Origin: Solwaraspora sp. WMMD406
Lineage (GTDB): Bacteria; Actinomycetota; Actinomycetes; Mycobacteriales; Micromonosporaceae
Direction: 5' to 3'
NCBI RefSeq assembly: GCF_029626025.1
Contig: NZ_JARUBF010000001.1
Coordinates: 1-64,000, forward strand
Length of the DNA: 64,000 nucleotides
A program made the translations under genes and the position numbers. A model generated the notes under the pieces. The model was not told the DNA's origin, searched no databases, and worked only from the letters and a program-made list of their open reading frames with translations. This document shows, in pieces, positions 1 through 64,000 of this stretch. Every line of letters starts with the position of its first letter. Position 1 is the first letter of the stretch.

Positions 1-2
1 GC

Positions 3-1508
3 GTCGCCAAACGGGCCAAAGCCGCCACCACCGGCACCGACGTCACCGCGATGAGCCGATCCGCCGCGACCCTGGTCCACCCCGCCCTGCCGCCGGTGAT
101 ACACGCCGAGGTCGCAGCCGGGCTGAGCATCGACGCCACGCGATTGACCCCGGCCGCGCTCGCGACGTTCAAACACGCCGCCGCCATGGCCAACCCGAAG
201 TTCTACGAACTGCAGCGCCTCCGCAAATCCACCTGGGACACCCCACGCTTCATCCGCGGCTACGACCTCACCCTCGACGACCGACTCATCCTCCCGCGCG
301 GCCTGCGGCACACCATCACCACGATCGTCGAACGCGCCGGATCACGACTGGCCGTCACCGACGCACGCAACCCCGGAACCGAGATCGACGCCGCGTTCAC
401 CGGCGACCTCACCGACAAACAGACCCACGCGGTCAGCGCGCTCCTCGCCCACGACGACGGGATACTGGTCGCCCCACCCGGAGCCGGCAAGACCGTCATG
501 GCCTGCGCCATGATCACCGAACGCAACACCTCCACCCTGATCCTCGTCGACCGCAAAGCCCTCGCCGACCAGTGGCGCGCCCGCCTCGAGCAGTTCCTCA
601 CCCTCCGACCCGGTCAGCTCGGCGGCGGCCGCCGGAAACTCACCGGCGCGGTCGACATCGCCCTGCTGCCCTCCCTCGCGCGACGCGACGACATCCCCAC
701 CCTCACCCACGGCTACGGACACGTCATCGTCGACGAATGCCACCACCTGGCCGCCGCCGCGTACGAACACTGCGTCAAACGGATCGCCGCGCAGTTCTGG
801 CTCGGCCTCACCGCCACACCCACCCGACGCGACGGCCTCGGCCAACTCGTCACCTGGCAACTCGGACCCGTCCGACACACCCTCACCGACGAGCAACAAG
901 GCACCATCGCGGCCGCGATGCAGCCAGACGCCGGACCGAGACGGCTGCTCCACATCCACGACACCACATTCCAACCCGGCGACGTGGACCTCGACGCACC
1001 CGGCGCACTCGCCGAAGTCCACCGACGGCTGGCCCTCGACGAACCCCGCAACACCCGGATCGCCGACGACGTCACCGCGGCACTGACACGCGGACGCAAC
1101 TGCCTCGTCCTCACCCGCCGGATCGCCCACGTCGAGGCGCTCACCACCCTCCTCGCCGCCCGGGGACACCAAGCACTCGTGCTCCAAGGCGCCATGAGCA
1201 CCACCAACCGACGCACCGTCATCGACCGACTCGACACCGCCAAGGTCGGCGACGGACTCCTCGTCATCGGCACCACACCGTTCATCGGCGAAGGCTTCGA
1301 CGCCCCCGCCCTCGACACCCTCTTCCTCGCCGGCCCCATCTCCTACGACGGCCTACTCATCCAATGCGCCGGCCGCGTCATCCGCGCCGCACCCGGCAAA
1401 GACACCGCCGAAGTCCACGACTACCACGACCCCGCCACCCCCATCCTCGCCGCCTCACTCCCCCGCCGCATGCCCGGCTACCGCACGCTCGGCTTCACCA
1501 CACCCTGA
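3..1508 (+). CDS. DECH-box superfamily 2 helicase, TOTE-type (5' end outside window)
   Basis: The reading frame is open to the window edge, so the true start and any N-terminal domain lie upstream. Counting from the first internal Met (base 51), the Walker A motif APPGAGKT is at residues 141-148, DECH (motif II) at 228-231 and GLTATP (motif III) at 252-257; a C-terminal helicase domain ends with GFDAP and QCAGRVIR. The segment before Walker A (FYELQRLR, TWDTPRFI, LILPRG) is, from memory, the one that in actinobacterial proteins joins an archaeo-eukaryotic-primase-like TOTE domain to this helicase. A TOTE conflict-system protein is therefore likely, but the primase part is not visible. The alternative is a plain type III restriction or UvsW-like helicase. 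ATP-dependent nucleic-acid remodelling is secure; the defence role is inferred. Confidence 0.85.
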   Translation, partial: VAKRAKAATTGTDVTAMSRSAATLVHPALPPVIHAEVAAGLSIDATRLTPAALATFKHAAAMANPKFYELQRLRKSTWDTPRFIRGYDLTLDDRLILPRGLRHTITTIVERAGSRLAVTDARNPGTEIDAAFTGDLTDKQTHAVSALLAHDDGILVAPPGAGKTVMACAMITERNTSTLILVDRKALADQWRARLEQFLTLRPGQLGGGRRKLTGAVDIALLPSLARRDDIPTLTHGYGHVIVDECHHLAAAAYEHCVKRIAAQFWLGLTATPTRRDGLGQLVTWQLGPVRHTLTDEQQGTIAAAMQPDAGPRRLLHIHDTTFQPGDVDLDAPGALAEVHRRLALDEPRNTRIADDVTAALTRGRNCLVLTRRIAHVEALTTLLAARGHQALVLQGAMSTTNRRTVIDRLDTAKVGDGLLVIGTTPFIGEGFDAPALDTLFLAGPISYDGLLIQCAGRVIRAAPGKDTAEVHDYHDPATPILAASLPRRMPGYRTLGFTTP

Positions 1509-1679
1509 ACCCACGCCCAGCCGTAGCAGCTCGCCCCGCACGCGCCGATGTCCCCGTCGGGGGTTCTCTCCGGCGAGGCGTCGGACCAGGTCCGCTGACC
1601 GGCGACCCGGATGTAGGGGCACCGCGGGTCATCAGCTCGCGGACCGCCGCGAGGTGGTCGACTGTCAGCGCGGTGATGA

Positions 1680-2573
1680 TCATCGCCGTGTCTGGCGGAT
1701 CAGGTCGGCGGCGTGGCCGCGCAGGCGGGCCAGCGCGGTGAGGCGGTGTGTCTTCTGCGCGTTGTCGGGCAGCGGGGCGTGGAGGCGGATCTCCCGGGCG
1801 ACGAGCAGGGCCAGGTTGACCGCGAACCCGACGGTGAGGTCGTGGCCGTGGATCCGGTCGGTGATCGCCTGTGCGAGGGTCGGGCTGGCGGGTGCGCCGA
1901 TGGTGTAGAGCAGGGCCAGGTCGTAGCCGGGGAGATATCGGCCGCAGTGTTCGAAGTCGATGATCGCGCAGCGGCCGTCGGCGAGCAGCAGGTTGGCCGG
2001 TAACGGGTCGCCGTGTGCGACCTGCCGGGTGTCGCCGCTGGCGTCGACGAGCTGGTGCAGCGCTGCCCGGTCGGCGTCGTCGAGCTGGCCTGCGGCGTGT
2101 TCGGCGTCGATGCGGCCGTGGTAGTCGGCGATCGGCTCCGGCAGCGGCGGGTGCGGCATCCACGCGGCCACCGCATGAAGGGTATCCAGCACGACGTCGA
2201 CGGATCGGCCGTTCACATCGCCGGTCAGGTGTCGCTCGTCGGCCAGGCGGGCGCCTGGCACGCGCGTGAGGACGGTGAGCCGCTCGTCGGCGTACCGCAG
2301 CCGGGGCGTGACCACCGGGGGCGGGTCCGCGGCGATGCGCCGGTAGACATCGAGTTCATGCTCGCGGCGGCCGGTCCAGTACGGATCGTCGGTGGTGAGC
2401 AGCTTGACCACGACCGGCTCACCGTCGCGGGACCCGGCGGCCACGATCGCCTTGTCCGTGTGATGCAGCAGCCCTTCGACCATGATCCCGACCCGGGCGG
2501 CGTGCTGGCGCAGCGCCGACCGAGCGTCAGGGTCGGTTGGCCGGAACACGATCTGGGACGCGGAGGAGGACAT
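1680..2573 (-). CDS. aminoglycoside phosphotransferase-fold kinase
   Basis: This is a 297-residue APH/choline-kinase-fold protein. The Brenner motif HGDPLPAN is at residues 187-194 and the metal-binding DFE at 206-208. A glycine-poor N-lobe contains a VVVKLL strand (about 55-60) that would hold the ATP-binding lysine. The frame runs 78 codons further upstream, but that stretch is rich in Arg/Pro/Ser. The ATG at 2573, preceded by an AGGA-containing site, starts a sequence that aligns with the family, so it was chosen. The gene converges on the helicase and lies downstream of the LexA-like gene on the same strand. The substrate is unknown; the fold covers antibiotic, homoserine, choline and small-metabolite kinases, and nothing here shows drug resistance. 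Confidence 0.8.
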   Translation of the reverse strand: MSSSASQIVFRPTDPDARSALRQHAARVGIMVEGLLHHTDKAIVAAGSRDGEPVVVKLLTTDDPYWTGRREHELDVYRRIAADPPPVVTPRLRYADERLTVLTRVPGARLADERHLTGDVNGRSVDVVLDTLHAVAAWMPHPPLPEPIADYHGRIDAEHAAGQLDDADRAALHQLVDASGDTRQVAHGDPLPANLLLADGRCAIIDFEHCGRYLPGYDLALLYTIGAPASPTLAQAITDRIHGHDLTVGFAVNLALLVAREIRLHAPLPDNAQKTHRLTALARLRGHAADLIRQTRR

Positions 2574-2808
2574 CAGGTCATCCTGCCCGCCGACGGGGTC
2601 ACGGCCAACGGGCGGCACGCCAGCCCGAGCTGGTGACGGCGCGCCTTCGTCACCATTTGTCGTGCCGGCCGATGACCGCGCCGGGAAAGAACAGTGACAT
2701 CGGACAGCGGTCTTCATGGCCGGGCCCGCCAGCAGGCGGGCCGAGCCCTCGGCTCCTCTCGATCGTCCGGGCGGGGGCGGTGATGCGGGGTGGCGGCGAT
2801 CATCCATA

Positions 2809-3477
2809 TCACGGGCGGTGCAGGACGCAGACGACTTTGCCGAGGATTGTCGCGTGATCGCCGGGCAGTACCGGGTAGCGCGGGTTGCGGGGGACGAGCT
2901 CGGTGCGACCGTCGCGCTTTCGGTACTGCTTGACGGTGGCTTCCCCGTCGAGCATCGCGGCGACGATGTCGCCGTTGTCGGCGGCCGCCTGCTGCCTCAC
3001 CACGATGATGTCGCCGTCGGCGATGGCCGCTTCGATCATGGAGTCGCCTCGTACCCGCAGCGCGAACAGCGGGCCCCGGCCGACCATGTCGGCGGGCAGG
3101 GACAGCACCTCCTCCACCAACTCTTCGGCGAGGATCGGCGCGCCGGCGGCGATGGATCCCAACAGGGGCACAGCGATTCCCGACAAGGCGCCCGAATCCA
3201 TTGATGGCTTGTCACCAGGCAGAGGGCGGGCATCAACCGCTCGCGGCCCGCCAGGGGCCCGCCGGATCAGGCCGTGGTGTTCGAGGGCCTTCAGGTGATG
3301 CGCCACCGACGAAGGGGAACCAAGCCCGACGGCCACACCGATCTCCCGCACCGTCGGCGGATAGCCATGCCGCTGAACCCAGTTACGGATCACGTCAAGA
3401 ATCTGCCGCTGCCGGTCGGTCAACGACACCGGATCAGATGGCACGTCAGGAACGGTCACCCCAAAACGATACCGCAC
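2809..3477 (-). CDS. lexA: LexA-like SOS repressor / S24 autopeptidase
   Basis: The protein has 222 residues from the GTG at 3477. The N-terminal winged helix (residues about 18-75) includes YPPTVREIG and VAHHLKAL, typical of LexA. The Ala-Gly cleavage site is at 111-112 (IAAGAP). The catalytic dyad is Ser146 in GDSMIEAAI and Lys183 in GEATVKQY, so self-cleavage should be intact. A second GTG, seven codons in (3459), is an equally good start because it clears the operator overlapping the first codons. It represses DNA-damage genes in the cytoplasm until RecA filaments trigger cleavage. Its accessory setting suggests it may be a second lexA copy of a mobile region rather than the housekeeping one; this cannot be settled from the window. 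Confidence 0.88.
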   Translation of the reverse strand: MRYRFGVTVPDVPSDPVSLTDRQRQILDVIRNWVQRHGYPPTVREIGVAVGLGSPSSVAHHLKALEHHGLIRRAPGGPRAVDARPLPGDKPSMDSGALSGIAVPLLGSIAAGAPILAEELVEEVLSLPADMVGRGPLFALRVRGDSMIEAAIADGDIIVVRQQAAADNGDIVAAMLDGEATVKQYRKRDGRTELVPRNPRYPVLPGDHATILGKVVCVLHRP

Positions 3478-3507
3478 ATCAGAACATGCGTACTAACTCT
3501 GCGGTAT
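3469..3507. promoter_or_regulatory. nested inverted repeats, candidate LexA operator
   Basis: An outer perfect 8-bp inverted repeat, ATACCGCA (3469-3476) and TGCGGTAT (3500-3507), encloses GAACATGCGTAC (3482-3493). The inner site differs by one base from the actinobacterial SOS core GAAC-N4-GTTC. Both share a centre at about 3488. It sits at the start of the lexA-like gene, as expected for autorepression. The outer arms could be a second regulator site or stabilise the operator. Confidence 0.55.
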
Positions 3508-3818
3508 AGTCGCGTTGTCTGCGCATCATCGAGACATGGCTTCAGTGCACCCCTTAACGGAACGTGGTCCCCGCAGTTCCGACGCCGCCTCGCACGCGTT
3601 CACGGTTGCCGGCAGCGGCGCGAGGTGCGTCTCGATGCGGCGCGGAACGGCGGTACCGAATCGACCAACTGCCATACCTTCGGCGCGGGCCAGAGGACGG
3701 TTCGTGTGTCGGCTGCCGGGACCGCTCGGCCGGTTCTGCCGAGGGGAAAGCTTCCAGCGCCGCTGTACTCCCTCCGTCGCCGTCCGTTCTCAGCTGGCTT
3801 CGGCGAGGATCGGCCGGC
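3508..3818. other. intergenic stretch without a convincing gene
   Basis: Several overlapping frames are open on both strands, but none has family resemblance, a good ribosome site or consistent third-position bias. It separates the LexA operator from the displaced tail of the IS630-interrupted gene and probably contains that gene's 3' flank. Confidence 0.5.
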
Positions 3819-3860
3819 TCATTCGCCAGACTCGGACTGAATACGGAGCGTCTCACCTCT
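3819..3860 (-). pseudogene. displaced 3' end of the gene interrupted by the IS630 element
   Basis: Removing bases 3863-5567 and one TA copy joins the frame of the gene at 5570-6419 to this stretch. It then reads through Arg-Gly-Glu-Thr-Leu-Arg-Ile-Gln-Ser-Glu-Ser-Gly-Glu to a TGA at 3819-3821. The match in frame and the presence of a proper stop show that the last 13 or so codons were cut off by the insertion. Confidence 0.75.
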
Positions 3861-3861
3861 T

Positions 3862-3889
3862 AGTGGTTCAGGTCGTAAGTCCTTCGGGG
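3862..3889 (+). repeat. left terminal inverted repeat of IS630 element
   Basis: It begins AGTGGTTCAGG and ends CCTTCGGGG and is the exact reverse complement of 5540-5567. Confidence 0.93.
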
Positions 3890-3920
3890 GTTGACGGTCC
3901 GGACCTGGCGCGGTTGGTGA

Positions 3921-4235
3921 TCAAGAGGTCCTGGGGCTGAGCTTGAGGTCGCAGACCAGGTCGAAGGCTTCCTCGGTGGTGCCGGTGAACCAGACCTGGT
4001 TCTCGTAGTCGTTCGTGCTGGCGGTGTGGATGGCGGTACCCCACCGGTGGGCGGAACCGCCGTAACGCAGTCGCATCAGGGGGAGCCGTTCACCGTCGGT
4101 CAGCTCGACGGTGACGTAGGCGAACTGGCCGTGGTACCGCACGTGCACGCCCGCCACCTGTGGCCAGTTCCGGCGGGCGTGCCCGCTCAGCCGCTGGATC
4201 AAGGACGCCTTGGTCGACGCGGGGATCGTGGGCAT
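3921..4235 (-). CDS. small passenger protein of the IS630 element, unknown function
   Basis: This 104-residue protein is encoded antisense to the transposase and entirely inside the inverted repeats. It contains HARRNWPQ, VHVRYHGQFAYVTVEL and LMRLRYGGSAHRWG, which read as a compact beta-rich domain. Similar small proteins of 100-115 residues with the LMRLRYGGSA motif are, from memory, widespread in Streptomyces and relatives. It has no signal peptide or membrane segment. Whether it helps transposition, regulates it or is simply carried is unknown. The last residues lie near the left end of the element, so the C-terminus could be element-specific. Confidence 0.7.
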   Translation of the reverse strand: MPTIPASTKASLIQRLSGHARRNWPQVAGVHVRYHGQFAYVTVELTDGERLPLMRLRYGGSAHRWGTAIHTASTNDYENQVWFTGTTEEAFDLVCDLKLSPRTS

Positions 4236-4342
4236 GGCCTCATCCTCCCCGTTCGCGGCGTGTCACGTGCCGCTGTCGAGCCGTCATCCGGCAAGGATCG
4301 TGATCCGCCACGGGGGCCGTCGATCGACCGTGGAGTCCTCCA

Positions 4343-5539
4343 GTGCCCGCCTGCCACGCCCGCCAGATCACCGTGTCCGCCGCCGACCGGCACCGGCTCG
4401 AAACCCTGGCCCGCTCACATGCCGCCGGCTACCAGCAGGTCATCCGCGCCCGGATCGTCCGCGACGCCGCCCGTGGCCACTCCAACGCGGCGATCGCCCG
4501 CCGGCATCAGGTCACCGTCGACACGGTACGACGCTGGCGCGGTCGGTACGCCGACGAGGGCATGGCCGGGCTGACAGACCGACCCCGCAGCGGACGACCG
4601 CCCCGTCTCACCCCGGTCCAGATCGCCGAGGTCAAAGCCCTGGCCTGTCAACTACCGGCCGAGACCGGCACACCGCTGTCGAAGTGGAACTGCCCCGACC
4701 TCGCCAGAGAGGTCGCCGCCCGGGGAATCGCCGAGACGATCTCACCGGCCACGATCCGCAGAATCCTGGCCGCCGACACGATCAAACCCTGGCGACACCA
4801 GTCGTGGATCTTCATCCGGGACCCGGACTTCGCCACCCGCGCCACCCGCGTCCTGAACCTCTACCAGCGCGTCTTCGACGGTCGGCCACTGGGCGACGAC
4901 GAGTACGTCATCAGCGCCGACGAGAAGACCTCCATCCAGGCCCGCTGCCGCTGCCACCCCACACTGCCCCCCGGCACCGGCCGCGCCATGCGGGTCAACC
5001 ACGAGTACGACCGCGGCGGCGCCCTCGCCTACCTCGCCGCCTACGACGTGCACCGCGCCCACGTCATCGGACTCTGCCACGACACCACCGGCATCACCCC
5101 GTTCACCGACCTCGTCGACGAGGTCATGACCCGGGAACCGTACGCCTCCGCCCGCCGCGTGTTCTGGATCGTCGACAACGGCTCCTCCCACCGGGGCCAG
5201 ACCGCGATCGACCGCCTGCGCAGGCGCTACCCCAACGCCGTCATGATCCACACCCCGGTCCACGCCTCCTGGCTCAACCAAATCGAGATCTACTTCTCCA
5301 TCGTGCAACGCAAAGTCGTCACCCCCAACGACTTCACCAGCCTCGACCAGGTGCAATACCGCCTCGCCGCCTTCGAACAGCGCTACAACGCGACCGCCCG
5401 GCCCTTCAGATGGAAGTTCACCCCGACCGACCTCACCGACCTACTGGCCCGGATCGAACGACACGAACGGAAAGACCCACACCCCGAGCAACACGCCGAC
5501 TGCCAACACCAGCCCGCCGCACACGCCCAGGCCGCGTAA
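4343..5539 (+). CDS. IS630-family DDE transposase
   Basis: The transposase has 398 residues. An N-terminal helix-turn-helix region (about 35-75, HSNAAIARRHQV...TVRRWRGRY) is followed by a second DNA-binding part and a DDE catalytic domain. The triad is Asp193 (ISADEKT), Asp278 (IVDNGSSH) and Glu315 (WLNQIEIYFS). The GTG at 4343 gives the full helical N-terminus. The C-terminal tail after about residue 370 is rich in His, Gln and Ala. The protein should be functional: length, motifs and the complete element all agree. Confidence 0.93.
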   Translation: MPACHARQITVSAADRHRLETLARSHAAGYQQVIRARIVRDAARGHSNAAIARRHQVTVDTVRRWRGRYADEGMAGLTDRPRSGRPPRLTPVQIAEVKALACQLPAETGTPLSKWNCPDLAREVAARGIAETISPATIRRILAADTIKPWRHQSWIFIRDPDFATRATRVLNLYQRVFDGRPLGDDEYVISADEKTSIQARCRCHPTLPPGTGRAMRVNHEYDRGGALAYLAAYDVHRAHVIGLCHDTTGITPFTDLVDEVMTREPYASARRVFWIVDNGSSHRGQTAIDRLRRRYPNAVMIHTPVHASWLNQIEIYFSIVQRKVVTPNDFTSLDQVQYRLAAFEQRYNATARPFRWKFTPTDLTDLLARIERHERKDPHPEQHADCQHQPAAHAQAA

Positions 5540-5567
5540 CCCCGAAGGACTTACGACCTGAACCACT
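5540..5567 (-). repeat. right terminal inverted repeat of IS630 element
   Basis: It is the exact reverse complement of 3862-3889 and overlaps only the transposase stop codon region. Confidence 0.93.
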
Positions 5568-6419
5568 TAGGACAAGATCAAAAGATCGGCCGGTGCCTGT
5601 GGCGTTGATACCGGGTAGGCCCGCGGTGGTATCGAGCAGCATGGCGGTGACGTCTTTCGGGTAGGGGTAGCCGTTCCACTGCAAGTGCCAGTGCGGACCA
5701 GCGCCAATGAGTCGACGGCGTAACCGGTAGTCGTTGAAGCCAGTGGGTCGGGCGCGGCCGAGCGGATCGTAGAACCAGTAGCCAATGGCCCACCTACCGG
5801 AGACATCGCGGGCGCTGAGGCGGGTGACCAGCGCGCGGAGGATCTGGGCGACGCCGTCAGGTGGAACGGGGTTGAAGCGCAGTGAGTCCCGCTCCGTCGG
5901 CGTCAGCGGGACATCGGGCGTCCACCATCGTCGCCCGTCTCGGCTGGCCCCGGAGTAGCTCGCGAAGCAGCTGTCATCGAACAGGGTGCGCCGTCGACCG
6001 GTGACGGTCATCCGGGCACCGGTGGGTAGGTGGACCAGTCGGTAGGTTTCGTTGTCGTCGAGGTGGCTCAGGCGCAGCCCTGGCAACTCGGCCGTGTCCT
6101 TCCCGACGCCGTTGGGAACGAGGTAGCCGAGGACGTTGGTGGGACACTCCGCAACGACGACGAGGTCGTCGAAGCGCGGGGACATCGTCAGCGTGCAGTG
6201 AGTCAGCGTGCTGACGATCGAGCTGCCGACGAGTACCCCCGTGTCGCCGGCGTTGAACAGATGTGTGGCGAGCAGGGTGCGGAGCCGTTGCTGGGGGAGG
6301 CTGCAGCGGTCCAAGCCGAGGTCGCCGTTACGCCCGACGCCCTGGCGGGCTGCCATGATGTGCTCGCCGGTGTACGCCGCCCGTACCCGGGCCCGCGCTG
6401 AACGAAGTGAATGGGACAT
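5568..6419 (-). pseudogene. unknown gene interrupted near its 3' end by the IS630 element
   Basis: About 283 codons survive from an ATG at 6419; the frame then runs into the element and would translate roughly 45 foreign residues. The native tail is found at 3819-3860, giving an ancestral protein of about 297 residues. It has no signal peptide and no family I recognise. Visible features are an N-terminal basic helix, a beta-rich middle and an aromatic stretch WAIGYWFYDPLG near residue 225. Because only the last residues are replaced, the protein may still fold and work. Confidence 0.7.
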
Positions 6420-7022
6420 GCGTGACCCTCCACGCCGCCCGGCCAGCGGTTGTCACACAGCCATGAGGTCAAGAAGACAGACTCGGTGGAGCGGGCGCAC
6501 CACACCCTTGCTCGCGCGTCCGCCAGGTCCGGGTGGTTGGCGTACGTCACTTCCGACCCTCCACCGCAGCCGGATCTGCTGAGGCTAACACGTGCGTGCC
6601 GCGCCGGCCCCAAGGCGAGCCGGTGACGGGTCGCTATTGAGAGCGGCACAGGCGTCCGTTCCGAGAGCAGGTTCGCGCCTTGGACGACACGGTCTGGCGA
6701 CGTGTTTGTGTTCTCCACGATCCTGACGCCGCCTGTCGGGCCTGGCCCTGACGTTCCTGCTCACCGCGCCGAACTTGCCCTGTGGGCTTTTTCCCGTGCG
6801 GGATAGGTCTGTGGACAGAACAGGCGGACCCGCGGGGCAGGGATCTCGTAGTCCTGCTTCCGTATCAGCTGGCCGCGGACAAGTAGGCGGCCAGCAGTCA
6901 GGTGGGTGCGGACGACGCCGACAGCGGGCGCCTTGCGGCTTGCTCCGTCAGGGGACCGTGATGTCGAGGGCGGGAAGAGATCAGCCGGTCGCCGGTAGCC
7001 CGGCGGCTGGGATACTGACGCG
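6420..7022. other. 603-bp intergenic region carrying the upstream copy of the hemC-tail repeat
   Basis: No frame here has coding character. The one recognisable item is the hemC-tail copy at 6811-6879. The region holds the divergent promoters of the interrupted gene on the left and the nuclease gene on the right. Confidence 0.55.
6811..6879. repeat. direct repeat copy A: detached hemC 3' tail
   Basis: It matches 63 of 69 positions with 8533-8601. At 6865-6879 it contains what would be the last four codons and stop of hemC on the minus strand, although no hemC lies here. Looser similarity extends about 35 bp further left, with gaps. The pair flanks the nuclease gene like duplicated attachment sites. 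Confidence 0.8.
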
Positions 7023-8393
7023 GTGCCCACCGATCCCGGACCACAGATGAACACCAGTCTCGTGAGCCGGTACGCCGACCTGCGCAAGCAGGCCGGCGGG
7101 ATGACTGAGTCGGTACGCGGGATGCGGTTAAACACCCTGATCGCCGACGCGCTGGTTCGCGACGGAATCGACGCCGAGGCCGATCAGCGGGGGCCACACG
7201 GCGAAGTCGACGTCGCGTTCTGTTACGACGGCACCTGGTGGCTGCTGGAGGCGAAGTGGTACGCCGACCCGATCACCGACGAACCGCTACGCCACCTGAG
7301 TGATGTGCTGACCGAGCGGCGACCGGGCACCATGGGCATCCTCGCCTCGTGGTCGGGGTTCGCCGCCAGCGCGCTACGCCGCGCTGAACGATCCCGCGAC
7401 GTCGTACTGCTCGACCGCACCCACCTGGAAGCATTGATCAGCGGTACCGTGTCCGGACCCGAACTCATCGACGCTGTGAACCGGTCGCTGTCGGTGTTCG
7501 GCCACCCGAACCTGCCGTTGGCGACGCTTCTGCGCCCACGACGCCCGGACCCGGACCCGCTACGGTCGGGTGTCCCCGATGGCTTCACCCCGGCTGCCGT
7601 CGCAGCACCCGGCGCGGTAGATCCCACCGTGACTGCCTACGGCACCACGATCGCCGGCATCACCGCCGACCACGGCCGACTGCTCATCACCGTGGACGAC
7701 GGCATCATGGACCTCGCCGTCGGTCGCCGCGCCCAGCCTCGCCGGCGTCTGGAACTCACCGACTGCGTCGGCAGCCCGTTAGCCACGACCGATGGTGACC
7801 TCTTCGTGGTCCGCAACGGCGGGGTGCTGCGCCACCGGCAGGACGCCTTGGAAGTGGCCGCAGGCGGCTTTACCCGCCCGCCGATCATCGTCCCCGGCCC
7901 GCACGGCACACCGTGGCTGCTGGACCGCGACACGGTCGGCTGGCCCGGCACCGAGCACGCCAGTCTGGTGCAGATCGGTGACCACCTCGGCGACCAGCAG
8001 CGATGGCCCGCAGGGCTCCCGGCGGGCGCCTGCCAGACGGCGTGCTGGCTGTACGAACGCACGTTCTTCGTGCTCGGCGACGGGCACAGCGCGATCACCG
8101 ACGTCGACACCGGCAAGCACCGGTGGGTCGTGACCCCGGTCGGCCGGCCGCACGGCCTCATCCGTCTCGACGAGCGCCACGTCCTGATCGTCGGTGCCGA
8201 TCGCCACGTCCTCATCACCGTCCTCGACACCGCCACCGGGCAGGCGACCGAACCAACGCCGATCAACCTGACCGGCCCGGTGCGCGGAGCGGCACGTATC
8301 CGCGATGCCCTGATCATCCTGGCCGGCGCACCGGTCGACCACGCCACCGTCGTGCCGGTAGTCGCTCGACTTGACCTGCCCAGCCTGGTGTAG
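7023..8393 (+). CDS. PD-(D/E)XK nuclease fused to a probable beta-propeller domain
   Basis: The protein has 456 residues from GTG 7023; ATG 7047 is an alternative start. Residues about 30-130 form an Mrr/restriction-endonuclease-like core with Asp63 in GEVDVAF and Glu76-x-Lys78 in LLEAKWY, the expected metal-binding signature. After a proline-rich linker (about 170-200), the C-terminal half contains repeated strand units with Gly-Asp turns (TVDDGIMDLAVG, VRNGGVLRH, VLGDGHSAITDVDTG, LIVGADRHVLI), read here as a PQQ/WD-like propeller. I recognise the nuclease with good confidence and the propeller only by repeat rhythm. There is no signal peptide. It stands alone between two copies of the hemC tail, which suggests acquisition as a unit; a role in DNA restriction or defence is inferred. 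Confidence 0.8.
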   Translation: MPTDPGPQMNTSLVSRYADLRKQAGGMTESVRGMRLNTLIADALVRDGIDAEADQRGPHGEVDVAFCYDGTWWLLEAKWYADPITDEPLRHLSDVLTERRPGTMGILASWSGFAASALRRAERSRDVVLLDRTHLEALISGTVSGPELIDAVNRSLSVFGHPNLPLATLLRPRRPDPDPLRSGVPDGFTPAAVAAPGAVDPTVTAYGTTIAGITADHGRLLITVDDGIMDLAVGRRAQPRRRLELTDCVGSPLATTDGDLFVVRNGGVLRHRQDALEVAAGGFTRPPIIVPGPHGTPWLLDRDTVGWPGTEHASLVQIGDHLGDQQRWPAGLPAGACQTACWLYERTFFVLGDGHSAITDVDTGKHRWVVTPVGRPHGLIRLDERHVLIVGADRHVLITVLDTATGQATEPTPINLTGPVRGAARIRDALIILAGAPVDHATVVPVVARLDLPSLV

Positions 8394-8532
8394 TTCCTAC
8401 CCCGATAACCGGCGCTGATGACTGCATGGTCACGCCCTCGCGAGCGGCCGCCTGTTCGACGGGGCGGGCTGGGTACGTGCGAGCGGGATCACCGCCTGCC
8501 AGATGCCGTATGCCCTGCTTTTCCCATGTCCC

Positions 8533-8601
8533 GTGGACAGACCAGGCGGACCCGCAGGGCAGAGATTTCGTGGTCCTGCTTCTGTATCAGCTGGCCGCGG
8601 A
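8533..8601. repeat. direct repeat copy B: native hemC 3' tail
   Basis: It covers the last four codons and stop of hemC plus 54 bp downstream; 63 of 69 positions equal 6811-6879. Confidence 0.8.
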
Positions 8602-9516
8602 GGCGATGAGGTCACGTGCCCCGGCCCGCAGCAGGGCGTCGGCGACTCGGCGTCCCAGGTCGTCGGCGTCGCAGTGGGGTCCTCGCATGGTCGCGGTGAC
8701 CTGCTTGGCGCCGTCGGGGCTGTAGACGGCACCGTGCAGTCGTACAGCGTTCGACTCGACTTGGGCGAGCCCGCCGATCGGGCTGTGGCAGTGGCCGGTG
8801 AGCGCGCGGAGCATGGCGCGTTCGGCGGTGGCCGCCAGCGCGGTGGCCGGGTCGTTCAGCTGGGCGACGAGGCGGGTCGTCGCGGTGTCGCCGGTGCGGG
8901 TGGTGACCACGATCGCGCCGGCGCCGACGGCGGGCAGCATGTCCTCGACCGGAAGCACCTGGGTGATCCGGGCGGTCTGGCCGATGCGGCGGAGCCCGGC
9001 GACGGCGAGGATCATCGCGTCGTACTCGCCCTGGTCGAGTTTGCGCAGTCTGGTGTTCGTGTTACCGCGTACGGCGGTGACGCGCAGGTGTGGCCAGCGG
9101 GCGGTGAGTTGGGCGCGGCGGCGCGGCGAGCTGGTCGCGACGGTCGCGTCGGCGGGCAGGTCGTCGAGCGTGCCGCCGTGGCGGGACACCACCGCGTCGT
9201 GCACATCCTCGCGTGGCAGGTAGGCAGCGATCGTCAACCCCTCGGGCAGGGCGACGTCGCCGGGGACGTCCTTGAGGCAGTGCACGGCGATCGTGACCTC
9301 CCCGGCGAGTTGGGCGCGGTCCAACTCGCGGACGAACGCGCCCTTGCCGCCGATGACCGCGAGGTCACCGGTCCACCGGTCGCCGCTGGTCGTCATCGGC
9401 GCCAACCGGATCTCCACGGCAGGGTCGAGCAGCGCCAACATCCCGGCGACCTGCTCGGCCTGCGCGAGGGCCATCGGAGAGGATCGGGTGCCGACGGTGA
9501 TCAGTTGTATCGCCAC
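8587..9516 (-). CDS. hemC: porphobilinogen deaminase (hydroxymethylbilane synthase) homologue, divergent
   Basis: The protein has 309 residues from GTG 9516. It polymerises four porphobilinogen units on a covalent dipyrromethane cofactor in tetrapyrrole synthesis. Family motifs are present but altered: GTRSSPMALAQ (residues 9-19), VHCLKDVP (78-85) where Ser is usual before Leu-Lys-Asp, ATSSPRRRAQL (127-137) where Leu usually precedes Arg-Arg, and the cofactor Cys243 in LTGHCHSPIG. Catalytic Asp83 and the arginines are kept, so activity is plausible. No hemA, hemD or hemB lies nearby, unlike the normal actinobacterial haem cluster. It is therefore probably an accessory paralogue, and its 3' end appears to be an integration target. 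Confidence 0.87.
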   Translation of the reverse strand: MAIQLITVGTRSSPMALAQAEQVAGMLALLDPAVEIRLAPMTTSGDRWTGDLAVIGGKGAFVRELDRAQLAGEVTIAVHCLKDVPGDVALPEGLTIAAYLPREDVHDAVVSRHGGTLDDLPADATVATSSPRRRAQLTARWPHLRVTAVRGNTNTRLRKLDQGEYDAMILAVAGLRRIGQTARITQVLPVEDMLPAVGAGAIVVTTRTGDTATTRLVAQLNDPATALAATAERAMLRALTGHCHSPIGGLAQVESNAVRLHGAVYSPDGAKQVTATMRGPHCDADDLGRRVADALLRAGARDLIASAAS

Positions 9517-9713
9517 CCCGACAGGGTACGGCCGCGCCCCGTCGTGGCCGGAACAGCGGCAGCGACGCGCCGGGGCGGCTCAATCCACCACCGGACGCAC
9601 GGGCGGTGCACCGAGGACCTCCCACGAGGCGACCCCGAAGGGCGCGGTTTGTCATATGCGCCCGATATCGTCGCCGCGCATCCGCATCGCCTGCTCACGG
9701 AGGGTCAGACCAT

Positions 9714-10955
9714 ATGGTTGGTTCCGCGCTTGACACCGTCTCCGCGGATGAGGCCCGCGCCCGGCTCGCCGACCAGCTCCTCGCCAGCGGCTGGATCAGT
9801 TCGCCGGCGGTGGAGGCGGCGTTTCGCCGGGTGTCGCGACATCTGTTCGCGACCGACGGCGTCAGCGTCGAGGCCGCGTACGCCGATGACGTCGTCGTCA
9901 CCAGACGCGGCCCGGACGGACGCGCGACGAGTTCGATCTCCGCGCCGTGGCTGCAGGCCTACATGCTCGAGCAGGCCACGCTGGCACCCGGTGCCCGGGT
10001 CCTTGAAGTCGGCTCCGGCGGCTACAACGCCGCGCTGGTCGCCGACGTCGTCGGCCCGGACGGCACAGTCGTCACCGTCGACATCGACGCCGACGTCGTC
10101 GACCGCGCCCGTACCGGCCTGGACCGTGCCGGCTACCGGCAGGTGACGGTGGTACACGGCGACGGCGAGTACGCACACCAGCCCAGCGCCCCGTTCGACG
10201 CCATCATCGTCACGGTGGAGGCACCGGACCTTCCCCCGGCCTGGCTCGACCAACTCACCCCAGATGGTGTTCTCATCGTGCCGCTGCGGATACGTGGCAT
10301 GACCCGGTGCCTCGCCCTGCGACGCCACGAGGATCATCTTCTCGCCACCGCGGCACTGCAATGCGGGTTCGTACCGATGCAGGGCAACGGACGCCATCCC
10401 ACCCGCCGCCTGGCCCTGCACGGCGACGACGTCGTCCTGATCCTGGACGACACCACCACCGAGGTGAACCCGGACGCACTCGCGGCGGCGCTGCACTCCC
10501 CGCGGCGGGAGGCCTGGTCGCCGGTCACCATCACGATGCGGGAAGGCCCTTCTTTCGAGTCACTGCACCTGTGGCTGGCCAGCCAACCCCGGCCCTTCGG
10601 CACCCTCGCCGTCGACCGCGAACGCGCCGCCGGCCTGGTCGATCCGCAGGACCGGTTCTTCTGCCCGACCCTGCTCACCGCCGACAGCTTCGCCTACCTC
10701 GCGATGCGCAAGCTCGATGACACCACCTGGCAGTTCGGCGTCCACGGCTTCGGACCCGACGCCGACACCCTCACCGCCGACATGCTTGACCTCATCACGG
10801 TCTGGGAACACGACCACCGGCACCACCCCGGTCCGACGATCACCGTGCACCCCACCGGCACACACCCGCCTACACCCGATGTACCCCAGCTGCTCGTGAC
10901 CCGCCGCCACGCCACGACGGCCGTCACCTGGCCCGCCCTCGGCAACCCGCGATGA
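9714..10955 (+). CDS. SAM-dependent methyltransferase, FxLD-system / PCMT type
   Basis: The protein has 413 residues. The ATG at 9714 follows a GGAGGG site by nine bases, which decides it over the longer upstream frame. The first 215 residues are a protein-L-isoaspartate-O-methyltransferase-like domain with motif I VLEVGSGGYNAA (96-107), an acidic ribose-binding strand VTVDID (120-125) and VPLRIRGMTR after the core. A C-terminal domain of about 190 residues includes SFESLHLWLA and a terminal VTWPAL. From memory, this architecture is annotated as 'methyltransferase, FxLD system', found beside FxLD lanthipeptide genes. No precursor peptide, LanB or LanC was found nearby, so the substrate is open. 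It overlaps the next gene by ATGA. Confidence 0.8.
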   Translation: MVGSALDTVSADEARARLADQLLASGWISSPAVEAAFRRVSRHLFATDGVSVEAAYADDVVVTRRGPDGRATSSISAPWLQAYMLEQATLAPGARVLEVGSGGYNAALVADVVGPDGTVVTVDIDADVVDRARTGLDRAGYRQVTVVHGDGEYAHQPSAPFDAIIVTVEAPDLPPAWLDQLTPDGVLIVPLRIRGMTRCLALRRHEDHLLATAALQCGFVPMQGNGRHPTRRLALHGDDVVLILDDTTTEVNPDALAAALHSPRREAWSPVTITMREGPSFESLHLWLASQPRPFGTLAVDRERAAGLVDPQDRFFCPTLLTADSFAYLAMRKLDDTTWQFGVHGFGPDADTLTADMLDLITVWEHDHRHHPGPTITVHPTGTHPPTPDVPQLLVTRRHATTAVTWPALGNPR

Positions 10956-11587
10956 CCGCCGACCCGCCGCGCGTCGAACGACTCTCGCACCAGTTCCCGA
11001 CCCTCGTCATCGTGCGCGGAAACTCGGCAAGCGGAAAGACGACTGCGGCCCGGGAAGCACGACACCGCTACGGGCGCGGCTGCGCCCTGCTGGAACAGGA
11101 CTACCTGCGCAGAACCATCCTGAGGGAGCACGACAGCACCCACATCCAGCCGGTCGCCCCAGCGTTCATCACCGCGACCGCCCGCACCGCCCTCGACCTG
11201 GGCTACCACGTCATCCTCGAAGGCATCCTGCACACCGAACGCTACGCCACGGTCCTGCTCCAACTCATCGACAGTCATCCCGGACCGGTCGCTGTGTTCT
11301 ACCTGGACGTCTCCTTCGACGAAACCGTCCGCCGCCACCTCAACCGGGCCGAGCCCATCCCCGTGACCCCTGACGAGATGCGCCGCTGGTACGCCCATCG
11401 CGACCTGCTCGGCGTCCCCGGCGAAACGGTCATCGGCGAAACCAGCACCTTCGAGCAAACGGTCACTACCATTCTGCACACCAGCGGCCTCACCAGGGCG
11501 ACATCGCAGACGCCATGCCCACGGCGTTGCCGGCGCTGCGACCGCGAATCCGACCAGACCGCTGCCACCACCGCAGCAGGCGGGTGA
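10952..11587 (+). CDS. P-loop small-molecule kinase / AAA-type NTPase
   Basis: The protein has 211 residues and is translationally coupled to the methyltransferase through a 4-bp ATGA overlap. Walker A GNSASGKT is at residues 23-30. LLEQDYLRR follows, with an aspartate in the nucleoside-kinase/zeta-toxin substrate position. A Walker-B-like strand VAVFYLDV and a lid with Arg pairs follow. The last 35 residues (Cys/Arg-rich) look disordered. It resembles small 'AAA family ATPase' kinases of the gluconate/zeta-toxin group; the substrate is unknown. Coupling suggests it acts with the methyltransferase. Confidence 0.75.
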   Translation: MTADPPRVERLSHQFPTLVIVRGNSASGKTTAAREARHRYGRGCALLEQDYLRRTILREHDSTHIQPVAPAFITATARTALDLGYHVILEGILHTERYATVLLQLIDSHPGPVAVFYLDVSFDETVRRHLNRAEPIPVTPDEMRRWYAHRDLLGVPGETVIGETSTFEQTVTTILHTSGLTRATSQTPCPRRCRRCDRESDQTAATTAAGG

Positions 11588-11874
11588 CCCATCGTGGGGA
11601 CGGGCGGTGCGTGAACCGACGATGACGCCGAGGTAGTCGTCGTCGAGTTCGCGCAGGTTGATCGAGCCTCGACGTGGAGGCTAACCGGTTCACAGTGGCC
11701 CACCACCCGCCTGCCCTTGTCCGCCCTCGGACGCCCTGGCCTTGTTCGCGGGCCAACATCCTCAGTGTCTGCCAGCGACTCACCGCGACCAACCCACCGC
11801 CACCACTGCCCTACCCGTAGCACAATGTGACTCAGCGAAACGAGAGAGAACCGCAACGATTGTTGGGGCCGACC
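11588..11874. other. intergenic stretch, no gene seen
   Basis: It is about 290 bp with no coding signal on either strand. It probably contains the promoter of the DUF6624-like gene. Confidence 0.5.
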
Positions 11875-12396
11875 ATGGTGAACGACGAGCTGCGGCTGGA
11901 GCTGCTAGCCCTTGCGGATGAGGACCAGCGTGTCCGGAAGGCCGCAGGTGAGCGGGCAGGGCCCGGTGAGGAGATCCCCGACGACATCGCCCGGGAGTGG
12001 ACGCGGGTCGACGAACGTAACACCGCTCGGCTGGCCGAGATCGTCAGCGAGCACGGGTGGCCCACCCGCAGTCTCGTCGGCGACGACGGCGCCAACGCCG
12101 CCTGGCTGCTGGCCCAACACGCCGACCACAACCTGGACCAGCAGAAACGCTTCCCCGACCTCATGCACGCCGCCGTAGCCGTGAACGAGGCCAGCGCCGT
12201 CGACTTGGCCTACCTGACTGACCGGGTAGCCACACATGCCGGCCAGCCGCAGATCTACGGCACCCAACTGCGCCCCGGCCCAGACGGCCGGCTGACGGAC
12301 TACCCGATCGCCGACTCCGACACGGTTGACCAGCGGCGAGCCGCGCTCGGCCTTGACCCATTGGTCGACTACATCGCGGCCAGCCAGCAAAGGTAG
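11875..12396 (+). CDS. DUF6624-like protein
   Basis: The protein has 173 residues from ATG 11875; starts 16 codons upstream or one codon downstream are possible. It begins with LRLELLALADEDQRVRKA and contains HGWPTRSLVGDDGANAAWLLAQHAD and LAYLTDRV...GQPQIYGTQLRPGPDG. From memory these are hallmarks of DUF6624, a soluble, mostly helical domain of unknown function common in actinobacteria and Bacteroidetes. Nothing around it suggests a partner other than the toxin-immunity pair that follows on the same strand. Confidence 0.75.
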   Translation: MVNDELRLELLALADEDQRVRKAAGERAGPGEEIPDDIAREWTRVDERNTARLAEIVSEHGWPTRSLVGDDGANAAWLLAQHADHNLDQQKRFPDLMHAAVAVNEASAVDLAYLTDRVATHAGQPQIYGTQLRPGPDGRLTDYPIADSDTVDQRRAALGLDPLVDYIAASQQR

Positions 12397-12560
12397 GCAG
12401 GGCGCCAGGTGGGCACGCGAACCCGGCAGACGCGACGGCTACGCCCGGGCAGACGACGGAACGCCAACACCACCAACGCATCCAGCAGACGCACCGCTCG
12501 TCCTGCCTACGGGCCGCGGCAGGAGTCGAACCTCGTGGGACAGGGCGAAGGACGGTACCG

Positions 12561-13364
12561 GTGAGTCTTGACGAGGTCGCCGCCGGACTGCAGACCGTAC
12601 TCGAACAGATCGCCCGGCAACGCGCCGGCCTGGCCGCCACCGAGTCCTCGGTCAACGCCGCATCGAATCGGCTACGAACCGCCACCGCCGGCAGCGACCA
12701 CATCCTCGTACGACAGGCCCTCACTGCGGCGGCAGCCTCCACCACGCGACTACGTGAGGCAGACCGCCATCTCGCCGAAGCAACGATGGCGATCATCGAG
12801 TACGGGAAGGCCATCGGCGTCGTCCTCGCCCTCCCCCGGGACAATGCACCGCCGTCGGCGGCAGCATCAACGCGCCCTGAAGCAACGGGTAGCCGGCGTG
12901 AGATCAGCCCGCAGCCGCGGGCGGCGGCTGAGACTCCGTCCGGCCAATCAACACCGACGGGTGACGCCGCGCCGGCTCCATACGTGCCGGGGTTCCTGGA
13001 ATCCTTGCCCGTGCGCCGGTCGGCGGACGCCCCGACCGACGGGGTCATCACCACGACGGACGGCGAGAGGATCAGTGATGTACACAGCGGCAAGGGCGGG
13101 CCGGGTAAGGGCGGCCCCGGCCTCCGTCCGCCGTTCAAACACTACGTGTCCGCCCTCGACCATGCCGAAGGCCACGCGGCAGCGCTGATGCGCACCCGTG
13201 GCATCACGGAGGCCACCCTGTACCTGAACAACACGCCATGCGTGGAACCGATGGGCTGTGACCGGGTCCTACCGTATGTGCTGCCGAAAGACGCGACACT
13301 CACCGTCTACGGCCCGAACCGGTATGTCACCGTGTACCGGGGCAACGGAAAGGGGTTGGCATGA
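12561..13364 (+). CDS. SCP1.201-like deaminase toxin (DddA-like)
   Basis: The protein has 267 residues from a GTG preceded by GAAGGA. Residues 1-90 are an Ala-rich helical domain (helical repeats around VLEQIARQRA and LREADRHLAEATM) like those on type VII-exported toxins. Residues 95-165 form a Pro/Thr/Ser linker. The C-terminal toxin domain has the zinc-site signature His201-x-Glu203 in HAEGHAAALM and Cys227/Cys233 in NNTPCVEPMGC, then VLPYVLPKDATLTVYGP. This is the SCP1.201 family that includes the double-stranded DNA cytosine deaminase DddA. Base-editing of competitor DNA is the likely role; the exact substrate (DNA or RNA) cannot be told. No secretion genes are in the window. Confidence 0.85.
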   Translation: MSLDEVAAGLQTVLEQIARQRAGLAATESSVNAASNRLRTATAGSDHILVRQALTAAAASTTRLREADRHLAEATMAIIEYGKAIGVVLALPRDNAPPSAAASTRPEATGSRREISPQPRAAAETPSGQSTPTGDAAPAPYVPGFLESLPVRRSADAPTDGVITTTDGERISDVHSGKGGPGKGGPGLRPPFKHYVSALDHAEGHAAALMRTRGITEATLYLNNTPCVEPMGCDRVLPYVLPKDATLTVYGPNRYVTVYRGNGKGLA

Positions 13365-13798
13365 GCAGTGAACCGGTCACGGTCTCCTACGACCGCACCG
13401 AGCCGGTGACCATCGACCGGCTCGACGACCTCGACGCGCTACTCGACCGGATAGCCGCCACCCCCGACTACCAGCGGTTCCCCGTCATGGTGTCACTGGA
13501 GACGAGCGACAGAGAACACGTCCTGGAAGTCTGTCTCGGCCGGCACGACCTCAGCGTCCTGGTCTGGCATCACACGTTCGTCGAGATCGCCGCCAGCAAA
13601 GGCACACTCGACCAGCCCGCCGATCTCGCCTACAACTTCGGCGGTTCCCGCACCGACGCCTACGATGATTCGGCCATTCCCGTGACCACCGCTCGGCAGG
13701 CCGCGCGGGAGTTCTTCACCACCAACGGCCAGCGGCCCACCTGCCTCGACTGGCAGACACCCAGCTACGACGAGCAGGACGAGCCAGCCAAGGGCTGA
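13361..13798 (+). CDS. Imm1-family immunity protein
   Basis: The protein has 145 residues, and its ATG overlaps the toxin stop by ATGA. It is acidic, with a ferredoxin-like alternation (VSYDRTEPVTI, PVMVSLETSD...VLEVCLGRHDLSVLVWH), the invariant-looking YNFGGS and a terminal ARQAAREFFTTNGQRPTCLDW. These fit the Imm1 family, the usual cognate of SCP1.201 deaminases. It should bind and block the preceding toxin in the cytoplasm; coupled translation ensures that toxin is never made without it. Confidence 0.85.
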   Translation: MSSEPVTVSYDRTEPVTIDRLDDLDALLDRIAATPDYQRFPVMVSLETSDREHVLEVCLGRHDLSVLVWHHTFVEIAASKGTLDQPADLAYNFGGSRTDAYDDSAIPVTTARQAAREFFTTNGQRPTCLDWQTPSYDEQDEPAKG

Positions 13799-13951
13799 CG
13801 CTCCTCGCAACTGACAAGATCACCGAGGCGAACTGCTTCCTACACAGTGCCGGACATCGCGTGCCCGGAGAACGGCAGCGAGGACGCCCCTGGCGACGGT
13901 CCTTCAGGGCTCAACCAGGGCTACGGCGGCTTTCAGCACTGGTACCGGGCG

Positions 13952-14135
13952 TCAGTCCTGCGGGAGTTTCTGTAGATCCGTGGTCATTCGGGTGGCCACG
14001 CCAGCGTCCATTTCCGCTCCGAACCCAAACGACCAAGCGCCGCCGCGTAGGTTCTCAACGGTTCGTGTCAGGGCGCGTCGCGCGTGGACGACGCTCTCGC
14101 CGCTCCAGAGGACGGCAACACCGTGAGGTGGGGTT
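13952..14135 (-). pseudogene. 3' fragment of the gene interrupted by the IS3-family element
   Basis: The minus frame reads about 58 codons with strong G/C third-position bias (begins Pro-His-Gly-Val-Ala-Val-Leu-Trp-Ser-Gly, ends Leu-Gln-Lys-Leu-Pro-Gln-Asp) to a TGA at 13952-13954. It lies directly beyond the left end of the IS3 element and continues the gene at 15435-15897 if the element and about four bases are removed. The frame does not rejoin after removal of a simple 3-bp duplication, so the insertion may have been imprecise. Confidence 0.6.
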
Positions 14136-14170
14136 GACCCGGTTTGACGGACAGGGTCGGTAAGTTGATC

Positions 14171-15118
14171 TCACGCTACCTTGCTGTCTGGCCTGCGGGA
14201 ACAGGCCGTCGCCTCATACTCGGCCGGGCTCATGTAGTCCAGGGTGGAATGGCGGCGGCGGGTGTTGTACCACCCTTCGATCCACTCGAAGATCGCCGCA
14301 CGGGCGGCGGCCCGGGTCGGCCACGCCCTCCGGTCGAGCAGTTCGGTCTTGATCGTGGCGAAGAACGACTCCGCGACGGCGTTGTCCCAGCACTGACCCC
14401 GCCCACCAACCGACAACCGCACCCCGTTGCGGTCGGCCAGCCGGGCGTACCGCGCACTCGTGTACTGACAGCCCCTGTCGCTGTGGAAGATCACCGGCCC
14501 CCTCGGGCGTCGGACGGCGATCGCGGTGGACAACGCCCGGGCAGGCAGATCGGTCCGCAGCTGGTCGGCGGTCGCCCAGCCCACCACCCGACGTGACGCG
14601 ATGTCGATCACGGTGGCCAGATACAGCCAGCCCTCCCACGTGTGGACGTAGGTGATGTCACCGCACCAGCGGGTGTCGACCCCGGCGGCGGCGACATCGA
14701 AGTCCCGGCGGATCAGGTCCGCCGACAACGCCGCACCCGGGTCGGGCACGGTCGTGGTCCACCACCGCTTCGGCATCCGACCGCACAACCCGGCGCCCCG
14801 CATCAGCCGCGCGACCCGCTTGCCGGAGTGCCGCCGCCCCTGCGCGGCGAGTTCGGCGCGGACACGGGGCGCGCCGTAGGTACCGGCCGAGTCGGCGGGG
14901 ATCCGCGCGATGCGGGCGGTCAGGTCGACGTCGTCGCGGTCCCGACGCGACGGCCCGGCACGGTGCTGGTAGTAGGCGGACCGGGAGACCTCCAGCAGCT
15001 CACAGGAACGCTTCACGTTCCCGCCTTGCCGCGCCTTCTCCGCCTCGATGAACGGGTACACGTTCACCGGGTAACGCGAAGAAAGCCGTGGCCCGTTTGA
15101 GGATGTCGACGTCCTCAC
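14171..15118 (-). CDS. IS3-family transposase OrfB (rve integrase core)
   Basis: This open frame of 315 codons is normally reached by a -1 shift from orfA near 15080, so its own upstream codons are probably not used alone. The HTH_21 region (about 60-110, including YGAPRVRAEL) precedes the DDE core: Asp154 (GDITYVHT), Asp214 (HSDRGCQY) and Glu250 (DNAVAESFF), followed by the typical YNTRRRHSTLDYMSPAEYE. All catalytic residues are intact, so the OrfAB fusion should be active. Confidence 0.92.
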   Translation of the reverse strand: MRTSTSSNGPRLSSRYPVNVYPFIEAEKARQGGNVKRSCELLEVSRSAYYQHRAGPSRRDRDDVDLTARIARIPADSAGTYGAPRVRAELAAQGRRHSGKRVARLMRGAGLCGRMPKRWWTTTVPDPGAALSADLIRRDFDVAAAGVDTRWCGDITYVHTWEGWLYLATVIDIASRRVVGWATADQLRTDLPARALSTAIAVRRPRGPVIFHSDRGCQYTSARYARLADRNGVRLSVGGRGQCWDNAVAESFFATIKTELLDRRAWPTRAAARAAIFEWIEGWYNTRRRHSTLDYMSPAEYEATACSRRPDSKVA

Positions 15119-15380
15119 GCAGCCGGCGGTTCTCCCGCCGCAGCCGCGCCAACTCGTCGCGCTCGTCGCTGGTCAACCCGTCCGACCGGGTGCCGGCGTC
15201 GACGTCGGCCTGCCTGACCCACTCACGGACCGCGGTCTCGGTCAGGTCGAAGTCCCTCGCGACCTGCACGATCGTCCGGTCACCCCGCCGGCACACCTCG
15301 ACGATCTCCGCCTTGAACTCCGGCGTGAACGCTCTGCGCGGCCGGCGTGGTTTCTTGCCCATGCCTTCCATGATGAACAT
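15000..15380 (-). CDS. IS3-family OrfA, helix-turn-helix protein
   Basis: A start at one of the clustered Met codons (15380, 15371 or 15362) gives a protein of about 120-126 residues. It has a basic N-terminus (KKPRRPRRAFTPEFK), a helix-turn-helix (VARDFDLTETAVREWV) and a leucine-zipper segment (LARLRRENRRLREDVDILKRA). The frame overlaps orfB by over 100 bases. A shift after ATAFFA links it to orfB, as in other IS3 members. Confidence 0.88.
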   Translation of the reverse strand: MFIMEGMGKKPRRPRRAFTPEFKAEIVEVCRRGDRTIVQVARDFDLTETAVREWVRQADVDAGTRSDGLTSDERDELARLRRENRRLREDVDILKRATAFFALPGERVPVHRGGEGAARREREAFL

Positions 15381-15434
15381 CCTCCCGAGGGGGACACAGC
15401 CCCTCTGAGCTGGGATGTCCGTCAAACCGGGTCA

Positions 15435-15897
15435 GGCCCAGAGGTGCCGGGTGGTGCTTCTCCAATGCCTCACCGACGAGGGTCAGCCCATTGCTCGCAT
15501 CGTCGAGAACTCCGATCGCATCCCACTTGTCGCTGTCCCCGCCCATAAGCTGCTCGTGGTTCCGGCTGACGCAACGGACCGCTTGGGCGAGTGACGCCAC
15601 AAGCCGACCAGTGCCTTCGAGGCTGATCACTGCGGGTGAAGCGTCTGCAACCTCTCGTTTCCGCGCCTCGTCTGCTCGCGCGAGGTCCTCTACCATAGCG
15701 GCGACATCGATGGTGCCGAGGTAGGTGCGTACGACCGTCTCCCCACGCACGCCGAGGCCGCTGGCCATGTTCTGAACAAGGTCGGCCAGAATGTCCTCTG
15801 CGGCGGCGGGTGCCAGACCGAGGCCATGCGCCCGGCATTCATCTCGAAGTCGTTCGACCATCTGCCGGAACTCGGCACGCCTACGCACCTGCTCCAC
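15435..15897 (-). pseudogene. 5' fragment of a gene of unknown function, truncated by the IS3 element
   Basis: About 154 native codons from GTG 15897 precede the element; the frame then runs into it. The fragment is helical and charged (RAEFRQMVERLRDECRAHGLGL, DILADLVQNMASGLGV, LARADEARKREVAD). Joined to 13952-14135 it gives a protein of about 210 residues with no membrane segment or recognised domain. An internal Met (MVERL) is an alternative start. Confidence 0.65.
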
Positions 15898-16105
15898 CCT
15901 TCCGAGTGCTCACCGGCGCACGCGACCCTGCAGTCGAGGAACCGATCGCCAGTGACAGTCTCTGGTTGTCGGGTGTCCCGCCGCCCCATGCATCAGGACG
16001 ATCGCCGACACCCGACGCGGGACCCGTAGTTCGGGGTGCCGACCAGGATAATGCTCCAGGAGTGCCCGACGGGGACCCACCGGCAGGACTCGAGAGGACC
16101 GGCCC

Positions 16106-17095
16106 ATGCCGAAAAAGCGCACGCCTCGCCAGCGCCTCGCCGCCCAACAGCGAGCACGTCTACAGAGACGTGAACTGGCCAGGCAGGAGAAGTTCCGGGA
16201 GCAACACACCCGAAAGGTCCTGGAGCGCCAGGGAGACCCCCGGTTCGTCCAGCGCACACGGCACCCGGACGGCGCCGCGACCCTCACCTGGGACAGCGAA
16301 TCCGATCTGGGCCAGGAGATGCGCGAAGGGTTCCAGGCCCAGCGCGAGGCGTTCCGCGCGAAGTTCGGCCGAGACCCGGGACCCGAAGATCCGGTGTTCT
16401 TCGACCCGGACGCGGACGAGCCCACCCCGATGGGCAAGCGGCACTGGGACGAGGGCATGACCGCGATGATCGCCGCCGCCGAGGAAACCGGGGTCGATCC
16501 GGCGTTCATCCACGCCTGGCGGGAGGTCGGCTACATCGTCACCAGCGAAAACGAGCACCTGTTCAGCGCGACCGAGGTACAGGCCTACCTCGACGCCGTC
16601 GCCCGACACCGAGGCGACGAGGATGATGAGGAGATCGACTTCGCGAACAGCGTCGAGTTCGGCGCCGAGGGCCTCCGTGAACTCGTCAACGAGACGATCG
16701 GCATTGCGTCGGACGAGCCCGCCTGGCGGATCCCGGAGGCACTCGAAGCGGCCGACGACCCGGAGGCCGCCGGGCTGGCCGCCAGCACCATGATCGCGGT
16801 GCTGATGATGTGGCTGACCGGGGCGAAAGAGGAAGCGAACGGCGACATAGCTGGTCCGGCGATGGAGTGGATCCGGGAGCATCTGGGAGGCGAGGCGGCC
16901 GACTATGCCTTCCAACTCGCCGGCCTCCTGGGCAGTCCTCTCGCGCCGAACACCACAGTCGATGAAGCCTTCAAGCGGTTGGGCGACGTGTTCCTGCCCG
17001 CGTTGGTGTGGCTCGCGGCGGGCATGGTCGCGACACAGGCGGACGGCGACGTGGAGTGGCTCAGCCAGTTCGACCCCGAGCCCGAAGCGAATTGA
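16106..17095 (+). CDS. conserved hypothetical protein with basic N-terminus
   Basis: The protein has 329 residues. The first 45 are strongly basic and helical (KKRTPRQRLAAQQRARLQRR), like a nucleic-acid- or ribosome-binding tail. The rest is acidic: a Glu/Asp-rich patch (EDDEEIDF, about 172-180) precedes two helical blocks, one of them hydrophobic (MIAVLMMWLTG, about 231-242) but too short and isolated to be a firm membrane span. I do not recognise the family. It has normal GC content and lies between two IS-damaged loci. Confidence 0.65.
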   Translation: MPKKRTPRQRLAAQQRARLQRRELARQEKFREQHTRKVLERQGDPRFVQRTRHPDGAATLTWDSESDLGQEMREGFQAQREAFRAKFGRDPGPEDPVFFDPDADEPTPMGKRHWDEGMTAMIAAAEETGVDPAFIHAWREVGYIVTSENEHLFSATEVQAYLDAVARHRGDEDDEEIDFANSVEFGAEGLRELVNETIGIASDEPAWRIPEALEAADDPEAAGLAASTMIAVLMMWLTGAKEEANGDIAGPAMEWIREHLGGEAADYAFQLAGLLGSPLAPNTTVDEAFKRLGDVFLPALVWLAAGMVATQADGDVEWLSQFDPEPEAN

Positions 17096-17183
17096 ATTGC
17101 GGCACCGACGGCATCGGCGGCCGTCCTGAGGTGATCAGGAGATGCCGAATGTGCTGCGGCGTGATCTGTTCTCGCAGGCGTTG

Positions 17184-18020
17184 TCAGTCGAGTATGTAGT
17201 GCTCCCCAACGTCGTAGATAAGCCACTCGCAAACGGCGTCGGGAATCTGCCATGGTCGGGTGAGCATCAGTCTTCGGACTATTGCAAGGTCGGTGCCTGA
17301 GGGTGGTGCCGGTATCGGCTTGCCTCTCCAGACGCGGTGGTCGGGATTATCGAGCGCGGCGAACACGGCGTCCACGTGCGATGCGTACCCTGGCTTTCCC
17401 CACCATCCAGTCGCCCACGCGATGCTGAAAACTGCCGGGCCGTAGAGGACCGAACGAGGGTCGTACTTGTCCATACATAAAAGTGCGTAACTGGCCGCGC
17501 CTGCTACTTCTTTTTCGTAGTCGGCGAGTTCGGACTCTGGCGTGACATCTTCTGGCACATCACATTCCGGATGGGCCCGCGCGTTGGACAGCGTCTGGGC
17601 CACTACATCATAGAGGGTGTTGCCGGTGACGAGAACCCGCTTCGGGTTGGTGAACCAGCGGTACAGGCGATAGACAACCACTTCTAGGGAGTCAGGGTCG
17701 GCCCCGGCTACATCCGTCATGCTACGGACGCCCTGCTGCCGGCACCAGGTCTTCAACCGCTCACGGACTCTTGACGTGCTGTGGGTGTTAACTCGATACA
17801 TGTCCATGTCGGACAGGGCACCGATGTTAGCCCCCGCATGCCAGTCCTCTACCTTGGTGTTCCGCCACCATAGAGCCGTAATGCCGACAGCTGCCATGTC
17901 GACCATCTGGGCAAGGTTGTCGGGCTCGAACCCATGGTTGGCTAACATTTCCCGCAGAACATCAGGGGACGGGTACCTCTCTTCATCGGTGGACGTTTCG
18001 TCCAGTTCGGGACTGCTCAT
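17184..18020 (-). CDS. hypothetical protein, partner of the interrupted nucleotidyltransferase
   Basis: This 278-residue soluble protein comes from noticeably less GC-rich DNA than its surroundings, a sign of transfer. It is Trp-rich (ALWWRNTKVEDWHAG, YRLYRWF, WATGWWGKPGY) and helical, with no motif I can name. It starts 51 bp after the end of the GSx-DxD nucleotidyltransferase gene on the same strand, so the two probably formed one operon before IS66 entered. Paired nucleotidyltransferase and partner genes are common among toxin-antitoxin and defence modules, but its role here is unknown. Confidence 0.65.
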   Translation of the reverse strand: MSSPELDETSTDEERYPSPDVLREMLANHGFEPDNLAQMVDMAAVGITALWWRNTKVEDWHAGANIGALSDMDMYRVNTHSTSRVRERLKTWCRQQGVRSMTDVAGADPDSLEVVVYRLYRWFTNPKRVLVTGNTLYDVVAQTLSNARAHPECDVPEDVTPESELADYEKEVAGAASYALLCMDKYDPRSVLYGPAVFSIAWATGWWGKPGYASHVDAVFAALDNPDHRVWRGKPIPAPPSGTDLAIVRRLMLTRPWQIPDAVCEWLIYDVGEHYILD

Positions 18021-18071
18021 GGTTCGGGTACCCTCCGGCGGCGGAATGCTGGTGCGAGATTTCGGGCGTAT

Positions 18072-18353
18072 CTAGAACGGATGAACCATCGCGTCGGGCC
18101 TTGGCTGAATGGCGAGTTTATCGTTTTGAACATCGTATACCAGGCGATAGCGGTCGGTGATCAGCTTGACGTCCTCGTTGGTTATATTGATCACCGGACT
18201 GCGATTTTTGAGCAGCATGATCAGCTCGCGCCCAGGCCAGCCGAGTTTGTCAATAAAACGGCTGAACCGCCGACCGCTCTGGGTCGCGTATTCGCGGGCC
18301 CGTTGTGACCACTCGCCACTTTCCACTCTACGTACTACCTCCATAGCCAGATC
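18072..18353 (-). pseudogene. 3' half of a GSx-DxD nucleotidyltransferase gene cut by IS66
   Basis: The last 90 or so codons (beginning Met-Glu-Val-Val-Arg-Arg, ending Ala-Met-Val-His-Pro-Phe) follow the left 8-bp target copy. Removing the IS66 element and one copy of GCCAGATC joins it in frame to 19875-20290, giving a protein of about 229 residues. A frame entering from the element adds foreign residues upstream and is not native. Confidence 0.85.
18346..18353. repeat. IS66 target-site duplication, left copy
   Basis: GCCAGATC, identical to 19875-19882. Confidence 0.9.
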
Positions 18354-19874
18354 GTGACTGGATAGGTTCCTGATCCCGGTGGTGCTGTCTGCTGTGGAGG
18401 CTGGTAGGTTGACCAGCCATGCCCGCCGATCCGCCGCCGTCGTATGACGAGCTGCTGGCGTTGAACGCCGGGCTGGCAGCACGGCTGGAGCAGGCGCTGA
18501 CGCGGATCGCTGAGCTTGAGGCCCGGTTGAAGCAGTCGTCTGCCAACTCGTCGAAACCGCCGTCGAGCGACGGGCTGGCCAAACCGGCGCCGAAGTCGCT
18601 GCGGGGCCGTTCGGGTCGCCGGCCGGGCCGTCCCACCGGCGGCGAGGGCACCACCCTGTCCCAGGTGGCGGATCCGGACGTGATCGTCCGGCATGTGCCG
18701 GACACCTGTGGCGGCTGCGGAGGCGGCCTGACCGACCCGGCCGAGGTGACGGTCACCCGCCGGCAGGTGTTCGACATCCCCCAGCCTCGGGTCGTGGTGA
18801 CCGAGCACCAGATCGTCACCGTCGCCTGCCGGTGCGGGCACCACACCACCGCCGCGACACCCGTCGGGGCCACCGCGCCCGCCGTCTACGGACCACGGAT
18901 CGCCGCGATCGGCGTCTACCTGCTCCACGGACAGTTCCTGTCCATCGGCCGCACCGCCGACGCGATCCGTGACCTGTTCGGCCTGCCCGTCGCGGCGGCC
19001 ACCATCACCGCCTGGGTCACCCGCACCGCCCTCGGCGTCATCGACACGGTGCTCCCCGTCATCCGTGACCGCGTCCGACACGCCCCGGTCGCGCACTTCG
19101 ACGAGACCGGCATGCGCGTCGACGGCCGCCTCGCCTGGCTGCACTCCGCCTCCACACCCACCGACGTGCTCCTCACCGTGCACCGCCGGCGCGGCACCGC
19201 CGGAATGGACGACGCCGGCGTGCTGCCCGCCTTCACCGGCACCGCCGTGCACGACGCGTGGGCCCCGTACGACACCTACACCGACGCGGTCCACGCCCTG
19301 TGCAACGCCCACGTGCTGCGGGAACTGGTCTACGTGGTCGACACCGCCACCGGACAGGTCGCCGACCTCGCCGGCCAGGCCGCCGCGGCCCTGCGGCAAC
19401 TGAACCACCTGACGGTCACGGCCCGCGCCGACGGCGGTGAACCCGACCCGGCCGACCTCGCCGAACAGACCCACCTGCTGCGCTCGGCCGTCGTACTCGG
19501 CGCCGAGGCCACCGCCGACCGCACCGACAAGCTGCACCGCAAGTACCACGCCCTGTTCGTGCGGCTACGGGACCGACGCGCCGACTACCTGCGGTTCCTC
19601 ACCGACCCGGCCGTCCCGTTCGACAACAACCCGGCCGAGCGGACCATCCGCATGCCGAAACTCCGGATCAAGGTCTCCGGCAGTATGCGCACCATGACCG
19701 GAGCCGAACACTTCGCCGCGATCCGCAGCTACACCGCCACCGCCACCCGACACGGCATCAACATGCTCGACGCACTCACCCGAGCCGCCGCCGGCAGCCC
19801 CTGGATTCCCACAACCACCTGACCCACCTCGCGCGCTTGCGGTATTCCAAGGTCCCACGCACCTATCCAGTCAC
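18354..19874. mobile_element. IS66-family insertion sequence (single-gene type)
   Basis: The element is 1521 bp with perfect 14-bp inverted ends (GTGACTGGATAGGT and its complement) and an 8-bp target duplication GCCAGATC at 18346-18353 and 19875-19882, the length typical of IS66. It encodes only the TnpC-type transposase; tnpA and tnpB are absent, as in the ISBst12-like branch. The complete ends and exact target repeat indicate a recent insertion. Confidence 0.93.
18419..19822 (+). CDS. IS66-family transposase (TnpC)
   Basis: The transposase has 467 residues. A leucine-zipper-like helix (about 10-40) is followed by the conserved SSKPPSSDG block (44-52), a zinc-binding pair CGGC (97-100) and CRCGHH (137-142), and the DDE domain beginning at HFDETGMRVDG (Asp228). 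The later conserved blocks CNAHVLREL and FDNNPAERTIRMPK carry the remaining catalytic acidic residues. It is intact in length and motifs. Confidence 0.93.
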   Translation: MPADPPPSYDELLALNAGLAARLEQALTRIAELEARLKQSSANSSKPPSSDGLAKPAPKSLRGRSGRRPGRPTGGEGTTLSQVADPDVIVRHVPDTCGGCGGGLTDPAEVTVTRRQVFDIPQPRVVVTEHQIVTVACRCGHHTTAATPVGATAPAVYGPRIAAIGVYLLHGQFLSIGRTADAIRDLFGLPVAAATITAWVTRTALGVIDTVLPVIRDRVRHAPVAHFDETGMRVDGRLAWLHSASTPTDVLLTVHRRRGTAGMDDAGVLPAFTGTAVHDAWAPYDTYTDAVHALCNAHVLRELVYVVDTATGQVADLAGQAAAALRQLNHLTVTARADGGEPDPADLAEQTHLLRSAVVLGAEATADRTDKLHRKYHALFVRLRDRRADYLRFLTDPAVPFDNNPAERTIRMPKLRIKVSGSMRTMTGAEHFAAIRSYTATATRHGINMLDALTRAAAGSPWIPTTT

Positions 19875-19882
19875 GCCAGATC
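19875..19882. repeat. IS66 target-site duplication, right copy
   Basis: GCCAGATC, identical to 18346-18353. Confidence 0.9.
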
Positions 19883-20290
19883 GAGGTCACCGAGCTGCTC
19901 CTGTTTTACGTCTAGGAAGCTGCCAAAAACCACAAGTTTGGTTACTGTCAGCAACTTGTGTGGGTCGGAGTTATATTCTCGTACTCGCACTACAGTTGAC
20001 TCCAGGTGCCGTCCGGCCGTTGAGCGACTGATCGGCTTCCGAAAGGTAGCCTGCGCGAGCGCGTTCCCGCGCACCGTCGTGATCCACTGCGCCTCGCCGC
20101 TAGAGTGCTCGCTTCTGGCCAGGTAGCCCGCCGTGCAGAGTTTCGCGAGATGAGCGATCGCCTCATCCTCCGAAACGCCGAGAACCTGTGCCGCCCGCCA
20201 GGCGCCAGTGTCGTCCCGATAGGACCGCATCAGATCTCTCGCCGCTACCGCAGATAGGCCCTCGATCATTTCGTTCTTGTTGATGAGCAC
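19875..20290 (-). pseudogene. 5' half of a GSx-DxD nucleotidyltransferase with winged-helix domain
   Basis: There are 139 codons from GTG 20290 to a stop created by the element. Residues 1-85 look like a winged helix-turn-helix (GAWRAAQVLGVSEDEAIAHLAKLC...GYLARSE). The MNT-type catalytic signature then appears at the truncation: VVFGSFLDVKQEQLGDLDLA, i.e. Gly-Ser followed by Asp-x-Asp. The rest of the enzyme is at 18072-18353. The family transfers nucleotides to proteins or RNA and often acts as an antitoxin or in abortive infection. DNA here is lower in GC than average. Confidence 0.82.
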
Positions 20291-20643
20291 CGTGCCTCAC
20301 GCTCCAGTACTAACGTCGAGCATCAAAGTCATCCTGCCATACCCCAAGGATCGACACCGGCCAGAAAGATGATCTTGCCCTGGCCCGCGACCTACGGCGA
20401 TTGTCGGAAGGTTGCGGGAGGGTGGAGCGCAATTGTGGGCGATACGGATATATGCGATGGGTCATAGCTAGGCAGCAAGCCAGGAGGTCACGCGGAGCGG
20501 TTCCGGCATGACGAGATGTCACGCCCAGGAGGTCGATGACCAGAGGCGAGATGGAGGGACGCTCCCACGCCTGACTATCGGGTCGACCGGGACAGGTCGG
20601 ATTGAATAACGATCCGGCCTGTCCCGGATAGTGCTGTTGAGCC
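20291..20643. other. intergenic stretch with a terminator hairpin only
   Basis: Open frames here lack coding bias. The only structure seen is the stem-loop at 20587-20627, beside the end of the next gene. Confidence 0.5.
20587..20627 (-). terminator. strong stem-loop downstream of the 20644-21642 gene
   Basis: Two 16-nt arms (CCGGGACAGGTCGGAT and its complement with one mismatch) enclose a 9-nt loop. It starts 17 bp after the stop codon of the minus-strand gene. There is no clear U-tract, as is common in actinobacterial terminators. Confidence 0.7.
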
Positions 20644-21642
20644 CTATTTGTGCGAGTCGTCTCGGCTGGTAACGATGAGGCCGGTACCGGGCAGCGGGTC
20701 GCCGACCGGTGTGGTGGCCCAGGCTTCGTGTTGGCTGGTGCCGGCGGCGCTGAGGTTGAGTAGTTGCACGAGGTCGGCGATGCCGGGCGCGGTAGGCAGA
20801 TCGCAGATAACGACCGCGCTGCCGGTCGAGTCGCCGCTGTCTTCGTCGTCGGGATCGTCCGGTTCCCACCGACCCAGGTGAATGTTCCACCCGTGCGGAT
20901 GCCTCCCGCCGGGTACGGGGCTGTCAATTGACAGGTAGTAGCTGTCTCCCCATGACGGGTCGTCGAGGATCGACAGCGCCGATACGTCCAGCATCGCCTC
21001 CTGATTGTCGGTCAGTCGGTAGGCGCTCAGGAGTGCCCGCAGCCCTTCGGCACCTTCGGCTAGAGCCGTATCGGTAGCGCCTTCCTCGAGTCGATCAAGC
21101 GACTCCCGGGTCAACGTGTTGAGTTGGGACATGCCCCCCTCGTAAGCGACGAACGGGAGTGAGTGCTCCCACGATCGCTGCACCGGTATCGCAGGTTCGA
21201 CGTTCTCGCTGTAATAGAGCACCTCGGCGCGCAGGTCGCGGGCCTCGGTCTGTAGTTCCTGGGTGATGGCGAGTTGGACCGGGGCTGGGGCCTCGTTGAG
21301 TGCTTGGTCGAGATCGGTGAACGCGGTGTGCAGTTCGAACATGACTAGCTCGTACCAGAGGCTGTGGGTGCCGACGAGCAGGCCCGCCCGTGCCGCCGGG
21401 TCGATCAACGTGTCCAAGTGGCCGGTCGGGTAGCCGCTCAAGCTGTTGCCACGCCGGTCGTAGACGCACAGCGGGAGTGTGGCGCAGGCGGAGATGCGGT
21501 TGAGCGCGTCAACAATCCTTCGGGCGAGCATGGGTTCGTCACAGCTGGTGACGGTGGTGCTGGCGGTGTCGTCGTCGGGGGTGCGGTAGGAGGCTAGGAC
21601 CTGGGTCTTTCCGCGGTTCGGGTGGGTGGAGTAGATGGTCAC
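20644..21642 (-). CDS. hypothetical protein, acidic
   Basis: The protein has 332 residues and is strongly acidic, especially the Asp-rich patch EPDDPDDEDSGDSTG near residue 270. There is no signal peptide or membrane segment. Visible pieces include MLARRIVDALNRISAC (about 38-53), PLCVYDRRGNSLSGYPTGHLDTLID and a helical middle (LQTEARDLRAEVLYYSENVE). I do not recognise it. It lies downstream of an integrase remnant on the same strand, suggesting cargo of a decayed integrative element. A hairpin closes it. Confidence 0.65.
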   Translation of the reverse strand: MTIYSTHPNRGKTQVLASYRTPDDDTASTTVTSCDEPMLARRIVDALNRISACATLPLCVYDRRGNSLSGYPTGHLDTLIDPAARAGLLVGTHSLWYELVMFELHTAFTDLDQALNEAPAPVQLAITQELQTEARDLRAEVLYYSENVEPAIPVQRSWEHSLPFVAYEGGMSQLNTLTRESLDRLEEGATDTALAEGAEGLRALLSAYRLTDNQEAMLDVSALSILDDPSWGDSYYLSIDSPVPGGRHPHGWNIHLGRWEPDDPDDEDSGDSTGSAVVICDLPTAPGIADLVQLLNLSAAGTSQHEAWATTPVGDPLPGTGLIVTSRDDSHK

Positions 21643-21825
21643 GTTGGCGCGTCCTTTCGCATGACGGCCCGCAGGCGGTCAAGGCGTGGTGCACGGATTG
21701 GGAGGCGGTGGCGAGGGCGCGGTCCGACGCTCCATGCCTCGACAAGTGATCCGCGGTGGTTCAGGTACAGCCCGAACTCCATGCGTAACCATGAGTATAG
21801 TCGCATCATATCGCGGCGGACTTGC

Positions 21826-21997
21826 GCCGTCGGGGCGGGTGAACACGTACCCGGTGTCGGTCCACGCCTTGCCGTCGGCGGTGGTCCCGGTCCGCTGGTC
21901 GAGTTGGCGGCGGCGGTGCGCCCGCAGCACCCGGATGGTGGGCCTGTCCAGGGCGACCGCCCCCGCCCGGCCGCGGTCTTGGATTCGCCCCACAAAG
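21826..21997 (-). pseudogene. tyrosine recombinase (integrase) fragment
   Basis: The minus strand shows VALDRPTIRVLRAHRRRQL, then AWTDTGYVFTRPDG, the conserved middle of actinobacterial phage/ICE tyrosine integrases. A preceding KTAAGR motif is in another frame, so at least one frameshift is present. The catalytic C-terminal box (His-x-x-Arg ... Tyr) is absent. It is a relic of an integrative element near the Mrr-like gene. Confidence 0.7.
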
Positions 21998-22033
21998 CCG
22001 CACTTCACAGGCCACGACCGAGTTTCCGAACGG

Positions 22034-22816
22034 TCAGGCTCGGGCTGCCCGGAATCGCAGTTGACTAATACGTCGGGCCGCGCTCTTCGTCGGCCGATGA
22101 TGATCCAGCGGATCGGGAACCGCCCCCACTCGCGTGTCCCGCTTCTGGCGCAAGCGCCGGAGCATCTCGCCTTTCTGATCTTGATAGGGGTGATGCTCAG
22201 AGGAGACGTACTCGGCCGCGGGAGTCAGCGGGTCGTCCGGTCCTCGTCGCTGCTGCCAGGCCGCAGAGGGGTATCTTCGGGGCTGTTCGCCGGGTTGGCT
22301 TTCCTGGTTGGTGCCTGTCGCCGCCGACGGTTCGGTGGTCCGGCTCCTTTGCCGCTGCCGTTGCGGCTCTGTCGGGCTCGCCGCTGGATGGGAACGCTGC
22401 TCGCCCATGCGACTGCCGTCCCTGGCCATCTGGAAGATCCGCCGAGCAGCGCTACTAACAGGAATGATCATCCCGTCTGCCGGAGAGTAGACAAAGGCAG
22501 CCATCCCTACCTGCTCGGCGTAGGACAACGCGGCCGGCGTGTAGCGGTTGTTCACAAAGAAGTAGAGCGTGCCCGGACGGTTGGCTCGCGCGCCCGCGAG
22601 CTCGCGGAGCGGCCGTGGACCGATTGGCTTTCCGTACCATTTGACCTGCGCGAAGGCGCCCATCGCGATGGCGTCGATGCCTCCGTCGGCACCTGGCTTC
22701 GTCGGACGTGCGTCACGGTGGCCGAGCCACTTCATCCAAGCCACGGCGTTCGCCTCGGCGGCGGCCCAATCCTCGACCTGTCGCGGCGGCGGTGCGCCCT
22801 CCGGTCGGCCCTCCAT
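22034..22816 (-). CDS. Mrr-like restriction endonuclease
   Basis: The protein has 260 residues; ATG 22816 follows a GGAGAGGGG site. The N-terminal 115 residues are an Mrr_cat/PD-(D/E)XK domain: helix WAAAEANAVAWMKWLGH, then PGADGGIDAIAMGAFAQVKWY with the catalytic Asp and Gln-x-Lys, then LYFFVNNRYTPAALSYAEQVGMAAFVY. The rest is a Gln/Arg/Pro-rich, probably disordered tail that may be degraded. It would cleave modified or foreign DNA. It stands beside an integrase remnant, with no methyltransferase, as expected for a type IV enzyme. Confidence 0.75.
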   Translation of the reverse strand: MEGRPEGAPPPRQVEDWAAAEANAVAWMKWLGHRDARPTKPGADGGIDAIAMGAFAQVKWYGKPIGPRPLRELAGARANRPGTLYFFVNNRYTPAALSYAEQVGMAAFVYSPADGMIIPVSSAARRIFQMARDGSRMGEQRSHPAASPTEPQRQRQRSRTTEPSAATGTNQESQPGEQPRRYPSAAWQQRRGPDDPLTPAAEYVSSEHHPYQDQKGEMLRRLRQKRDTRVGAVPDPLDHHRPTKSAARRISQLRFRAARA

Positions 22817-22935
22817 CCCCGCCCCTCTCCTGTGCTGGTCGTGGAACGGTAGCAGGGCGCCGATGATCGCGGCTTCCTCCTTGGTCCGCCGTCATTTCAT
22901 GGCACCCGGCATAGCGCCCACGTTCGGTTGAGGCC

Positions 22936-23088
22936 ATGACGTCGGCGCAGTTGGCGATCCTGCTTTACCCGGCCCTCATTGTCGGCAAGTCCTATCGCTT
23001 CAACCGCGCCGGCGGTGAGCGCCAGTGCAGCGAGAACTGGATGGTGGGTATGTGGCAAAGCGAGCCCCGCTGCATCCCCTGTGCCTGA
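22936..23088 (+). CDS. possible 50-residue Cys-containing peptide
   Basis: ATG to TGA with reasonable G/C bias at third positions. It has a short hydrophobic N-terminus (LAILLYPALIVG) and a second half with Cys-x(n)-Cys-x-x-Cys spacing (RQCSEN, RCIPC). There is no family match that I know, and only a weak ribosome site. It may be a real small protein or the tail of a decayed gene. Confidence 0.3.
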   Translation: MTSAQLAILLYPALIVGKSYRFNRAGGERQCSENWMVGMWQSEPRCIPCA

Positions 23089-23985
23089 CCTGGTTCTGGC
23101 GGACATCCCGGACCGGGTTCCCTAACGGTCCAAGGTCCAGCCAGCTATTGAGGCTGCCCTCAAGGACAGGACGCTGATCCTCCTGAATCCTCACGGCCCG
23201 GGCTGAGCAGGAGGCGGTAGAGCAGCACCGTGCCTAGTCGCGCAGCAGTTCACCACGTACGAACCTGCGACAGCGTTGACCACGCTGGCTCCGCCGGTCG
23301 TTGCCGTTCAATCTGAGCGAGTTGTCGCCGGTGGGTGGTTCTGACCTGGGATTTCGGGGGTTCACTGGCCTGATTGGAAGATGACATAGGACGGGTGTGC
23401 CCCTACCCCGCACCTGACCCACTTCGAATACAAATACTTACCCGAAGTCGCTGAGATCACTTCAACAATAGGTACAAACACTTCTAGGCGATGACAGGAG
23501 TCGGTGATTTTACCAAGACAGGATCTACAGCAACATTCGAAGTGATTGTTGACGGGAGAGTCAAGAGCACCCGAACGATTGGCCTATCCTAAACAGAAAA
23601 ATAAATGTATCACTCATCGATGCGCAACGCGTGATGATCAGCTACAGGATCGACGGCTTCTTCAATGCCGGCCTCATCGGCCCACACGTCACTACAAGGT
23701 GACGACCGATTCATCCCGAAGGTGTGCCGAATACGGCTTTGGCGCCAGCAGATCAGGACGCATCCGAGGCTGATGGAAGCGTCGTGGAGGTCGAAGTGGC
23801 GGTCCCAGCGGATGGCCAGGCGGCGGCATCACAAACATGATCAACCAAATTTCGACTCTGCCCGGGTCCCACCCCTCCTCCAGCAACGCCCGCCGCATAG
23901 CGTGACGTATGTCGCAGTCCACAGCGACAGCTATGGCTGTGCTTTCGAGCCCGAAATTGGAAAGATCATCAGTGAACTGGGGTAG
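23089..23985. other. gene-poor, partly AT-rich region with transposase debris
   Basis: About 0.9 kb holds no intact gene. Bases about 23,420-23,640 are conspicuously AT-rich for this genome. The IS5-type relic at 23724-23822 is the only coding remnant recognised. It looks like a junction of successive insertions and deletions. Confidence 0.6.
23724..23822 (-). pseudogene. IS5-family transposase C-terminal fragment
   Basis: The minus strand reads RLAIRWDRHFDLHDASISL followed by GCVLICWRQSRIRH. This closely resembles the C-terminal end of actinobacterial IS5-type transposases, where Arg-Leu-Ala-x-Arg-x-Asp is followed by a helix ending Ile-Cys-x-Arg. No other part of the transposase or terminal repeats was found. 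Confidence 0.65.
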
Positions 23986-24063
23986 GTGGCTAGCCGAAGG
24001 GACGGGGAAATCATGCGGCTGATCACGTCCGGCGAGCTGATCGACGACCGGACCACCACGTGA
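23986..24063 (+). pseudogene. probable acyl-CoA dehydrogenase 3' remnant
   Basis: The frame GEIMRLITSGELIDDR ends at a TGA overlapping the start of the next gene. Glu-Ile-Met-Arg-Leu-Ile-x-Ser/Gly-x-x-Leu is the usual C-terminal pattern of acyl-CoA dehydrogenases. The rest of the gene is gone, replaced by the IS debris on the left. The overlap with a 3-hydroxyisobutyryl-CoA hydrolase-like gene suggests an original isobutyryl-CoA dehydrogenase of valine breakdown. The call rests on about 15 residues. Confidence 0.45.
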
Positions 24064-25100
24064 GCACGGAGCCGGTGATCGCCCGGGTCAACGGCCATCT
24101 GGGGCACTTGACCCTGAACCGGCCGGCGGCCATCAACGCTCTCACCGCCGAGATGATCACCAGCATCCGCCGCATTCTGGCCCGGTGGGCGGTATCTGAC
24201 CGTGTCCGCACAATTCTGATCACCGGCGCCGGCGAGCGTGGACTCTGCGCCGGCGGCGACATCCGCGCCATTCACGCCGACGCCGTGACCGGCGGCACCG
24301 CCTCGCTGGACTTCTGGGCCGACCAGAACCGGCTCGATGCCACCATCGCCGCCTACCCCAAGCCGATCGTGGCCTGGATGGACGGCCTCGTGATGGGTGG
24401 CGGCGTCGGCATCTCCGGCCACGCTTCGCTGCGGGTGGTGACCGAGCGGTCCAGGGTCGCCATGCCCGAGGTCGGCATCGGCTTCCACCCCGACGTCGGC
24501 GGATCGTGGCTGCTGTCCCACGCACCCGGGCAGCTCGGCACCCACCTCGCGCTCACCGGCGTCCCGGTCGACGCCGCGGACGCCATAGCCGCCGGGCTCG
24601 CCGATCACTACATCCCCACTGACCGGCTGCCGGACCTGACACTCGAGCTGGCACGCGGGGACGCCGCCGAGGCGGTCAGGTCGCTTGCCGTCGCCCCGCC
24701 CCGGGCCGAGCTCACCGTCGCCCGGCACTGGATCGACTCCTGCTACTCCGGCGACGATGTGGGCGCGATCGTCGTCCGGCTCGCCACACATCCCGATGCC
24801 GCCGCGCGGGCAGCGGCGGAGGTGATCACTACCCGATCACCCACCTCGTTGGTCGTGACGCTCCGCTCGCTCCGTAGCGCGGCCGTTCTGCCGGATCTAC
24901 CTGCGGCGCTGGTCCAGGAGTACCGGATCTCCGCCGCTTTACTACGATTGCCCGATCTCGTCGAGGGCATCCGTGCCCAGATCATCGACAAGGACCGCCG
25001 ACCTCGGTGGCGGCCCTCGACGCTCGCGGATGTCCCACCGGCGCTCGTCGACACCTGCTTCGCCCCGCCACGCGACCGACCCGACCTGACGCTGGCCTGA
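24060..25100 (+). CDS. 3-hydroxyisobutyryl-CoA hydrolase-like crotonase
   Basis: The protein has 346 residues from a GTG overlapping the upstream stop. It has a crotonase fold: NRPAAINALTAEM (about 20-32), CAGGDIRAIHADA (about 63-75, first oxyanion hole), MDGLVMGGGVGISGHASLRV (about 103-122, second oxyanion hole), then MPEVGIGFHPDVGGSWLL. The length and the C-terminal 110-residue extension with LVEGIRAQIIDKDRRPRW fit the HIBCH (ECH_2) group rather than simple enoyl-CoA hydratases. HIBCH frees 3-hydroxyisobutyrate from its CoA ester in valine catabolism; 3-hydroxypropionyl-CoA is also accepted in known enzymes. It may be the survivor of a truncated valine operon. Confidence 0.85.
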   Translation: MSTEPVIARVNGHLGHLTLNRPAAINALTAEMITSIRRILARWAVSDRVRTILITGAGERGLCAGGDIRAIHADAVTGGTASLDFWADQNRLDATIAAYPKPIVAWMDGLVMGGGVGISGHASLRVVTERSRVAMPEVGIGFHPDVGGSWLLSHAPGQLGTHLALTGVPVDAADAIAAGLADHYIPTDRLPDLTLELARGDAAEAVRSLAVAPPRAELTVARHWIDSCYSGDDVGAIVVRLATHPDAAARAAAEVITTRSPTSLVVTLRSLRSAAVLPDLPAALVQEYRISAALLRLPDLVEGIRAQIIDKDRRPRWRPSTLADVPPALVDTCFAPPRDRPDLTLA

Positions 25101-25139
25101 CGGTCGGTCCTCGGCACCTTGCCCACGAGCGCCGGTGGG

Positions 25140-26123
25140 TCAGGGCGCCGCGATACCGATTTGCTCGATGCGATGACAGGCCGCTTGGTGGTCGGGGCCG
25201 GCAACCCGCAGGGTCGGCGCGGTCAGGCACACCTCGGCGGCATGAACGCAGCGCGGGCTGAACGCGCACCCGTCGGTGTGCGACCCGATGCTGGGCACCT
25301 CGCCGAGCGGCGTGTCGCCCGCTCGCCGGCCGGCGAGCGGTTCGGTCGCGGTCGCCGAGGCCACGAGCATCTGGGTGTACGGGTGCCGGGGGCGGTTGAA
25401 CACCTCTTCGGTCGGCCCGGACTCCACGATCCGGCCGAGATACATAACAGCCATCTGGTGACTGAGGTGCCGCGCGATGTCGATCTCGTGTGTGATGATC
25501 ATGCAGGTGAGGTCGAACGACCGCTGTACGTCGAGGAGCAGGTTGATGATGCGGGCCTTGGTCGTCAGGTCCACGCTCGATGTCGGCTCGTCGAGCAGGA
25601 GTATCGACGGTTCGATGGCCAGCGCCCGCGCGACCACCACCCGTTGCAGCTCACCCACGCTCATCCCGACCGGCAGGCGTGGCAGGTAGTCGGCGGACAG
25701 ACCGACTCGTTCCAGCAGGGCTCCCGCCCGCCGGTCCTGCTCCGCCTGGTCGGTGCCGATGTGGTGTACCCGCAGCGGCTGGGTGAGCGCGTGCCGGATC
25801 GTACGGCTGCGGTTGAGTGACGACAACGGGTTCTGCGGTACGAGCTGCACGGCCCGCCGGTGCCGGCGCAGCGCCCGCCGGTCGCTGATGTCGGTGTCGT
25901 CCACGAAGATGCGCCCGGCCGTGGCCTGGTAGATGCCGGCGATCGTACGGACCAGCGTCGACTTGCCGCAGCCGCTCTCCCCGACCAGCGCCAGTGTCTG
26001 GCCGGGTTCGATGGTCAGCGAGACGTCGTTGACCGCGTGCACGCTGGGCGTACGCATGGTCCGCCACGACCGCCGGCCGTGGAAGGTCTTGGACAGCTCT
26101 TCGACGCGCAGTCGCTGGCTCAT
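25140..26123 (-). CDS. Dpp/Opp-type ABC transporter ATPase 2
   Basis: The ATPase has 327 residues. Walker A GESGCGKST, Q-loop VPQNP, Walker B ILLLDEPTS and H-loop IITHE are intact. The signature is MSVGELQR instead of the usual LSGGQRQR, which may weaken ATP closure on one site. The oligopeptide-type C-terminal extension has Cys residues (GCAFSPRCVHAAEVC) near 283-297 for a possible Fe-S or Zn site. It is last in the minus-strand unit, overlaps the preceding ATPase gene by 4 bp, and pairs with it as the nucleotide-binding heterodimer. Confidence 0.92.
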   Translation of the reverse strand: MSQRLRVEELSKTFHGRRSWRTMRTPSVHAVNDVSLTIEPGQTLALVGESGCGKSTLVRTIAGIYQATAGRIFVDDTDISDRRALRRHRRAVQLVPQNPLSSLNRSRTIRHALTQPLRVHHIGTDQAEQDRRAGALLERVGLSADYLPRLPVGMSVGELQRVVVARALAIEPSILLLDEPTSSVDLTTKARIINLLLDVQRSFDLTCMIITHEIDIARHLSHQMAVMYLGRIVESGPTEEVFNRPRHPYTQMLVASATATEPLAGRRAGDTPLGEVPSIGSHTDGCAFSPRCVHAAEVCLTAPTLRVAGPDHQAACHRIEQIGIAAP

Positions 26124-27133
26124 CGATCCTCCAGAAGATCACCGGGCGGCCAGCCGCCGTCCGGGTAGCGGTGGCAGGCCACCCGGCCGGCGGCAGCCGG
26201 CAGCAGCTGCGGCGTGTCCTCGTGGCAGACGTCGGCGGCGATCGGGCAGCGCGGGGCGAACGAGCAGCCACGCCGGTCCTCCGGCAGGCTGGACACACTT
26301 CCGGCGAGCACCGGCATCGGCTCGCGGGGGGTGTGCCGGCTGGGGATCGCGTCGAGCAGCGCCCGGGTGTAGGGGTGCCTCGGCTGGTCGAAGATTGACC
26401 GTACGTCTCCTTCCTCGACGATGTCGCCGGCGTACATCACGTACACCCGGTCGCAGAGCTGCGCCACCGACCGCAGGTCATGGCTCACGAAGACGATGGC
26501 CAGGCCCAGCTCGTCGCGCAGGTCGCGCAGCAACCGCAGGATCTGGGCGGCCACGGTCGGATCGAGCGTGGTCGTCGGCTCGTCGGCGAACAGCAGCCGT
26601 GGCCGTGCGCCGACCGCCGCGACCGCGACGAGCAGTCGCTGCAGTTGGCCGCCGGAGAACTGGTGCGGATAGTTGTCCAGGCGTCCGGCGACGCCGTCGA
26701 GGCCGACCCGGTGCAACATGTCCGCGATCACCACGTCGATGTCGGTCGACTCACCCGCCCGGTGGCGGCGCAGCAGCCGGCGAATCTGCCGGCGGACCCG
26801 GGTCACCGGGCTGAACGAGGTCATCGGCCGCTGGGGCACCAGGCCGATCTCCCGCCCCCGCACGGCGCGCAGCACCGCATCGCCAGCCGTAGCTAGGTCC
26901 GTCCCGTTGAACAGTATCCGGCCCGAGTGCAGATCGGCGTTCGGCGGGAGCAGGCCGAGTACCGACATCAGCGCCGTGCTCTTGCCGCTGCCCGACTCGC
27001 CGACGATTCCGACCACCTCGCCGGGGTGTACGACGAAGGACACCCCCCGCACGGCCGTACGTGTGCGGCCCTGGCGGCGATATGTCGTCCGCAGGGAGTC
27101 GATCTCCAGCAACGGTTCCACGCGTGTCTCCAT
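26120..27133 (-). CDS. Dpp/Opp-type ABC transporter ATPase 1
   Basis: The ATPase has 337 residues. Walker A is GESGSGKST, the signature FSGGQLQR, Walker B LLFADEPTT and the H-loop FVSHD. The oligo_HPY C-terminal region includes the Cys motif GCSFAPRCPIAADVC. All ATPase motifs are canonical. It lies between the permease gene and the second ATPase in a single transcription unit. Confidence 0.93.
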   Translation of the reverse strand: METRVEPLLEIDSLRTTYRRQGRTRTAVRGVSFVVHPGEVVGIVGESGSGKSTALMSVLGLLPPNADLHSGRILFNGTDLATAGDAVLRAVRGREIGLVPQRPMTSFSPVTRVRRQIRRLLRRHRAGESTDIDVVIADMLHRVGLDGVAGRLDNYPHQFSGGQLQRLLVAVAAVGARPRLLFADEPTTTLDPTVAAQILRLLRDLRDELGLAIVFVSHDLRSVAQLCDRVYVMYAGDIVEEGDVRSIFDQPRHPYTRALLDAIPSRHTPREPMPVLAGSVSSLPEDRRGCSFAPRCPIAADVCHEDTPQLLPAAAGRVACHRYPDGGWPPGDLLEDR

Positions 27134-27140
27134 TCCTGGC

Positions 27141-28097
27141 TCAGTCGCGCAACTGTGGGGACAACCGGTCGGTCAACGCGTCACCGACGAGGTTGAGCCC
27201 GACGATCACGATCATCAGCACCAGCCCGGGCATCACCGAATACCACCATGCGCCGTAGAGCACGTAGTTGCGTGCGTCGTGCAGAAGGTTGCCGAGCGTG
27301 GGGTCCGGAGCCTGGACGCCCAGGCCGAGGAAGCTCAGCGCGGCCTCCGCGAAGATCGCCACCGCCATCCAGAGGAAGGCCTGCACGAACACGGGCGGCA
27401 GCACGTTGATGGAGATCTCCCCGAAGATGATCCGGAACCGGGAGACCCCGATGACCCGTAGCGAATCGGCGTACTCCTCCTCGCGTTCGACCATCGTCGC
27501 CGCGCGGGCCACCCGGGCGAACTTCGGCAATGTGGTGATCGCGATGACGGTGACGACCTGCACCTCGATCGGCGCGGGCAGGCCGAGAATCGTGCCGCCG
27601 CTGGCCCGGCTGAGGCCGAGGAAGACGACACCGAGGATGAACAGCGGCAGCGCCATGATGACGTCGAGGCACCGCATGATCAGCTCGTCGATCCAGGTAC
27701 GGGCGAAGTAGCCGGCGACCATCCCGAGCGGCAGGGCGACGGCCAGGCCCAGCACGACACTGGCGAGCGCCACCACCAGCGACAGGCGTGCGCCGGCGGC
27801 CGTACGGGCGAAGATGTCCCGCCCCAGCTGGTCGGTCCCGAACAGATGCTCCAGGTTGGGTGGGACGAGGATGTCGTCGCCCTGAGCGAGCGGGTCGCCG
27901 CCGACGAACGTGCCGATGACGACCACCGCCAGGTAGGCGACGATCAGGAGCAGACCGATCCGCGACGGCCAGGTCGCGACGACCACCCGGCCCAAGGTGC
28001 GCAGGCCGGCGAGACGCGGCGGTCTCGCCGGGGTGGTGATCGTCTCGGCCGGCGGTGGAGCGGTCGCCGGAACGGGCGGCGTCGACGTCGATTGCAT
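27141..28097 (-). CDS. Dpp/Opp-type ABC permease (DppC-like)
   Basis: The permease has 318 residues. A Pro/Thr-rich cytoplasmic N-terminus (about 1-40) is followed by six predicted membrane segments, the first at about 47-65. The periplasmic signature HLFGTDQLGRDIFAR is at about 84-98. The EAA-loop (YADSLRVIGVSRFRIIFGEI) would dock the ATPases. A typical C-terminal domain ends SPQLRD. It is transcribed with the DppB-like partner 14 bp upstream. Confidence 0.92.
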   Translation of the reverse strand: MQSTSTPPVPATAPPPAETITTPARPPRLAGLRTLGRVVVATWPSRIGLLLIVAYLAVVVIGTFVGGDPLAQGDDILVPPNLEHLFGTDQLGRDIFARTAAGARLSLVVALASVVLGLAVALPLGMVAGYFARTWIDELIMRCLDVIMALPLFILGVVFLGLSRASGGTILGLPAPIEVQVVTVIAITTLPKFARVARAATMVEREEEYADSLRVIGVSRFRIIFGEISINVLPPVFVQAFLWMAVAIFAEAALSFLGLGVQAPDPTLGNLLHDARNYVLYGAWWYSVMPGLVLMIVIVGLNLVGDALTDRLSPQLRD

Positions 28098-28111
28098 GAC
28101 CGCGTTCCTTC

Positions 28112-29089
28112 CTAGAGGTCCCGGACCGAGACCCGCTGGCGGTAGAGTTCACGGACTCTGGGATTGATCACCGCGTACAGCAGGTCGACCACAAGGTTCA
28201 GCACCACGCAGAACAGCGCGATGAACAGGGTGCACCCGATCGCGACCGGGAAGTCCTGCTTCTCGAACGAGTCGATCATCAACTGGCCGATCCCGGGAAT
28301 GGTGAACACCACCTCCACGATCACCGTGCCACCGATCAGGTAGGCCAGGGCCAACCCGATGACCGTCGCCGTCGGAATCATCGCGTTCGGCAGCGCCACC
28401 CGCCCGTTGACCGCCCTCGGCGACAACGACATCGCCCGGGCGAACATGACGTAGTCGCGGCCGAGCGCGTCCAACATGGATACCCGCAGGGTCCGCGCGA
28501 TGATCGCCACGTACGGTAGGGCGAGGACGAGCACCGGCAGGATCATGTGCTGGATGTTGCCGAGCGGGTCCTCGGTCAACGGCACCCAGCCGCCGGTCGG
28601 CACGATCCCCGGTAGGTAGAGACCGAACAGGAACAACAGCAGTAACGCGAGCCAGAAGCCGGGGACGGAGAAGCTGACGAGCGTGCCGACCCGGATCGCC
28701 GTGTCGAGCTTCGACCCGTACCGTGCGCCGGCGAGCCGGCCGAGTGCGACGCCCAGCGGGGTCGCCACGATCAGTGCCACGATCGCCAGTTCGACGGTGG
28801 CCGGGGCCCGCTCCAGCACCTCGGTCAGCACGTCGCGGCCGGTGAAGACGGACTGGCCCAGGTCACCCGTGACGGCGTTGGACAGGTACGCCCAGTAGCG
28901 TTCCGGCAGCGACCCGTCCAGCCCCATCAGCGTACGGATGGCAGCCACGTCCTCCTCGGTGGCGTACGCGCCGGCGTAGATCCGGGCCGGGTCGCCGGGG
29001 GCGAAGTCCACCAGCACGAACACCAGGGTGGCCACCGCCAGGAGGACGACGAACGAACCGATCACCCGCCGGACCACGTATCCTGCCAT
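28112..29089 (-). CDS. Dpp/Opp-type ABC permease (DppB-like)
   Basis: The permease has 325 residues. The N-terminal membrane segment VVRRVIGSFVVLLAVATLVFVLV is canonical for DppB, followed by FAPGDPARIYAG and five more spans. The EAA-loop region is RTLRVSMLDALGRDYVMFARA. It forms the translocation pore with the DppC-like protein. It starts directly after hyuB, tying the importer to the hydantoinase pair. Confidence 0.92.
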   Translation of the reverse strand: MAGYVVRRVIGSFVVLLAVATLVFVLVDFAPGDPARIYAGAYATEEDVAAIRTLMGLDGSLPERYWAYLSNAVTGDLGQSVFTGRDVLTEVLERAPATVELAIVALIVATPLGVALGRLAGARYGSKLDTAIRVGTLVSFSVPGFWLALLLLFLFGLYLPGIVPTGGWVPLTEDPLGNIQHMILPVLVLALPYVAIIARTLRVSMLDALGRDYVMFARAMSLSPRAVNGRVALPNAMIPTATVIGLALAYLIGGTVIVEVVFTIPGIGQLMIDSFEKQDFPVAIGCTLFIALFCVVLNLVVDLLYAVINPRVRELYRQRVSVRDL

Positions 29090-29095
29090 CGATCG

Positions 29096-30820
29096 CTACT
29101 CCTCTTCCGAAGGGTTCCGCCGGCCGTACACCGCCTGTGCGCGGGCCATGGTGATGTAGCCGTCGCGGAGGTCGGCCGTGACGGCGGCCGGAGGGCGGTG
29201 TCGGGGATCGCCCCACCCGCCTCCGCCGGGTGAGCGCAGTGTCACGCCGTCGCCGGGTCTCAGCCGCACGTGCCGCACCTTCGCACCGGGGAGGTCCCGT
29301 CGTCGCCCCTCCACGTCCAGGTGCACGGTCAACGCCCGGGCGTCGGTGCCGCCGCGCACGCCGAACGGGGCGAACCGCGCCCGGTCCCCGATGATGCTGA
29401 TCGACACCGACGGGTCGAGAGACGTGATCTGGTAGGTGTTGCCCAGTCCACCGCGGTGCAGACCGTCGCCGGCGGAGTCGGCCGTCAGCTCGATGCGGTC
29501 GAATCGGATCGGGAACCGTCGTTCCATCGTCTCCACCGGCGGGTACTTCGCGGTTCCGTGGGGCGGTGGCGCGTTGACGAGCCCGTCGTCGTCGGGAAGC
29601 GCGCCCATGCCCCCGGCGGCTGGCAGCGGGATCGCCGCGGGTCGTCCGTCGCGGCCGGTCGCGGACAGGGACATGACCGCTGATGTCCCGAACCAGTCGG
29701 CGGGCACGTGCTCGGGCACACACCTGCCGAGTGCGCCCAGCACGACGGTGATCACCCGGGAGGCGCAGTCGAGGTAGCCGCCGACGGGCGCGGGCCGGAC
29801 CGCGTTGAGGAAGGAGCTGTCGTCGATGACGAGCCTGACCGGCTCGAGCGCGCCCCCGTTGACCGGCAGGTCCGGGAACATGTGCTTGATCGCGATGAAC
29901 GCGGCGGCCGCCGTCGTGTCCCGGCTGAGATTCATCGGACCGCGGGCAGGGCCGGCCGAACCGGTGAAGTCGAAGGTCATCGTGTCGCCGGCGATCCGTA
30001 GGGCGAGGCGCAGCAGCATCGGCCCGCCGCCGGCACCGTCGTCGTCGAGGTGGTCCTCGAACGGGTACTCCCCGTCCGGCAGCTCGGCGACGATCTGCCG
30101 CATCCGCTGGGCCGCCCGCGTCCGCAGCTGCGCGATCGCGGCCCGCACGGTGCCGGCACCGTATCGGGCCAGCAGTTCGTCCATGCGGCGTCGGCCGACC
30201 CGGAGTCCGTTGAGCATCGCTTCGAGGTCGGCTCGCTGCAGCTGTGGTGCCCGGATGTTGCCGAAGATCAGATCCGCGACGTCAGGGCATTCCCGGCCGG
30301 CCCGGTGCAGCAGCACAGGCGGGATACGCAGCCCTTCCTCGTAGCACTCGGTCGCGTCCGGCACGACCGAGCCAGGAAGGCTGCCGCCGATGTCCAGCCA
30401 GTGTCCACTCGTCGCCAGCCAGCAGAACAGTTCGCCGTCGACGAGGTAGGGAGCGAGGAGTTTGACGTCCGGCGCGTGGGTTCCTCCGGCGTACGGGTCG
30501 TTGAAGATGTAGACATCGCCGCCGCGCAAGTCGTCGAGCCGACCGCGCTCACGCAACAGCCCGATGGTACGGCCGACGGCGTATCCCATACCTGCGACGA
30601 AGATCGGCATGCTGTCCGGCCCCTGGGCGATCGTCGCGCCGTCCATCGCGTCGTAGAGGCCGGACGCGCGGTCGTCCATCTCGGAGATGACCGGGGAGAA
30701 GGCCGACCGCACCAGGGTGGTGTCCATCTCGGTGGCGACCTGTTGTAACGCCGCCCGCAGGACCGCCAGTGTCGTGGGATCGACGTCGGCGCTCGGACGT
30801 CGATCGTCGCCGGCCGTCAT
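29096..30820 (-). CDS. hyuB: hydantoinase B / oxoprolinase beta-type subunit
   Basis: The subunit has 574 residues. It contains the family block GDVYIFNDPYAGGTHAPDVKLL (about 101-122), GHWLDIGG, YEEGLRIPPV and the late segment HRGGLGNTYQI. It pairs with HyuA in ATP-dependent ring opening of hydantoins, N-methylhydantoin or 5-oxoproline, or acts like the beta subunit of acetone/acetophenone carboxylases. Overlap with hyuA (ATGA) supports a stoichiometric complex in the cytoplasm. The substrate is not predictable from sequence; the adjoining importer and amidase-type genes favour a cyclic amide or ureide. Confidence 0.9.
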   Translation of the reverse strand: MTAGDDRRPSADVDPTTLAVLRAALQQVATEMDTTLVRSAFSPVISEMDDRASGLYDAMDGATIAQGPDSMPIFVAGMGYAVGRTIGLLRERGRLDDLRGGDVYIFNDPYAGGTHAPDVKLLAPYLVDGELFCWLATSGHWLDIGGSLPGSVVPDATECYEEGLRIPPVLLHRAGRECPDVADLIFGNIRAPQLQRADLEAMLNGLRVGRRRMDELLARYGAGTVRAAIAQLRTRAAQRMRQIVAELPDGEYPFEDHLDDDGAGGGPMLLRLALRIAGDTMTFDFTGSAGPARGPMNLSRDTTAAAAFIAIKHMFPDLPVNGGALEPVRLVIDDSSFLNAVRPAPVGGYLDCASRVITVVLGALGRCVPEHVPADWFGTSAVMSLSATGRDGRPAAIPLPAAGGMGALPDDDGLVNAPPPHGTAKYPPVETMERRFPIRFDRIELTADSAGDGLHRGGLGNTYQITSLDPSVSISIIGDRARFAPFGVRGGTDARALTVHLDVEGRRRDLPGAKVRHVRLRPGDGVTLRSPGGGGWGDPRHRPPAAVTADLRDGYITMARAQAVYGRRNPSEEE

Positions 30821-32826
30821 GACTGTTCCCGGATGAGCAGGTTCCGCTCCGCGTCGACATCGGCCACGTACCCGGCTTCGAGGTAGACCGTGGCGTCCTC
30901 GCTGGACAGCAGCAGCGGCCCGAGCAGGTGCTCGCCCGGCTGCACCTCGTCCCGGTGCCGGGCCGCGGCATCGGAGGCGATGATCGGGGCGCCGGTACGG
31001 GGCGTCGCCGGCCGAACTCCCGCCGCTGCGGCTCCGTGCCGGGCCACCAGCGTCGATCTCAGTGTGACGATCTCGACCAGGCCGTCTGCCAACGTCCGGC
31101 CGTACCGCAGCCGGTAGGCGTCCCGGAACCGCCGCTCCGCCCCGGCGCGGCTGATCGGTCGTTCGAGCGGGACCCGCAAGTGATGGCTCTGCCCTCGGTA
31201 GCGCATGTCGCCCTCCACGACGATGTCGACGTCACGAGCCGCGATGCCTGTCTCGGTCAGCCGCTCTCGCAGCGTCTGCTCCTGGTCGTCGAGCATCCGG
31301 TGCAGCGTGGCCACGGTGTCCGCGTCGTCCAGCTGAGCTGCCGTGGTCGGCCACGATCGGCTGTTCTCGTACCGCAGGTCGGCCAGGGCACAACCGAGCG
31401 CGCTGACCAGTCCGGGTCGGGGCGGTACGAGAGCCGCCCGCATGCCGGTCTCCCGTAGCAACGGGCACACGTGCAATCCGCCACCTCCACCGAACACGAC
31501 GAGCGTGAACTCGCGTGGGTCGTGGCCGCGGGCGGTCAGTACCGACCGGATCGCGTTACCCATCGTGGTGGTGGCCACGGCCAGGATGCCCGACGCAGCC
31601 TCCTGCGCCGAGATACCCAGCGCGTCGGCGACCGGCTTGACAGCTGCCGCAGCGAATTCGGGGTCGAGCCGGTGTTGCCGGCCGGTGCCGAACCGGGCGT
31701 CCGGGTCGATACGGCCCAGCAGCAGGGCGGCGTCTGTGACCGTGGGCGCGGTACCACCGAGGCCGTAGCAGGCGGGACCCGGATCGGCACCGGCCGATTC
31801 CGGCCCCACGGTCAGCACGCCGAGCTCGTCGACGCGCGCGATGCTGCCACCGCCGGCGCCGACCGCCACGACGTCCACGCTTGACGTGACCAGCGGGAGC
31901 CGGAAGCCGAGGGCCGCGTCATTGACGTATCGTGGCCGGCCGTCGACGACGACCGACACGTCGGAGCTGGTGCCGCCGATGTCGCAGGTGACCAGGTTGG
32001 TCAGCCCGGCACGCCCGGCGAGCCCGACCGCCGCGAGCACGCCGGCCACCGGGCCTGAGCGGGCTACACCGATCGCCAGATCACGGGTCTGCTCGATCGA
32101 GGCGACCCCACCGTTGGACTGCATCACGAGCACGTCGCCGGTGTGCCCGATGTCGGCCAGCCGGCCCGCGAGTCGCCCCAGATAGGCTCCGACCACCGGT
32201 TGCAGGTAGCCGTTGGTAGCCGCGGTGGCGAACCGGACGAACTCCCCGGCCTCGGCGTAGACATCAGCCGAGCCGGTCACGTAACGCGGTTCGGGCCAGA
32301 ATTCGCGCAGCGCCGCCATCGCCTGTTGTTCATGGCGGCGATTGACGTCGGAGTGCAGAAAGCAGACCACGACCGCCTGGACGCCGGCCGACAGCAGCTG
32401 CCGGCCGGCGTCGCGTACCTCGTCCAGGTCCAGCGCTTCGACCACGACTCCGTCGTGAGCCAGCCGCTCACGGACCTCGATCCGGTCGCGCCGGGCCACG
32501 ACCGGCCGGTGCGCACCGGCGAAGCCGTAGATCTCCGGCCGGTCCCGGCGCCCCATCTCGACCACGTCGCGGAAGCCGCGGGTGGTGATGATGCCGCATC
32601 GGGCACCAGTGCGGGCGATGATCGCATTGGTCGCGACCGTCGTGCTGTGAACCAGAAGGGTCCGGGCGTCCCGCTCCGTGCGGATCTGTTCCACAGCGGC
32701 GGCGATGGCGCGCGACGGATCGTCCGGCGTGGACGGGACCTTCGCCACGCAGACGTGGCGGCCGGCCTCGACGAGCACGGCGTCGGTGAACGTGCCCCCG
32801 ACGTCGACCCCGATGACGCGCGTCAT
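30817..32826 (-). CDS. hyuA: hydantoinase A / oxoprolinase alpha-type subunit
   Basis: The subunit has 669 residues with an ASKHA-type nucleotide-binding fold. The N-terminal phosphate loop VIGVDVGGTFTDAVL is at residues 4-18, and the second, DIGGTSSDVSVVVDG, at about 286-300. Typical HyuA blocks are ATNAIIARTGARCGIITTRGFRDV and FGGGGGLHVCPL. It hydrolyses ATP to activate the ring amide for hydrolysis with HyuB. The gene follows the substrate-binding protein gene by 10 bp. Confidence 0.92.
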   Translation of the reverse strand: MTRVIGVDVGGTFTDAVLVEAGRHVCVAKVPSTPDDPSRAIAAAVEQIRTERDARTLLVHSTTVATNAIIARTGARCGIITTRGFRDVVEMGRRDRPEIYGFAGAHRPVVARRDRIEVRERLAHDGVVVEALDLDEVRDAGRQLLSAGVQAVVVCFLHSDVNRRHEQQAMAALREFWPEPRYVTGSADVYAEAGEFVRFATAATNGYLQPVVGAYLGRLAGRLADIGHTGDVLVMQSNGGVASIEQTRDLAIGVARSGPVAGVLAAVGLAGRAGLTNLVTCDIGGTSSDVSVVVDGRPRYVNDAALGFRLPLVTSSVDVVAVGAGGGSIARVDELGVLTVGPESAGADPGPACYGLGGTAPTVTDAALLLGRIDPDARFGTGRQHRLDPEFAAAAVKPVADALGISAQEAASGILAVATTTMGNAIRSVLTARGHDPREFTLVVFGGGGGLHVCPLLRETGMRAALVPPRPGLVSALGCALADLRYENSRSWPTTAAQLDDADTVATLHRMLDDQEQTLRERLTETGIAARDVDIVVEGDMRYRGQSHHLRVPLERPISRAGAERRFRDAYRLRYGRTLADGLVEIVTLRSTLVARHGAAAAGVRPATPRTGAPIIASDAAARHRDEVQPGEHLLGPLLLSSEDATVYLEAGYVADVDAERNLLIREQS

Positions 32827-32836
32827 CCCCGTCGTC

Positions 32837-34426
32837 CTATGCCGCGATGGTGGCCGTCGACAGGTCGAAGGCGTTGAGCCGGTAGGCGGCCGGATCGAGA
32901 CCGGTGACCTCCCTGCGGTGACCGATCAGGAACAGCGGGTACACCGGCGGGATGTAGGCCGCCTTGGTCGCGAGCATGTCGCTCCACTGCGCGTAGAGCC
33001 TGACCCGCTCCGTGGCGTCGGCGGCGACTTCGGCCCGCTTGGCGATCGCGGTCGACTCTTCGTCGATGAACGAGGTGGAGTTCGAGGCGCTGTCGGCCAT
33101 GAGGGATCCGACGCTCCCGTCGATGCTGCGTCCCTGCCCGGTACCGGCCATCTCGTAGGCGATCTTGAACCCCCACGGGCCGCCCTTCGTGGTCGACGAG
33201 AGCCAGTCGCCCTGCTGCAGGAACTGCAGCTCGGCGTTAAGGCCGATGGCGGCCCAGTCGGCCGCGAGCACGGCACCGACGTCGCGCAGGACGGTGTCGT
33301 CCTGCGCCACCCAGGTGAAGGAGATCTCCTCATCGGCGTACCCGGCTTCGGCCAGCAACGACCGGGCCCGGTCGAGGTCGGGATCCTCCTCGTAGATCCT
33401 CGTGGTGTATTCCCAGCCCTCATGCCCCGGTCCGACCGGGCCCTGGCCGATCTCGGCCCGACCGCCGAACACCACGTCGCGCATCCGCCCGCGGTTGATC
33501 GCGAAGGCGAGTGCCTGCCGTACCCGCTCGTCCCGCAGAACAGGATGGGCGCAGTTGGGCCGCATGGTGATCAGAACCGGTGCCGCGGCCTCGGCCAGGA
33601 CCAGGTTGGAATCGGAGGCGATACGGCTGGCGTCGACGGTCGATACGGCCGGGTAAATGCTGGAGCTGCCCTGCGTCAGGTTGACCATGCGGGCACCCGG
33701 CTCCGGCACGATCCGGAAGATGATCTCCGAGATCGCCGGCGCCCCGTCACGGTATTCGGCGTTGGCCGCCAGCCTGATCTGCACCCCTGGCTGGTGGGAG
33801 TCGAGCCGGTAGGGGCCCGTGCCCATCATCTCGTCGTCACGGTCGAGAAAGTCGCGGTGGATGATCGGGATGAGGGCGAGTTTCAGCGGTAGCAGGCCCC
33901 ACGGGTTCTGGAGCGTGAACCGGACGGTGGTGGCGTCGACGGCCTCGACGTTGGCCAACGGCCGCAAATGGAAAATCCAGACCCGGCCCTGCTGATTGCC
34001 CGCGTTGATGGTGGCGGCCACGTCTTCGGCGGTCAGCTCGTCGCCGTTGTGGAACCGGATGCCCGAGCGGATCTTCACCTCGACGGTCAGATCGTCGATG
34101 ATCGTCGGCTGTCCCTCCGCGAGGCGCGGGATCAGCTCGGTCGAGTTGGGGTCGATGTCGTAGAGCCGTTCCTGAACGTGCCGGTTGACCCATGAGATGT
34201 ACTGGTTGTTGATGGTCAGGCCGTTGAGCGTGGATGGCTCAAGCGCCATGTCCACCGTCGCCATACCCGGCGTCGCGGAATCACCGGTTCCGCCGGAACA
34301 ACCGGCGAGCGCCAGTGCGCCCAGCGTCAACCCGCCGGCGCTTCCCTTGACCAGGCCACGGCGGGTGACCCGGTAATGGCCTGCTTCCCGTATGAGGCTA
34401 AACCCATCCATATTGTCTGCCCTCAC
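32837..34426 (-). CDS. ABC transporter substrate-binding lipoprotein (family 5)
   Basis: The protein has 529 residues (or five fewer from the next Met). A twin-arginine-like TRRGLVKG (21-28) precedes a hydrophobic segment and lipobox LALAGC with lipidated Cys43, so it should be a Tat- or Sec-exported membrane-anchored receptor. The mature part is an SBP_bac_5 periplasmic-type domain: ELIPRLAEGQPTIIDDLTVEVKIRSG...FHNGDELTAEDV, then GTGPYRLD and RVRQALAFAINR. It is the first gene of the unit that includes HyuAB and the Dpp importer. This family binds peptides, nickel chelates or opine-like compounds; the ligand here is unknown. Confidence 0.92.
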   Translation of the reverse strand: MRADNMDGFSLIREAGHYRVTRRGLVKGSAGGLTLGALALAGCSGGTGDSATPGMATVDMALEPSTLNGLTINNQYISWVNRHVQERLYDIDPNSTELIPRLAEGQPTIIDDLTVEVKIRSGIRFHNGDELTAEDVAATINAGNQQGRVWIFHLRPLANVEAVDATTVRFTLQNPWGLLPLKLALIPIIHRDFLDRDDEMMGTGPYRLDSHQPGVQIRLAANAEYRDGAPAISEIIFRIVPEPGARMVNLTQGSSSIYPAVSTVDASRIASDSNLVLAEAAAPVLITMRPNCAHPVLRDERVRQALAFAINRGRMRDVVFGGRAEIGQGPVGPGHEGWEYTTRIYEEDPDLDRARSLLAEAGYADEEISFTWVAQDDTVLRDVGAVLAADWAAIGLNAELQFLQQGDWLSSTTKGGPWGFKIAYEMAGTGQGRSIDGSVGSLMADSASNSTSFIDEESTAIAKRAEVAADATERVRLYAQWSDMLATKAAYIPPVYPLFLIGHRREVTGLDPAAYRLNAFDLSTATIAA

Positions 34427-34883
34427 ATCCTGACTGAAACGCCGCGACCGCGGCTTTCGTCTGGCGTTCCACTGGCTAGAACAGGAGCGCCATGATGTTC
34501 TGGATTCTTGAGGGCATGCCGTCGGGTGTCAAGGTCCAGCCCTTCACGGGCCCAGGCAGGCCAGAACGACCCCAAGGGCACGATCCAGACGTTTCGCCCG
34601 GAGTCGCGAGCGGGCCGAAACAGACCTGAAACCCGATCGCCGACGACCCGGGCATCGCGGTGTGGCGAGGACCACGTCACGGGATGTCCACCTGGCGTCC
34701 CCGCGCCCGACGGGTGGAGGCAAAGCCGCGCCCACCTCGGCGGACACACCGTGACCACGGCCGCACTCCGAGCGCAACGATAGTCCGCGTTCGGCACGAG
34801 ATCTTGGCCCCGGCCGCTCACCTTCGGTACCTTGCAGAACATCACCTCGGTATCGTTCTACCCAGCGGAACAATGGAGTCAGC
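34427..34883. promoter_or_regulatory. divergent control region between importer/Hyu unit and cyclase unit
   Basis: This 457-bp region has no convincing gene. Near the plus-strand start, AGAAC (34836-34840) and GTTCT (34855-34859) form an inverted repeat, and GGAAC follows at 34867-34871. Similar GTTCC/GGAAC elements occur in the other divergent region at 43,970-44,026, so both may bind the cluster's IclR protein. The cyclase start GTG is preceded by GGAG. Confidence 0.45.
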
Positions 34884-35774
34884 GTGAACAACAGCTCCGT
34901 GTCCGGCGTGGTCACGCCGGACACTGCCGTCAGTGCGTCATCGACCTCGCCCGGCCCGCCGGCCGACGCGTTACTCGCCGCGCTCGGCCGGGGCGTCCGC
35001 GTGTTCGACCTCGGCCATCCGCTGTTTCCCGGCATGCCTCAGTCGCCCAACCATCCGGCGTTTCAACACCACGTACCGCGACGACACGGTGACGCTGTAC
35101 GCGCTGACGGCGGTTCGGCCGCCAACGATCTCATCCTCACCGGCACCCACGTCGGCACCCACATCGACGCCTTGTCCCACGTCTCGCAGGACGGGCGTCT
35201 GTTCGACGACATCCCAGTGGCCGACGCCATGCGTGGCGGTCGCTTCGCCGTACACGGGGCCGAGCAGATCGATCCGATGTTCCGCCGTGGGATCCTGCTC
35301 GACGTTCCCCGCACCCTCGGCCTGTCCCGGTGCGAGCCGGGCTACGAGATCACTCCTGCCGACCTTGACGCAGTGGTCCGGCTTCAGGGGACACCACCGG
35401 AACCCGGCGACGTCGTCCTGATCCGTACCGGGTGGTCACAGCTGTTCGGCGAGCCGGCCGCGTTCGTCGGGGCAGCGGACGGGGTTCCCGGAATCAGCGC
35501 AGCCGGTGCCCGCTGGCTCGTCGAGCACGGTGTCCACGCGGCCGGCGCGGACACCATCGCGTTCGAGTGCCTCGCGCCCGGGGCCGGGCACAGCCTCCTA
35601 CCCGCCCACCGGATCCTGCTCGTCGAACACGGCATATACCTGATCGAGGCGATGGCGCTGGAGGGACTCGCCGGCAGCGAGACCTACCAGTTCACGTTCG
35701 TGCTGGCGCCACTGGCCATCACCGGAGCGACCGGCTCTCCGGTACGCCCCCTGGCGGTGCGCTGCGGTGACTGA
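34884..35774 (+). CDS. cyclase-family metal-dependent hydrolase
   Basis: The protein has 296 residues. The metal-binding signature THVGTHIDALSH (about 90-101) identifies the PF04199 cyclase/kynurenine-formamidase fold. FDLGHPLFPGMP (about 40-51) and the late IAFECLAPG segment also fit. Family members hydrolyse N-formylkynurenine, isatin or other cyclic or linear amides, so a ring-opening or amide-cleaving step fits the neighbours. No signal peptide; cytoplasmic. It overlaps the next gene by 8 bp. Confidence 0.88.
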   Translation: MNNSSVSGVVTPDTAVSASSTSPGPPADALLAALGRGVRVFDLGHPLFPGMPQSPNHPAFQHHVPRRHGDAVRADGGSAANDLILTGTHVGTHIDALSHVSQDGRLFDDIPVADAMRGGRFAVHGAEQIDPMFRRGILLDVPRTLGLSRCEPGYEITPADLDAVVRLQGTPPEPGDVVLIRTGWSQLFGEPAAFVGAADGVPGISAAGARWLVEHGVHAAGADTIAFECLAPGAGHSLLPAHRILLVEHGIYLIEAMALEGLAGSETYQFTFVLAPLAITGATGSPVRPLAVRCGD

Positions 35775-37188
35775 ACCGATCGCGCACACCGTAGCCGCGT
35801 TCGCCCACAACCTGGGCCTCGCCGATCTGCCGGCCGATGTCGTCGAGAACCTGCGCGCCCGAATTCTCGACACGCTCGGGGTCAGCGTCGCCGCGCTCGA
35901 CCTTGACACCAGCCGCGCCGCGCTGACATACATCTCTGCCAATGGCTCGCCCCAGGCACACGCGATCGGGCTGCCCGGTCCGGTGTCGGCCGTCGACGCC
36001 GCGTTCGCCAACGGCGTGCTGGCGCACTCGCTCGACTACGACGACACCCACCTTCCATCGGTACTGCACCCCAGTGCCACCCTCGTACCGACCGTCCTGG
36101 CCGCCGCGGAGCGCTTCGGGGCCGACGACGCGAAGGCCATGGCCGCGTTCGCTGCCGGCATCGAGACCTGCATCCGGCTGGGCATGGCCGGATACGATCC
36201 GGCCAGCGGCGACTCGGTGTATTTCCGACACGGACAGCACGCCACGTCCATCTGCGGGACTGTCGGCGGAGCAGTCGCCGCGGCGGTGCTGGCCGACCTC
36301 GATCCGGGGGGGATCGCCGCAGCGGTCGGTCTGGCCGCCTCGATGGCCTCGGGCGTCATCGAGGCCAACCGCGCCGGCGGTACGGTGAAGCGCATCCACT
36401 GCGGTTGGGCCGCCCAGTCGGCCGTGCGGGCCGCCGAGCTGAGCCTGGCCGGTTTCACCGGCCCGCCGACAGTCATCGAGGGTCGATTCGGTTTGCTCCA
36501 GGCGTTCCTCCGCGACGACTCGCGCCCGGAGGCGGTGATTGACGGGCTGGGCCGCGAATGGCTCACCCGTGATCTGTTCGTCAAGCCCTACCCGGCCAAC
36601 CACTTCCTCCACGCGGTGATCGACGCTGCCGACGCGTTGCGCCGGGCCGGGTTGCGTCCCGCCGACGCCGCCGAGATCACCGTGCTGGCTCCGGGGCCGG
36701 TCATCCGGACGATCGGCGAACCGATCGAGGTCAAACGGACGCCGAAGACCGGATACCAGGCCCAGTTCAGCGGGCCCTACGCGGTCACGGTCGGCCTGCT
36801 AGGCGGGGGTGGACTGGGGGCCGCCCGCGCCGACTTCACCGACGCCCGGGCCCAGGACCCGCTCCGGCGGGACATCATGGCCAAGGTGACGGTCGTCGAG
36901 GACCCGGAGTGCACCCGCGTCTTCCCGCACCAGTTCCCGGCGGCGGTACGGGTCCGTACGGTGGACGGCCGAGAGCTCGTCGAGCGGGTGATGTACACCC
37001 GGGGTGGTCCCCAACGCCGGCTGAGCCCTGACGAGCTGCACCGCAAGTTTCGCGACAACGTGGTCGGCCGGCTCGACCCAGAGGCCCGGGACCGGGTCAT
37101 CGCCGTTGTCGCCCGACTGGGCGAAGACGATTCGACGATCCCGGGCCTCATGCGTGACGTCGGCCGCGCCGACGTCACCCCCCGTTGA
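35767..37188 (+). CDS. MmgE/PrpD-family dehydratase/isomerase
   Basis: The protein has 473 residues from GTG 35767. The helical N-terminal domain carries the conserved NGVLAHSLDYDDTH (about 79-92) and HPSATLVPTVLAAAE. KRIHCGWAAQSAVRAAELS and the C-terminal lid starting at FVKPYPANHFLHAVIDAA follow the 2-methylcitrate dehydratase/iminodisuccinate epimerase fold. The family also includes cis-aconitate decarboxylase. It is clearly distinct from the second prpD at 56341. It probably dehydrates or epimerises a hydroxy/amino dicarboxylate released by the hydrolases. Confidence 0.88.
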   Translation: MTEPIAHTVAAFAHNLGLADLPADVVENLRARILDTLGVSVAALDLDTSRAALTYISANGSPQAHAIGLPGPVSAVDAAFANGVLAHSLDYDDTHLPSVLHPSATLVPTVLAAAERFGADDAKAMAAFAAGIETCIRLGMAGYDPASGDSVYFRHGQHATSICGTVGGAVAAAVLADLDPGGIAAAVGLAASMASGVIEANRAGGTVKRIHCGWAAQSAVRAAELSLAGFTGPPTVIEGRFGLLQAFLRDDSRPEAVIDGLGREWLTRDLFVKPYPANHFLHAVIDAADALRRAGLRPADAAEITVLAPGPVIRTIGEPIEVKRTPKTGYQAQFSGPYAVTVGLLGGGGLGAARADFTDARAQDPLRRDIMAKVTVVEDPECTRVFPHQFPAAVRVRTVDGRELVERVMYTRGGPQRRLSPDELHRKFRDNVVGRLDPEARDRVIAVVARLGEDDSTIPGLMRDVGRADVTPR

Positions 37189-37606
37189 CCACGATCGTCA
37201 CCACGATGTTGCCGCGGGTCGCCCGGGAATAGGGGCACAGCGCGTGCGCCTGCCGGACCAGCCGCTGCGCCACGTCCGGCGGCGCTCCCGGCAGGCGCAC
37301 GTCCAGCGTCACAGCCAGGCCGTAGCCGCCGTCAGGATGCTTGCCGATGGTCACGTCCGCCGTGACCGACGATTCGGCGACGCCGATCCGCGCGGCCCTG
37401 GCCACGACCGTCAGGGCGGAGTGGAAGCAGGCCGAGTATCCGGCCGCGAACAGCTGCTCGGGGTTGGTGCCGTCGCCGTCGACCCCCGAGCCGCCGAGCC
37501 CCGGAGGGCGGACGAGCGCGATATCGAGCACGCCGTCGGCCGAGCGCACCCGCCCGCCCCGGCCCCCGGTCGCGGTCACCCGTGCGGTGTAAACGGGATC
37601 GATCAT
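37175..37606 (-). CDS. OsmC/Ohr-family peroxide reductase
   Basis: ATG 37606 follows GAGGGG and was preferred to the start 11 codons upstream; this gives 143 residues. The reactive cysteines are in GYSACFHSAL (about residue 60) and ALCPYSRATRGN (about 125), as in Ohr, which reduces organic hydroperoxides with lipoyl or thiol partners. It ends the six-gene minus unit and overlaps the MmgE gene tail by 14 bp in convergent orientation. It may protect against peroxides made by the flavoprotein at the head of the unit. Confidence 0.88.
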   Translation of the reverse strand: MIDPVYTARVTATGGRGGRVRSADGVLDIALVRPPGLGGSGVDGDGTNPEQLFAAGYSACFHSALTVVARAARIGVAESSVTADVTIGKHPDGGYGLAVTLDVRLPGAPPDVAQRLVRQAHALCPYSRATRGNIVVTIVVNGG

Positions 37607-37610
37607 GGCC

Positions 37611-39104
37611 CTACCCCTCGCTGCCTGTTCCCTCGCCACCGGATCGGGAGATGTAGCGGCCGGTGGCTGGTCCGGTGGTCACGGCACCTGCTGACACGAC
37701 CGGCACGCCACGGACGAACGTGTCGGTCACCCGGGCGGTCATCTCGACCCCCTCGAACGGCGAGTACTCCTGGGTCGACGGTGAGTCGGCCGCCCGTACC
37801 GTCCAGGTGTCATTCGGGTCGACGAGACACAGGTCGGCGTCGAGGCCGACCGCGATGTCGCCCTTGGTGAGCAGGCCGAACCGGCGGGCCGGCGCGCCCG
37901 CGGTCAGGTCGGCGATGCGCCCGGGGCTCAGCCCCCGCTTACCGCCCTCGGTCAGCAGCCCGGTCAGCAGGTACTCCGCGCCGCCGAACCCGGACCGGGC
38001 GGCGAAGACGTCACCCGGGTCGGCACCGAACTTGTACTCGCTGCGGCAGCACGCGTAATCGCTGACCACCCAGTCGACCTCTCCGGCGACGACGTGCTCC
38101 CACAACGCCTCGACATCGGCCCTGGGCCGCACCGGCGGGTTCACCTTCCCGCCGTTGTCCCGGGCCGACTCCACATCGGTCAGGAGATGTCCGATCGTGA
38201 CCTCGCGGCGAAAGTCGATGTGCGGGAACGTCCGGGCCATCCGCAGGGCGGCGGTGACCGCCTTGCCGGACGACAGGTGCAGGAGGTTGACCGTGGCCAG
38301 GCTGGTCTCATCGGCGAGGAACGCCGCGATCGTCACCGCGAGACCCTCCGAATGCGGCGGGCGGGAGGCATGGTAGGCGGCCAGACCGGTCAACTGTGGG
38401 TCCTGCTCGACGAGTTTGGTGTAGGCCCGCATGATTTCCGGTGTCTCGCAGTGCAGCGACAGCGAGATGCTGTCGGCCCGGTCCGGTCGTTGCTCGCGAG
38501 CTGCCTGAACGGCCCGCATCACGAACTCGAAATGCGCGTAGTCGTAGGACTGGTCCGGCGGGATCATCAGGAAACCGCTCTGGTCGGTCGACCGGCCGTG
38601 CAGCCCGTGACTGCCGTAGAACATGAAGATCTTGAACGACGTGACCCCGTGCCGGTCGATCAGCATCGGGATCTCGTCGATGTGCTCGGCCGTCATCGGC
38701 GCCAGGTGGAAGCCGAAGTCGATCACAGACCGGCCGTTGGTACGTTCGAGCACCTCGGGGAAGAAGTCCGCGTACGGGCCGCCGCGGTTGAGGTAGTACT
38801 GGCCGGTCCGGATGTAGTTGAGCGCGGTCGTCACTCCGCCGAGCGCGCTGGCCCGGCTCTCACTCGCCGCGTCCTCTGCCAGCGGGTTGTAGATCCCCCA
38901 GTGCTGGTGCGCGTCAACGACGCCGGGAAACGCGAGCCGCCCACCGCCGTCCAGCAGGGCCGCCGCACGGGCCGGGTCGATGCCGGGCGCGATCTCCGCG
39001 AACCGTCCGGCGCGTACGCCGATGTCGGCACGGGTCGGCGTGTCGACCCCGGCCCGCACCACGTCGACGTCTCGAATCAGCAGGTCCAGGTCGGGTGTGG
39101 TCAC
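37611..39104 (-). CDS. dihydropyrimidinase/dihydroorotase-type amidohydrolase
   Basis: The protein has 497 residues of the amidohydrolase superfamily. Metal ligands: His-x-His in DAHQHWG (about 64-70), the probable carbamylated lysine in TSFKIFMFYG (about 156), and His residues in SLHCETP (about 218) and LLHLSSG (about 268). The usual late aspartate is in VVSDYACC (about 340). All superfamily ligands are visible, so hydrolysis of a cyclic amide (hydantoin, dihydropyrimidine, allantoin) is likely. TTG/ATGA overlap with the M20 gene upstream implies coupled synthesis, a classic hydantoinase-carbamoylase arrangement. Confidence 0.88.
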   Translation of the reverse strand: MTTPDLDLLIRDVDVVRAGVDTPTRADIGVRAGRFAEIAPGIDPARAAALLDGGGRLAFPGVVDAHQHWGIYNPLAEDAASESRASALGGVTTALNYIRTGQYYLNRGGPYADFFPEVLERTNGRSVIDFGFHLAPMTAEHIDEIPMLIDRHGVTSFKIFMFYGSHGLHGRSTDQSGFLMIPPDQSYDYAHFEFVMRAVQAAREQRPDRADSISLSLHCETPEIMRAYTKLVEQDPQLTGLAAYHASRPPHSEGLAVTIAAFLADETSLATVNLLHLSSGKAVTAALRMARTFPHIDFRREVTIGHLLTDVESARDNGGKVNPPVRPRADVEALWEHVVAGEVDWVVSDYACCRSEYKFGADPGDVFAARSGFGGAEYLLTGLLTEGGKRGLSPGRIADLTAGAPARRFGLLTKGDIAVGLDADLCLVDPNDTWTVRAADSPSTQEYSPFEGVEMTARVTDTFVRGVPVVSAGAVTTGPATGRYISRSGGEGTGSEG

Positions 39105-40513
39105 CGCAGAGCTCCTTCGTCGTCGGTCGGTCGTCGCGCCCCGCCGTCCGCCATGGCTGCCATGATCTCCACGACATGACGGATGCCCGACCGGTAGTCG
39201 TCGATCCGTACGTTCTCGTCCGGCCCGTCGAACCCCGAGTCAGCGCGGGAGACACCGATGCCGACGATCGGCCGGTCGCCGAGCGCGGCCTGATTGCCGA
39301 CCCAGGTGGTGTAGGGCTCGATGACCGGTTCGTGGCCGTACGCACGGCGCGCCGCGTCGGCGACGAGCGCCACGAACGGGTCCCGGTGGTCGGTGGCGTT
39401 GGGCGCGTTGCTCGCCACCACCTCCACCCGCACATCGGCGAACCCCTGCTCCCGCAGGTGCTCCTCGACCGACCGCAGAATCCGCTCCGGCCGCTGACCG
39501 GCCACCAGCCGGATCTCGACCTTCGCGGTCGCCTGCGACGGCAGGCCGAGCGTCACGTCGGGACGGTTGTCGCCGGTCTCGACGCCGGCGATGGTCAGCG
39601 TCGGCACGGTGCGCACGACCGATGTCGCCTCGCGGTCGTCGACACCACCGACGAACCCGGTCACGCCCGACCTGCGACGCAGGAACTCACCGTCGAACTC
39701 GATCTGGTCGAGCAGCTGCCGCTCCTGCGCTGTCACCGGGCGCACGTCGGTGTAGAAGCCTGGGACCCGGACCCGGCCGTCCGGATGGTGCAGGCTGGCC
39801 AGGGCCGCGACGAGTCGATGTGACGCCGACGGCAGCAGAGCCGCGTTCTGGCTGGTCAGGTCCCGATTCAAGGTGCGTACCGACAGGGTCAGGTAGAGCA
39901 GGCCCTTCTCACCGAGCTTGAGCAGTGGCCGTCCGAGGGCGTCCGACCACGAGTTCTCCCACAGGGTGCCGTCGCTGGCGAGCCGGTCGGCGTGCCGGCG
40001 AACGAACGACGGCAGACCGGGACTGTCCAGCCGGCGCTTGCCCTCGATCAGGAAGATGCTCGTCACCGGCGGGGTCAGCCCGGCGAGACGCCACGCCGCC
40101 ACCGCGTGGATCCTCGACATCAGCGCGCCCTTGTCGTCGGCCACGCCACGGGCGAACAGCCGACCCTGGCGGATCTCAGCCGCGTACGGAGGACTGGTCC
40201 ACGCACTCTCGTCACCGGTCGGTTCGATCTCCACGTCGTAGTGGAGAAAGTGCAGCAGCCGCCGCGGGCCACCATCGATCTCGCCGAGGACGTAGGGGTA
40301 GGAATTTTCCCACTCGACGATGTCGGCGGTGCCGCCCCACTGTCGCAACTCTTCGGCGACGAACTGGGCCGCCGCTGCCATACCGGCGGGCTCCTGGCGC
40401 CGGCTGCGGAGCCGGCACAGGTCCCGCAGCCGGTCAACGAACTCGTCGAGGTGGCGGTCGACCGCGTCGAGCGCCGCGCTCGGATCGACCGCGGGCTCGG
40501 TCGGTGCCGTCAT
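39101..40513 (-). CDS. M20-family metallohydrolase with altered active site
   Basis: The protein has 470 residues from ATG 40513 (ATGA overlap with the gene before it). The fold is clear: FLHYDVEIEP (His91, Asp93), ARGVADDKGALM (Asp126), a lid domain and a C-terminal catalytic part. However, the usual EGEEE stretch reads EGKRRLDSPG, so the Glu-Glu pair that normally supplies the general base and a metal ligand appears to be Arg160-Arg161. The late His ligand also seems to be Asp in SGFDGPDENVR. It may use different chemistry, act on an unusual substrate, or be inactive. N-carbamoyl-amino-acid hydrolases of this family commonly partner hydantoinases. Confidence 0.85.
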   Translation of the reverse strand: MTAPTEPAVDPSAALDAVDRHLDEFVDRLRDLCRLRSRRQEPAGMAAAAQFVAEELRQWGGTADIVEWENSYPYVLGEIDGGPRRLLHFLHYDVEIEPTGDESAWTSPPYAAEIRQGRLFARGVADDKGALMSRIHAVAAWRLAGLTPPVTSIFLIEGKRRLDSPGLPSFVRRHADRLASDGTLWENSWSDALGRPLLKLGEKGLLYLTLSVRTLNRDLTSQNAALLPSASHRLVAALASLHHPDGRVRVPGFYTDVRPVTAQERQLLDQIEFDGEFLRRRSGVTGFVGGVDDREATSVVRTVPTLTIAGVETGDNRPDVTLGLPSQATAKVEIRLVAGQRPERILRSVEEHLREQGFADVRVEVVASNAPNATDHRDPFVALVADAARRAYGHEPVIEPYTTWVGNQAALGDRPIVGIGVSRADSGFDGPDENVRIDDYRSGIRHVVEIMAAMADGGARRPTDDEGALR

Positions 40514-40821
40514 GTCGTCTTGCCCTGCAGCCGTTGCTCCCATTCGGTGCGCAGCGGGTGCTCGGCCGGACCTGCCTCGGCGATGATCCGCATGAGCCGG
40601 CCGAGATAGCCGTCGCGGCGCAGGTCGAGTTCCGCCCGCTCACGCTCGTCAGGCTCGTACGTGTCGACGGCGTCGACCGCGAGATGTCCCTGCCGGGCGA
40701 GCGCCGCCTCCAGCACCCGCAGCCGGTGATCGGTCACGTGCAACTCGGTCGCCAGCTGCAGCACGAGGTCGAGCAGCTTTCCGACCTGCGGGTCGGTGAA
40801 GTAGGCGTATTCGGCCGTCAT
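40510..40821 (-). CDS. small unknown protein in the catabolic cluster
   Basis: The protein has 103 residues; ATG 40821 overlaps the methyltransferase stop. It is all-helical and charged (VGKLLDLVLQLATELHVTDHRLRVLEAALARQG, EPDERERAELDLRRDGYLGRLMRII), consistent with a coiled-coil or helical bundle. No motif recognised. Its tight coupling on both sides (ATGA overlaps) suggests a structural or accessory subunit of a neighbouring enzyme. Confidence 0.7.
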   Translation of the reverse strand: MTAEYAYFTDPQVGKLLDLVLQLATELHVTDHRLRVLEAALARQGHLAVDAVDTYEPDERERAELDLRRDGYLGRLMRIIAEAGPAEHPLRTEWEQRLQGKTT

Positions 40822-41900
40822 GGTGTCACCTCCTGCGTCTCGATCGGCTTCGCCGCCGTGAGCACGGCCCACGGGAAGTGCCACTCCCGGCGATCACCCC
40901 ATCCCTGCGGAGCGATCCCGGCGGCGCGCTCGTCGAAGGGCACCCAGGCCACGTCGACCAGACCGTTCTGGCGGCAGATCCGCACCGCGTCGGTGCGGAA
41001 CAGGTCGTGGAAGTAGGGCTCGTTGTTGCGTTCGGCGTGCTCGACCACTGTCGCGTCGCGCAACGCGTCGCCGGTCAGGGCGAACTCCAGGAAGCCGAGG
41101 CGGCCGCCGGGCTTGAGCAGCTGTGCCGCCTCGGCGAGAGTCTGTTCGATCACGTCGGCCGGCATCTCGTGCAGTACCATGGTGCCGGTCACCACGTCAC
41201 AGGAACCCGGCTCGATTCCGGTGTCGACCGCGTCGCGCTGCCGGTAGTGGATCGCCAGGCCCTCGTCCTCCGCCTCACGGTGGGCCAGCCGCAGGCCGGG
41301 GGCCGACAGGTCGAGCCCGATCACCTCGGCGTTAGGGTAGCGCCGGGCCAACGGCCGGGTGCTCTTGCCGAACCCGCAGCCGACGTCGACGATACGGCTC
41401 GCGTGCGGTTGGTCCGGCAGCGCGGTCTCCACGAACAGCCGATGGAACTTGTAGCCGTCGTTGTCACGCAACATGACGATGCGCGCGCCCAGCTCGTAGA
41501 CGTAGGCGGACAGGTCATGGGAGGAGTAGCCGCCTGGCTGGACGTGGATGTCGTATGCGGTGTACCAGTCGGGTAGGACGAAATCGGCGCCGATCTCCAG
41601 CGATCCCCGCTGCCCGCTGGACTCCCCCGCCTGAGCGACCAGCTCGTCGGCCCGGCGCAGCACCGTGTCCCCGGCGGTACGCCACAGCATCTTCTGCTGG
41701 GTCCGCTCCAGATGGCTGAACCACGGGTAAAGGGGGAGCTCGTGCAGGCGGCGGGTGGCCTCGGGCAACGACCCGGCCGGATCGCCGAACTCCTCCACGA
41801 GTGCCGGATACACAGTGCCGGCCCACTGTTTGCGCAGTTGCAGGACGAAATCGACGGAGGCACGCTCGTCGAGCGTGAGCCCCTTCTCAATATCGATCAT
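40818..41900 (-). CDS. class I SAM-dependent methyltransferase
   Basis: The protein has 360 residues; ATG 41900 follows GAGGAGG and overlaps the upstream stop (TGATG), so the longer upstream frame is not used. A helical N-terminal domain (1-150) precedes a Rossmann core with motif I IVDVGCGFGKSTRPLA (about 178-193), acidic loop VIGLDLS and MVLHEMP after motif II. The N-terminal part (LHELPLYPWFSHLERTQQKMLWR) is unlike simple methyltransferases and may bind the substrate. In this cluster it could methylate or demethylate-couple an N- or O-methyl compound; the substrate is unknown. Confidence 0.83.
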   Translation of the reverse strand: MIDIEKGLTLDERASVDFVLQLRKQWAGTVYPALVEEFGDPAGSLPEATRRLHELPLYPWFSHLERTQQKMLWRTAGDTVLRRADELVAQAGESSGQRGSLEIGADFVLPDWYTAYDIHVQPGGYSSHDLSAYVYELGARIVMLRDNDGYKFHRLFVETALPDQPHASRIVDVGCGFGKSTRPLARRYPNAEVIGLDLSAPGLRLAHREAEDEGLAIHYRQRDAVDTGIEPGSCDVVTGTMVLHEMPADVIEQTLAEAAQLLKPGGRLGFLEFALTGDALRDATVVEHAERNNEPYFHDLFRTDAVRICRQNGLVDVAWVPFDERAAGIAPQGWGDRREWHFPWAVLTAAKPIETQEVTP

Positions 41901-43894
41901 CACATCCTCCTCGGTCCTGGACCCGCCGCGAGCCCCATGCCACAGAGGTGTCCCTCGTACACGGCTTCGAGCACCGAACGCGGCGCGACCGCGTCGCCCA
42001 CCAGGTGCACCCGGTCGGGTCCGAGTCGTTCGTGCAACGCCGGCACAAGCCCGTCGTCGGCTCGCGCGGCACCGGCGTCCACAACGCTGTGGACGCCGGC
42101 GAGCTTCTCCACTTCTCCGGTGATGACATCGACCAGTCGCAGCGATCCGTCCGGTGCGGGTTCCGGTTCCAGCCGGCGCAGCGGGTGCACCTTGACCCGC
42201 AGCAGCCCGAGCCGCCGTACCAGAGCCAGCCGCGAGTAGGTCGTGATCCGCCCTGCGAAGGATGCCGTCGGCGACACCAGCCGGACCCGCCAGCCTTGCC
42301 GGGCGTACTGCTCGGCGACGGCGCTGCCGGCCCAGTCGCCGTGGTCGTCGAAGATCAGCACCTCGCGGCCGGCGCCATCGCGGGCGTCGCGCAACGCGGT
42401 CACCGCGTCCCACAGGTCCAGTAGCGGCAGGCCGGTGACCAACGGGCGACGCACCGGGCGCGAGCCGGTGGCCACCACGACCGCGTCCGGGTCCATGCCC
42501 GCCAGGCTGTCCGCGGTCGCCGGCGTGTCGAGCCGCACCCGTACGCCAGCCGCCCGCGCGTCGCGTTCCAACTCGTCGACCAGCAGGCCGAACCGCCGAC
42601 GCGCGGCCAGGCCACGCAGCCGGGCCACCTGACCGCCGAGAGCCGGACCGGCTTCGACCAACGTCACCGTGTGCCCGCGGCGAGCGGACTCGATCGCCGC
42701 CGACAGACCGGCCGGACCGCCGCCGACGACGAGGACCGACCGCGACGGGCCGGGCCCCGGGACCGGCAGCCACTCGCGACCCGCGCGGGGGTTCACCACA
42801 CAGGCCATGTCGAGGCCGGCCTCGATGCGGCCGAGGCAGCCCTGGTTGCAGGCCACACATGAGCGCACCGTGTGTTGACGGCCGGCCCGCGCCTTGTCAA
42901 ACAGGTGCGGATCGGCGATGTGGGCTCGGGCCAGGCCGACAAGGTCGGCGCTACCGTCGGCGATCAGGGTGGCCGCCTCGGGCAGACTGTCCAGCCGGCA
43001 CACGGCGATCACCGGCAGGCCGGGCACCGCGCGGCGGAACATCGCGGGGAACCGGCGGAACGGCGCGTGCGGGAACGTCATGTCGGCGATCTGCGTAGCC
43101 AGCGTGTAACTGCCGTGGTATGCGGAGTGACTGACATCGAGAAAGGCCAGCGGGAACTCCCGCTGCACGCCGCTGACGATCTCGACCATGTCGGCCGGGG
43201 TGAGACCGCCCGGCAGGAACTCGTCCGCGCTGATCCGCAGCCCGACCGGCAGGCCGTCGGCACTTTCGGACACGGCGGACAGGACCTCACGCAGCAGGCG
43301 CGCCCGGCCCGTCGCGTCCCGACCGTAGCCGTCGGTCCGGACGTTGCTGACCGGGGACAGGAACTGGTGGATGAGGTGGCCGTGACCGGCGTGCACCTCG
43401 ACTCCGTCGAAGCCGGCCCGGCGCATCCGTCGTGCCGCGGCGGCGAACGCCCGGACGACGACGGCGATCTCCGCCGCGTTCATGGCATGCGGAACGTGCG
43501 CTCCGGGGGTCCAAGAGATGGCCGACGGAGCCCAGGCGACCACCCGACCCCCGTCCCCCGGCGCCTGCCGCCCGGTGTGCACCAGTTGTGCGACGATGGC
43601 CGCGCCGTGCGCGTGCACCGCGTCGGTGAGCCCGCGTAGCGGGTCCACGCAGTCGTCGCCGAACGCTCCGAGCGTGGTGGACCGCCCGGCGCTGGTCGGA
43701 TGTACCCGGATCGCCTCCGTGATGATCAAGCCGGCGCCGCCCCGGGCACGCTCCGCGTGGTAGGCCACGAGACGCTCGGTAGCGAGGTTGTCCCGCGCGA
43801 AGTTCGTTGTGTGGGCCGGCACCACGACCCGGTTACGTAACGCCAGACCACCCGCCTCCAGCGGAGCGGACAGCAACGCCATCACATCGGTCAT
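41900..43894 (-). CDS. old-yellow-enzyme/2,4-dienoyl-CoA reductase-type Fe-S flavoprotein
   Basis: The protein has 664 residues from ATG 43894. N-terminal TIM barrel (1-340) with FMN-binding features (VVPAHTTNFA, VEVHAGHGHLIHQFLSP). The 4Fe-4S cysteines are 346, 349, 353 and 365 (SCVACNQGCLGR...MACVVNP). The C-terminal pyridine-nucleotide-disulfide-type domain begins VLVVGGGPAG (388-397). This is the architecture of FadH, trimethylamine dehydrogenase and related enzymes. It could reduce an activated double bond or oxidatively demethylate an amine. It heads the six-gene minus unit. Confidence 0.9.
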   Translation of the reverse strand: MTDVMALLSAPLEAGGLALRNRVVVPAHTTNFARDNLATERLVAYHAERARGGAGLIITEAIRVHPTSAGRSTTLGAFGDDCVDPLRGLTDAVHAHGAAIVAQLVHTGRQAPGDGGRVVAWAPSAISWTPGAHVPHAMNAAEIAVVVRAFAAAARRMRRAGFDGVEVHAGHGHLIHQFLSPVSNVRTDGYGRDATGRARLLREVLSAVSESADGLPVGLRISADEFLPGGLTPADMVEIVSGVQREFPLAFLDVSHSAYHGSYTLATQIADMTFPHAPFRRFPAMFRRAVPGLPVIAVCRLDSLPEAATLIADGSADLVGLARAHIADPHLFDKARAGRQHTVRSCVACNQGCLGRIEAGLDMACVVNPRAGREWLPVPGPGPSRSVLVVGGGPAGLSAAIESARRGHTVTLVEAGPALGGQVARLRGLAARRRFGLLVDELERDARAAGVRVRLDTPATADSLAGMDPDAVVVATGSRPVRRPLVTGLPLLDLWDAVTALRDARDGAGREVLIFDDHGDWAGSAVAEQYARQGWRVRLVSPTASFAGRITTYSRLALVRRLGLLRVKVHPLRRLEPEPAPDGSLRLVDVITGEVEKLAGVHSVVDAGAARADDGLVPALHERLGPDRVHLVGDAVAPRSVLEAVYEGHLCGMGLAAGPGPRRM

Positions 43895-44070
43895 CAACGA
43901 TCAATCCGGAGCACGAAGGCGGGCGACATGACCGGAACCCTAGCCCTGCGGCATAGCAGCGTCAACGAAAAACGTTCCGTGAGCTGAAACACCAGGGTAG
44001 AACGTTTGACAGAGCGGAATGTTCCGGCGAGGCTAGCGATCACGACGCGCTCTCCCAGGAAGGCCTTCAC
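43895..44070. promoter_or_regulatory. divergent promoter region with IclR-like palindromes
   Basis: This 176-bp region lies between the flavoprotein and decarboxylase-like genes. A near-palindrome CGGAATGTTCCG lies at 44015-44026; further GTTCC and GAACG half-sites occur at about 43973-43979 and 43999-44004. Arms of this type (xGGAA...TTCCx) are typical for IclR-family operators, and an iclR gene ends the cluster. The AGGAAGG site before 44071 is the ribosome site. Confidence 0.5.
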
Positions 44071-44973
44071 ATGACGCAGACGAGCAACCCCAAGGCCATG
44101 CACGGCAACAAGGTCGGCGTGATGTGGCCGCAGTCCCCGACCGGCCGGGCCAGCCTCATGGACCTCAACACCGAGCCCGACCTGGTGCTCTCCGACGACG
44201 TGCTGATCGTCGGCTTCAAAGCCGACCCCGACGCGGTCCGGGCCTACGTGCCTGAGCCACTGGAACTCGACGGCTCCGGGACCATGTACATCAAGGCCGT
44301 CCAGCGCTGGGGCTACACCAGCCGCAACGCGACCGAGTTCATCAGCTTCGAACGACTCAACCAGACCGAGTCCTTCTTCTGGATTCCCTGCTCCTACCGC
44401 GGCCAGGAGTTCTACTTCGTGCCCTTCTCGTGGGGCAACCGGGACTGGCTGGGCTACACCGGCAGACTCGTCGGAATGCCGCACAAGTGGGCAAAAGTAC
44501 AAATGACGAGCTTCCACTCGTTCCACCCGACCTACAACGAGGCTCACGCCGGCGCCCGGATCTGCGCCAGCGTCGAGAACATGGGCTTGGTGCACCGCCT
44601 GTACGGCGACCTCAAAGAGGTCATCCGGCCCGAGGACACGCCGTTCAAGTGGGTCCAGGGGTCCTGCCCCCACTTCCTGGGCCACCGCTACATCTGGGAC
44701 TCGGTCAAGGGCCGCCCGCTGGCCAACGACCTCGTCGCGCACTACGGCGACGACGTCGAGATGGGACCGGTGTGGCAGGGCGACGGCTGGGTCCAGTTCT
44801 TCGATGCCGAGAACGACGAGGTACTGCAGTTCCAGCCACGCGAAATGCTCGGCTCCTGGTTCTTCACGCTGCGCTTCACCCACCAGAAGAGCTCGCCCTA
44901 CATCGTCCACGACTACGGCGACGAGAGCCCTTACGCCGACCGGCCGCGGATCAAGGAACTGCTCGGCCGCTGA
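44071..44973 (+). CDS. acetoacetate decarboxylase-family protein
   Basis: The protein has 300 residues. The fold is suggested by VLIVGFKADPDAVRAYVPEPLEL (about 44-66), FWIPCSYRGQEFYFVPFSWGNRDWL, GMPHKWAKVQMTSFH and the final GSWFFTLRF. The lysine in GMPHKWAK is in the region where acetoacetate decarboxylase forms its Schiff base. The family includes true decarboxylases and cyclase/aldolase-like members, so a Schiff-base decarboxylation or C-C bond step is inferred. First gene of a five-gene plus unit. Confidence 0.8.
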   Translation: MTQTSNPKAMHGNKVGVMWPQSPTGRASLMDLNTEPDLVLSDDVLIVGFKADPDAVRAYVPEPLELDGSGTMYIKAVQRWGYTSRNATEFISFERLNQTESFFWIPCSYRGQEFYFVPFSWGNRDWLGYTGRLVGMPHKWAKVQMTSFHSFHPTYNEAHAGARICASVENMGLVHRLYGDLKEVIRPEDTPFKWVQGSCPHFLGHRYIWDSVKGRPLANDLVAHYGDDVEMGPVWQGDGWVQFFDAENDEVLQFQPREMLGSWFFTLRFTHQKSSPYIVHDYGDESPYADRPRIKELLGR

Positions 44974-45007
44974 CGCCGGGCCGTTCGCGAAAGGGGAGGA
45001 CCGGACC

Positions 45008-45907
45008 GTGCGTGACCTCGAAGCCATGCTCTACGTACCGGCGGGTGACGCCCGTAAGCTCGACAAGGTGCCGCAACTACTGGCCACGACGACGATCATC
45101 GTCGATCTTGAGGACGCCGTCGCCGCCGAGGCCAAGGAAGACGCACGCATCGCGCTCGGGCGGATGCTCGACAACATCGACCCGGCCGACTCCGGTGACC
45201 GACGAGGCCAGATCTGGGTCCGGATCAACGCCCCCGGCACGGACGCGTACACCGCCGACCTAGACACATGTATACGGGCTGAGGTTTGCGGTCTGGTCGT
45301 ACCCAAGGCCACTGCAGACTCGCTGCGGGCCGTCGCGTCGCACGCTCAGCAGCGGGAGAGCGCGGCGGGGCTGACCGCCGGCTCCGTCGCGCTGATGGGT
45401 TTGATCGAAACGGTCGGCGGCTGGCACAGCGTACGGACGGCGACCGACCTGCCGGCACGGGTGCACGGGCTCAGCTTCGGCGCGGGCGACCTCTCCCTCG
45501 AGCTCGGACTACCGTTCCCACCACCCGGCGGCGTACAGGGCCACACTCTGCTGGTCGCCAAGGCCGAACTGGTCCTGCACAGCCGCCGGCTGGGGCTGGC
45601 TCCGCCACACGACGGTGTCTACCCCGCGTTCCACGACCTGGACACCCTACGCGCCGAGGCCGAGATCGCCAGATCGATGGGTTTCGTCGGCAAGCACACC
45701 ATCCACCCCGATCAGGTGCCTGTCGTGCGATCCGTGTTCGACCGGGACCCGGCCGAGCTCGACAAGGCACGACGGATCCTGGACGCGGCGGAACAAGCAC
45801 GGCGACTCGGTCTGGGTAACGCGAACGTCGACGGCGAACTAGTCGACGTTCCTGTGGTCGAACGTGCCCGCCAGCTACTGCAGGAAGCCGGGGGTAAGAA
45901 GTCATGA
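45008..45907 (+). CDS. HpcH/HpaI-family CitE-like lyase
   Basis: GTG 45008 follows GGGGAGG by seven bases, giving 299 residues. The frame extends further upstream, but only into the previous gene. Motifs of the CitE/malyl-CoA lyase group: MLYVPAGDARKL (7-18), IIVDLEDAVA (about 30-39) with the magnesium-binding acids, LMGLIETVGGW, LSFGAGDLSLELG and GKHTIHPDQV near the C-terminus. The enzyme cleaves or forms 3-hydroxy(-methyl)dicarboxyl-CoA thioesters. It overlaps the CoA-transferase fusion gene by ATGA, supporting a CoA-ester substrate. Confidence 0.9.
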   Translation: MRDLEAMLYVPAGDARKLDKVPQLLATTTIIVDLEDAVAAEAKEDARIALGRMLDNIDPADSGDRRGQIWVRINAPGTDAYTADLDTCIRAEVCGLVVPKATADSLRAVASHAQQRESAAGLTAGSVALMGLIETVGGWHSVRTATDLPARVHGLSFGAGDLSLELGLPFPPPGGVQGHTLLVAKAELVLHSRRLGLAPPHDGVYPAFHDLDTLRAEAEIARSMGFVGKHTIHPDQVPVVRSVFDRDPAELDKARRILDAAEQARRLGLGNANVDGELVDVPVVERARQLLQEAGGKKS

Positions 45908-47811
45908 CCGAAGATGCGGCGCTCGCCTCGATCCGGGTGCTCGACCTGTCCTCTCTGTACGCCGGCCCCTACATCGCCACCCTGCTCGGCGACTTCGGCG
46001 CCGACGTCATCAAGGTCGAACACCCACGAGGCGACGACGCCCGACGCTGGGGCCTGGCCAAGGGCAGCGTTCCGCTGTGGTGGAAGACGATTTCCCGCAA
46101 CAAGCGCCTGATTTGCCTAGATCTGCACGACGAGTCCGACCGGCTCCTCGCGCGACGGCTGGCTGTCGAGTGGGCCGACGTGGTGATCGAGAACTTCCGA
46201 CCAGGCCGGCTGGAGCAATGGGGACTGGGCTACTCCGACCTCGCGGCGGAAAACCCCGGCCTGGTGATGGTGCGGGTCACCGGTTTCGGCCAGACCGGTC
46301 CGTACCGGAACCACCCCGGGTTCGGCACGCTCGCCGAGGCGTTCGCCGGCTTCGCCGCTATCACCGGTGAGCCCGACGGACCCCCCACCCTGCCACCGTT
46401 CGGCCTGGCCGACGGGGTCGCCGCGCTCACCGGCGCGTACGCGACGATGGTCGCACTCCACTGGCGGGACACGTCCCGCGACGGACGCGGGCAGATGATC
46501 GACCTCAGCCTCTACGAGCCGCTGCTGTCGATCCTCGGCCCGCAGGTCACCGAGTTCACCCAGACCGGCGTGGTGCAACAACGGCAGGGCAACCGGTCCA
46601 ACCGCACCTCCCCCCGCAACGCCTACCGCACGGCAGACGACCGGTGGGTCGCGCTGTCCGGCGGCACCCAGCAGATCGCCAACCGGATCATGACCGCGGT
46701 CGGCCGGCCCGAGCTGGCCGACGACCCCCGGTTCAGCAGTCCGCCCGCCCGGCGGGCGAACGCCGATGAACTCGACAGGATCGTCGCAGACTGGATCGCC
46801 CGCAACACCCAAGCCGACGTCCTGGCCGCGTTCGAGGCCGTCGAAGCACCGATCGCACCGGTCAACGACGCGGAGTCACTCGCCGTCGACCCGCACGTGC
46901 GGGCTCGGGAAAGCATCATCGACCTGCCCGACGACGACCTCGGAACCATCACCACCACCGGAATCATCGCCAAACTCAGCGCGACGCCGGGCCGCGTCCG
47001 ACACACCGGCCGGGTCGAGGTGGGCGCCGACACCACCAGCGTGCTGGCCGATCTGACAGCGGGCCGCCGTACCCCGGCCCCGGCAGCGGAAACCGACGGA
47101 GTCATCGGCGACGGCCGGCGACCATGGGACGACCTCGTCACCGACATCGACCGACAGACCATCCGCCGCTCAGCGTTCGGCCGCCGGGTCGGCATCGGAC
47201 CCCGACCGGCCCTCCTCGTGATCGACGCGCAGAACTACATGGTCGGCCCGCCGCCCGGCTCCACCCACGAGTATCCCTCGGCGTGCCCATCGGCCGCCGC
47301 CGCGCTGCCCACGCTGCGCGGCCTGATCGACCACGCCCGGTCTGTCGGCGTTCCCGTCATCTATACTCAGTGGACTGTTGCTCCCGGCGGCAGCGACATC
47401 GGCGTCTACGGGCGCAAGCGTGACATCCTGACCACCCAGGGCTGGGCGCTGGAAGGCAGCGAGGGCGCCCAAATCCACGACGCCGTCGCGCCCGAATCCG
47501 GTGACCTCGTTCTGGTCAAGAAGAAGCCGAGCGCCTTCCATGGCACCCCGCTGCTGAATCTGCTGATCGACCGCGGAATCGACACGGTCATCGTGACCGG
47601 CGGCGCGACCAGCAACTGCGTCCGGGCCACGACGATCGACAGCGCCTCCTACAACTTCCGCACGATCGTCGTCGAGGACTGCGTGTTCGATCGGATCGAC
47701 ATCTCACACCGGATAGCGTTGTTCGACGTCGACAGGCAGTTCGCCGACGTGATGCCGGCGCGCGACGTGATGGCCGCGCTGCCGGCGCCGGCAGCCGGCG
47801 AGACGACGTGA
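45904..47811 (+). CDS. class III CoA-transferase fused to isochorismatase-like cysteine amidohydrolase
   Basis: This is a 635-residue two-domain protein. Residues 1-395 form a CaiB/BaiF CoA-transferase: IRVLDLSSLYAGPY (10-23), FGADVIKVEHPRGDD, ENFRPGRLEQWGLGY, and the catalytic Asp170 in FGLADGVAAL. Residues about 432-630 are an isochorismatase-like hydrolase with the triad Asp441 (LLVIDAQNYM), a Lys in VKKKPSAF (539-541) and Cys572 in GGATSNCVRATTIDS, closest in look to N-carbamoylsarcosine amidase. There is no stop or start between them, so this is a true fusion. It would couple amide hydrolysis to CoA activation of the product. It overlaps genes on both sides by 4 bp. Confidence 0.9.
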   Translation: MTEDAALASIRVLDLSSLYAGPYIATLLGDFGADVIKVEHPRGDDARRWGLAKGSVPLWWKTISRNKRLICLDLHDESDRLLARRLAVEWADVVIENFRPGRLEQWGLGYSDLAAENPGLVMVRVTGFGQTGPYRNHPGFGTLAEAFAGFAAITGEPDGPPTLPPFGLADGVAALTGAYATMVALHWRDTSRDGRGQMIDLSLYEPLLSILGPQVTEFTQTGVVQQRQGNRSNRTSPRNAYRTADDRWVALSGGTQQIANRIMTAVGRPELADDPRFSSPPARRANADELDRIVADWIARNTQADVLAAFEAVEAPIAPVNDAESLAVDPHVRARESIIDLPDDDLGTITTTGIIAKLSATPGRVRHTGRVEVGADTTSVLADLTAGRRTPAPAAETDGVIGDGRRPWDDLVTDIDRQTIRRSAFGRRVGIGPRPALLVIDAQNYMVGPPPGSTHEYPSACPSAAAALPTLRGLIDHARSVGVPVIYTQWTVAPGGSDIGVYGRKRDILTTQGWALEGSEGAQIHDAVAPESGDLVLVKKKPSAFHGTPLLNLLIDRGIDTVIVTGGATSNCVRATTIDSASYNFRTIVVEDCVFDRIDISHRIALFDVDRQFADVMPARDVMAALPAPAAGETT

Positions 47812-48713
47812 GCACGCCCGTCCGCGACCTGATCGGCTACGGCCGCCGCCCACCGGTCGTACGCTGGCCGGGTGACGCCCGGGTCGCGGTCAGCATCGTC
47901 GTCAACTACGAGGAGGGCAGCGAACGGTCGTTCGAACGCGACGGAACGAACGAAGGACTGGGCGAAGTGCCACGGCGCGTCGACGGCCCCTACCGTGACC
48001 TGGCCACCGAGTCGGTCTACGAATACGGAAGCAGGGTCGGCGTGCACCGCCTGCTACGGCTGTTCGACCGGTACAAGGTCACCAGCACCTTCTTCGCCGC
48101 CGCCGAGGCGCTGGAAGCCAACCCAGAGGTCTGCGGGACGCTGCGAGAAGGCGGACACGAGGTATGCGCGCACGGATGGCGGTGGGCCGAAGAATGGACC
48201 CTTGACGTTGACGCCCAGCGGGAAGCGATCAAGCGCGCGGTCCGATCGATCGAGGCCACCTGCGGTCAACGGCCGGTCGGCTGGTACTCGCGTTGGATGC
48301 CCAGTGTGGACACCCGTCGGCTGCTCGTCGAGGAGGGCGGGTTCCGCTACGACTCAAACGCCTACAACGACGACCTGCCCTACTTCGTGTACGTCGGGAA
48401 AACCCCGTTCCTCGTGGTCCCCTACTCCCTGACATTCAACGACAGCCGGCACACCTACGGTCAACTCACCGCTGCCAGCGACTTCCTGGACGAATGCCGG
48501 CGAGGCTTCGACTATCTGTGGGAGGAGGCAGACCGTACGCCACGCATGATGTCGATCGGTGTGCACCCGCGACTGATCGGACAGCCCTCGCGGGCCTCGG
48601 CCCTGCGCGATTTCATCGACCACGTCCTGACCAAGGGCGGCGGATGGTTCGCCAGTCGGCGCGAGATCGCCGAGATCTGGTGGGACCAGCACCCTGCCGT
48701 CGAGCACCGCTGA
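47808..48713 (+). CDS. PuuE-like allantoinase / polysaccharide-deacetylase-family hydrolase
   Basis: The protein has 301 residues. The NodB-type barrel begins with VAVSIVVNYEEGSERSFERDG (about 26-46), where the usual catalytic Asp-Asp pair is replaced by the Asn-Tyr-Glu-Glu-Gly form seen in PuuE allantoinases and cyclic imidases. FFAAAEALE, EVCAHGWRW and MSIGVHPRLIGQPSRA complete the fold. Those homologues open ureide or imide rings without a sugar substrate. There is no signal peptide, so it is cytoplasmic and metabolic. Together with HyuAB it supports a cyclic amide, imide or ureide as the pathway substrate. Confidence 0.88.
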   Translation: MSTPVRDLIGYGRRPPVVRWPGDARVAVSIVVNYEEGSERSFERDGTNEGLGEVPRRVDGPYRDLATESVYEYGSRVGVHRLLRLFDRYKVTSTFFAAAEALEANPEVCGTLREGGHEVCAHGWRWAEEWTLDVDAQREAIKRAVRSIEATCGQRPVGWYSRWMPSVDTRRLLVEEGGFRYDSNAYNDDLPYFVYVGKTPFLVVPYSLTFNDSRHTYGQLTAASDFLDECRRGFDYLWEEADRTPRMMSIGVHPRLIGQPSRASALRDFIDHVLTKGGGWFASRREIAEIWWDQHPAVEHR

Positions 48714-48743
48714 CCGGATCGACCACATGTTACTTTCTTGCGT

Positions 48744-49553
48744 ATGACTCCCCCGCCCGCCTCACAGGCGCAGCGGCTCAGCGCCGTGCTACTTGCCTTC
48801 ACCGAAGGCATCGGCACCACGCTAGGCGTCTCCGAGATCGCGCGCCACCTCGACATCCCCAAGAGCGCCGTCCACCGTACGCTGGCGGCGCTGATCGAGG
48901 TCGGCTTGGTCGAGCGCGCCGCCGACTCGTCGCGGTACCGGCTGGGCAGCCGAGCCACCGCCTTGGCGATGGCCGCGCTGGGCGTTCCCGACGTACGCAC
49001 CTCCGCCCTGCCCTACCTGCAGGAGCTCGCCCGGCTGACCGGCGAATCAGCCACCCTGAGCCTCATGATCGGCAACGAACGGATCTACATCGAGCAGGTC
49101 GAAGGCCCCCAGGACATCCGGATGTCGGTCGAGATCGGGCGGCGTTACCCGCTGTACGCCGGCGCGTCCGGCCGGAGCATCCTCGCCGCGCTGCCACCAG
49201 CGGAACTCGACAGCTACCTACGCGCGGTCGAGCTGGTCACGCTCACGCCGGCCACGATCGCCGACACCGGGCAACTACGCACCGAACTCAAACGCATACA
49301 TGAAGTAGGCTACGCGGTAAGTCGCGGTGAACGCGACCCCTGGGCAGCCTCGGTAGCCGCAGCGGTCTTCGGGAACCACCGCGTGATCGGCTCGATGAGC
49401 GTCTGCGGTCCGGCAGCCCGGATCACCGACGAAGCCGCAGCCGGCTTCGGCGACACGGTCCGCCAGAGCGCGGCCAACCTGTCCCGGGCACTCGGCCACC
49501 GGCCAAAGTCCGGGTCGACACCGGCGGTCACCCAATCACACGGCATCGACTGA
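48744..49553 (+). CDS. IclR-family transcriptional regulator
   Basis: The protein has 269 residues; the ATG at 48744 is preferred over TTG 48738. An N-terminal winged helix (LGVSEIARHLDIPKSAVHRTLAALIEVGLVER, about 26-57) is followed by an IclR effector domain with GRRYPLYAGASGRSILAALP, GYAVSRGERDPWAASVAAAVF and VCGPAARI. It is the last gene of the plus unit, 30 bp after the PuuE-like gene, and so may control the cluster; the repeated GTTCC/GGAAC sites in the two divergent regions are candidate targets. Confidence 0.92.
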   Translation: MTPPPASQAQRLSAVLLAFTEGIGTTLGVSEIARHLDIPKSAVHRTLAALIEVGLVERAADSSRYRLGSRATALAMAALGVPDVRTSALPYLQELARLTGESATLSLMIGNERIYIEQVEGPQDIRMSVEIGRRYPLYAGASGRSILAALPPAELDSYLRAVELVTLTPATIADTGQLRTELKRIHEVGYAVSRGERDPWAASVAAAVFGNHRVIGSMSVCGPAARITDEAAAGFGDTVRQSAANLSRALGHRPKSGSTPAVTQSHGID

Positions 49554-49577
49554 CCAGGTTCGGGTCGCCCGGAGGAA

Positions 49578-49772
49578 TCAGGGACCGGTACTCAGCACAC
49601 GGCTCTGCGCGCCGGTCGTGGTCACCGCAGCGGCCGCCGACACGGTGGCGGCCCGCGCCGCCCTCGCCAGGTCCAGGCCGGACACCAGAGCATCGACCAG
49701 CCCGGCACAGAAAGCGTCTCCCGCGCCGACGGTGTCCACCACCTCGACCGGCATCGCGGGCACGTGGGATCC
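49578..49772 (-). pseudogene. PfkB-family sugar kinase, C-terminal fragment
   Basis: About 64 codons contain VEVVDTVGAGDAFCAGLVDAL, the second PfkB signature with the catalytic Asp (GAGDAF). The N-terminal two-thirds are missing. The fragment begins immediately after the stop of the response-regulator/PP2C gene, so a deletion probably joined the two. No start codon or ribosome site fits. Confidence 0.8.
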
Positions 49773-50996
49773 TCACGCCCGATCGGTGATTGATGGTGAC
49801 GGCCAGGCCAGATAGAGCAGGGCGGTGTCATCGGTGTGCCGGCCGTCTCCGCCGCGTTGGACCTCGGCGAGCAGAGCGGTGAGGAAGTCTTCCGGTTCGG
49901 TAATGGTACTCAGCCTGCTGGCGACTTCGATGAAGCGTCGCTCACCGAGGCGGGTGCCGTCCTGGCTGAACCCTTCATAGACGCCGTCGGTGTACAGGAG
50001 CAGACCCGCGCCGGCCGGCATCGTGATGACCGACTCCTGCCAGCGGCCCTGTCCGGGAAACATGCCCAGCCCGAGGTGATGTCGGATCGGCATGGGGTGA
50101 GCGCGGCCGGGGGTGATCATCAAGGGCGGAGGGTGACCGGCGCTGACGATCACCGCCGTCGACCGGTCAGGAGCGACGCGCATCGTGCAGGCGGTGGCGA
50201 ACATCGCCTCGTGTGGCCGCTCGGCGACCAGCACCTGTTCCAGCAGCCGCATCCGGGACGACTTGTCCACACCGGCCAGGGTGAGGGTGCGCCACCCGAC
50301 ACGCAGGCCGACGCCGATCGCGGCCTCATCCGGGCCGTTGCCGCAGACGTCACCGATGACCGCGTGAATCGTGTGGTCTTCATCCTGCACGAGATCAAAG
50401 AAGTCACCGCCGAGTAGCGACTGCCCTCGCCCGGGTACGATTCTGCTGACGACCGTCAGCGCGGGATCGGCGATCAGCGGCGTCGGCAGCAGGCCACGCT
50501 GCAGCCGAGTATTCTCGCTGGCCTGCATTCGGCTGTCTCGCAGCTGTCGCTCCGTCACCACGGCGCGTCGACGCTGGATGGCGTACTCGATCGTACGGCC
50601 CAGCAGGCCTGCGTCGATATGGCCTTTGACGAGGTAGTCCTGTGCCCCGGCGGCGACGGCCGCTGTGCCCATGGCGGCGTCGTTCAGACCGGTGAGCACC
50701 ACCACGGCCGCGTCCGGCCACCGCTGCAGCGCCTCTCGGAGCGCCTCCATCCCTTGACGGTCGGGCAAGTGCAGGTCGAGCAGCACACAGGTCGGCGTCG
50801 TGAATGTGGTCGAGGCCTCTGTCAGGCTGCTGGCCTGCGTGAACCGGGCGCTGATTCCGCTGTCCGCCAGCAACTCTCGGGTGAGTAGCGCGTCACCGGG
50901 ATCGTCCTCGATGAGCAGAATCGTGGCTATCGACGACGTCGGACCCGGATACGCCCCAGTAGACCGCACGAACGGCAGGCCAGCCTCACCGATCAT
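49773..50996 (-). CDS. response regulator fused to PP2C/RsbU-type phosphatase
   Basis: The protein has 407 residues; ATG 50996 has a GAGAGGA site, which decides it over the longer frame. The receiver domain (about 24-140) has acidic Glu30-Asp31-Asp32, phosphoacceptor Asp74 (LLDLHLPD), Thr102 and Lys124. A short coiled linker (RRAVVTERQLRDSRMQASENTRLQRGLLP) leads to a SpoIIE-type phosphatase with LGGDFFDL, GDVCGNGPDEAA and final HTDDTALLYL metal sites. It would dephosphorylate an anti-sigma-factor antagonist in response to a sensor kinase. No kinase or antagonist gene is adjacent. Confidence 0.92.
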   Translation of the reverse strand: MIGEAGLPFVRSTGAYPGPTSSIATILLIEDDPGDALLTRELLADSGISARFTQASSLTEASTTFTTPTCVLLDLHLPDRQGMEALREALQRWPDAAVVVLTGLNDAAMGTAAVAAGAQDYLVKGHIDAGLLGRTIEYAIQRRRAVVTERQLRDSRMQASENTRLQRGLLPTPLIADPALTVVSRIVPGRGQSLLGGDFFDLVQDEDHTIHAVIGDVCGNGPDEAAIGVGLRVGWRTLTLAGVDKSSRMRLLEQVLVAERPHEAMFATACTMRVAPDRSTAVIVSAGHPPPLMITPGRAHPMPIRHHLGLGMFPGQGRWQESVITMPAGAGLLLYTDGVYEGFSQDGTRLGERRFIEVASRLSTITEPEDFLTALLAEVQRGGDGRHTDDTALLYLAWPSPSITDRA

Positions 50997-51186
50997 GGTA
51001 GATCCTCTCTCGGCCGCAGCCTCGACCCGGAAGCTCGACGTCAGCACGATGCATGATCCGCCTGTCGGGTGGACCTCCAACCATTATCACCTACCGGTGA
51101 CGGAACCGGACATGACGGCGGCGGCGCGATCACCACGCCCGCCTACCGTCTCCGCGAATCCGCGCGTAGCGCACCCGCCGAGTTCG

Positions 51187-52050
51187 TCATGTCGCGTCGG
51201 TAAGCCGTCCCGCGAGTAGCTCTTCGGAGCGTCGCCACAGTTCGCGGGCGAGATCACCGTTGAGTGCCTGCGGGTTCCGGGGCGCGACGGCCCTGCGCTT
51301 GTAGTAGTAGGCACCCGACTGCCAGTCCGTCCCGGGGGCGCCTTCGGTGAGCCACACGATCTGGTCTGCGCCCTGGTCGGGCGTGGACAGCCGCATGAGG
51401 CGCGGCAGCAGCGGCTTGGTGGCGAGGAAGCGGACGAGACGCATGACGGGGCTGGTGGTATCGGAGGCGAAGTTCGTGACGACGTTGCCCGGGTAGAAGG
51501 AGGCCGTCGAGATTCCGCTGGCGTGGTGGCGCCGGTGGAGTTCGGTCGTGAAGAGGATGTTCTCCAGCTTCGCCGCGCCGTACGCGCGCACCGGGTCGTA
51601 GTTGCGATCGTGGTCGAGGTCGTCCAGGTCGATCTTCTTGGCGAACCGTACCGTGCTGGAGGTTTGCAGCACCGATGCCCGTGACGTGGTGAGCGTGTCC
51701 AGCAGTCGCCGTGTGAGCAGGAACGGCGCGAGATGGTTGACCTGGAACGTCTTCTCGAAGCCATCCACGGTCTTGGTCCGCGCGCCGAACACTCCACCGG
51801 CGTTGTTGGCGAGCACGTCGATCCGTGGGTACGCGGCACGGAGTTGGCCGGCGAGGCGCTCGACGTCGTCGAGGCGGGTGAAGTCCGCGACATAGCTGTC
51901 GACTTTGAGCTCTGTGGCTATGGCGCGGGTCTTCTCGGCCGAGCGGCCGACGACCACGACCGTATGCCCGTTTCCTCGTAGCCGCCGGGCTGCGGCTGCC
52001 CCGATGCCGTCGCTTGCGCCCGTGATGACGACCACCTTGTTACCGTTCAT
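51187..52050 (-). CDS. short-chain dehydrogenase/reductase
   Basis: The protein has 287 residues; ATG 52050 with GGAGGAAAG upstream. It has a Rossmann motif TGASDGIG (10-17), NNAGG and the catalytic YGAAK (Tyr-x-x-x-Lys), all as in the extended retinol-dehydrogenase-like (WWOX/RDH) group. It is divergently transcribed from a TetR gene, with a palindrome between them, so it is probably TetR-controlled. The substrate is unknown; such pairs often detoxify small carbonyls. Confidence 0.9.
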   Translation of the reverse strand: MNGNKVVVITGASDGIGAAAARRLRGNGHTVVVVGRSAEKTRAIATELKVDSYVADFTRLDDVERLAGQLRAAYPRIDVLANNAGGVFGARTKTVDGFEKTFQVNHLAPFLLTRRLLDTLTTSRASVLQTSSTVRFAKKIDLDDLDHDRNYDPVRAYGAAKLENILFTTELHRRHHASGISTASFYPGNVVTNFASDTTSPVMRLVRFLATKPLLPRLMRLSTPDQGADQIVWLTEGAPGTDWQSGAYYYKRRAVAPRNPQALNGDLARELWRRSEELLAGRLTDAT

Positions 52051-52087
52051 CGCTTTCCTCCGAGGGACTCGATCGCACTTGTGGGAC

Positions 52088-52116
52088 ACGGTACCACTTC
52101 TGCTTTGTAGTACCGT
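52088..52116. promoter_or_regulatory. inverted repeat between SDR and TetR genes, candidate TetR operator
   Basis: Arms ACGGTAC (52088-52094) and GTACCGT (52110-52116), extendable to ACGGTACYA, with a 15-bp spacer. It lies 6 bp before the tetR start and 38 bp before the SDR start. The symmetry and position fit autoregulation and control of the SDR gene. Confidence 0.6.
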
Positions 52117-52122
52117 AGTGGC

Positions 52123-52728
52123 ATGGATCCGAACCCGGTTGTGCGCGGCGTCCGGGCACGAGCGCGTCAGGCCATGCGTGCCGAAGTGGCGACCGTCGTG
52201 CAGAACCTGGTCCTCGAACGCGGCTACGAGGAGACGACGGTGGACGACATCTGCGCGGCCGCCGAGATCTCCCGCAGCACCTTTTTCCGGTACTTCCCCT
52301 CAAAGGAGGAGGCGCTCTTCGGTGAGTCCATCGACGCCGGCGAGCGCCTGCGCGACGCGCTGACCCTCCGACCAGCCGACGAAGCACCCTGGGCCGCCAT
52401 GCGGCGCGCCCTCGACGCGCTGATCGAGCAATACGAAGCCCACGACGAGCGCACCCGACGCCTCACTCGCCTGATCGTGAACACACCATCGTTGGCCGCC
52501 CGACATCGAGAGAAGAACGCCCGGTGGCAGGTACTGCTCCGGCCTGAGATCGCGCGTCGCCTCGGAGCCGACCCCGCCGACGATTCCGACCCGCGTGCCA
52601 ACGCGGTGATCGCCGCCGCCCTAGGCTGCGTCGAAGCGGCGCTGACCGCGTGGACCGCGAGCAGTCAGCCGCAACCACTTGCGAAGATCCTGGACCGCGC
52701 CATGCAGGCACCCGCCCATCCGCAGTGA
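52123..52728 (+). CDS. TetR/AcrR-family regulator
   Basis: The protein has 201 residues. The HTH (about 25-60) reads GYEETTVDDICAAAEISRSTFFRYFPSKEEALF, a textbook TetR domain. The C-terminal ligand domain is helical (WAAMRRALDALIEQYEAHDERTRRLTRLIV). It is divergent from the SDR gene and is expected to repress it and itself through the inverted repeat in between. Confidence 0.93.
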   Translation: MDPNPVVRGVRARARQAMRAEVATVVQNLVLERGYEETTVDDICAAAEISRSTFFRYFPSKEEALFGESIDAGERLRDALTLRPADEAPWAAMRRALDALIEQYEAHDERTRRLTRLIVNTPSLAARHREKNARWQVLLRPEIARRLGADPADDSDPRANAVIAAALGCVEAALTAWTASSQPQPLAKILDRAMQAPAHPQ

Positions 52729-52766
52729 CGGCGGAGCTACCACCTGAGTCCCGTTACCTTTTGATC

Positions 52767-52782
52767 GTCCCCAGCCGGGGAC
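52767..52782 (+). terminator. short GC hairpin after tetR
   Basis: GTCCCC-AGCC-GGGGAC, a perfect 6-bp stem with 4-nt loop, 38 bp after the tetR stop. No U-tract, so a terminator only by position. Confidence 0.4.
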
Positions 52783-52921
52783 TGCTCGGTCGCCCGGCTC
52801 GGTATGACTGAATGTCCCTGTCGTACGCATCAAAAGACAAAAGTACTGCTAACTGAAGGCGTTCGAATTAGCCTCGACCCTTCATTAAGGGCGGGTCCAC
52901 ATAGCGGATCTTGAATGAAAG

Positions 52922-53126
52922 GTGCCTTCCGGCAACACCCGTGAGGCGTTGTCGGGGCTGCTGCGCGAGGGCCGGGCCGGGTCGAACACCACCTCCGACC
53001 ACATCACCGTCCTGGACGCGGCCGTGGAACAGATCCCGGACGCCCACCGCCACGGCACCGAGATCCTCGTCCGCTGCGACTCGGCCGGCTGCACCCAGGG
53101 CTTCCTCGCCCACATCCGCGGTCTGC
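52922..53126 (+). pseudogene. IS1380-family transposase fragment
   Basis: The plus strand reads NTREALSGLLREGRAGSNT, then DHITVLDAAVEQIPDAHRHG and RCDSAGCTQGFLAHIRGLP, matching an internal part of IS1380 transposases (normally about 460 residues). Both ends are missing, and no terminal repeats were found. Its right edge abuts the truncated mmsA. Confidence 0.8.
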
Positions 53127-54185
53127 CCACGGCTGTCGAGGACGAGTGTCGCGTGTTCGGCCACACCGGTGGCGATGTAGTCGCTGACCCGCTGCCGGGC
53201 GACGTCGGTCACGAGAGGCCCGAAGTCGACGTCCGGATCGTGTGCGGCACCGACGCGCGACCCCCGGATGCGGTCGGTGAGGCGGGCCACGAGCGCGTCG
53301 GCAGTGCGCTCCCCCACCGGTACCGCCACGGAGGCCGCCATGCAGCGTTCTCCGGCGGACCCGTACGCGGCCCCGACCAGGGCGTCGACGACCTGGTCAA
53401 GGTCGGCATCGGGCATCACCACGGCGTGGTTCTTGGCACCACCGAAGCACTGTGCCCGTTTGCCGTGGGCGGTGGCCGTGGCGTAGACGTGGCGCGCGGC
53501 CGTTGACGAGCCGACGAATCCCACCGCCTGCACCCGCGGGTCGGTCAGCAGCGGCGCGGCGGCCTCGCTGTCGCCGTTGACCACGTTGAACACGCCAGGT
53601 GGGCCTCCGGCGGCGGCGAACAGCTCGGCCAGCCGCAGCGGCACCGACGGGGTTCGCTCGCTGGGCTTGAGGACGAAGGCGTTGCCGCAGGCCAACGCGG
53701 GGGCGGCCTGCCACAGCGGGATCATCGCCGGGAAGTTGAACGGAGTGATGCCCGCGACGACGCCCAGCGGCTGCCGCATCGAGAACACGTCGATGCCGAT
53801 GCCGGCGGAATCGGTGTACTCGCCTTTGAGTAGGTGCGGTACGCCGATGGCGAATTCGACCACCTCCGCTCCTCGCTGGATGTCACCGTGTGCGTCGGCG
53901 ACGGTCTTGCCGTGTTCGGCCGACAGCAGCGTGGCGAGTTCACCGGCCTGCTGGTGGATGAGGGCCAACCACCGGATCAGGATTCGGGCGCGGCGCTGCG
54001 GATTCGTGGCGGCCCAGCCCCGTTGTGCGGCCGCCGCGTCGGCGAGCGCCGCGTGGACCTCGTCCGCCGAGGCCATCGGCACCTGCCGGGTGACCTGTCC
54101 GGTGCTGGGGTCGTAGAACGTCGCCGGATCGGCCGGTGCTGCCGGCGACGCGTCTGCCGGCGATGAAGTGGGTGAGCTGTTCCAC
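53127..54185 (-). pseudogene. mmsA: methylmalonate-semialdehyde dehydrogenase, frameshifted and truncated
   Basis: The protein would start at GTG 54185 (CAGGAG site) with VEQLTHFIAGRRVAGSTGRSGDV. At about 54115 one extra T in GACGTTCTACGAC shifts the frame. The main body resumes as FYDPSTGQVTRQVPMASADEV and continues through FNFPAMIPLW and NGDSEAAAPLL. The catalytic-Cys region reads YGSAGERCMAAS. About 150 C-terminal residues are lost at the IS1380 junction. MmsA makes propionyl-CoA from methylmalonate semialdehyde, the substrate pool of the adjacent methylcitrate operon. The single-base shift could be a sequencing error; the truncation cannot. Confidence 0.85.
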
Positions 54186-54262
54186 GGCGTCTCCTGGTGG
54201 GAAACGGACGGCCTGGTCCTGGTGGGACGGCGGACGGGGCTTCTGGGTGGTTGCGGTGCCGG

Positions 54263-55384
54263 TCAGGCCGGCACGGGGCGCTGCTGCGGGCCGGTGTAGG
54301 CGCTCAGCGGGCGGATGAGCACGTTGGCGGTGAGTTGCTCGACGATGTGCGCGGTCCAGCCGGTGATGCGGCTCATCACGAAGATCGGTGTGAAGGTTGG
54401 GGTGTCGAAACCCATCACGTGGTACGCCAGTGCGGAGGGGTAGTCGAGGTTGGGGTGGATGCCCTTGCGTTGGAACATGGCGGTCTGGAGCCTGGCGTAC
54501 ACCTCGGCGAGCCGGCGGATGCGGTCGTCGGCGTGAGTGGCGATCAGGTTGTCCAGGGCGTCCTGCATGATCGGTACGCGGGAGTCGCCGTTCTTGTAGA
54601 CCCGGTGCCCGAATCCCATGATCTTCTGCTTGGTGGCGAGAGCGTCGTCCAGCCAGGATTCCACCCGGTCCGGGTCGTCGATGGCGACGAGCATGTGCAT
54701 GACCGCTTCGTTGGCGCCGCCGTGCAGCGGGCCCTTGAGCGCGCCGATCGCGCCGGTGACGGCGCTGTACAGGTCCGACAGCGTCGAGGTGATCACCCGG
54801 GCGGCGAAGGTGGAGGCGTTGAAGCTGTGCTCGGCGTACAGGATCATCGTGGTCTCGAAGGCGCGGACCACGTCGGCGGGCGGTACCTCGCCGAAGCACA
54901 TGTGGAAGAAGTTCTCGGCGTAGCCGAGTGTCGGGTCCGGTGGGATGGGGTCCTGTCCCCGACGTCGGCGCAGGTCCAGGGCGACGACGGTGGGCAGCTT
55001 CGCGAACAGTGACAGGGCCTTGGCCTGGTTGGCCGCGCTGTGGGCGAGGTCCTCGGTCGGGTCCTGGGCGCCGAGGTAGGACACCGCGGTGCGCAGCACG
55101 TCCATCGGATGGCAGGTCTCGGGAAGCTTGCGCAACAGTTCCTGCCCGGTGCGGTCCAGGGACCGCTGGGCGGCCTCGGCGGCACGGAAGTCGGCGAGTT
55201 GGGTCGCGTGCGGCAGGTCGCCGTGCCACAGCAGGTGGGCGACCTCTTCCCAACTGCGGGAGGCGGCGAGGTCCTGCACGGCGTAGCCGCCGTAGGTCAG
55301 CGAGTTGGTCTCGCTGATCACGGTGGAGATGGCGGTGGTGTCGACCACCACGCCGGTCAGGCCACGGCGGATGTCGGTGCTCAT
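54263..55384 (-). CDS. prpC: 2-methylcitrate synthase / citrate synthase
   Basis: The protein has 373 residues. Citrate-synthase catalytic residues are visible: the His in GPLHGGANEA, the His in IMGFGHRVYK and the Asp region HPNLDYPSALAYHVMGF. RRGLTGVVVDTTAISTV at the N-terminus and context with prpB/prpD favour 2-methylcitrate synthase, condensing propionyl-CoA with oxaloacetate. It is third in the operon, between prpB and the broken mmsA. Confidence 0.92.
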   Translation of the reverse strand: MSTDIRRGLTGVVVDTTAISTVISETNSLTYGGYAVQDLAASRSWEEVAHLLWHGDLPHATQLADFRAAEAAQRSLDRTGQELLRKLPETCHPMDVLRTAVSYLGAQDPTEDLAHSAANQAKALSLFAKLPTVVALDLRRRRGQDPIPPDPTLGYAENFFHMCFGEVPPADVVRAFETTMILYAEHSFNASTFAARVITSTLSDLYSAVTGAIGALKGPLHGGANEAVMHMLVAIDDPDRVESWLDDALATKQKIMGFGHRVYKNGDSRVPIMQDALDNLIATHADDRIRRLAEVYARLQTAMFQRKGIHPNLDYPSALAYHVMGFDTPTFTPIFVMSRITGWTAHIVEQLTANVLIRPLSAYTGPQQRPVPA

Positions 55385-55432
55385 CGGTGTCGTTCCTCCG
55401 GGATGTCGGGACGCGCCGCGCCCGCGTGGTGG

Positions 55433-56344
55433 TCAGGCGTCGGGTGGCAGGGTGAAACCGGCGACATCGGTGTCGAAGCGGCTGTACTGGTCGTAGTCGA
55501 TGACCTCGTAGAGCCGGGAACGGGTCATCATCGTGTCGAGCAGCCCGGTGGCGGTGCCGTCGGCGGCGAGTCGACGCAGACCGGACTCGACCGCGCCCAT
55601 CGCCAGTCGCAGCGTGGTGACCGGATAGATGACGAGGTTGTAGCCGAGGTCGCGGAGTTGGTCGGTGTCGAGGCTCGGGCCTTTGCCGAACTCGGTCATG
55701 TTGGCCAGCAGCGGCATGTCGACGGCGGCCCGGAAGGCGGCGAACTCCGCCTCGTCGGCCAGCGCCTCCGGGAAGATCGCGTCCGCTCCGGCGTCGGCGT
55801 ACGCCTTCGCCCGGGCGATCGCACCGTCCAGGCCCTCGACCGCGCGCGCGTCGGTGCGGGCCATGATCAGGAAATCGGGGTCGCGGCGCGCGGCCACGGC
55901 GGCCCGCAGGCGACGGACCATGTCCTGCGGTGCGATCAGTGTCTTGCCGTCCAGGTGTCCGCAGCGTTTCGGGTTGACCTGGTCTTCCAGATGGCAGCCG
56001 GCCAGTCCGGCGTCCTCCAGCCGTTGCACGGTGCGGGCCGCGTTCAGCGGCTCGCCGAAGCCGGTGTCGGCGTCGACCAGCGCCGGCAGGTCGGTGCTGG
56101 CGGCGATGTCCGCAGCCCAGCTGGCGACCTCGGTCAGGGTGGTCAGGCCAATGTCGGGCAGCCCGGCGGCGGCCGACAACGCACCGCCGGAGACGTACAC
56201 CCCCTCGAATCCGGTCTGCTGCACGATCCGGGCGGTCAACGGGTTGAAGGCGCCCGGTAGCCGCAGCAGTTCGCCGCTGGCCAGGCCTGCGCGCAGCGCC
56301 GCGCGTTTGGCGGTGGCGCTGGTGCGCGCGTACAGGTAGCTCAT
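55433..56344 (-). CDS. prpB: 2-methylisocitrate lyase
   Basis: The protein has 303 residues; the start ATG overlaps the prpD stop by ATGA. ICL/PEP-mutase barrel with [28 protein letters not shown], the catalytic Cys in NPKRCGH (about 123) and [10 protein letters not shown]. It splits 2-methylisocitrate into pyruvate and succinate in the methylcitrate cycle. Confidence 0.95.
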
Positions 56345-57900
56345 CGGAAGATTCCTCCCGGTAGGGCGGCGTCGGCGTGCGCGATCGCCGCGTGGTCGAC
56401 CGTGGGGAACAACGCCGGCAGTTCCGCGCCGGTGAGGCCGGCGAGCCGGGCGGCGGCGTCGAGGAACACCCGCTGGGCGTCGGCGGGGACCACGCCCTCG
56501 GCGAGGGTGCGGAACTTGCGGACATAGGCCGGGCGGTCGAAGGGACGCGCGCCGTCGGGGTGGGCGTCGGCCAGGGCGAGGGAGTCCGCCAGGACGGTGC
56601 CGTCGGTGAGGGTGATCTCCAGGCGTCCGCCGAACGCCTTCTGCGTCGGATCCGGGCTGTGGTAGCGGCGGGTCCACTCCGGATCCTCGACCGTGGTGAT
56701 CTTGTGCCAGAGGGCGACGGTGTCGGGGCGGCCGGCCCGGTGCGGGTCGTACGAGTCGACGTGGTGCCAGGCCCCGTCCTGCAGCGCCACGGCCAGGATG
56801 TAGGGGATGGAGTGGTCCAGCGTCTCCCGGCTCGCGGTCGGGTCGTACTTCTGCGGGTCGTTGGCTCCCGAACCGATCACGTGGTGGGTGTGGTGGCTGG
56901 TGTGCAGGACGATCGAGGCGATTCGGTCCGCCCCGGCGGCGGTGTCGATGCCGGGCAGCTTGTCGCGCATCGCGCGGGCGAGGTCGATGAGCGCCTGGGC
57001 CTGATACTCGGCGGAGTGTTCCTTGGTGTAGGTGCGCAGGATGCCACGCAGCGGATCCCCGGGTGCCGGTAGCGGCACGGTGTAGGTGGCGTCCGGGCCG
57101 TCGAGCAGCCAGGCGATGAATCCGTCCTCACCCTCGTAGATGGGTGCCGGGGCGCCCTCGCCGCGCATCGCGCGGTCGACCGCCTCGATCGCGGCCTTGC
57201 CGGCGAACGCGGGGGCGTACGCCTTCCACGAGGAGATCTCGCCCTTACGGGACTGGCGGGTGGCGGTGGTGGTGTGCACCGCCTGACCGATGGCCTGGTA
57301 GACCACCTCGGTGGGCAGACGCAGCAGTGCGCCCAGCCCGCACGCCGTCGCCGCGCTCAGATGCGCCACGTGGTCGATCTTGTGCTTGTGCAGACAGATC
57401 CCGGTCACCAGGGCCACGTGCACCTCGTAGGCGACCAGCAGACCGCGCAGCAGGTCCGCGCCGCCGGCACCGACGTGCTGGGCGACGGCGAGCAACGGCG
57501 GGATGTTGTCCCCCGGGTGGGAGTAGTCCGCCGCCAGGTAGGTGTCGTGGAAGTCCAACTCCCGCACGGCCGTGCCGTTGGCCCAGGCCGCCCACTCGGG
57601 CGACACCCGCAGCGCCGGGTCGGCACCGAAGATCGACGCGCCCGGGGCCATCCGATGCGGCCGGGCCTGCGCCCGGGCCACCGCGACCGGACGCCGGGAC
57701 ATCGAGGCCATCGCCACTGCGGCGTTGTCGATCACCCGGTTGGCGACCATCGCCGCCGCGTCGGCGTCCAGCGGAGCGCGCGCGGTGGCCACCTCGGCCA
57801 GAGCCCAGGCCAGTTGCCGTTCGCGGGGCAGCCGTTCCGCACTGGGCGATACGCGTACGACGTGCTCGATCAACGGGGACTCCTCAGGCTCGGCGGTCAC
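56341..57900 (-). CDS. prpD: 2-methylcitrate dehydratase
   Basis: The protein has 519 residues from GTG 57900; a further 25 upstream codons are open but unlike the family and overlap the regulator boxes. PrpD motifs: [51 protein letters not shown] and [18 protein letters not shown]. First gene of the prpDBC operon. It dehydrates 2-methylcitrate to 2-methylaconitate or a direct precursor of 2-methylisocitrate. Confidence 0.94.
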
Positions 57901-57981
57901 CCTGTCAGGCTCACCGGCCGACAGGTCCTGCGTCGAGGCCCGGAAGATGCGTACTTTCCACCGCCGGGGCAGCAAAACTGC

Positions 57982-58002
57982 AACGTTTGCGAACTTTGCA
58001 AG
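57982..58002. promoter_or_regulatory. tandem RamB/PrpR-like operator boxes
   Basis: AACGTTTGCGAAC (57982-57994) and GAACTTTGCAAG (57991-58002) overlap by four bases and match the TTTGC(A/G)AA core bound by RamB/PrpR-type regulators. They sit in the 143-bp space between prpD and the regulator gene, suited to control both. Confidence 0.6.
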
Positions 58003-58043
58003 TGTTATATTCGCAGCTCGTGGGCGCCGCGAGGAGGCGACGA

Positions 58044-59447
58044 GTGACGGCGGACAAGAAGCTGTACGCGCACGCCAAACTGCGCCGGCTCCGCCGCGAG
58101 CATGGCCTCACCCAGGCCGAACTCGCCCGCCGTCTGGACATCTCCACCAGCTACCTGAACCAGATCGAGAACAGCCAACGCACGCTCACCGCGCCCATCT
58201 TGTTGCGCCTGGCCAAGGTGCTCGGCGTCGATCCGGAACACTTCGCCGACACCGACGCGGAGCGACTCGGCGCCGACGTGCGCACCGCGCTGGCCGACGA
58301 GGCGAGCGGCGTGAGCGTCGACCCGGTCGAGGTCGTCGAACTCGTCCGCGACTACCCAGCCGCCGCCCGCGCCCTGGTCGCCCTGCACCAGCGCTACCAG
58401 GACGCCGCCGGACGGGTCGCCGCCCTCGCCGGACCCACCGGCAACCCGCCACTGCTCGGTGAGCCGCACGACGCCGTACGCGACTTCTTCTACGAGCACT
58501 ACAACCACTTCGACCCGTTGGACACCGCCGCCGAACAGCTCGCGGGCCGGCTGCGGCTGGTACCCGGCCGGGCGACCGAGGCGCTCGGCCGATACCTGCG
58601 CGATCAACACGGGGTCGGGGTGGTCGTCACGGCTCCGACCGCCGAGTCACGCCGGTACGACCCGGACAGCCGGGTGCTCTACCTGGCCGCCAACCACGCC
58701 GACGGCCAACGCGCCTTCCAGATGGCCACCCAGCTGGCATTCCTCGAACACGGCGACCAGATCAGTGAGCTGGCGACCGGCCTCACCTCGCCGCCGGCGA
58801 CCGCGCTGGCCCGCATCGGCCTCGGCAACTACTACGCGGGCGCGCTGCTGATGCCCTACACCGACTTCCACCGCCAGGCCGAACAACTGCGCTACGACGT
58901 CGACCTGCTCGCTGGCCAGTACGGCGTCAGCTTCGAAACCGTCTGCCACCGGCTCAGCACCCTGCAACGAACGACCCGCCGCGGAGTGCCGTTCGCCTTC
59001 CTGCGCGTCGACCGTGCCGGGAACATCTCGAAACGACAGTCCGCGACCGACTTCCACTTCTCCCGTTTCGGCGGCACCTGCCCACTGTGGATCATCTACG
59101 AGGCGTTCGCCGCCCCCGGACGGCTCCTCACCCAGGTCGCCGAGATGCCCGACGGCAAACGCTACTTCTGGATCGCCCGCACCGTCACCCACGGCGGACG
59201 CGGACACCACAGCCCGCGCAGCACCTTCGCCGTCGCTCTCGGCTGCGAACTTCGCCACGCCCACCGGCTCGTCTACAGCGACGGCATCGCCCTCGACGAC
59301 CCCCGCACCGCCACCCCGATCGGCCTCGGCTGCCGCATCTGCGAACGCCGCGACTGCGCCCAACGCGCACGACCGCCCGCCGCCGGCGGTCTACTCACCG
59401 ACGAGAACCGGCGCACCGTCATCCCCTACGCGGTGGACCGCAGATAG
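58044..59447 (+). CDS. prpR: ScfR/PrpR-type XRE regulator of the methylcitrate operon
   Basis: The protein has 467 residues from a GTG with GAGGAGG before it. XRE helix-turn-helix at about 10-65 ([30 protein letters not shown]). The middle has an IrrE/ImmA-like region ([16 protein letters not shown]...[17 protein letters not shown]), and the C-terminal short-chain fatty acyl regulator domain ends in a Cys cluster [10 protein letters not shown]. Mycobacterial PrpR and corynebacterial RamB have this layout and bind acyl-CoA and TTTGCAAA sites. It faces prpD divergently; an acyl-CoA (probably propionyl-CoA) effector is inferred. Confidence 0.92.
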
Positions 59448-59509
59448 CATGCATCGACCGTGATGAGCAAACACTACGGCACCGGCGCAGCACCTTCTCC
59501 CAACGACTG

Positions 59510-59737
59510 GAGTTCAGGAGCTGCCCATCCGGGACTACGCGCCACCACACCACATGGGAACACACCGGCTACGGCTTCTACCGGCCGACGCCGACGGCAC
59601 CCCTGCCCCCGGCGCACCTTCGGGACGTCGCCCTGGCCGTGTACCGACACCGGTACGGCCTGCCCGCCGAGCATCCGGTGGTACATCGCACGTTGCGTGC
59701 CGGTGGCCTGTTCGGCCCTGGCAACCCGCAGGTCTAG
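59510..59737 (+). pseudogene. small conserved hypothetical gene, probably frameshifted
   Basis: One frame reads QELPIRDYAPPHHMGTH and another, from about 59560, GYGFYRPTPTAPLPPAHL followed by RDVALAVYRHRYGLPAEHP and a stop at 59737. The two pieces look like one actinobacterial protein of about 80 residues split by a shift near 59565. No function is known. It follows prpR on the same strand. Confidence 0.45.
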
Positions 59738-59799
59738 CGCGGCACCGCCACACGGGTAGTCGGCTTGGTAGATGCCGGCCAATTGGCGGGCTCTGACGC

Positions 59800-60005
59800 G
59801 ATATCCTTGCCTCGCAGCCGGTCCGCTGCGGCATCCAGTCGCGGCGGCGCAAGAGGGAACCCGGTGTGAATCCGGGACTGCCCCGCAGCGGTAAGTGGGA
59901 ACGACCATCGTCGAGGACACTGGACCCGATTCGGGTCTGGGAAGTGACGGTCACTAGGAAGCCCGGGATCTCCGGTCACGCCCACGAGTCCGAAGACCTG
60001 CCCGC
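59800..60005 (+). ncRNA. cobalamin riboswitch
   Basis: The conserved core reads AGAGGGAACCCGGTG...AATCCGGGACTGCCCCGCAG with CGGTAAGTGGGAACGACC, then CACTGG, GGGAAGTGACGG and the B12-box end GAGTCCGAAGACCTGCC. Order and spacing fit a complete adenosylcobalamin-type aptamer. No recognised B12 synthesis, transport or B12-independent isozyme gene follows. Confidence 0.93.
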
Positions 60006-60008
60006 TGT

Positions 60009-60029
60009 CCACATGCACGAGGCATGTGG
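60009..60029 (+). other. hairpin just after the cobalamin aptamer
   Basis: CCACATGC-ACGAG-GCATGTGG, a perfect 8-bp stem six bases after the B12 box. It could be part of the expression platform; no U-tract follows. A good ribosome site (GGAAGGAGA) lies about 100 bp downstream. Confidence 0.5.
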
Positions 60030-60168
60030 CGAACTCGGTGACCTTCGAGGGCGGGTCGGCCATCAGCGACAGCACGTCCCCGTGCTGCGCTCGATCGCGC
60101 CCTCTCCCTGTCGAGTCTTCACGGCCGGAAGGAGACAGAGGTGCAGGCGTCATCGATTCGACAGCACC

Positions 60169-60330
60169 GTGTGCCGACCGGCACAGGGAGCCGCACCGCT
60201 GCTGTTCACGCTCAGAAGCAGGCCTCGCAAGGTCCGCATCCGCGCACACTGCGGAAATCGCCTCGACGTCAACCTGTGCGTCTGCCGGCCGATCACCCCT
60301 GTCCCGTACCACGAGCGGAGCATTCCATGA
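60169..60330 (+). CDS. possible small protein downstream of riboswitch
   Basis: This is the frame with the best third-position bias in this stretch; it ends RPRKVRIRAHCGNRLDVNL, then CVCRPITPVPYHERSIP, with its stop overlapping the ATG of the next frame (ATGA). It has three Cys in the last 35 residues. The GTG start is a guess, and no family is recognised. It may be the remnant of the riboswitch-controlled gene. Confidence 0.3.
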   Translation: MCRPAQGAAPLLFTLRSRPRKVRIRAHCGNRLDVNLCVCRPITPVPYHERSIP

Positions 60331-60536
60331 GCAAACCGCTGCGGCCCCAGGGCACGACCATCAACGGCGAAGACCTCGTCGTCCTACCGGTCGCCGACTA
60401 CGAACGTCTCGCCACCGCGCGCCGGCAACTCGGAGCACGCGAGGCCCGGCTTCGTAGCCTGACCCACCAGGTGCGCGCCCTGACCGACCTGCTCACCGCG
60501 ATCCAGCAGGTCCTCGCGGAAGGACCCACCGGTGCG
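60327..60536 (+). pseudogene. 5' part of a hypothetical gene, fused out of frame to a USP tail
   Basis: From ATG 60327 about 69 codons have strong coding bias (EDLVVLPVADYERLATARRQL, helical LRSLTHQVRALTDLLTAIQQVLAEG). The start resembles a Phd/YefM-type antitoxin N-terminus. The frame stays open to 60977, but bias collapses at about 60530, where the USP frame takes over. A deletion or shift here is likely. Confidence 0.45.
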
Positions 60537-60789
60537 GCAAGCGCTGCACGGACACCTCACCGGCGCGCAACGCGCGTTACGGTCGGCTGGACTGACCACC
60601 GGCAGCCAGATCATCGACGCAGACGAGCCGGTGCCCGCTATCGTCGACCTGCTCGCCGACGACCCGGCCGCCATCGTGGTCGTCGGCTCGCATGGCCGCA
60701 CCGGGGTGGCGCGGATGCTGATCGGCAGCGTCACGATGGACCTGATCGAGCGCAGCCCCGTGCCGCTGCTGATCGCCCCGACCTCCTGA
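60532..60789 (+). pseudogene. universal stress protein, C-terminal fragment
   Basis: The fragment has 85 residues from GTG: DLLADDPAAIVVVGSHGRTG then VARMLIGSVTMDLIERSPVP and LLIAPTS, the ATP-binding G-x2-G-x9-G(S/T) end of a UspA domain. The first 55-60 residues (strand 1, ATP-binding Asp) are missing, so it cannot fold as a full USP. It is joined in another frame to the preceding gene fragment. Confidence 0.75.
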
Positions 60790-60931
60790 CGACGGCGGCG
60801 GGGGGCGCGGATGGTAGACAGGTAGCCGTGGCACCCGGCCAGCGGATTTCTCGGGTCCGGGTCCGCGCCGGCCAGCCGCAGCAGCGTTTCCGCCGGCATG
60901 CCGGCACAAGTCCCGACGTGATCAGCGACAG

Positions 60932-61933
60932 GTGGCAGAGGTGCGGGTACCGACGCGTACGGCGTTGCTCGCCGTGACGGGCAACGCGGTGCTCATGGGA
61001 GCGGCGGGGGTCAGTGCCCCGCTGGGTTGGGTGCTGGTGCCCGGTGTGGCGGGAATGTCGGCCCGACCGCGGGTGGCAGTGCTCGTCTCTGGCTGGGCGG
61101 CCGTCCTGGTCGCGGTGTCCGTGATGCTTCCGATCATTCCGGGGCACCGTGGTGACGGCTTGTCGCTGACCGCGTCGGCGGTGTGCCTGTCCGCAGTTCC
61201 GCTGTTGGCGTGGGCGCGGCAGCACGCCGAGACCAGTCGGCTGGCGCAGGTGGAGGCAGCGCTGCCGGCCGTCACCACCAGCACGGTGGGACGCGCCGGC
61301 ACGCGGGTGGCGATGGCCGTGTCGCGTATCCCGGGCGAGGTCGCCGCCCTGGTTCACACCGCCGATGGTGGCGCACGTGCTCTGGTCGGCATGGTGATGG
61401 GCCACGCCACCGACCCCGCCCGCTGTGCCGCCTGGGCCGAAAAGACGTTCGAGTGGGCAGCGGCGCAGCCGGACCTGACCCTGGATGATCTTCCCGCAGT
61501 GCTGGAGCCGGTGGTGCACCGTTGGGTTGGCGAGGGCTACCTGTCCGTCACCCTGATCGAGATCAGCGACCACGGCCAGGTCGACACCCTACGCTGCGGC
61601 GGTCCGGAGATCATCGCCCAGCCCGCCGTACCCGACGGTCATCCGGCTCCCGGCCCTGTGATCGCCGACGCCGGCCCAGGTGGGATCCCGCTCGGCCTAG
61701 GCGCGCAGCCGCCCAGCAGACGCCACTTGCCAGGAAACGCCCGAATTGCGATCGTCACCGCCGTATACGCCACCGCGCATTACGACGACTACCTGACCGC
61801 CGTGGAACGCGCCCTGGCCGCAGACACCGTCGAGATAGCCGCCGTAGCCCTGCTGCTCGCCGGCGACCCGTCGTCACCGGCCAGCATGGCCGGCCCTGCC
61901 CTGGTGCTCGACGCTGCAAACGGTGCTCAATGA
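60932..61933 (+). CDS. membrane protein with degenerate PP2C-like cytoplasmic domain
   Basis: The protein has 333 residues. Two or three hydrophobic segments at about 10-40 and 47-70, and possibly 77-92, anchor the N-terminus. The soluble remainder (about 135-333) has the rhythm of a PP2C/SpoIIE phosphatase (GYLSVTLIEISDHGQVDTLRCGG, IAIVTAVYATAHYDDYLTAVERAL) but lacks the Asp-Gly and Asp-Asp metal residues. It may bind a phosphoprotein without catalysis. The assignment is by pattern only. It converges with the STAND fragment. Confidence 0.6.
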   Translation: MAEVRVPTRTALLAVTGNAVLMGAAGVSAPLGWVLVPGVAGMSARPRVAVLVSGWAAVLVAVSVMLPIIPGHRGDGLSLTASAVCLSAVPLLAWARQHAETSRLAQVEAALPAVTTSTVGRAGTRVAMAVSRIPGEVAALVHTADGGARALVGMVMGHATDPARCAAWAEKTFEWAAAQPDLTLDDLPAVLEPVVHRWVGEGYLSVTLIEISDHGQVDTLRCGGPEIIAQPAVPDGHPAPGPVIADAGPGGIPLGLGAQPPSRRHLPGNARIAIVTAVYATAHYDDYLTAVERALAADTVEIAAVALLLAGDPSSPASMAGPALVLDAANGAQ

Positions 61934-62712
61934 ACCACCCGGCACGATCGCCTCAGTAACCGGTCAACAGGGCTACCAGCTGCGGCGTCGCCGCTGGTGT
62001 GCTGGCCACGACCACCTCGTCCCCGCCCATACGTGCATGGCGTCGACTCTGGCCCGCGACCATTTGACCCGGCGGCGGCGAGTACGTCGCGTGTCGCGAT
62101 CACGACGCTGCCGGGTGCCTTCGGCAGCAACGCGCGGACCTGCCGGGGCTCGGTCACATCGTCGAGAACCACCAACACCGGACGCTGCGCCGTGCAGGTC
62201 CGGAACAGGTTCACCTGCTCAGCAATCCCCACAGGGACATGACGACTGTCCACACCGAGGTCACGCTGACAACCGGCGACAGCCTCCGCCACTGCGGCCT
62301 CGCCACCCACCTCAGAACGCAGTGCCGTGAAGTCGACGAACAACTCATCACCCGGGAACCGGGCACCCACCCGCTCCGCGACCCGCCGAGCCAACGCCGT
62401 CTTACCCACCCCAGGAAGCCCACTGAGCAGCGAGATCCGTACCGCAGCCGCACCAGACCGCACCACAGGGCCAAGGTCTTCCAGCCGGCCCAACTCCCGA
62501 ACCCGGTTGACGAAGTACCGGTCCGCCGCCAGAACCTGCCGAGGCACCCGAACGACCGCCGTCGGCACCGACGGCCCCCACCGCGGCGGGTTTCCACCCG
62601 CCTGTCGCAATTGAACCTCACGATACGCGACTTGACAGCACCTGACCGCAAGGTCATCCACCAGTCGACAACCGCCGTCCCAACACCGATGCCCCGTGAG
62701 GACCCCGAACAA
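61927..62712 (-). pseudogene. NB-ARC/STAND NTPase, truncated
   Basis: The NTPase core is clear: LLSGLPGVGKTALARRVAERVG (Walker A), DELFVDFTAL, RPVLVVLDDVTEPRQVRALLP (Walker B) and PGSVVIATRD (sensor). After that the frame turns Gly/Arg-rich and stops, so the winged-helix and repeat domains of a normal AfsR/SARP- or defence-type STAND are missing. The N-terminal 60 residues lack a recognised effector domain, and the start is uncertain. Confidence 0.75.
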
Positions 62713-62808
62713 CGAACCACCCGAGGCGGCTTGTCAGCCCACACGACCAGTTCTGTCACCGCGCCGTCCGCCGATGCGCACTCGACTCGCTCTGCCCTAC
62801 GCGACGGG

Positions 62809-63644
62809 TTACTGGTCGGCGAGGTCGATCAGCCGCACTAAATGCCCGGGGTCACCGCCGACCCGGGACCACACCGCCTCGGCAGGACTTCCCACTGCCG
62901 CCAACCGTCGCGGTGTCGCCACCGCCACCGCCACCGGCAACCCCGCCACCCCGGCATCAGTATGGATGGCGCGCTCGCCCGCCTCGGAGCAGACCATCAC
63001 CACGGCGGTCACCGGCACCCCCTGGCGGTAACCCTCCAACGCCTCACCCGGCGACGGCCGCACAGCGTCTGTCGCCCGGGCCGGCGGGTCGGCATCGACG
63101 TGCAGCAGGAACCGCACCGCCCGATCGTTCTCGATCCACACCCCGTACGCAGCCGGTGCCACATCCGGCACACCCTGCTCCCGCAGCCACACTGCGGCCT
63201 CCAACGCCCGCCGCCACTCCGGCCAGGGCTGCCCAGCGCCACCAGCACCGGCCGTCCCACCAACCTCAACCGGTCGGCGATCGCCTCCCGACCATCAACG
63301 CTCAACTCATAGAACGCCAGATGCCGCGAGTCGTTGTCGAAGACGAACCGCCAGACCAGACCCGCCTCCACGAGCACCCCCAGATGCCGCACCGCCGCCG
63401 GACGACTGCCGAACAGCAACATCGCCACCTGCCCGGTGTGCAGAGCACCGTGCTCGGCCAACACCGCCAACACCGCCCAGTGCCGCTGGCCGAGCCCTCG
63501 CATACTTACCTGCCGGCGACCTGTCGGCGGGCGGGAGGAGAACTCGTCGGGTCCAACCTGGTACTGCCGCCCCATCCCCGGGTTACCGCCCACACCCGCG
63601 TCGTGCGGCCAACCGGTGGAGTCCCACCCTGACATGATCGCCAC
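62809..63644 (-). pseudogene. replication-relaxation family protein, single frameshift
   Basis: The N-terminal part (from about 63503, or an upstream Met at 63575) reads LGQRHWAVLAVLAEHGALHT, then GQVAMLLFGSRPAAVRHLGVL and the winged-helix continuation to RLVGRPVLVALG. At about 63228-63234 one base seems lost; the homologous sequence continues in the next frame as PWPEWRRALEAAVWLREQGV and on to a stop at 62809. PF13814-like proteins occur in actinobacterial plasmids and integrative elements, near tra genes. Repairing one base gives about 230 residues; sequencing error is possible. Confidence 0.75.
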
Positions 63645-63905
63645 CGACGGACTGCGTCGCCAGTGTCAGATCAGAGACAATCCCTAAACTTGATCTTTAA
63701 CCTGTGCGACAGACAGGCGGTGCGACCACGCGAACCAGCAGTCGATTGCATCGACGTGTGCAACCATGTCGCCGGTGCGACTTGGACGTCGATCACGCCG
63801 ATGAGCTGCAAGAACCTCAGATCACACAGGTGCGGCTGGAGTACTAGTTGCGTACAACTACCTGCCGGTGGGCGTGGCCGGCGCCGAGCTACGACGTCAC
63901 TCGCG
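63645..63905. other. intergenic stretch, no secure gene
   Basis: A short plus-strand frame ending at 63848 (CRRCDLDVDHADELQEPQITQ then VRLEY) has coding flavour but no start or partner; it may be a gene remnant. Confidence 0.35.
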
Positions 63906-63999
63906 CTACGACGCCTCCTGGCTGATCCGTTCCCACTCGCGGATGGCCGCAGGTTCCCATCTGGTGTGCTGATCGTGGAACAACCGCACGGCGCGTTCA
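63906..63999 (-). CDS. C-terminus of a protein entering from the right window edge
   Basis: Thirty codons (ERAVRLFHDQHTRWEPAAIR then EWERISQEAS) end at TAG 63906-63908. The composition is typical of a real helical C-terminus. The start lies outside the window, and the family is unknown. Confidence 0.45.
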   Translation of the reverse strand, partial: ERAVRLFHDQHTRWEPAAIREWERISQEAS

Positions 64000-64000
64000 C

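Follow-up and report, generated by a model that had tools for sequence, protein, structure and literature searches.

A composite actinobacterial locus of two separable gene modules with a possible role in cyclic imide or amide catabolism

Microbial cyclic-imide metabolism, as in Blastobacter, employs an imidase (a dihydropyrimidinase-like enzyme) and then a half-amidase that yields a dicarboxylic acid. The itaconate/citramalate and 2-methylcitrate routes proceed by class III CoA-transferase, CitE/RipC-like lyase and MmgE/PrpD steps. The ATP-dependent hydantoinase/caprolactamase family is described as including HyuAB, CapAB and a predicted 2-oxoindoleacetyl-CoA lactamase (PMC5214803), and imidase titles appear in the reference list of PMC9863593.

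The window, which is the whole 64,000-nucleotide stretch of Solwaraspora sp. WMMD406 DNA analysed here, contains enzymes of these kinds at 25140-49553. The initial annotation had placed them in four divergent units, and open reading frames and domain scans located every family named, at 25140-34426 (minus strand), 34884-37188 (plus), 37611-43897 (minus) and 44071-49553 (plus). Judged by comparison with other genomes, the locus is a composite of two modules, with the inner one nested inside the outer one. The outer module is listed below with amino acid identities to G422, a genome of another genus whose outer-module DNA is about 84% identical.

25140..26123, minus strand: OppF-type ABC ATPase, ABC_tran and oligo_HPY (84%)
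26120..27133, minus strand: OppD-type ABC ATPase (86%)
27141..28097, minus strand: OppC-type permease (89%)
28112..29089, minus strand: OppB-type permease (94%)
29096..30820, minus strand: HyuB, ATP-dependent hydantoinase/oxoprolinase family, PF02538 at 496.7 bits (83%)
30817..32826, minus strand: HyuA, PF05378 and PF01968 (81%)
32837..34426, minus strand: Opp-type substrate-binding protein, SBP_bac_5 (87%)
44071..44973, plus strand: acetoacetate decarboxylase (ADC)-family protein with His for the Schiff-base Lys, PF06314 at 92.6 bits (98%)
45008..45907, plus strand: CitE/HpcH-type lyase (78%)
45904..47811, plus strand: fused class III CoA-transferase and isochorismatase-fold hydrolase (full-length relative, 85%)
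47808..48713, plus strand: PuuE-like polysaccharide-deacetylase-fold hydrolase (88%)
48738..49553, plus strand: IclR-family regulator, candidate reader of the dyads described below

The inner module sits in the divergent promoter of the outer HyuAB/Opp module. A conserved 103-aa protein between the M20 and methyltransferase genes was added to its gene list.

34884..35774, plus strand: cyclase-family hydrolase PF04199, core; at least 45% identity in 49 of 80 dhp loci
35767..37188, plus strand: MmgE/PrpD protein, core; at least 45% identity in 51 of 80 dhp loci
37611..39104, minus strand: dhp, hydantoinase/dihydropyrimidinase-like amidohydrolase, core anchor and putative ring opener
39101..40543, minus strand: M20 metallohydrolase, accessory; 61-69% identity in collinear clusters
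40510..40821, minus strand: conserved 103-aa small protein; 52-60% identity beside the methyltransferase in other genomes
40818..41900, minus strand: class I methyltransferase with an N-terminal helical part
41900..43897, minus strand: OYE/FadH-type Fe-S flavoprotein reductase, PF00724

Two of the earlier gene calls were refined. The CoA-transferase and the isochorismatase-type hydrolase are both present, but as a single 635-aa open reading frame. The 'decarboxylase-like' protein belongs to the acetoacetate decarboxylase fold family (92.6 bits against a cut-off of 29.8), but in three alignments, with MppR and two ADCs, His is aligned with a Lys that is presumably the Schiff-base residue of acetoacetate decarboxylase, and the next residue is Lys. 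A search of 354 family genomes at E ≤ 1e-30 brought up this protein or a relative in two. In dhp and four aligned relatives HxH, Lys, His, His and Asp are kept, together with Tyr five residues past Lys; we take these to be the binuclear metal ligands of the DHP type and the catalytic Tyr of the hydantoinase type. The nearest solved structures were IDS-epimerase and cis-aconitate decarboxylase for MmgE/PrpD, and NCR and 2,4-dienoyl-CoA reductase for the OYE protein. The methyltransferase was predicted with a pLDDT of 86.5 and also submitted to a fold search.

In the annotation's view the combination matches none of the familiar creatinine, hydantoin, uric-acid or pyrimidine pathways. All the curated pathway models tried here scored below their cut-offs. 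Bit scores against cut-offs were 152.8 against 393.25 for dhp with the D-hydantoinase/dihydropyrimidinase model TIGR02033, 174.2 against 650 for ErtD of ergothioneine utilisation (NF058539), 48.2 against 377.95 for RutB and 39.3 against 370 for BiuH (pyrimidine Rut and biuret hydrolases), and 551.6 against 793.15 for the OYE protein with mycofactocin FadH/OYE 2 (TIGR03997). Creatininase and creatinine deaminase were absent from the cluster's Pfam matches. Like cyclic-imide metabolism, the locus has a putative DHP-type ring opener, with the metal site and Tyr present, and its cyclase and isochorismatase are candidates for a half-amide hydrolase; unlike in that metabolism, CoA-transferase, MmgE/PrpD, CitE, OYE and methyltransferase genes adjoin, and the system is known here from genes alone. 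The HyuA and HyuB domains and the hyuAB gene pair resemble the HyuAB/CapAB family, whereas the scores with the caprolactamase models CapA and CapB (NF050156/NF050157) were 433.4 and 277.3, below cut-offs of 1000. The step kinds of the itaconate/citramalate and 2-methylcitrate routes are all represented, but nitrogen-ring hydrolases are added, and the CitE-type protein (109.5 against 375 for RipC) and MmgE/PrpD (63.7 against 950 for PrpD) missed the cut-offs. The PuuE-like protein is reminiscent of allantoin degradation; yet it scored 292.8 against 424.6 for PuuE allantoinase (TIGR03212), and no urate or ureidoglycolate enzymes occurred among the cluster's Pfam and NCBIfam matches above cut-off.

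The 24 kb had been regarded as one conserved unit, a view to be given up if its parts occurred independently in other genomes, and this is what was observed. G422 carries the outer units together without the 9-kb inner part, and a complete inner cluster on another contig. The inner cluster is complete and collinear in eight other genomes, with the gene order oye-mtase-small-importer-SDR-M20-hydrolase-iclR-coaT-cyclase-mmgE-dhp-citE. Relatives of HyuA, HyuB, PuuE and ADC were found within about 10 kb of dhp at none of 80 actinobacterial loci; on one Rhodococcus plasmid, outside that set, hyuAB is joined to the core. The inner module of the window is a reduced copy of the collinear cluster and might be decaying: the importer, SDR and alpha/beta hydrolase of its relatives are missing, and it has no iclR, coaT or citE of its own. 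Because no close relatives of the inner-type CitE and CoA-transferase were found in this genome, the best matches being the window's own (34% and 53%, respectively), the outer CoA-transferase and CitE probably serve both modules. Transposase genes are present elsewhere in the window.

The inner core recurs around dhp, with varying completeness, in most of the 80 actinobacterial loci, which are the 80 best genome matches (63-72% identity to dhp). Within about 10 kb, coaT was found at 67, iclR at 60 (at least 35% identity), a CitE-type gene at 53, mmgE at 51 and cyclase at 49. In 30 of 33 loci, drawn from the best dhp matches and not at random, MmgE/PrpD was at most about 10 kb away from dhp; per-genome copy numbers would predict 0.36 such cases, so the core is held together beyond chance. 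The methyltransferase pairs with M20, being present in 6/6 genomes with M20 and 1/27 others. No CoA-transferase, mmgE or cyclase at 45% identity was seen at six of the 64 full actinobacterial loci; some of these, in Streptomyces, have only dhp and importers. No description of this widespread cluster was found in the literature searched, and no function in the curated models tested.

Distant dhp relatives occur in proteobacteria and haloarchaea. At 12 non-actinobacterial dhp loci, the partners within about 10 kb included isochorismatase (9), a MmgE/AcnA/LeuCD-type hydratase (7) and a CitE/HMG-CoA/ICL/PrpB-type lyase (6). Three loci (Variovorax PBL-E5 first copy, Halomicrococcus and Halorussus) had none of the three partner kinds, and that of Aminobacter had isochorismatase and no such hydratase or lyase. 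None of four control hydantoinase/allantoinase loci had any of these partners. That distant dhp genes often lie beside isochorismatase, aconitase- or MmgE-type hydratases and C-C lyases suggests that a cyclic imide or amide is opened, deamidated and cleaved; given such partners in other phyla, a half-amide/dicarboxylate route is preferred to decarbamoylation.

Five sites of an operator-like dyad, GTTCC-N7-GGAAC, were found in the window, three of them in the two divergent promoters:

34466..34482, unstranded: dyad 1, one mismatch, SBP/cyclase divergent promoter; conserved in G422
34855..34871, unstranded: dyad 2, one mismatch, same promoter; conserved in G422
43974..43990, unstranded: dyad 3, one mismatch, OYE/ADC divergent promoter; identical in G422

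Overall, 100 of 174 sites fell within upstream zones covering 4.4% of the bases, with enrichment upstream of core genes elsewhere. By close pairs, the half-site GTTC ranked only eighth of 256 at spacing 9, behind GC-rich words. The presence of the dyad in both divergent promoters and its enrichment upstream of core genes elsewhere support co-regulation of the modules.

From the observed gene content, separable modules, conserved core and operator-like sites, we infer the substrate, the reactions, their order and the link of regulator to sites as follows. We give about an even chance to a composite, co-regulated catabolic locus that works as a cyclic imide/amide route, in which the two gene sets probably open a nitrogen-containing ring and then break down the acid so formed to ordinary metabolites. 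The substrate would be imported by Opp, and a conjugated C=C would be reduced by OYE, with putative further trimming by the methyltransferase, M20 and the small protein. The cyclic imide or amide would be opened by the inner dhp, and by the outer ATP-dependent HyuAB and/or the PuuE-like protein; the cyclase or isochorismatase may hydrolyse the remaining amide. MmgE/PrpD could hydrate, dehydrate, epimerise or decarboxylate a di- or tricarboxylic acid, the class III CoA-transferase fused to isochorismatase would transfer CoA, and CitE would cleave a C-C bond to give acyl-CoA and a 2-oxo acid, under predicted IclR control at the dyads. Cyclic amide/imide catabolism with CoA activation and C-C cleavage, as first proposed, fits the conserved core and the cross-phylum neighbours, but not as a 24-kb single unit. 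Against this explanation, a methyltransferase does not belong in a simple imide pathway; the dhp loci that lack partners or core genes, the finding of the outer module in two genomes only, the possible decay of the inner module and the rank of the GTTC half-site also count against it.

A ureide or hydantoin route appears doubtful. Hydantoin-like rings would there be opened by dhp, HyuAB and PuuE, the carbamoyl group would be taken off by M20 and isochorismatase, and the product, an amino or hydroxy acid, would pass into CoA metabolism. This route agrees with dhp being nearest to hydantoinase, allantoinase and dihydropyrimidinase, with N-carbamoylsarcosine amidohydrolase as the nearest solved structure of the isochorismatase half, with Asp/Glu/hydantoin racemase family proteins in the neighbourhood of dhp at 24 of the 80 loci, and with a control Comamonadaceae hydA locus carrying PuuE and a racemase. 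Nevertheless, aminotransferase and amino acid dehydrogenase are absent from the cluster's Pfam matches, the matching curated ureide models all stayed below cut-off, and in other phyla dhp often has acid enzymes of the aconitase, MmgE and lyase types as partners. It is very unlikely that the target is a ring without nitrogen (a lactone or cyclic ketone) or a xenobiotic, with misleading amide-hydrolase folds; imide metabolism does not typically involve OYE, methyltransferase, SDR or alpha/beta hydrolase, and importers at dhp loci vary (Opp, NMT1, Liv and MFS), but C-N bonds are indicated by three different amide-opening families, the fused isochorismatase and a hydantoinase-type site that is intact.

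It is considered unlikely that the modules are neighbouring but unrelated pathways, the inner one being a partial, perhaps non-functional remnant that came in by chance. The separate occurrence of the modules, the genes missing from the inner copy and the transposase genes would suit this reading; the inner open reading frames are nevertheless open with high third-position GC, and operator-like sites lie in both divergent promoters. The outer module was found in two genomes only, the window's and G422, and both also carry the inner module, yet only 3 of 297 other genomes of the order have a methyltransferase closely related to the inner one (68-69% identity). We argue from the shared operators, the module co-occurrence and the lack of a close inner-type CoA-transferase and CitE that the units work together in this genome.

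As a long shot, the dhp core might be a cross-domain pathway for alkyl-substituted maleimides or succinimides, such as hematinic-acid and methyl-, ethyl- or vinyl-maleimide from haem and chlorophyll breakdown. Imide and then half-amide hydrolysis would give a cis-unsaturated diacid, a hydratase of MmgE, AcnA or LeuCD type a tertiary hydroxy acid, and a CitE, HMG-CoA-lyase or ICL-type lyase would split it. This would explain why imidase-like, half-amidase-like, maleate/aconitate-type and lyase enzymes occur together in actinobacteria, proteobacteria and haloarchaea. The dhp core is common to many actinobacteria, with relatives in the other two groups, and finding what it acts on would add a way of using nitrogen-ring compounds. 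Many genes now classed by family alone, as 'dihydroorotase-like', MmgE/PrpD, cyclase or class III CoA-transferase, would also gain a function. The nested layout suggests a way for two catabolic clusters to become one and use the same downstream enzymes. In Novosphingobium and Haladaptatus, adjoining CoA-transferase and isochorismatase genes mirror the fusion in the window.

Open reading frames and domain scans confirmed the four divergent gene units, with the enzyme families named in the initial annotation, at 25140–49553 of the window. Inside each unit, neighbouring genes either overlap or are separated by no more than 34 bp; gene starts were our own choice.

Gene units of the locus, with strand
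Unit 1, minus: oppF, oppD, oppC, oppB, hyuB, hyuA, SBP
Unit 2, plus: cyclase, mmgE
Unit 3, minus: dhp, M20, small protein, methyltransferase, OYE
Unit 4, plus: ADC-like, citE, CoA-transferase fused to isochorismatase, PuuE-like, iclR

The alignment of dhp, a hydantoinase/dihydropyrimidinase-like amidohydrolase, comprised five of the six intended rows, and dhp was found to keep the residues that serve as metal ligands in hydantoinases and the hydantoinase-type Tyr. In the ADC-like protein, His was aligned where the Schiff-base Lys would be. The methyltransferase alignment comprised the window's protein and 13 of 17 methyltransferase-like ORFs. Its structure search gave general class I matches only (TM-score by query of at most 0.48 among the 50 matches listed). 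No match at or above an Rfam gathering score was obtained in 24000–50000.

The initial annotation had treated these units as a single cluster of ∼24 kb. The genome-neighbourhood comparison showed instead that an outer module (units 1 and 4) and an inner module (units 2 and 3) stand apart in G422, a genome of another genus, on contigs C47 and C4, respectively, and an indivisible cluster was therefore rejected. On C47, oppFDCB-hyuBA-SBP directly abuts adc-citE-coaT/icm-puuE-iclR; the two blocks were 83.6% (9,782 columns) and 84.0% (5,653 columns) identical to the window in DNA sequence, and the window holds an extra 8.98 kb (34884–43863), from the cyclase to nearly all of OYE. On C4 the inner set forms a single row, oye-mtase-small-SBP-ATPase-permease-SDR-M20-hydrolase-iclR-coaT-cyclase-mmgE-dhp-citE. 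A collinear row was also observed in seven genomes (G112, G183, G306, G322, G335, G338 and G339), four of which belong to Micromonospora, Streptomyces, Pseudonocardia and Nocardioides; in four of the seven an EamA transporter gene lies within the row. The row is rearranged in a Blastococcus locus. The best matches of the inner-type citE and coaT in the window's genome were the window's own citE (34%) and the fusion (53%; next best 34%).

The outer module was rare. Of 250 family genomes, only the window's own and G422 yielded the full-length fusion (E ≤ 1e-100, at most five candidates scored per genome), the two copies being 85% identical; the ADC-like protein (E ≤ 1e-30) was found in the same pair among 354, and a 396-genome phylum sample added only weak relatives of this protein (27–30% identity), in two other genomes. 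In G483 the CoA-transferase and isochorismatase are separate adjoining genes, 35–40% identical. The ADC-like protein (44071–44973) was 98% identical to that of locus L143 across two genera, and other outer-module proteins were 78–94% identical. At 8.6–12.6 kb of L015 (G021), a PuuE relative (58%) lies beside IclR- (30%), CitE- (33%) and Opp-SBP-like (24%) genes, a group that may be an incomplete counterpart of the outer module. Four HyuB genes were found in the window's genome, one at 29096–30820 and three (L001–L003) far from the window. A second methyltransferase-hydrolase-M20-OYE set, 39–46% identical to the queries, was observed beside the complete inner cluster of G338 (L122, 3.7–9.9 kb).

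A history in which the inner module inserted into an ancestral outer cluster was rejected, because G422 retains bases matching the OYE start. The G422 DNA adjoining adc runs on into the first OYE codons, with 21 of 29 bases identical, and the place of a 33-mer at this junction ranked best of 52,063 positions (24/33 versus 21 for the next). Loss in G422 is thus favoured over insertion, and this one junction suggests that the nested layout may be the older, G422 having lost the inner part and kept a complete copy on C4.

The interpretation in the initial annotation was partly supported: the locus is composite, and inside it lies a real, conserved catabolic core around dhp. Searching the genome collection with the dhp alignment, we confirmed at least 417 relatives. 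The best 80 of the 417, a non-random set, were 63–72% identical and all actinobacterial by their titles; counts over these 80 loci, and the binomial figure for operator-like sites in them, overstate independence, since the loci are best matches with related species included. A CoA-transferase (≥45% identity) was found at 67 loci, iclR (35%) at 60, a CitE-type gene (30%) at 53, mmgE (45%) at 51 and the cyclase (45%) at 49; isochorismatase was near dhp at 3, and relatives of HyuA, HyuB, PuuE and ADC at 0 of 80. Among the 64 loci of at least 21 kb, CoA-transferase, mmgE and cyclase were all present in 37, at least one in 58 and none in 6. The 113 MmgE matches across 33 of these genomes correspond to 0.36 dhp loci with mmgE expected by chance, compared with 30 of 33 observed. 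The methyltransferase occurred in 7 of the 33, including all six with M20 beside dhp (Fisher p 6e-6). Some loci, Streptomyces among them, carried dhp and importers without the core. On a Rhodococcus gordoniae plasmid (outside the 80 loci), hyuAB, amidase, mmgE, cyclase, citE, iclR, an FAD protein, dhp and CoA-transferase lie together, so hyuAB can join the core.

An FAD_binding_2 protein was encoded near dhp at 33 of the 80 loci and in none of the eight collinear clusters. In the 64 full loci it occurred in 30, OYE in 5 and both in 1, versus ∼2.3 expected; this difference was not significant, and strictly alternative reductases were rejected.

An inverted repeat upstream of SBP gave the starting motif GTTC-N9-GAAC. 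When the GTTC half-site was scanned at spacings of 3–15 in the 80 loci, 10 close pairs were obtained at spacing 9 and 0 at every other. By close pairs at spacing 9, GTTC ranked eighth of 256 half-sites, behind GC-rich words, and one permutation of its letters, TCGT, also gave 1 pair. The half-site was extended to GTTCC after pairs had been seen in those same loci; GTTCC-N7-GGAAC (≤1 mismatch) then gave 174 sites versus 40–50 in five shuffles, and 14 of the 80 loci contained pairs separated by 90–150 bp, versus 0–1. Zones upstream of core genes (4.4% of bases) contained 100 of the 174 sites, in 50 loci. The window has 5 such sites in its 64 kb, 3 of them within the two divergent promoters and all three kept in G422. 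Several collinear clusters also have sites upstream of OYE; G339 yielded none with ≤1 mismatch. IclR would be the protein binding these dyads.

Twelve non-actinobacterial dhp loci and four control hydantoinase/allantoinase loci were hand-picked from BLAST listings, the Halomarina locus being reached via a CoA-transferase query. An isochorismatase was present in 9/12, a MmgE/AcnA/LeuCD-type hydratase in 7/12 and a CitE, HMG-CoA, ICL/PEP-mutase or PrpB lyase in 6/12; none of the four controls had such partners. All three kinds were absent from the first Variovorax PBL-E5 copy, Halomicrococcus and Halorussus, although the last carries cyclase-family and IclR genes, and Aminobacter had the isochorismatase only. 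In Novosphingobium and Haladaptatus a CoA-transferase gene stands with one for an isochorismatase, in line with the window's fusion, and Methylobacterium, Halomarina and R. gordoniae share the FAD_binding_2 protein (39–44%). According to titles that PMC9863593 lists among its references, imidases are dihydropyrimidinase-like enzymes, and one of them hydrolyses maleimide. The simplest common reading would be ring opening, amide hydrolysis to a maleate- or aconitate-like acid, conversion to a hydroxy acid and C-C cleavage, which gives the methyltransferase, small protein and M20 no firm place.

Hydantoin, allantoin, ergothioneine, caprolactam, Rut and itaconate assignments were rejected because the curated models that matched all scored below their cut-offs. 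No paper combining MmgE/PrpD, hydantoinase/dihydropyrimidinase, CoA-transferase and isochorismatase was retrieved, a partly weak negative owing to odd phrasing, and no description of the core turned up in the literature covered by the searches.

The haloarchaeal Halomarina plasmid (L034) carries isochorismatase and dhp genes paired at three separate places inside 15 kb. Relatives of dhp adjoin 'dipicolinate synthase DpsA' in Aminobacter MSH1 (L137), which also has malate synthase and a gene of the opine-dehydrogenase family, and in further plasmid matches; these may represent a further conserved dhp system. The stretch immediately downstream of the cluster, 52868–57975, contains citrate-synthase family (54263–55384), MmgE/PrpD (56341–57975) and aldehyde dehydrogenase genes, a set resembling a methylcitrate cycle that would process propionyl-CoA. 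An ECH_2 gene (3-hydroxyisobutyryl-CoA hydrolase type, 24060–25100) is convergent with oppF, 39 bp apart. Transposase-like genes of DDE_3 type and IS66 at 4343–5539 and 18419–19822 hint at a mobile neighbourhood.
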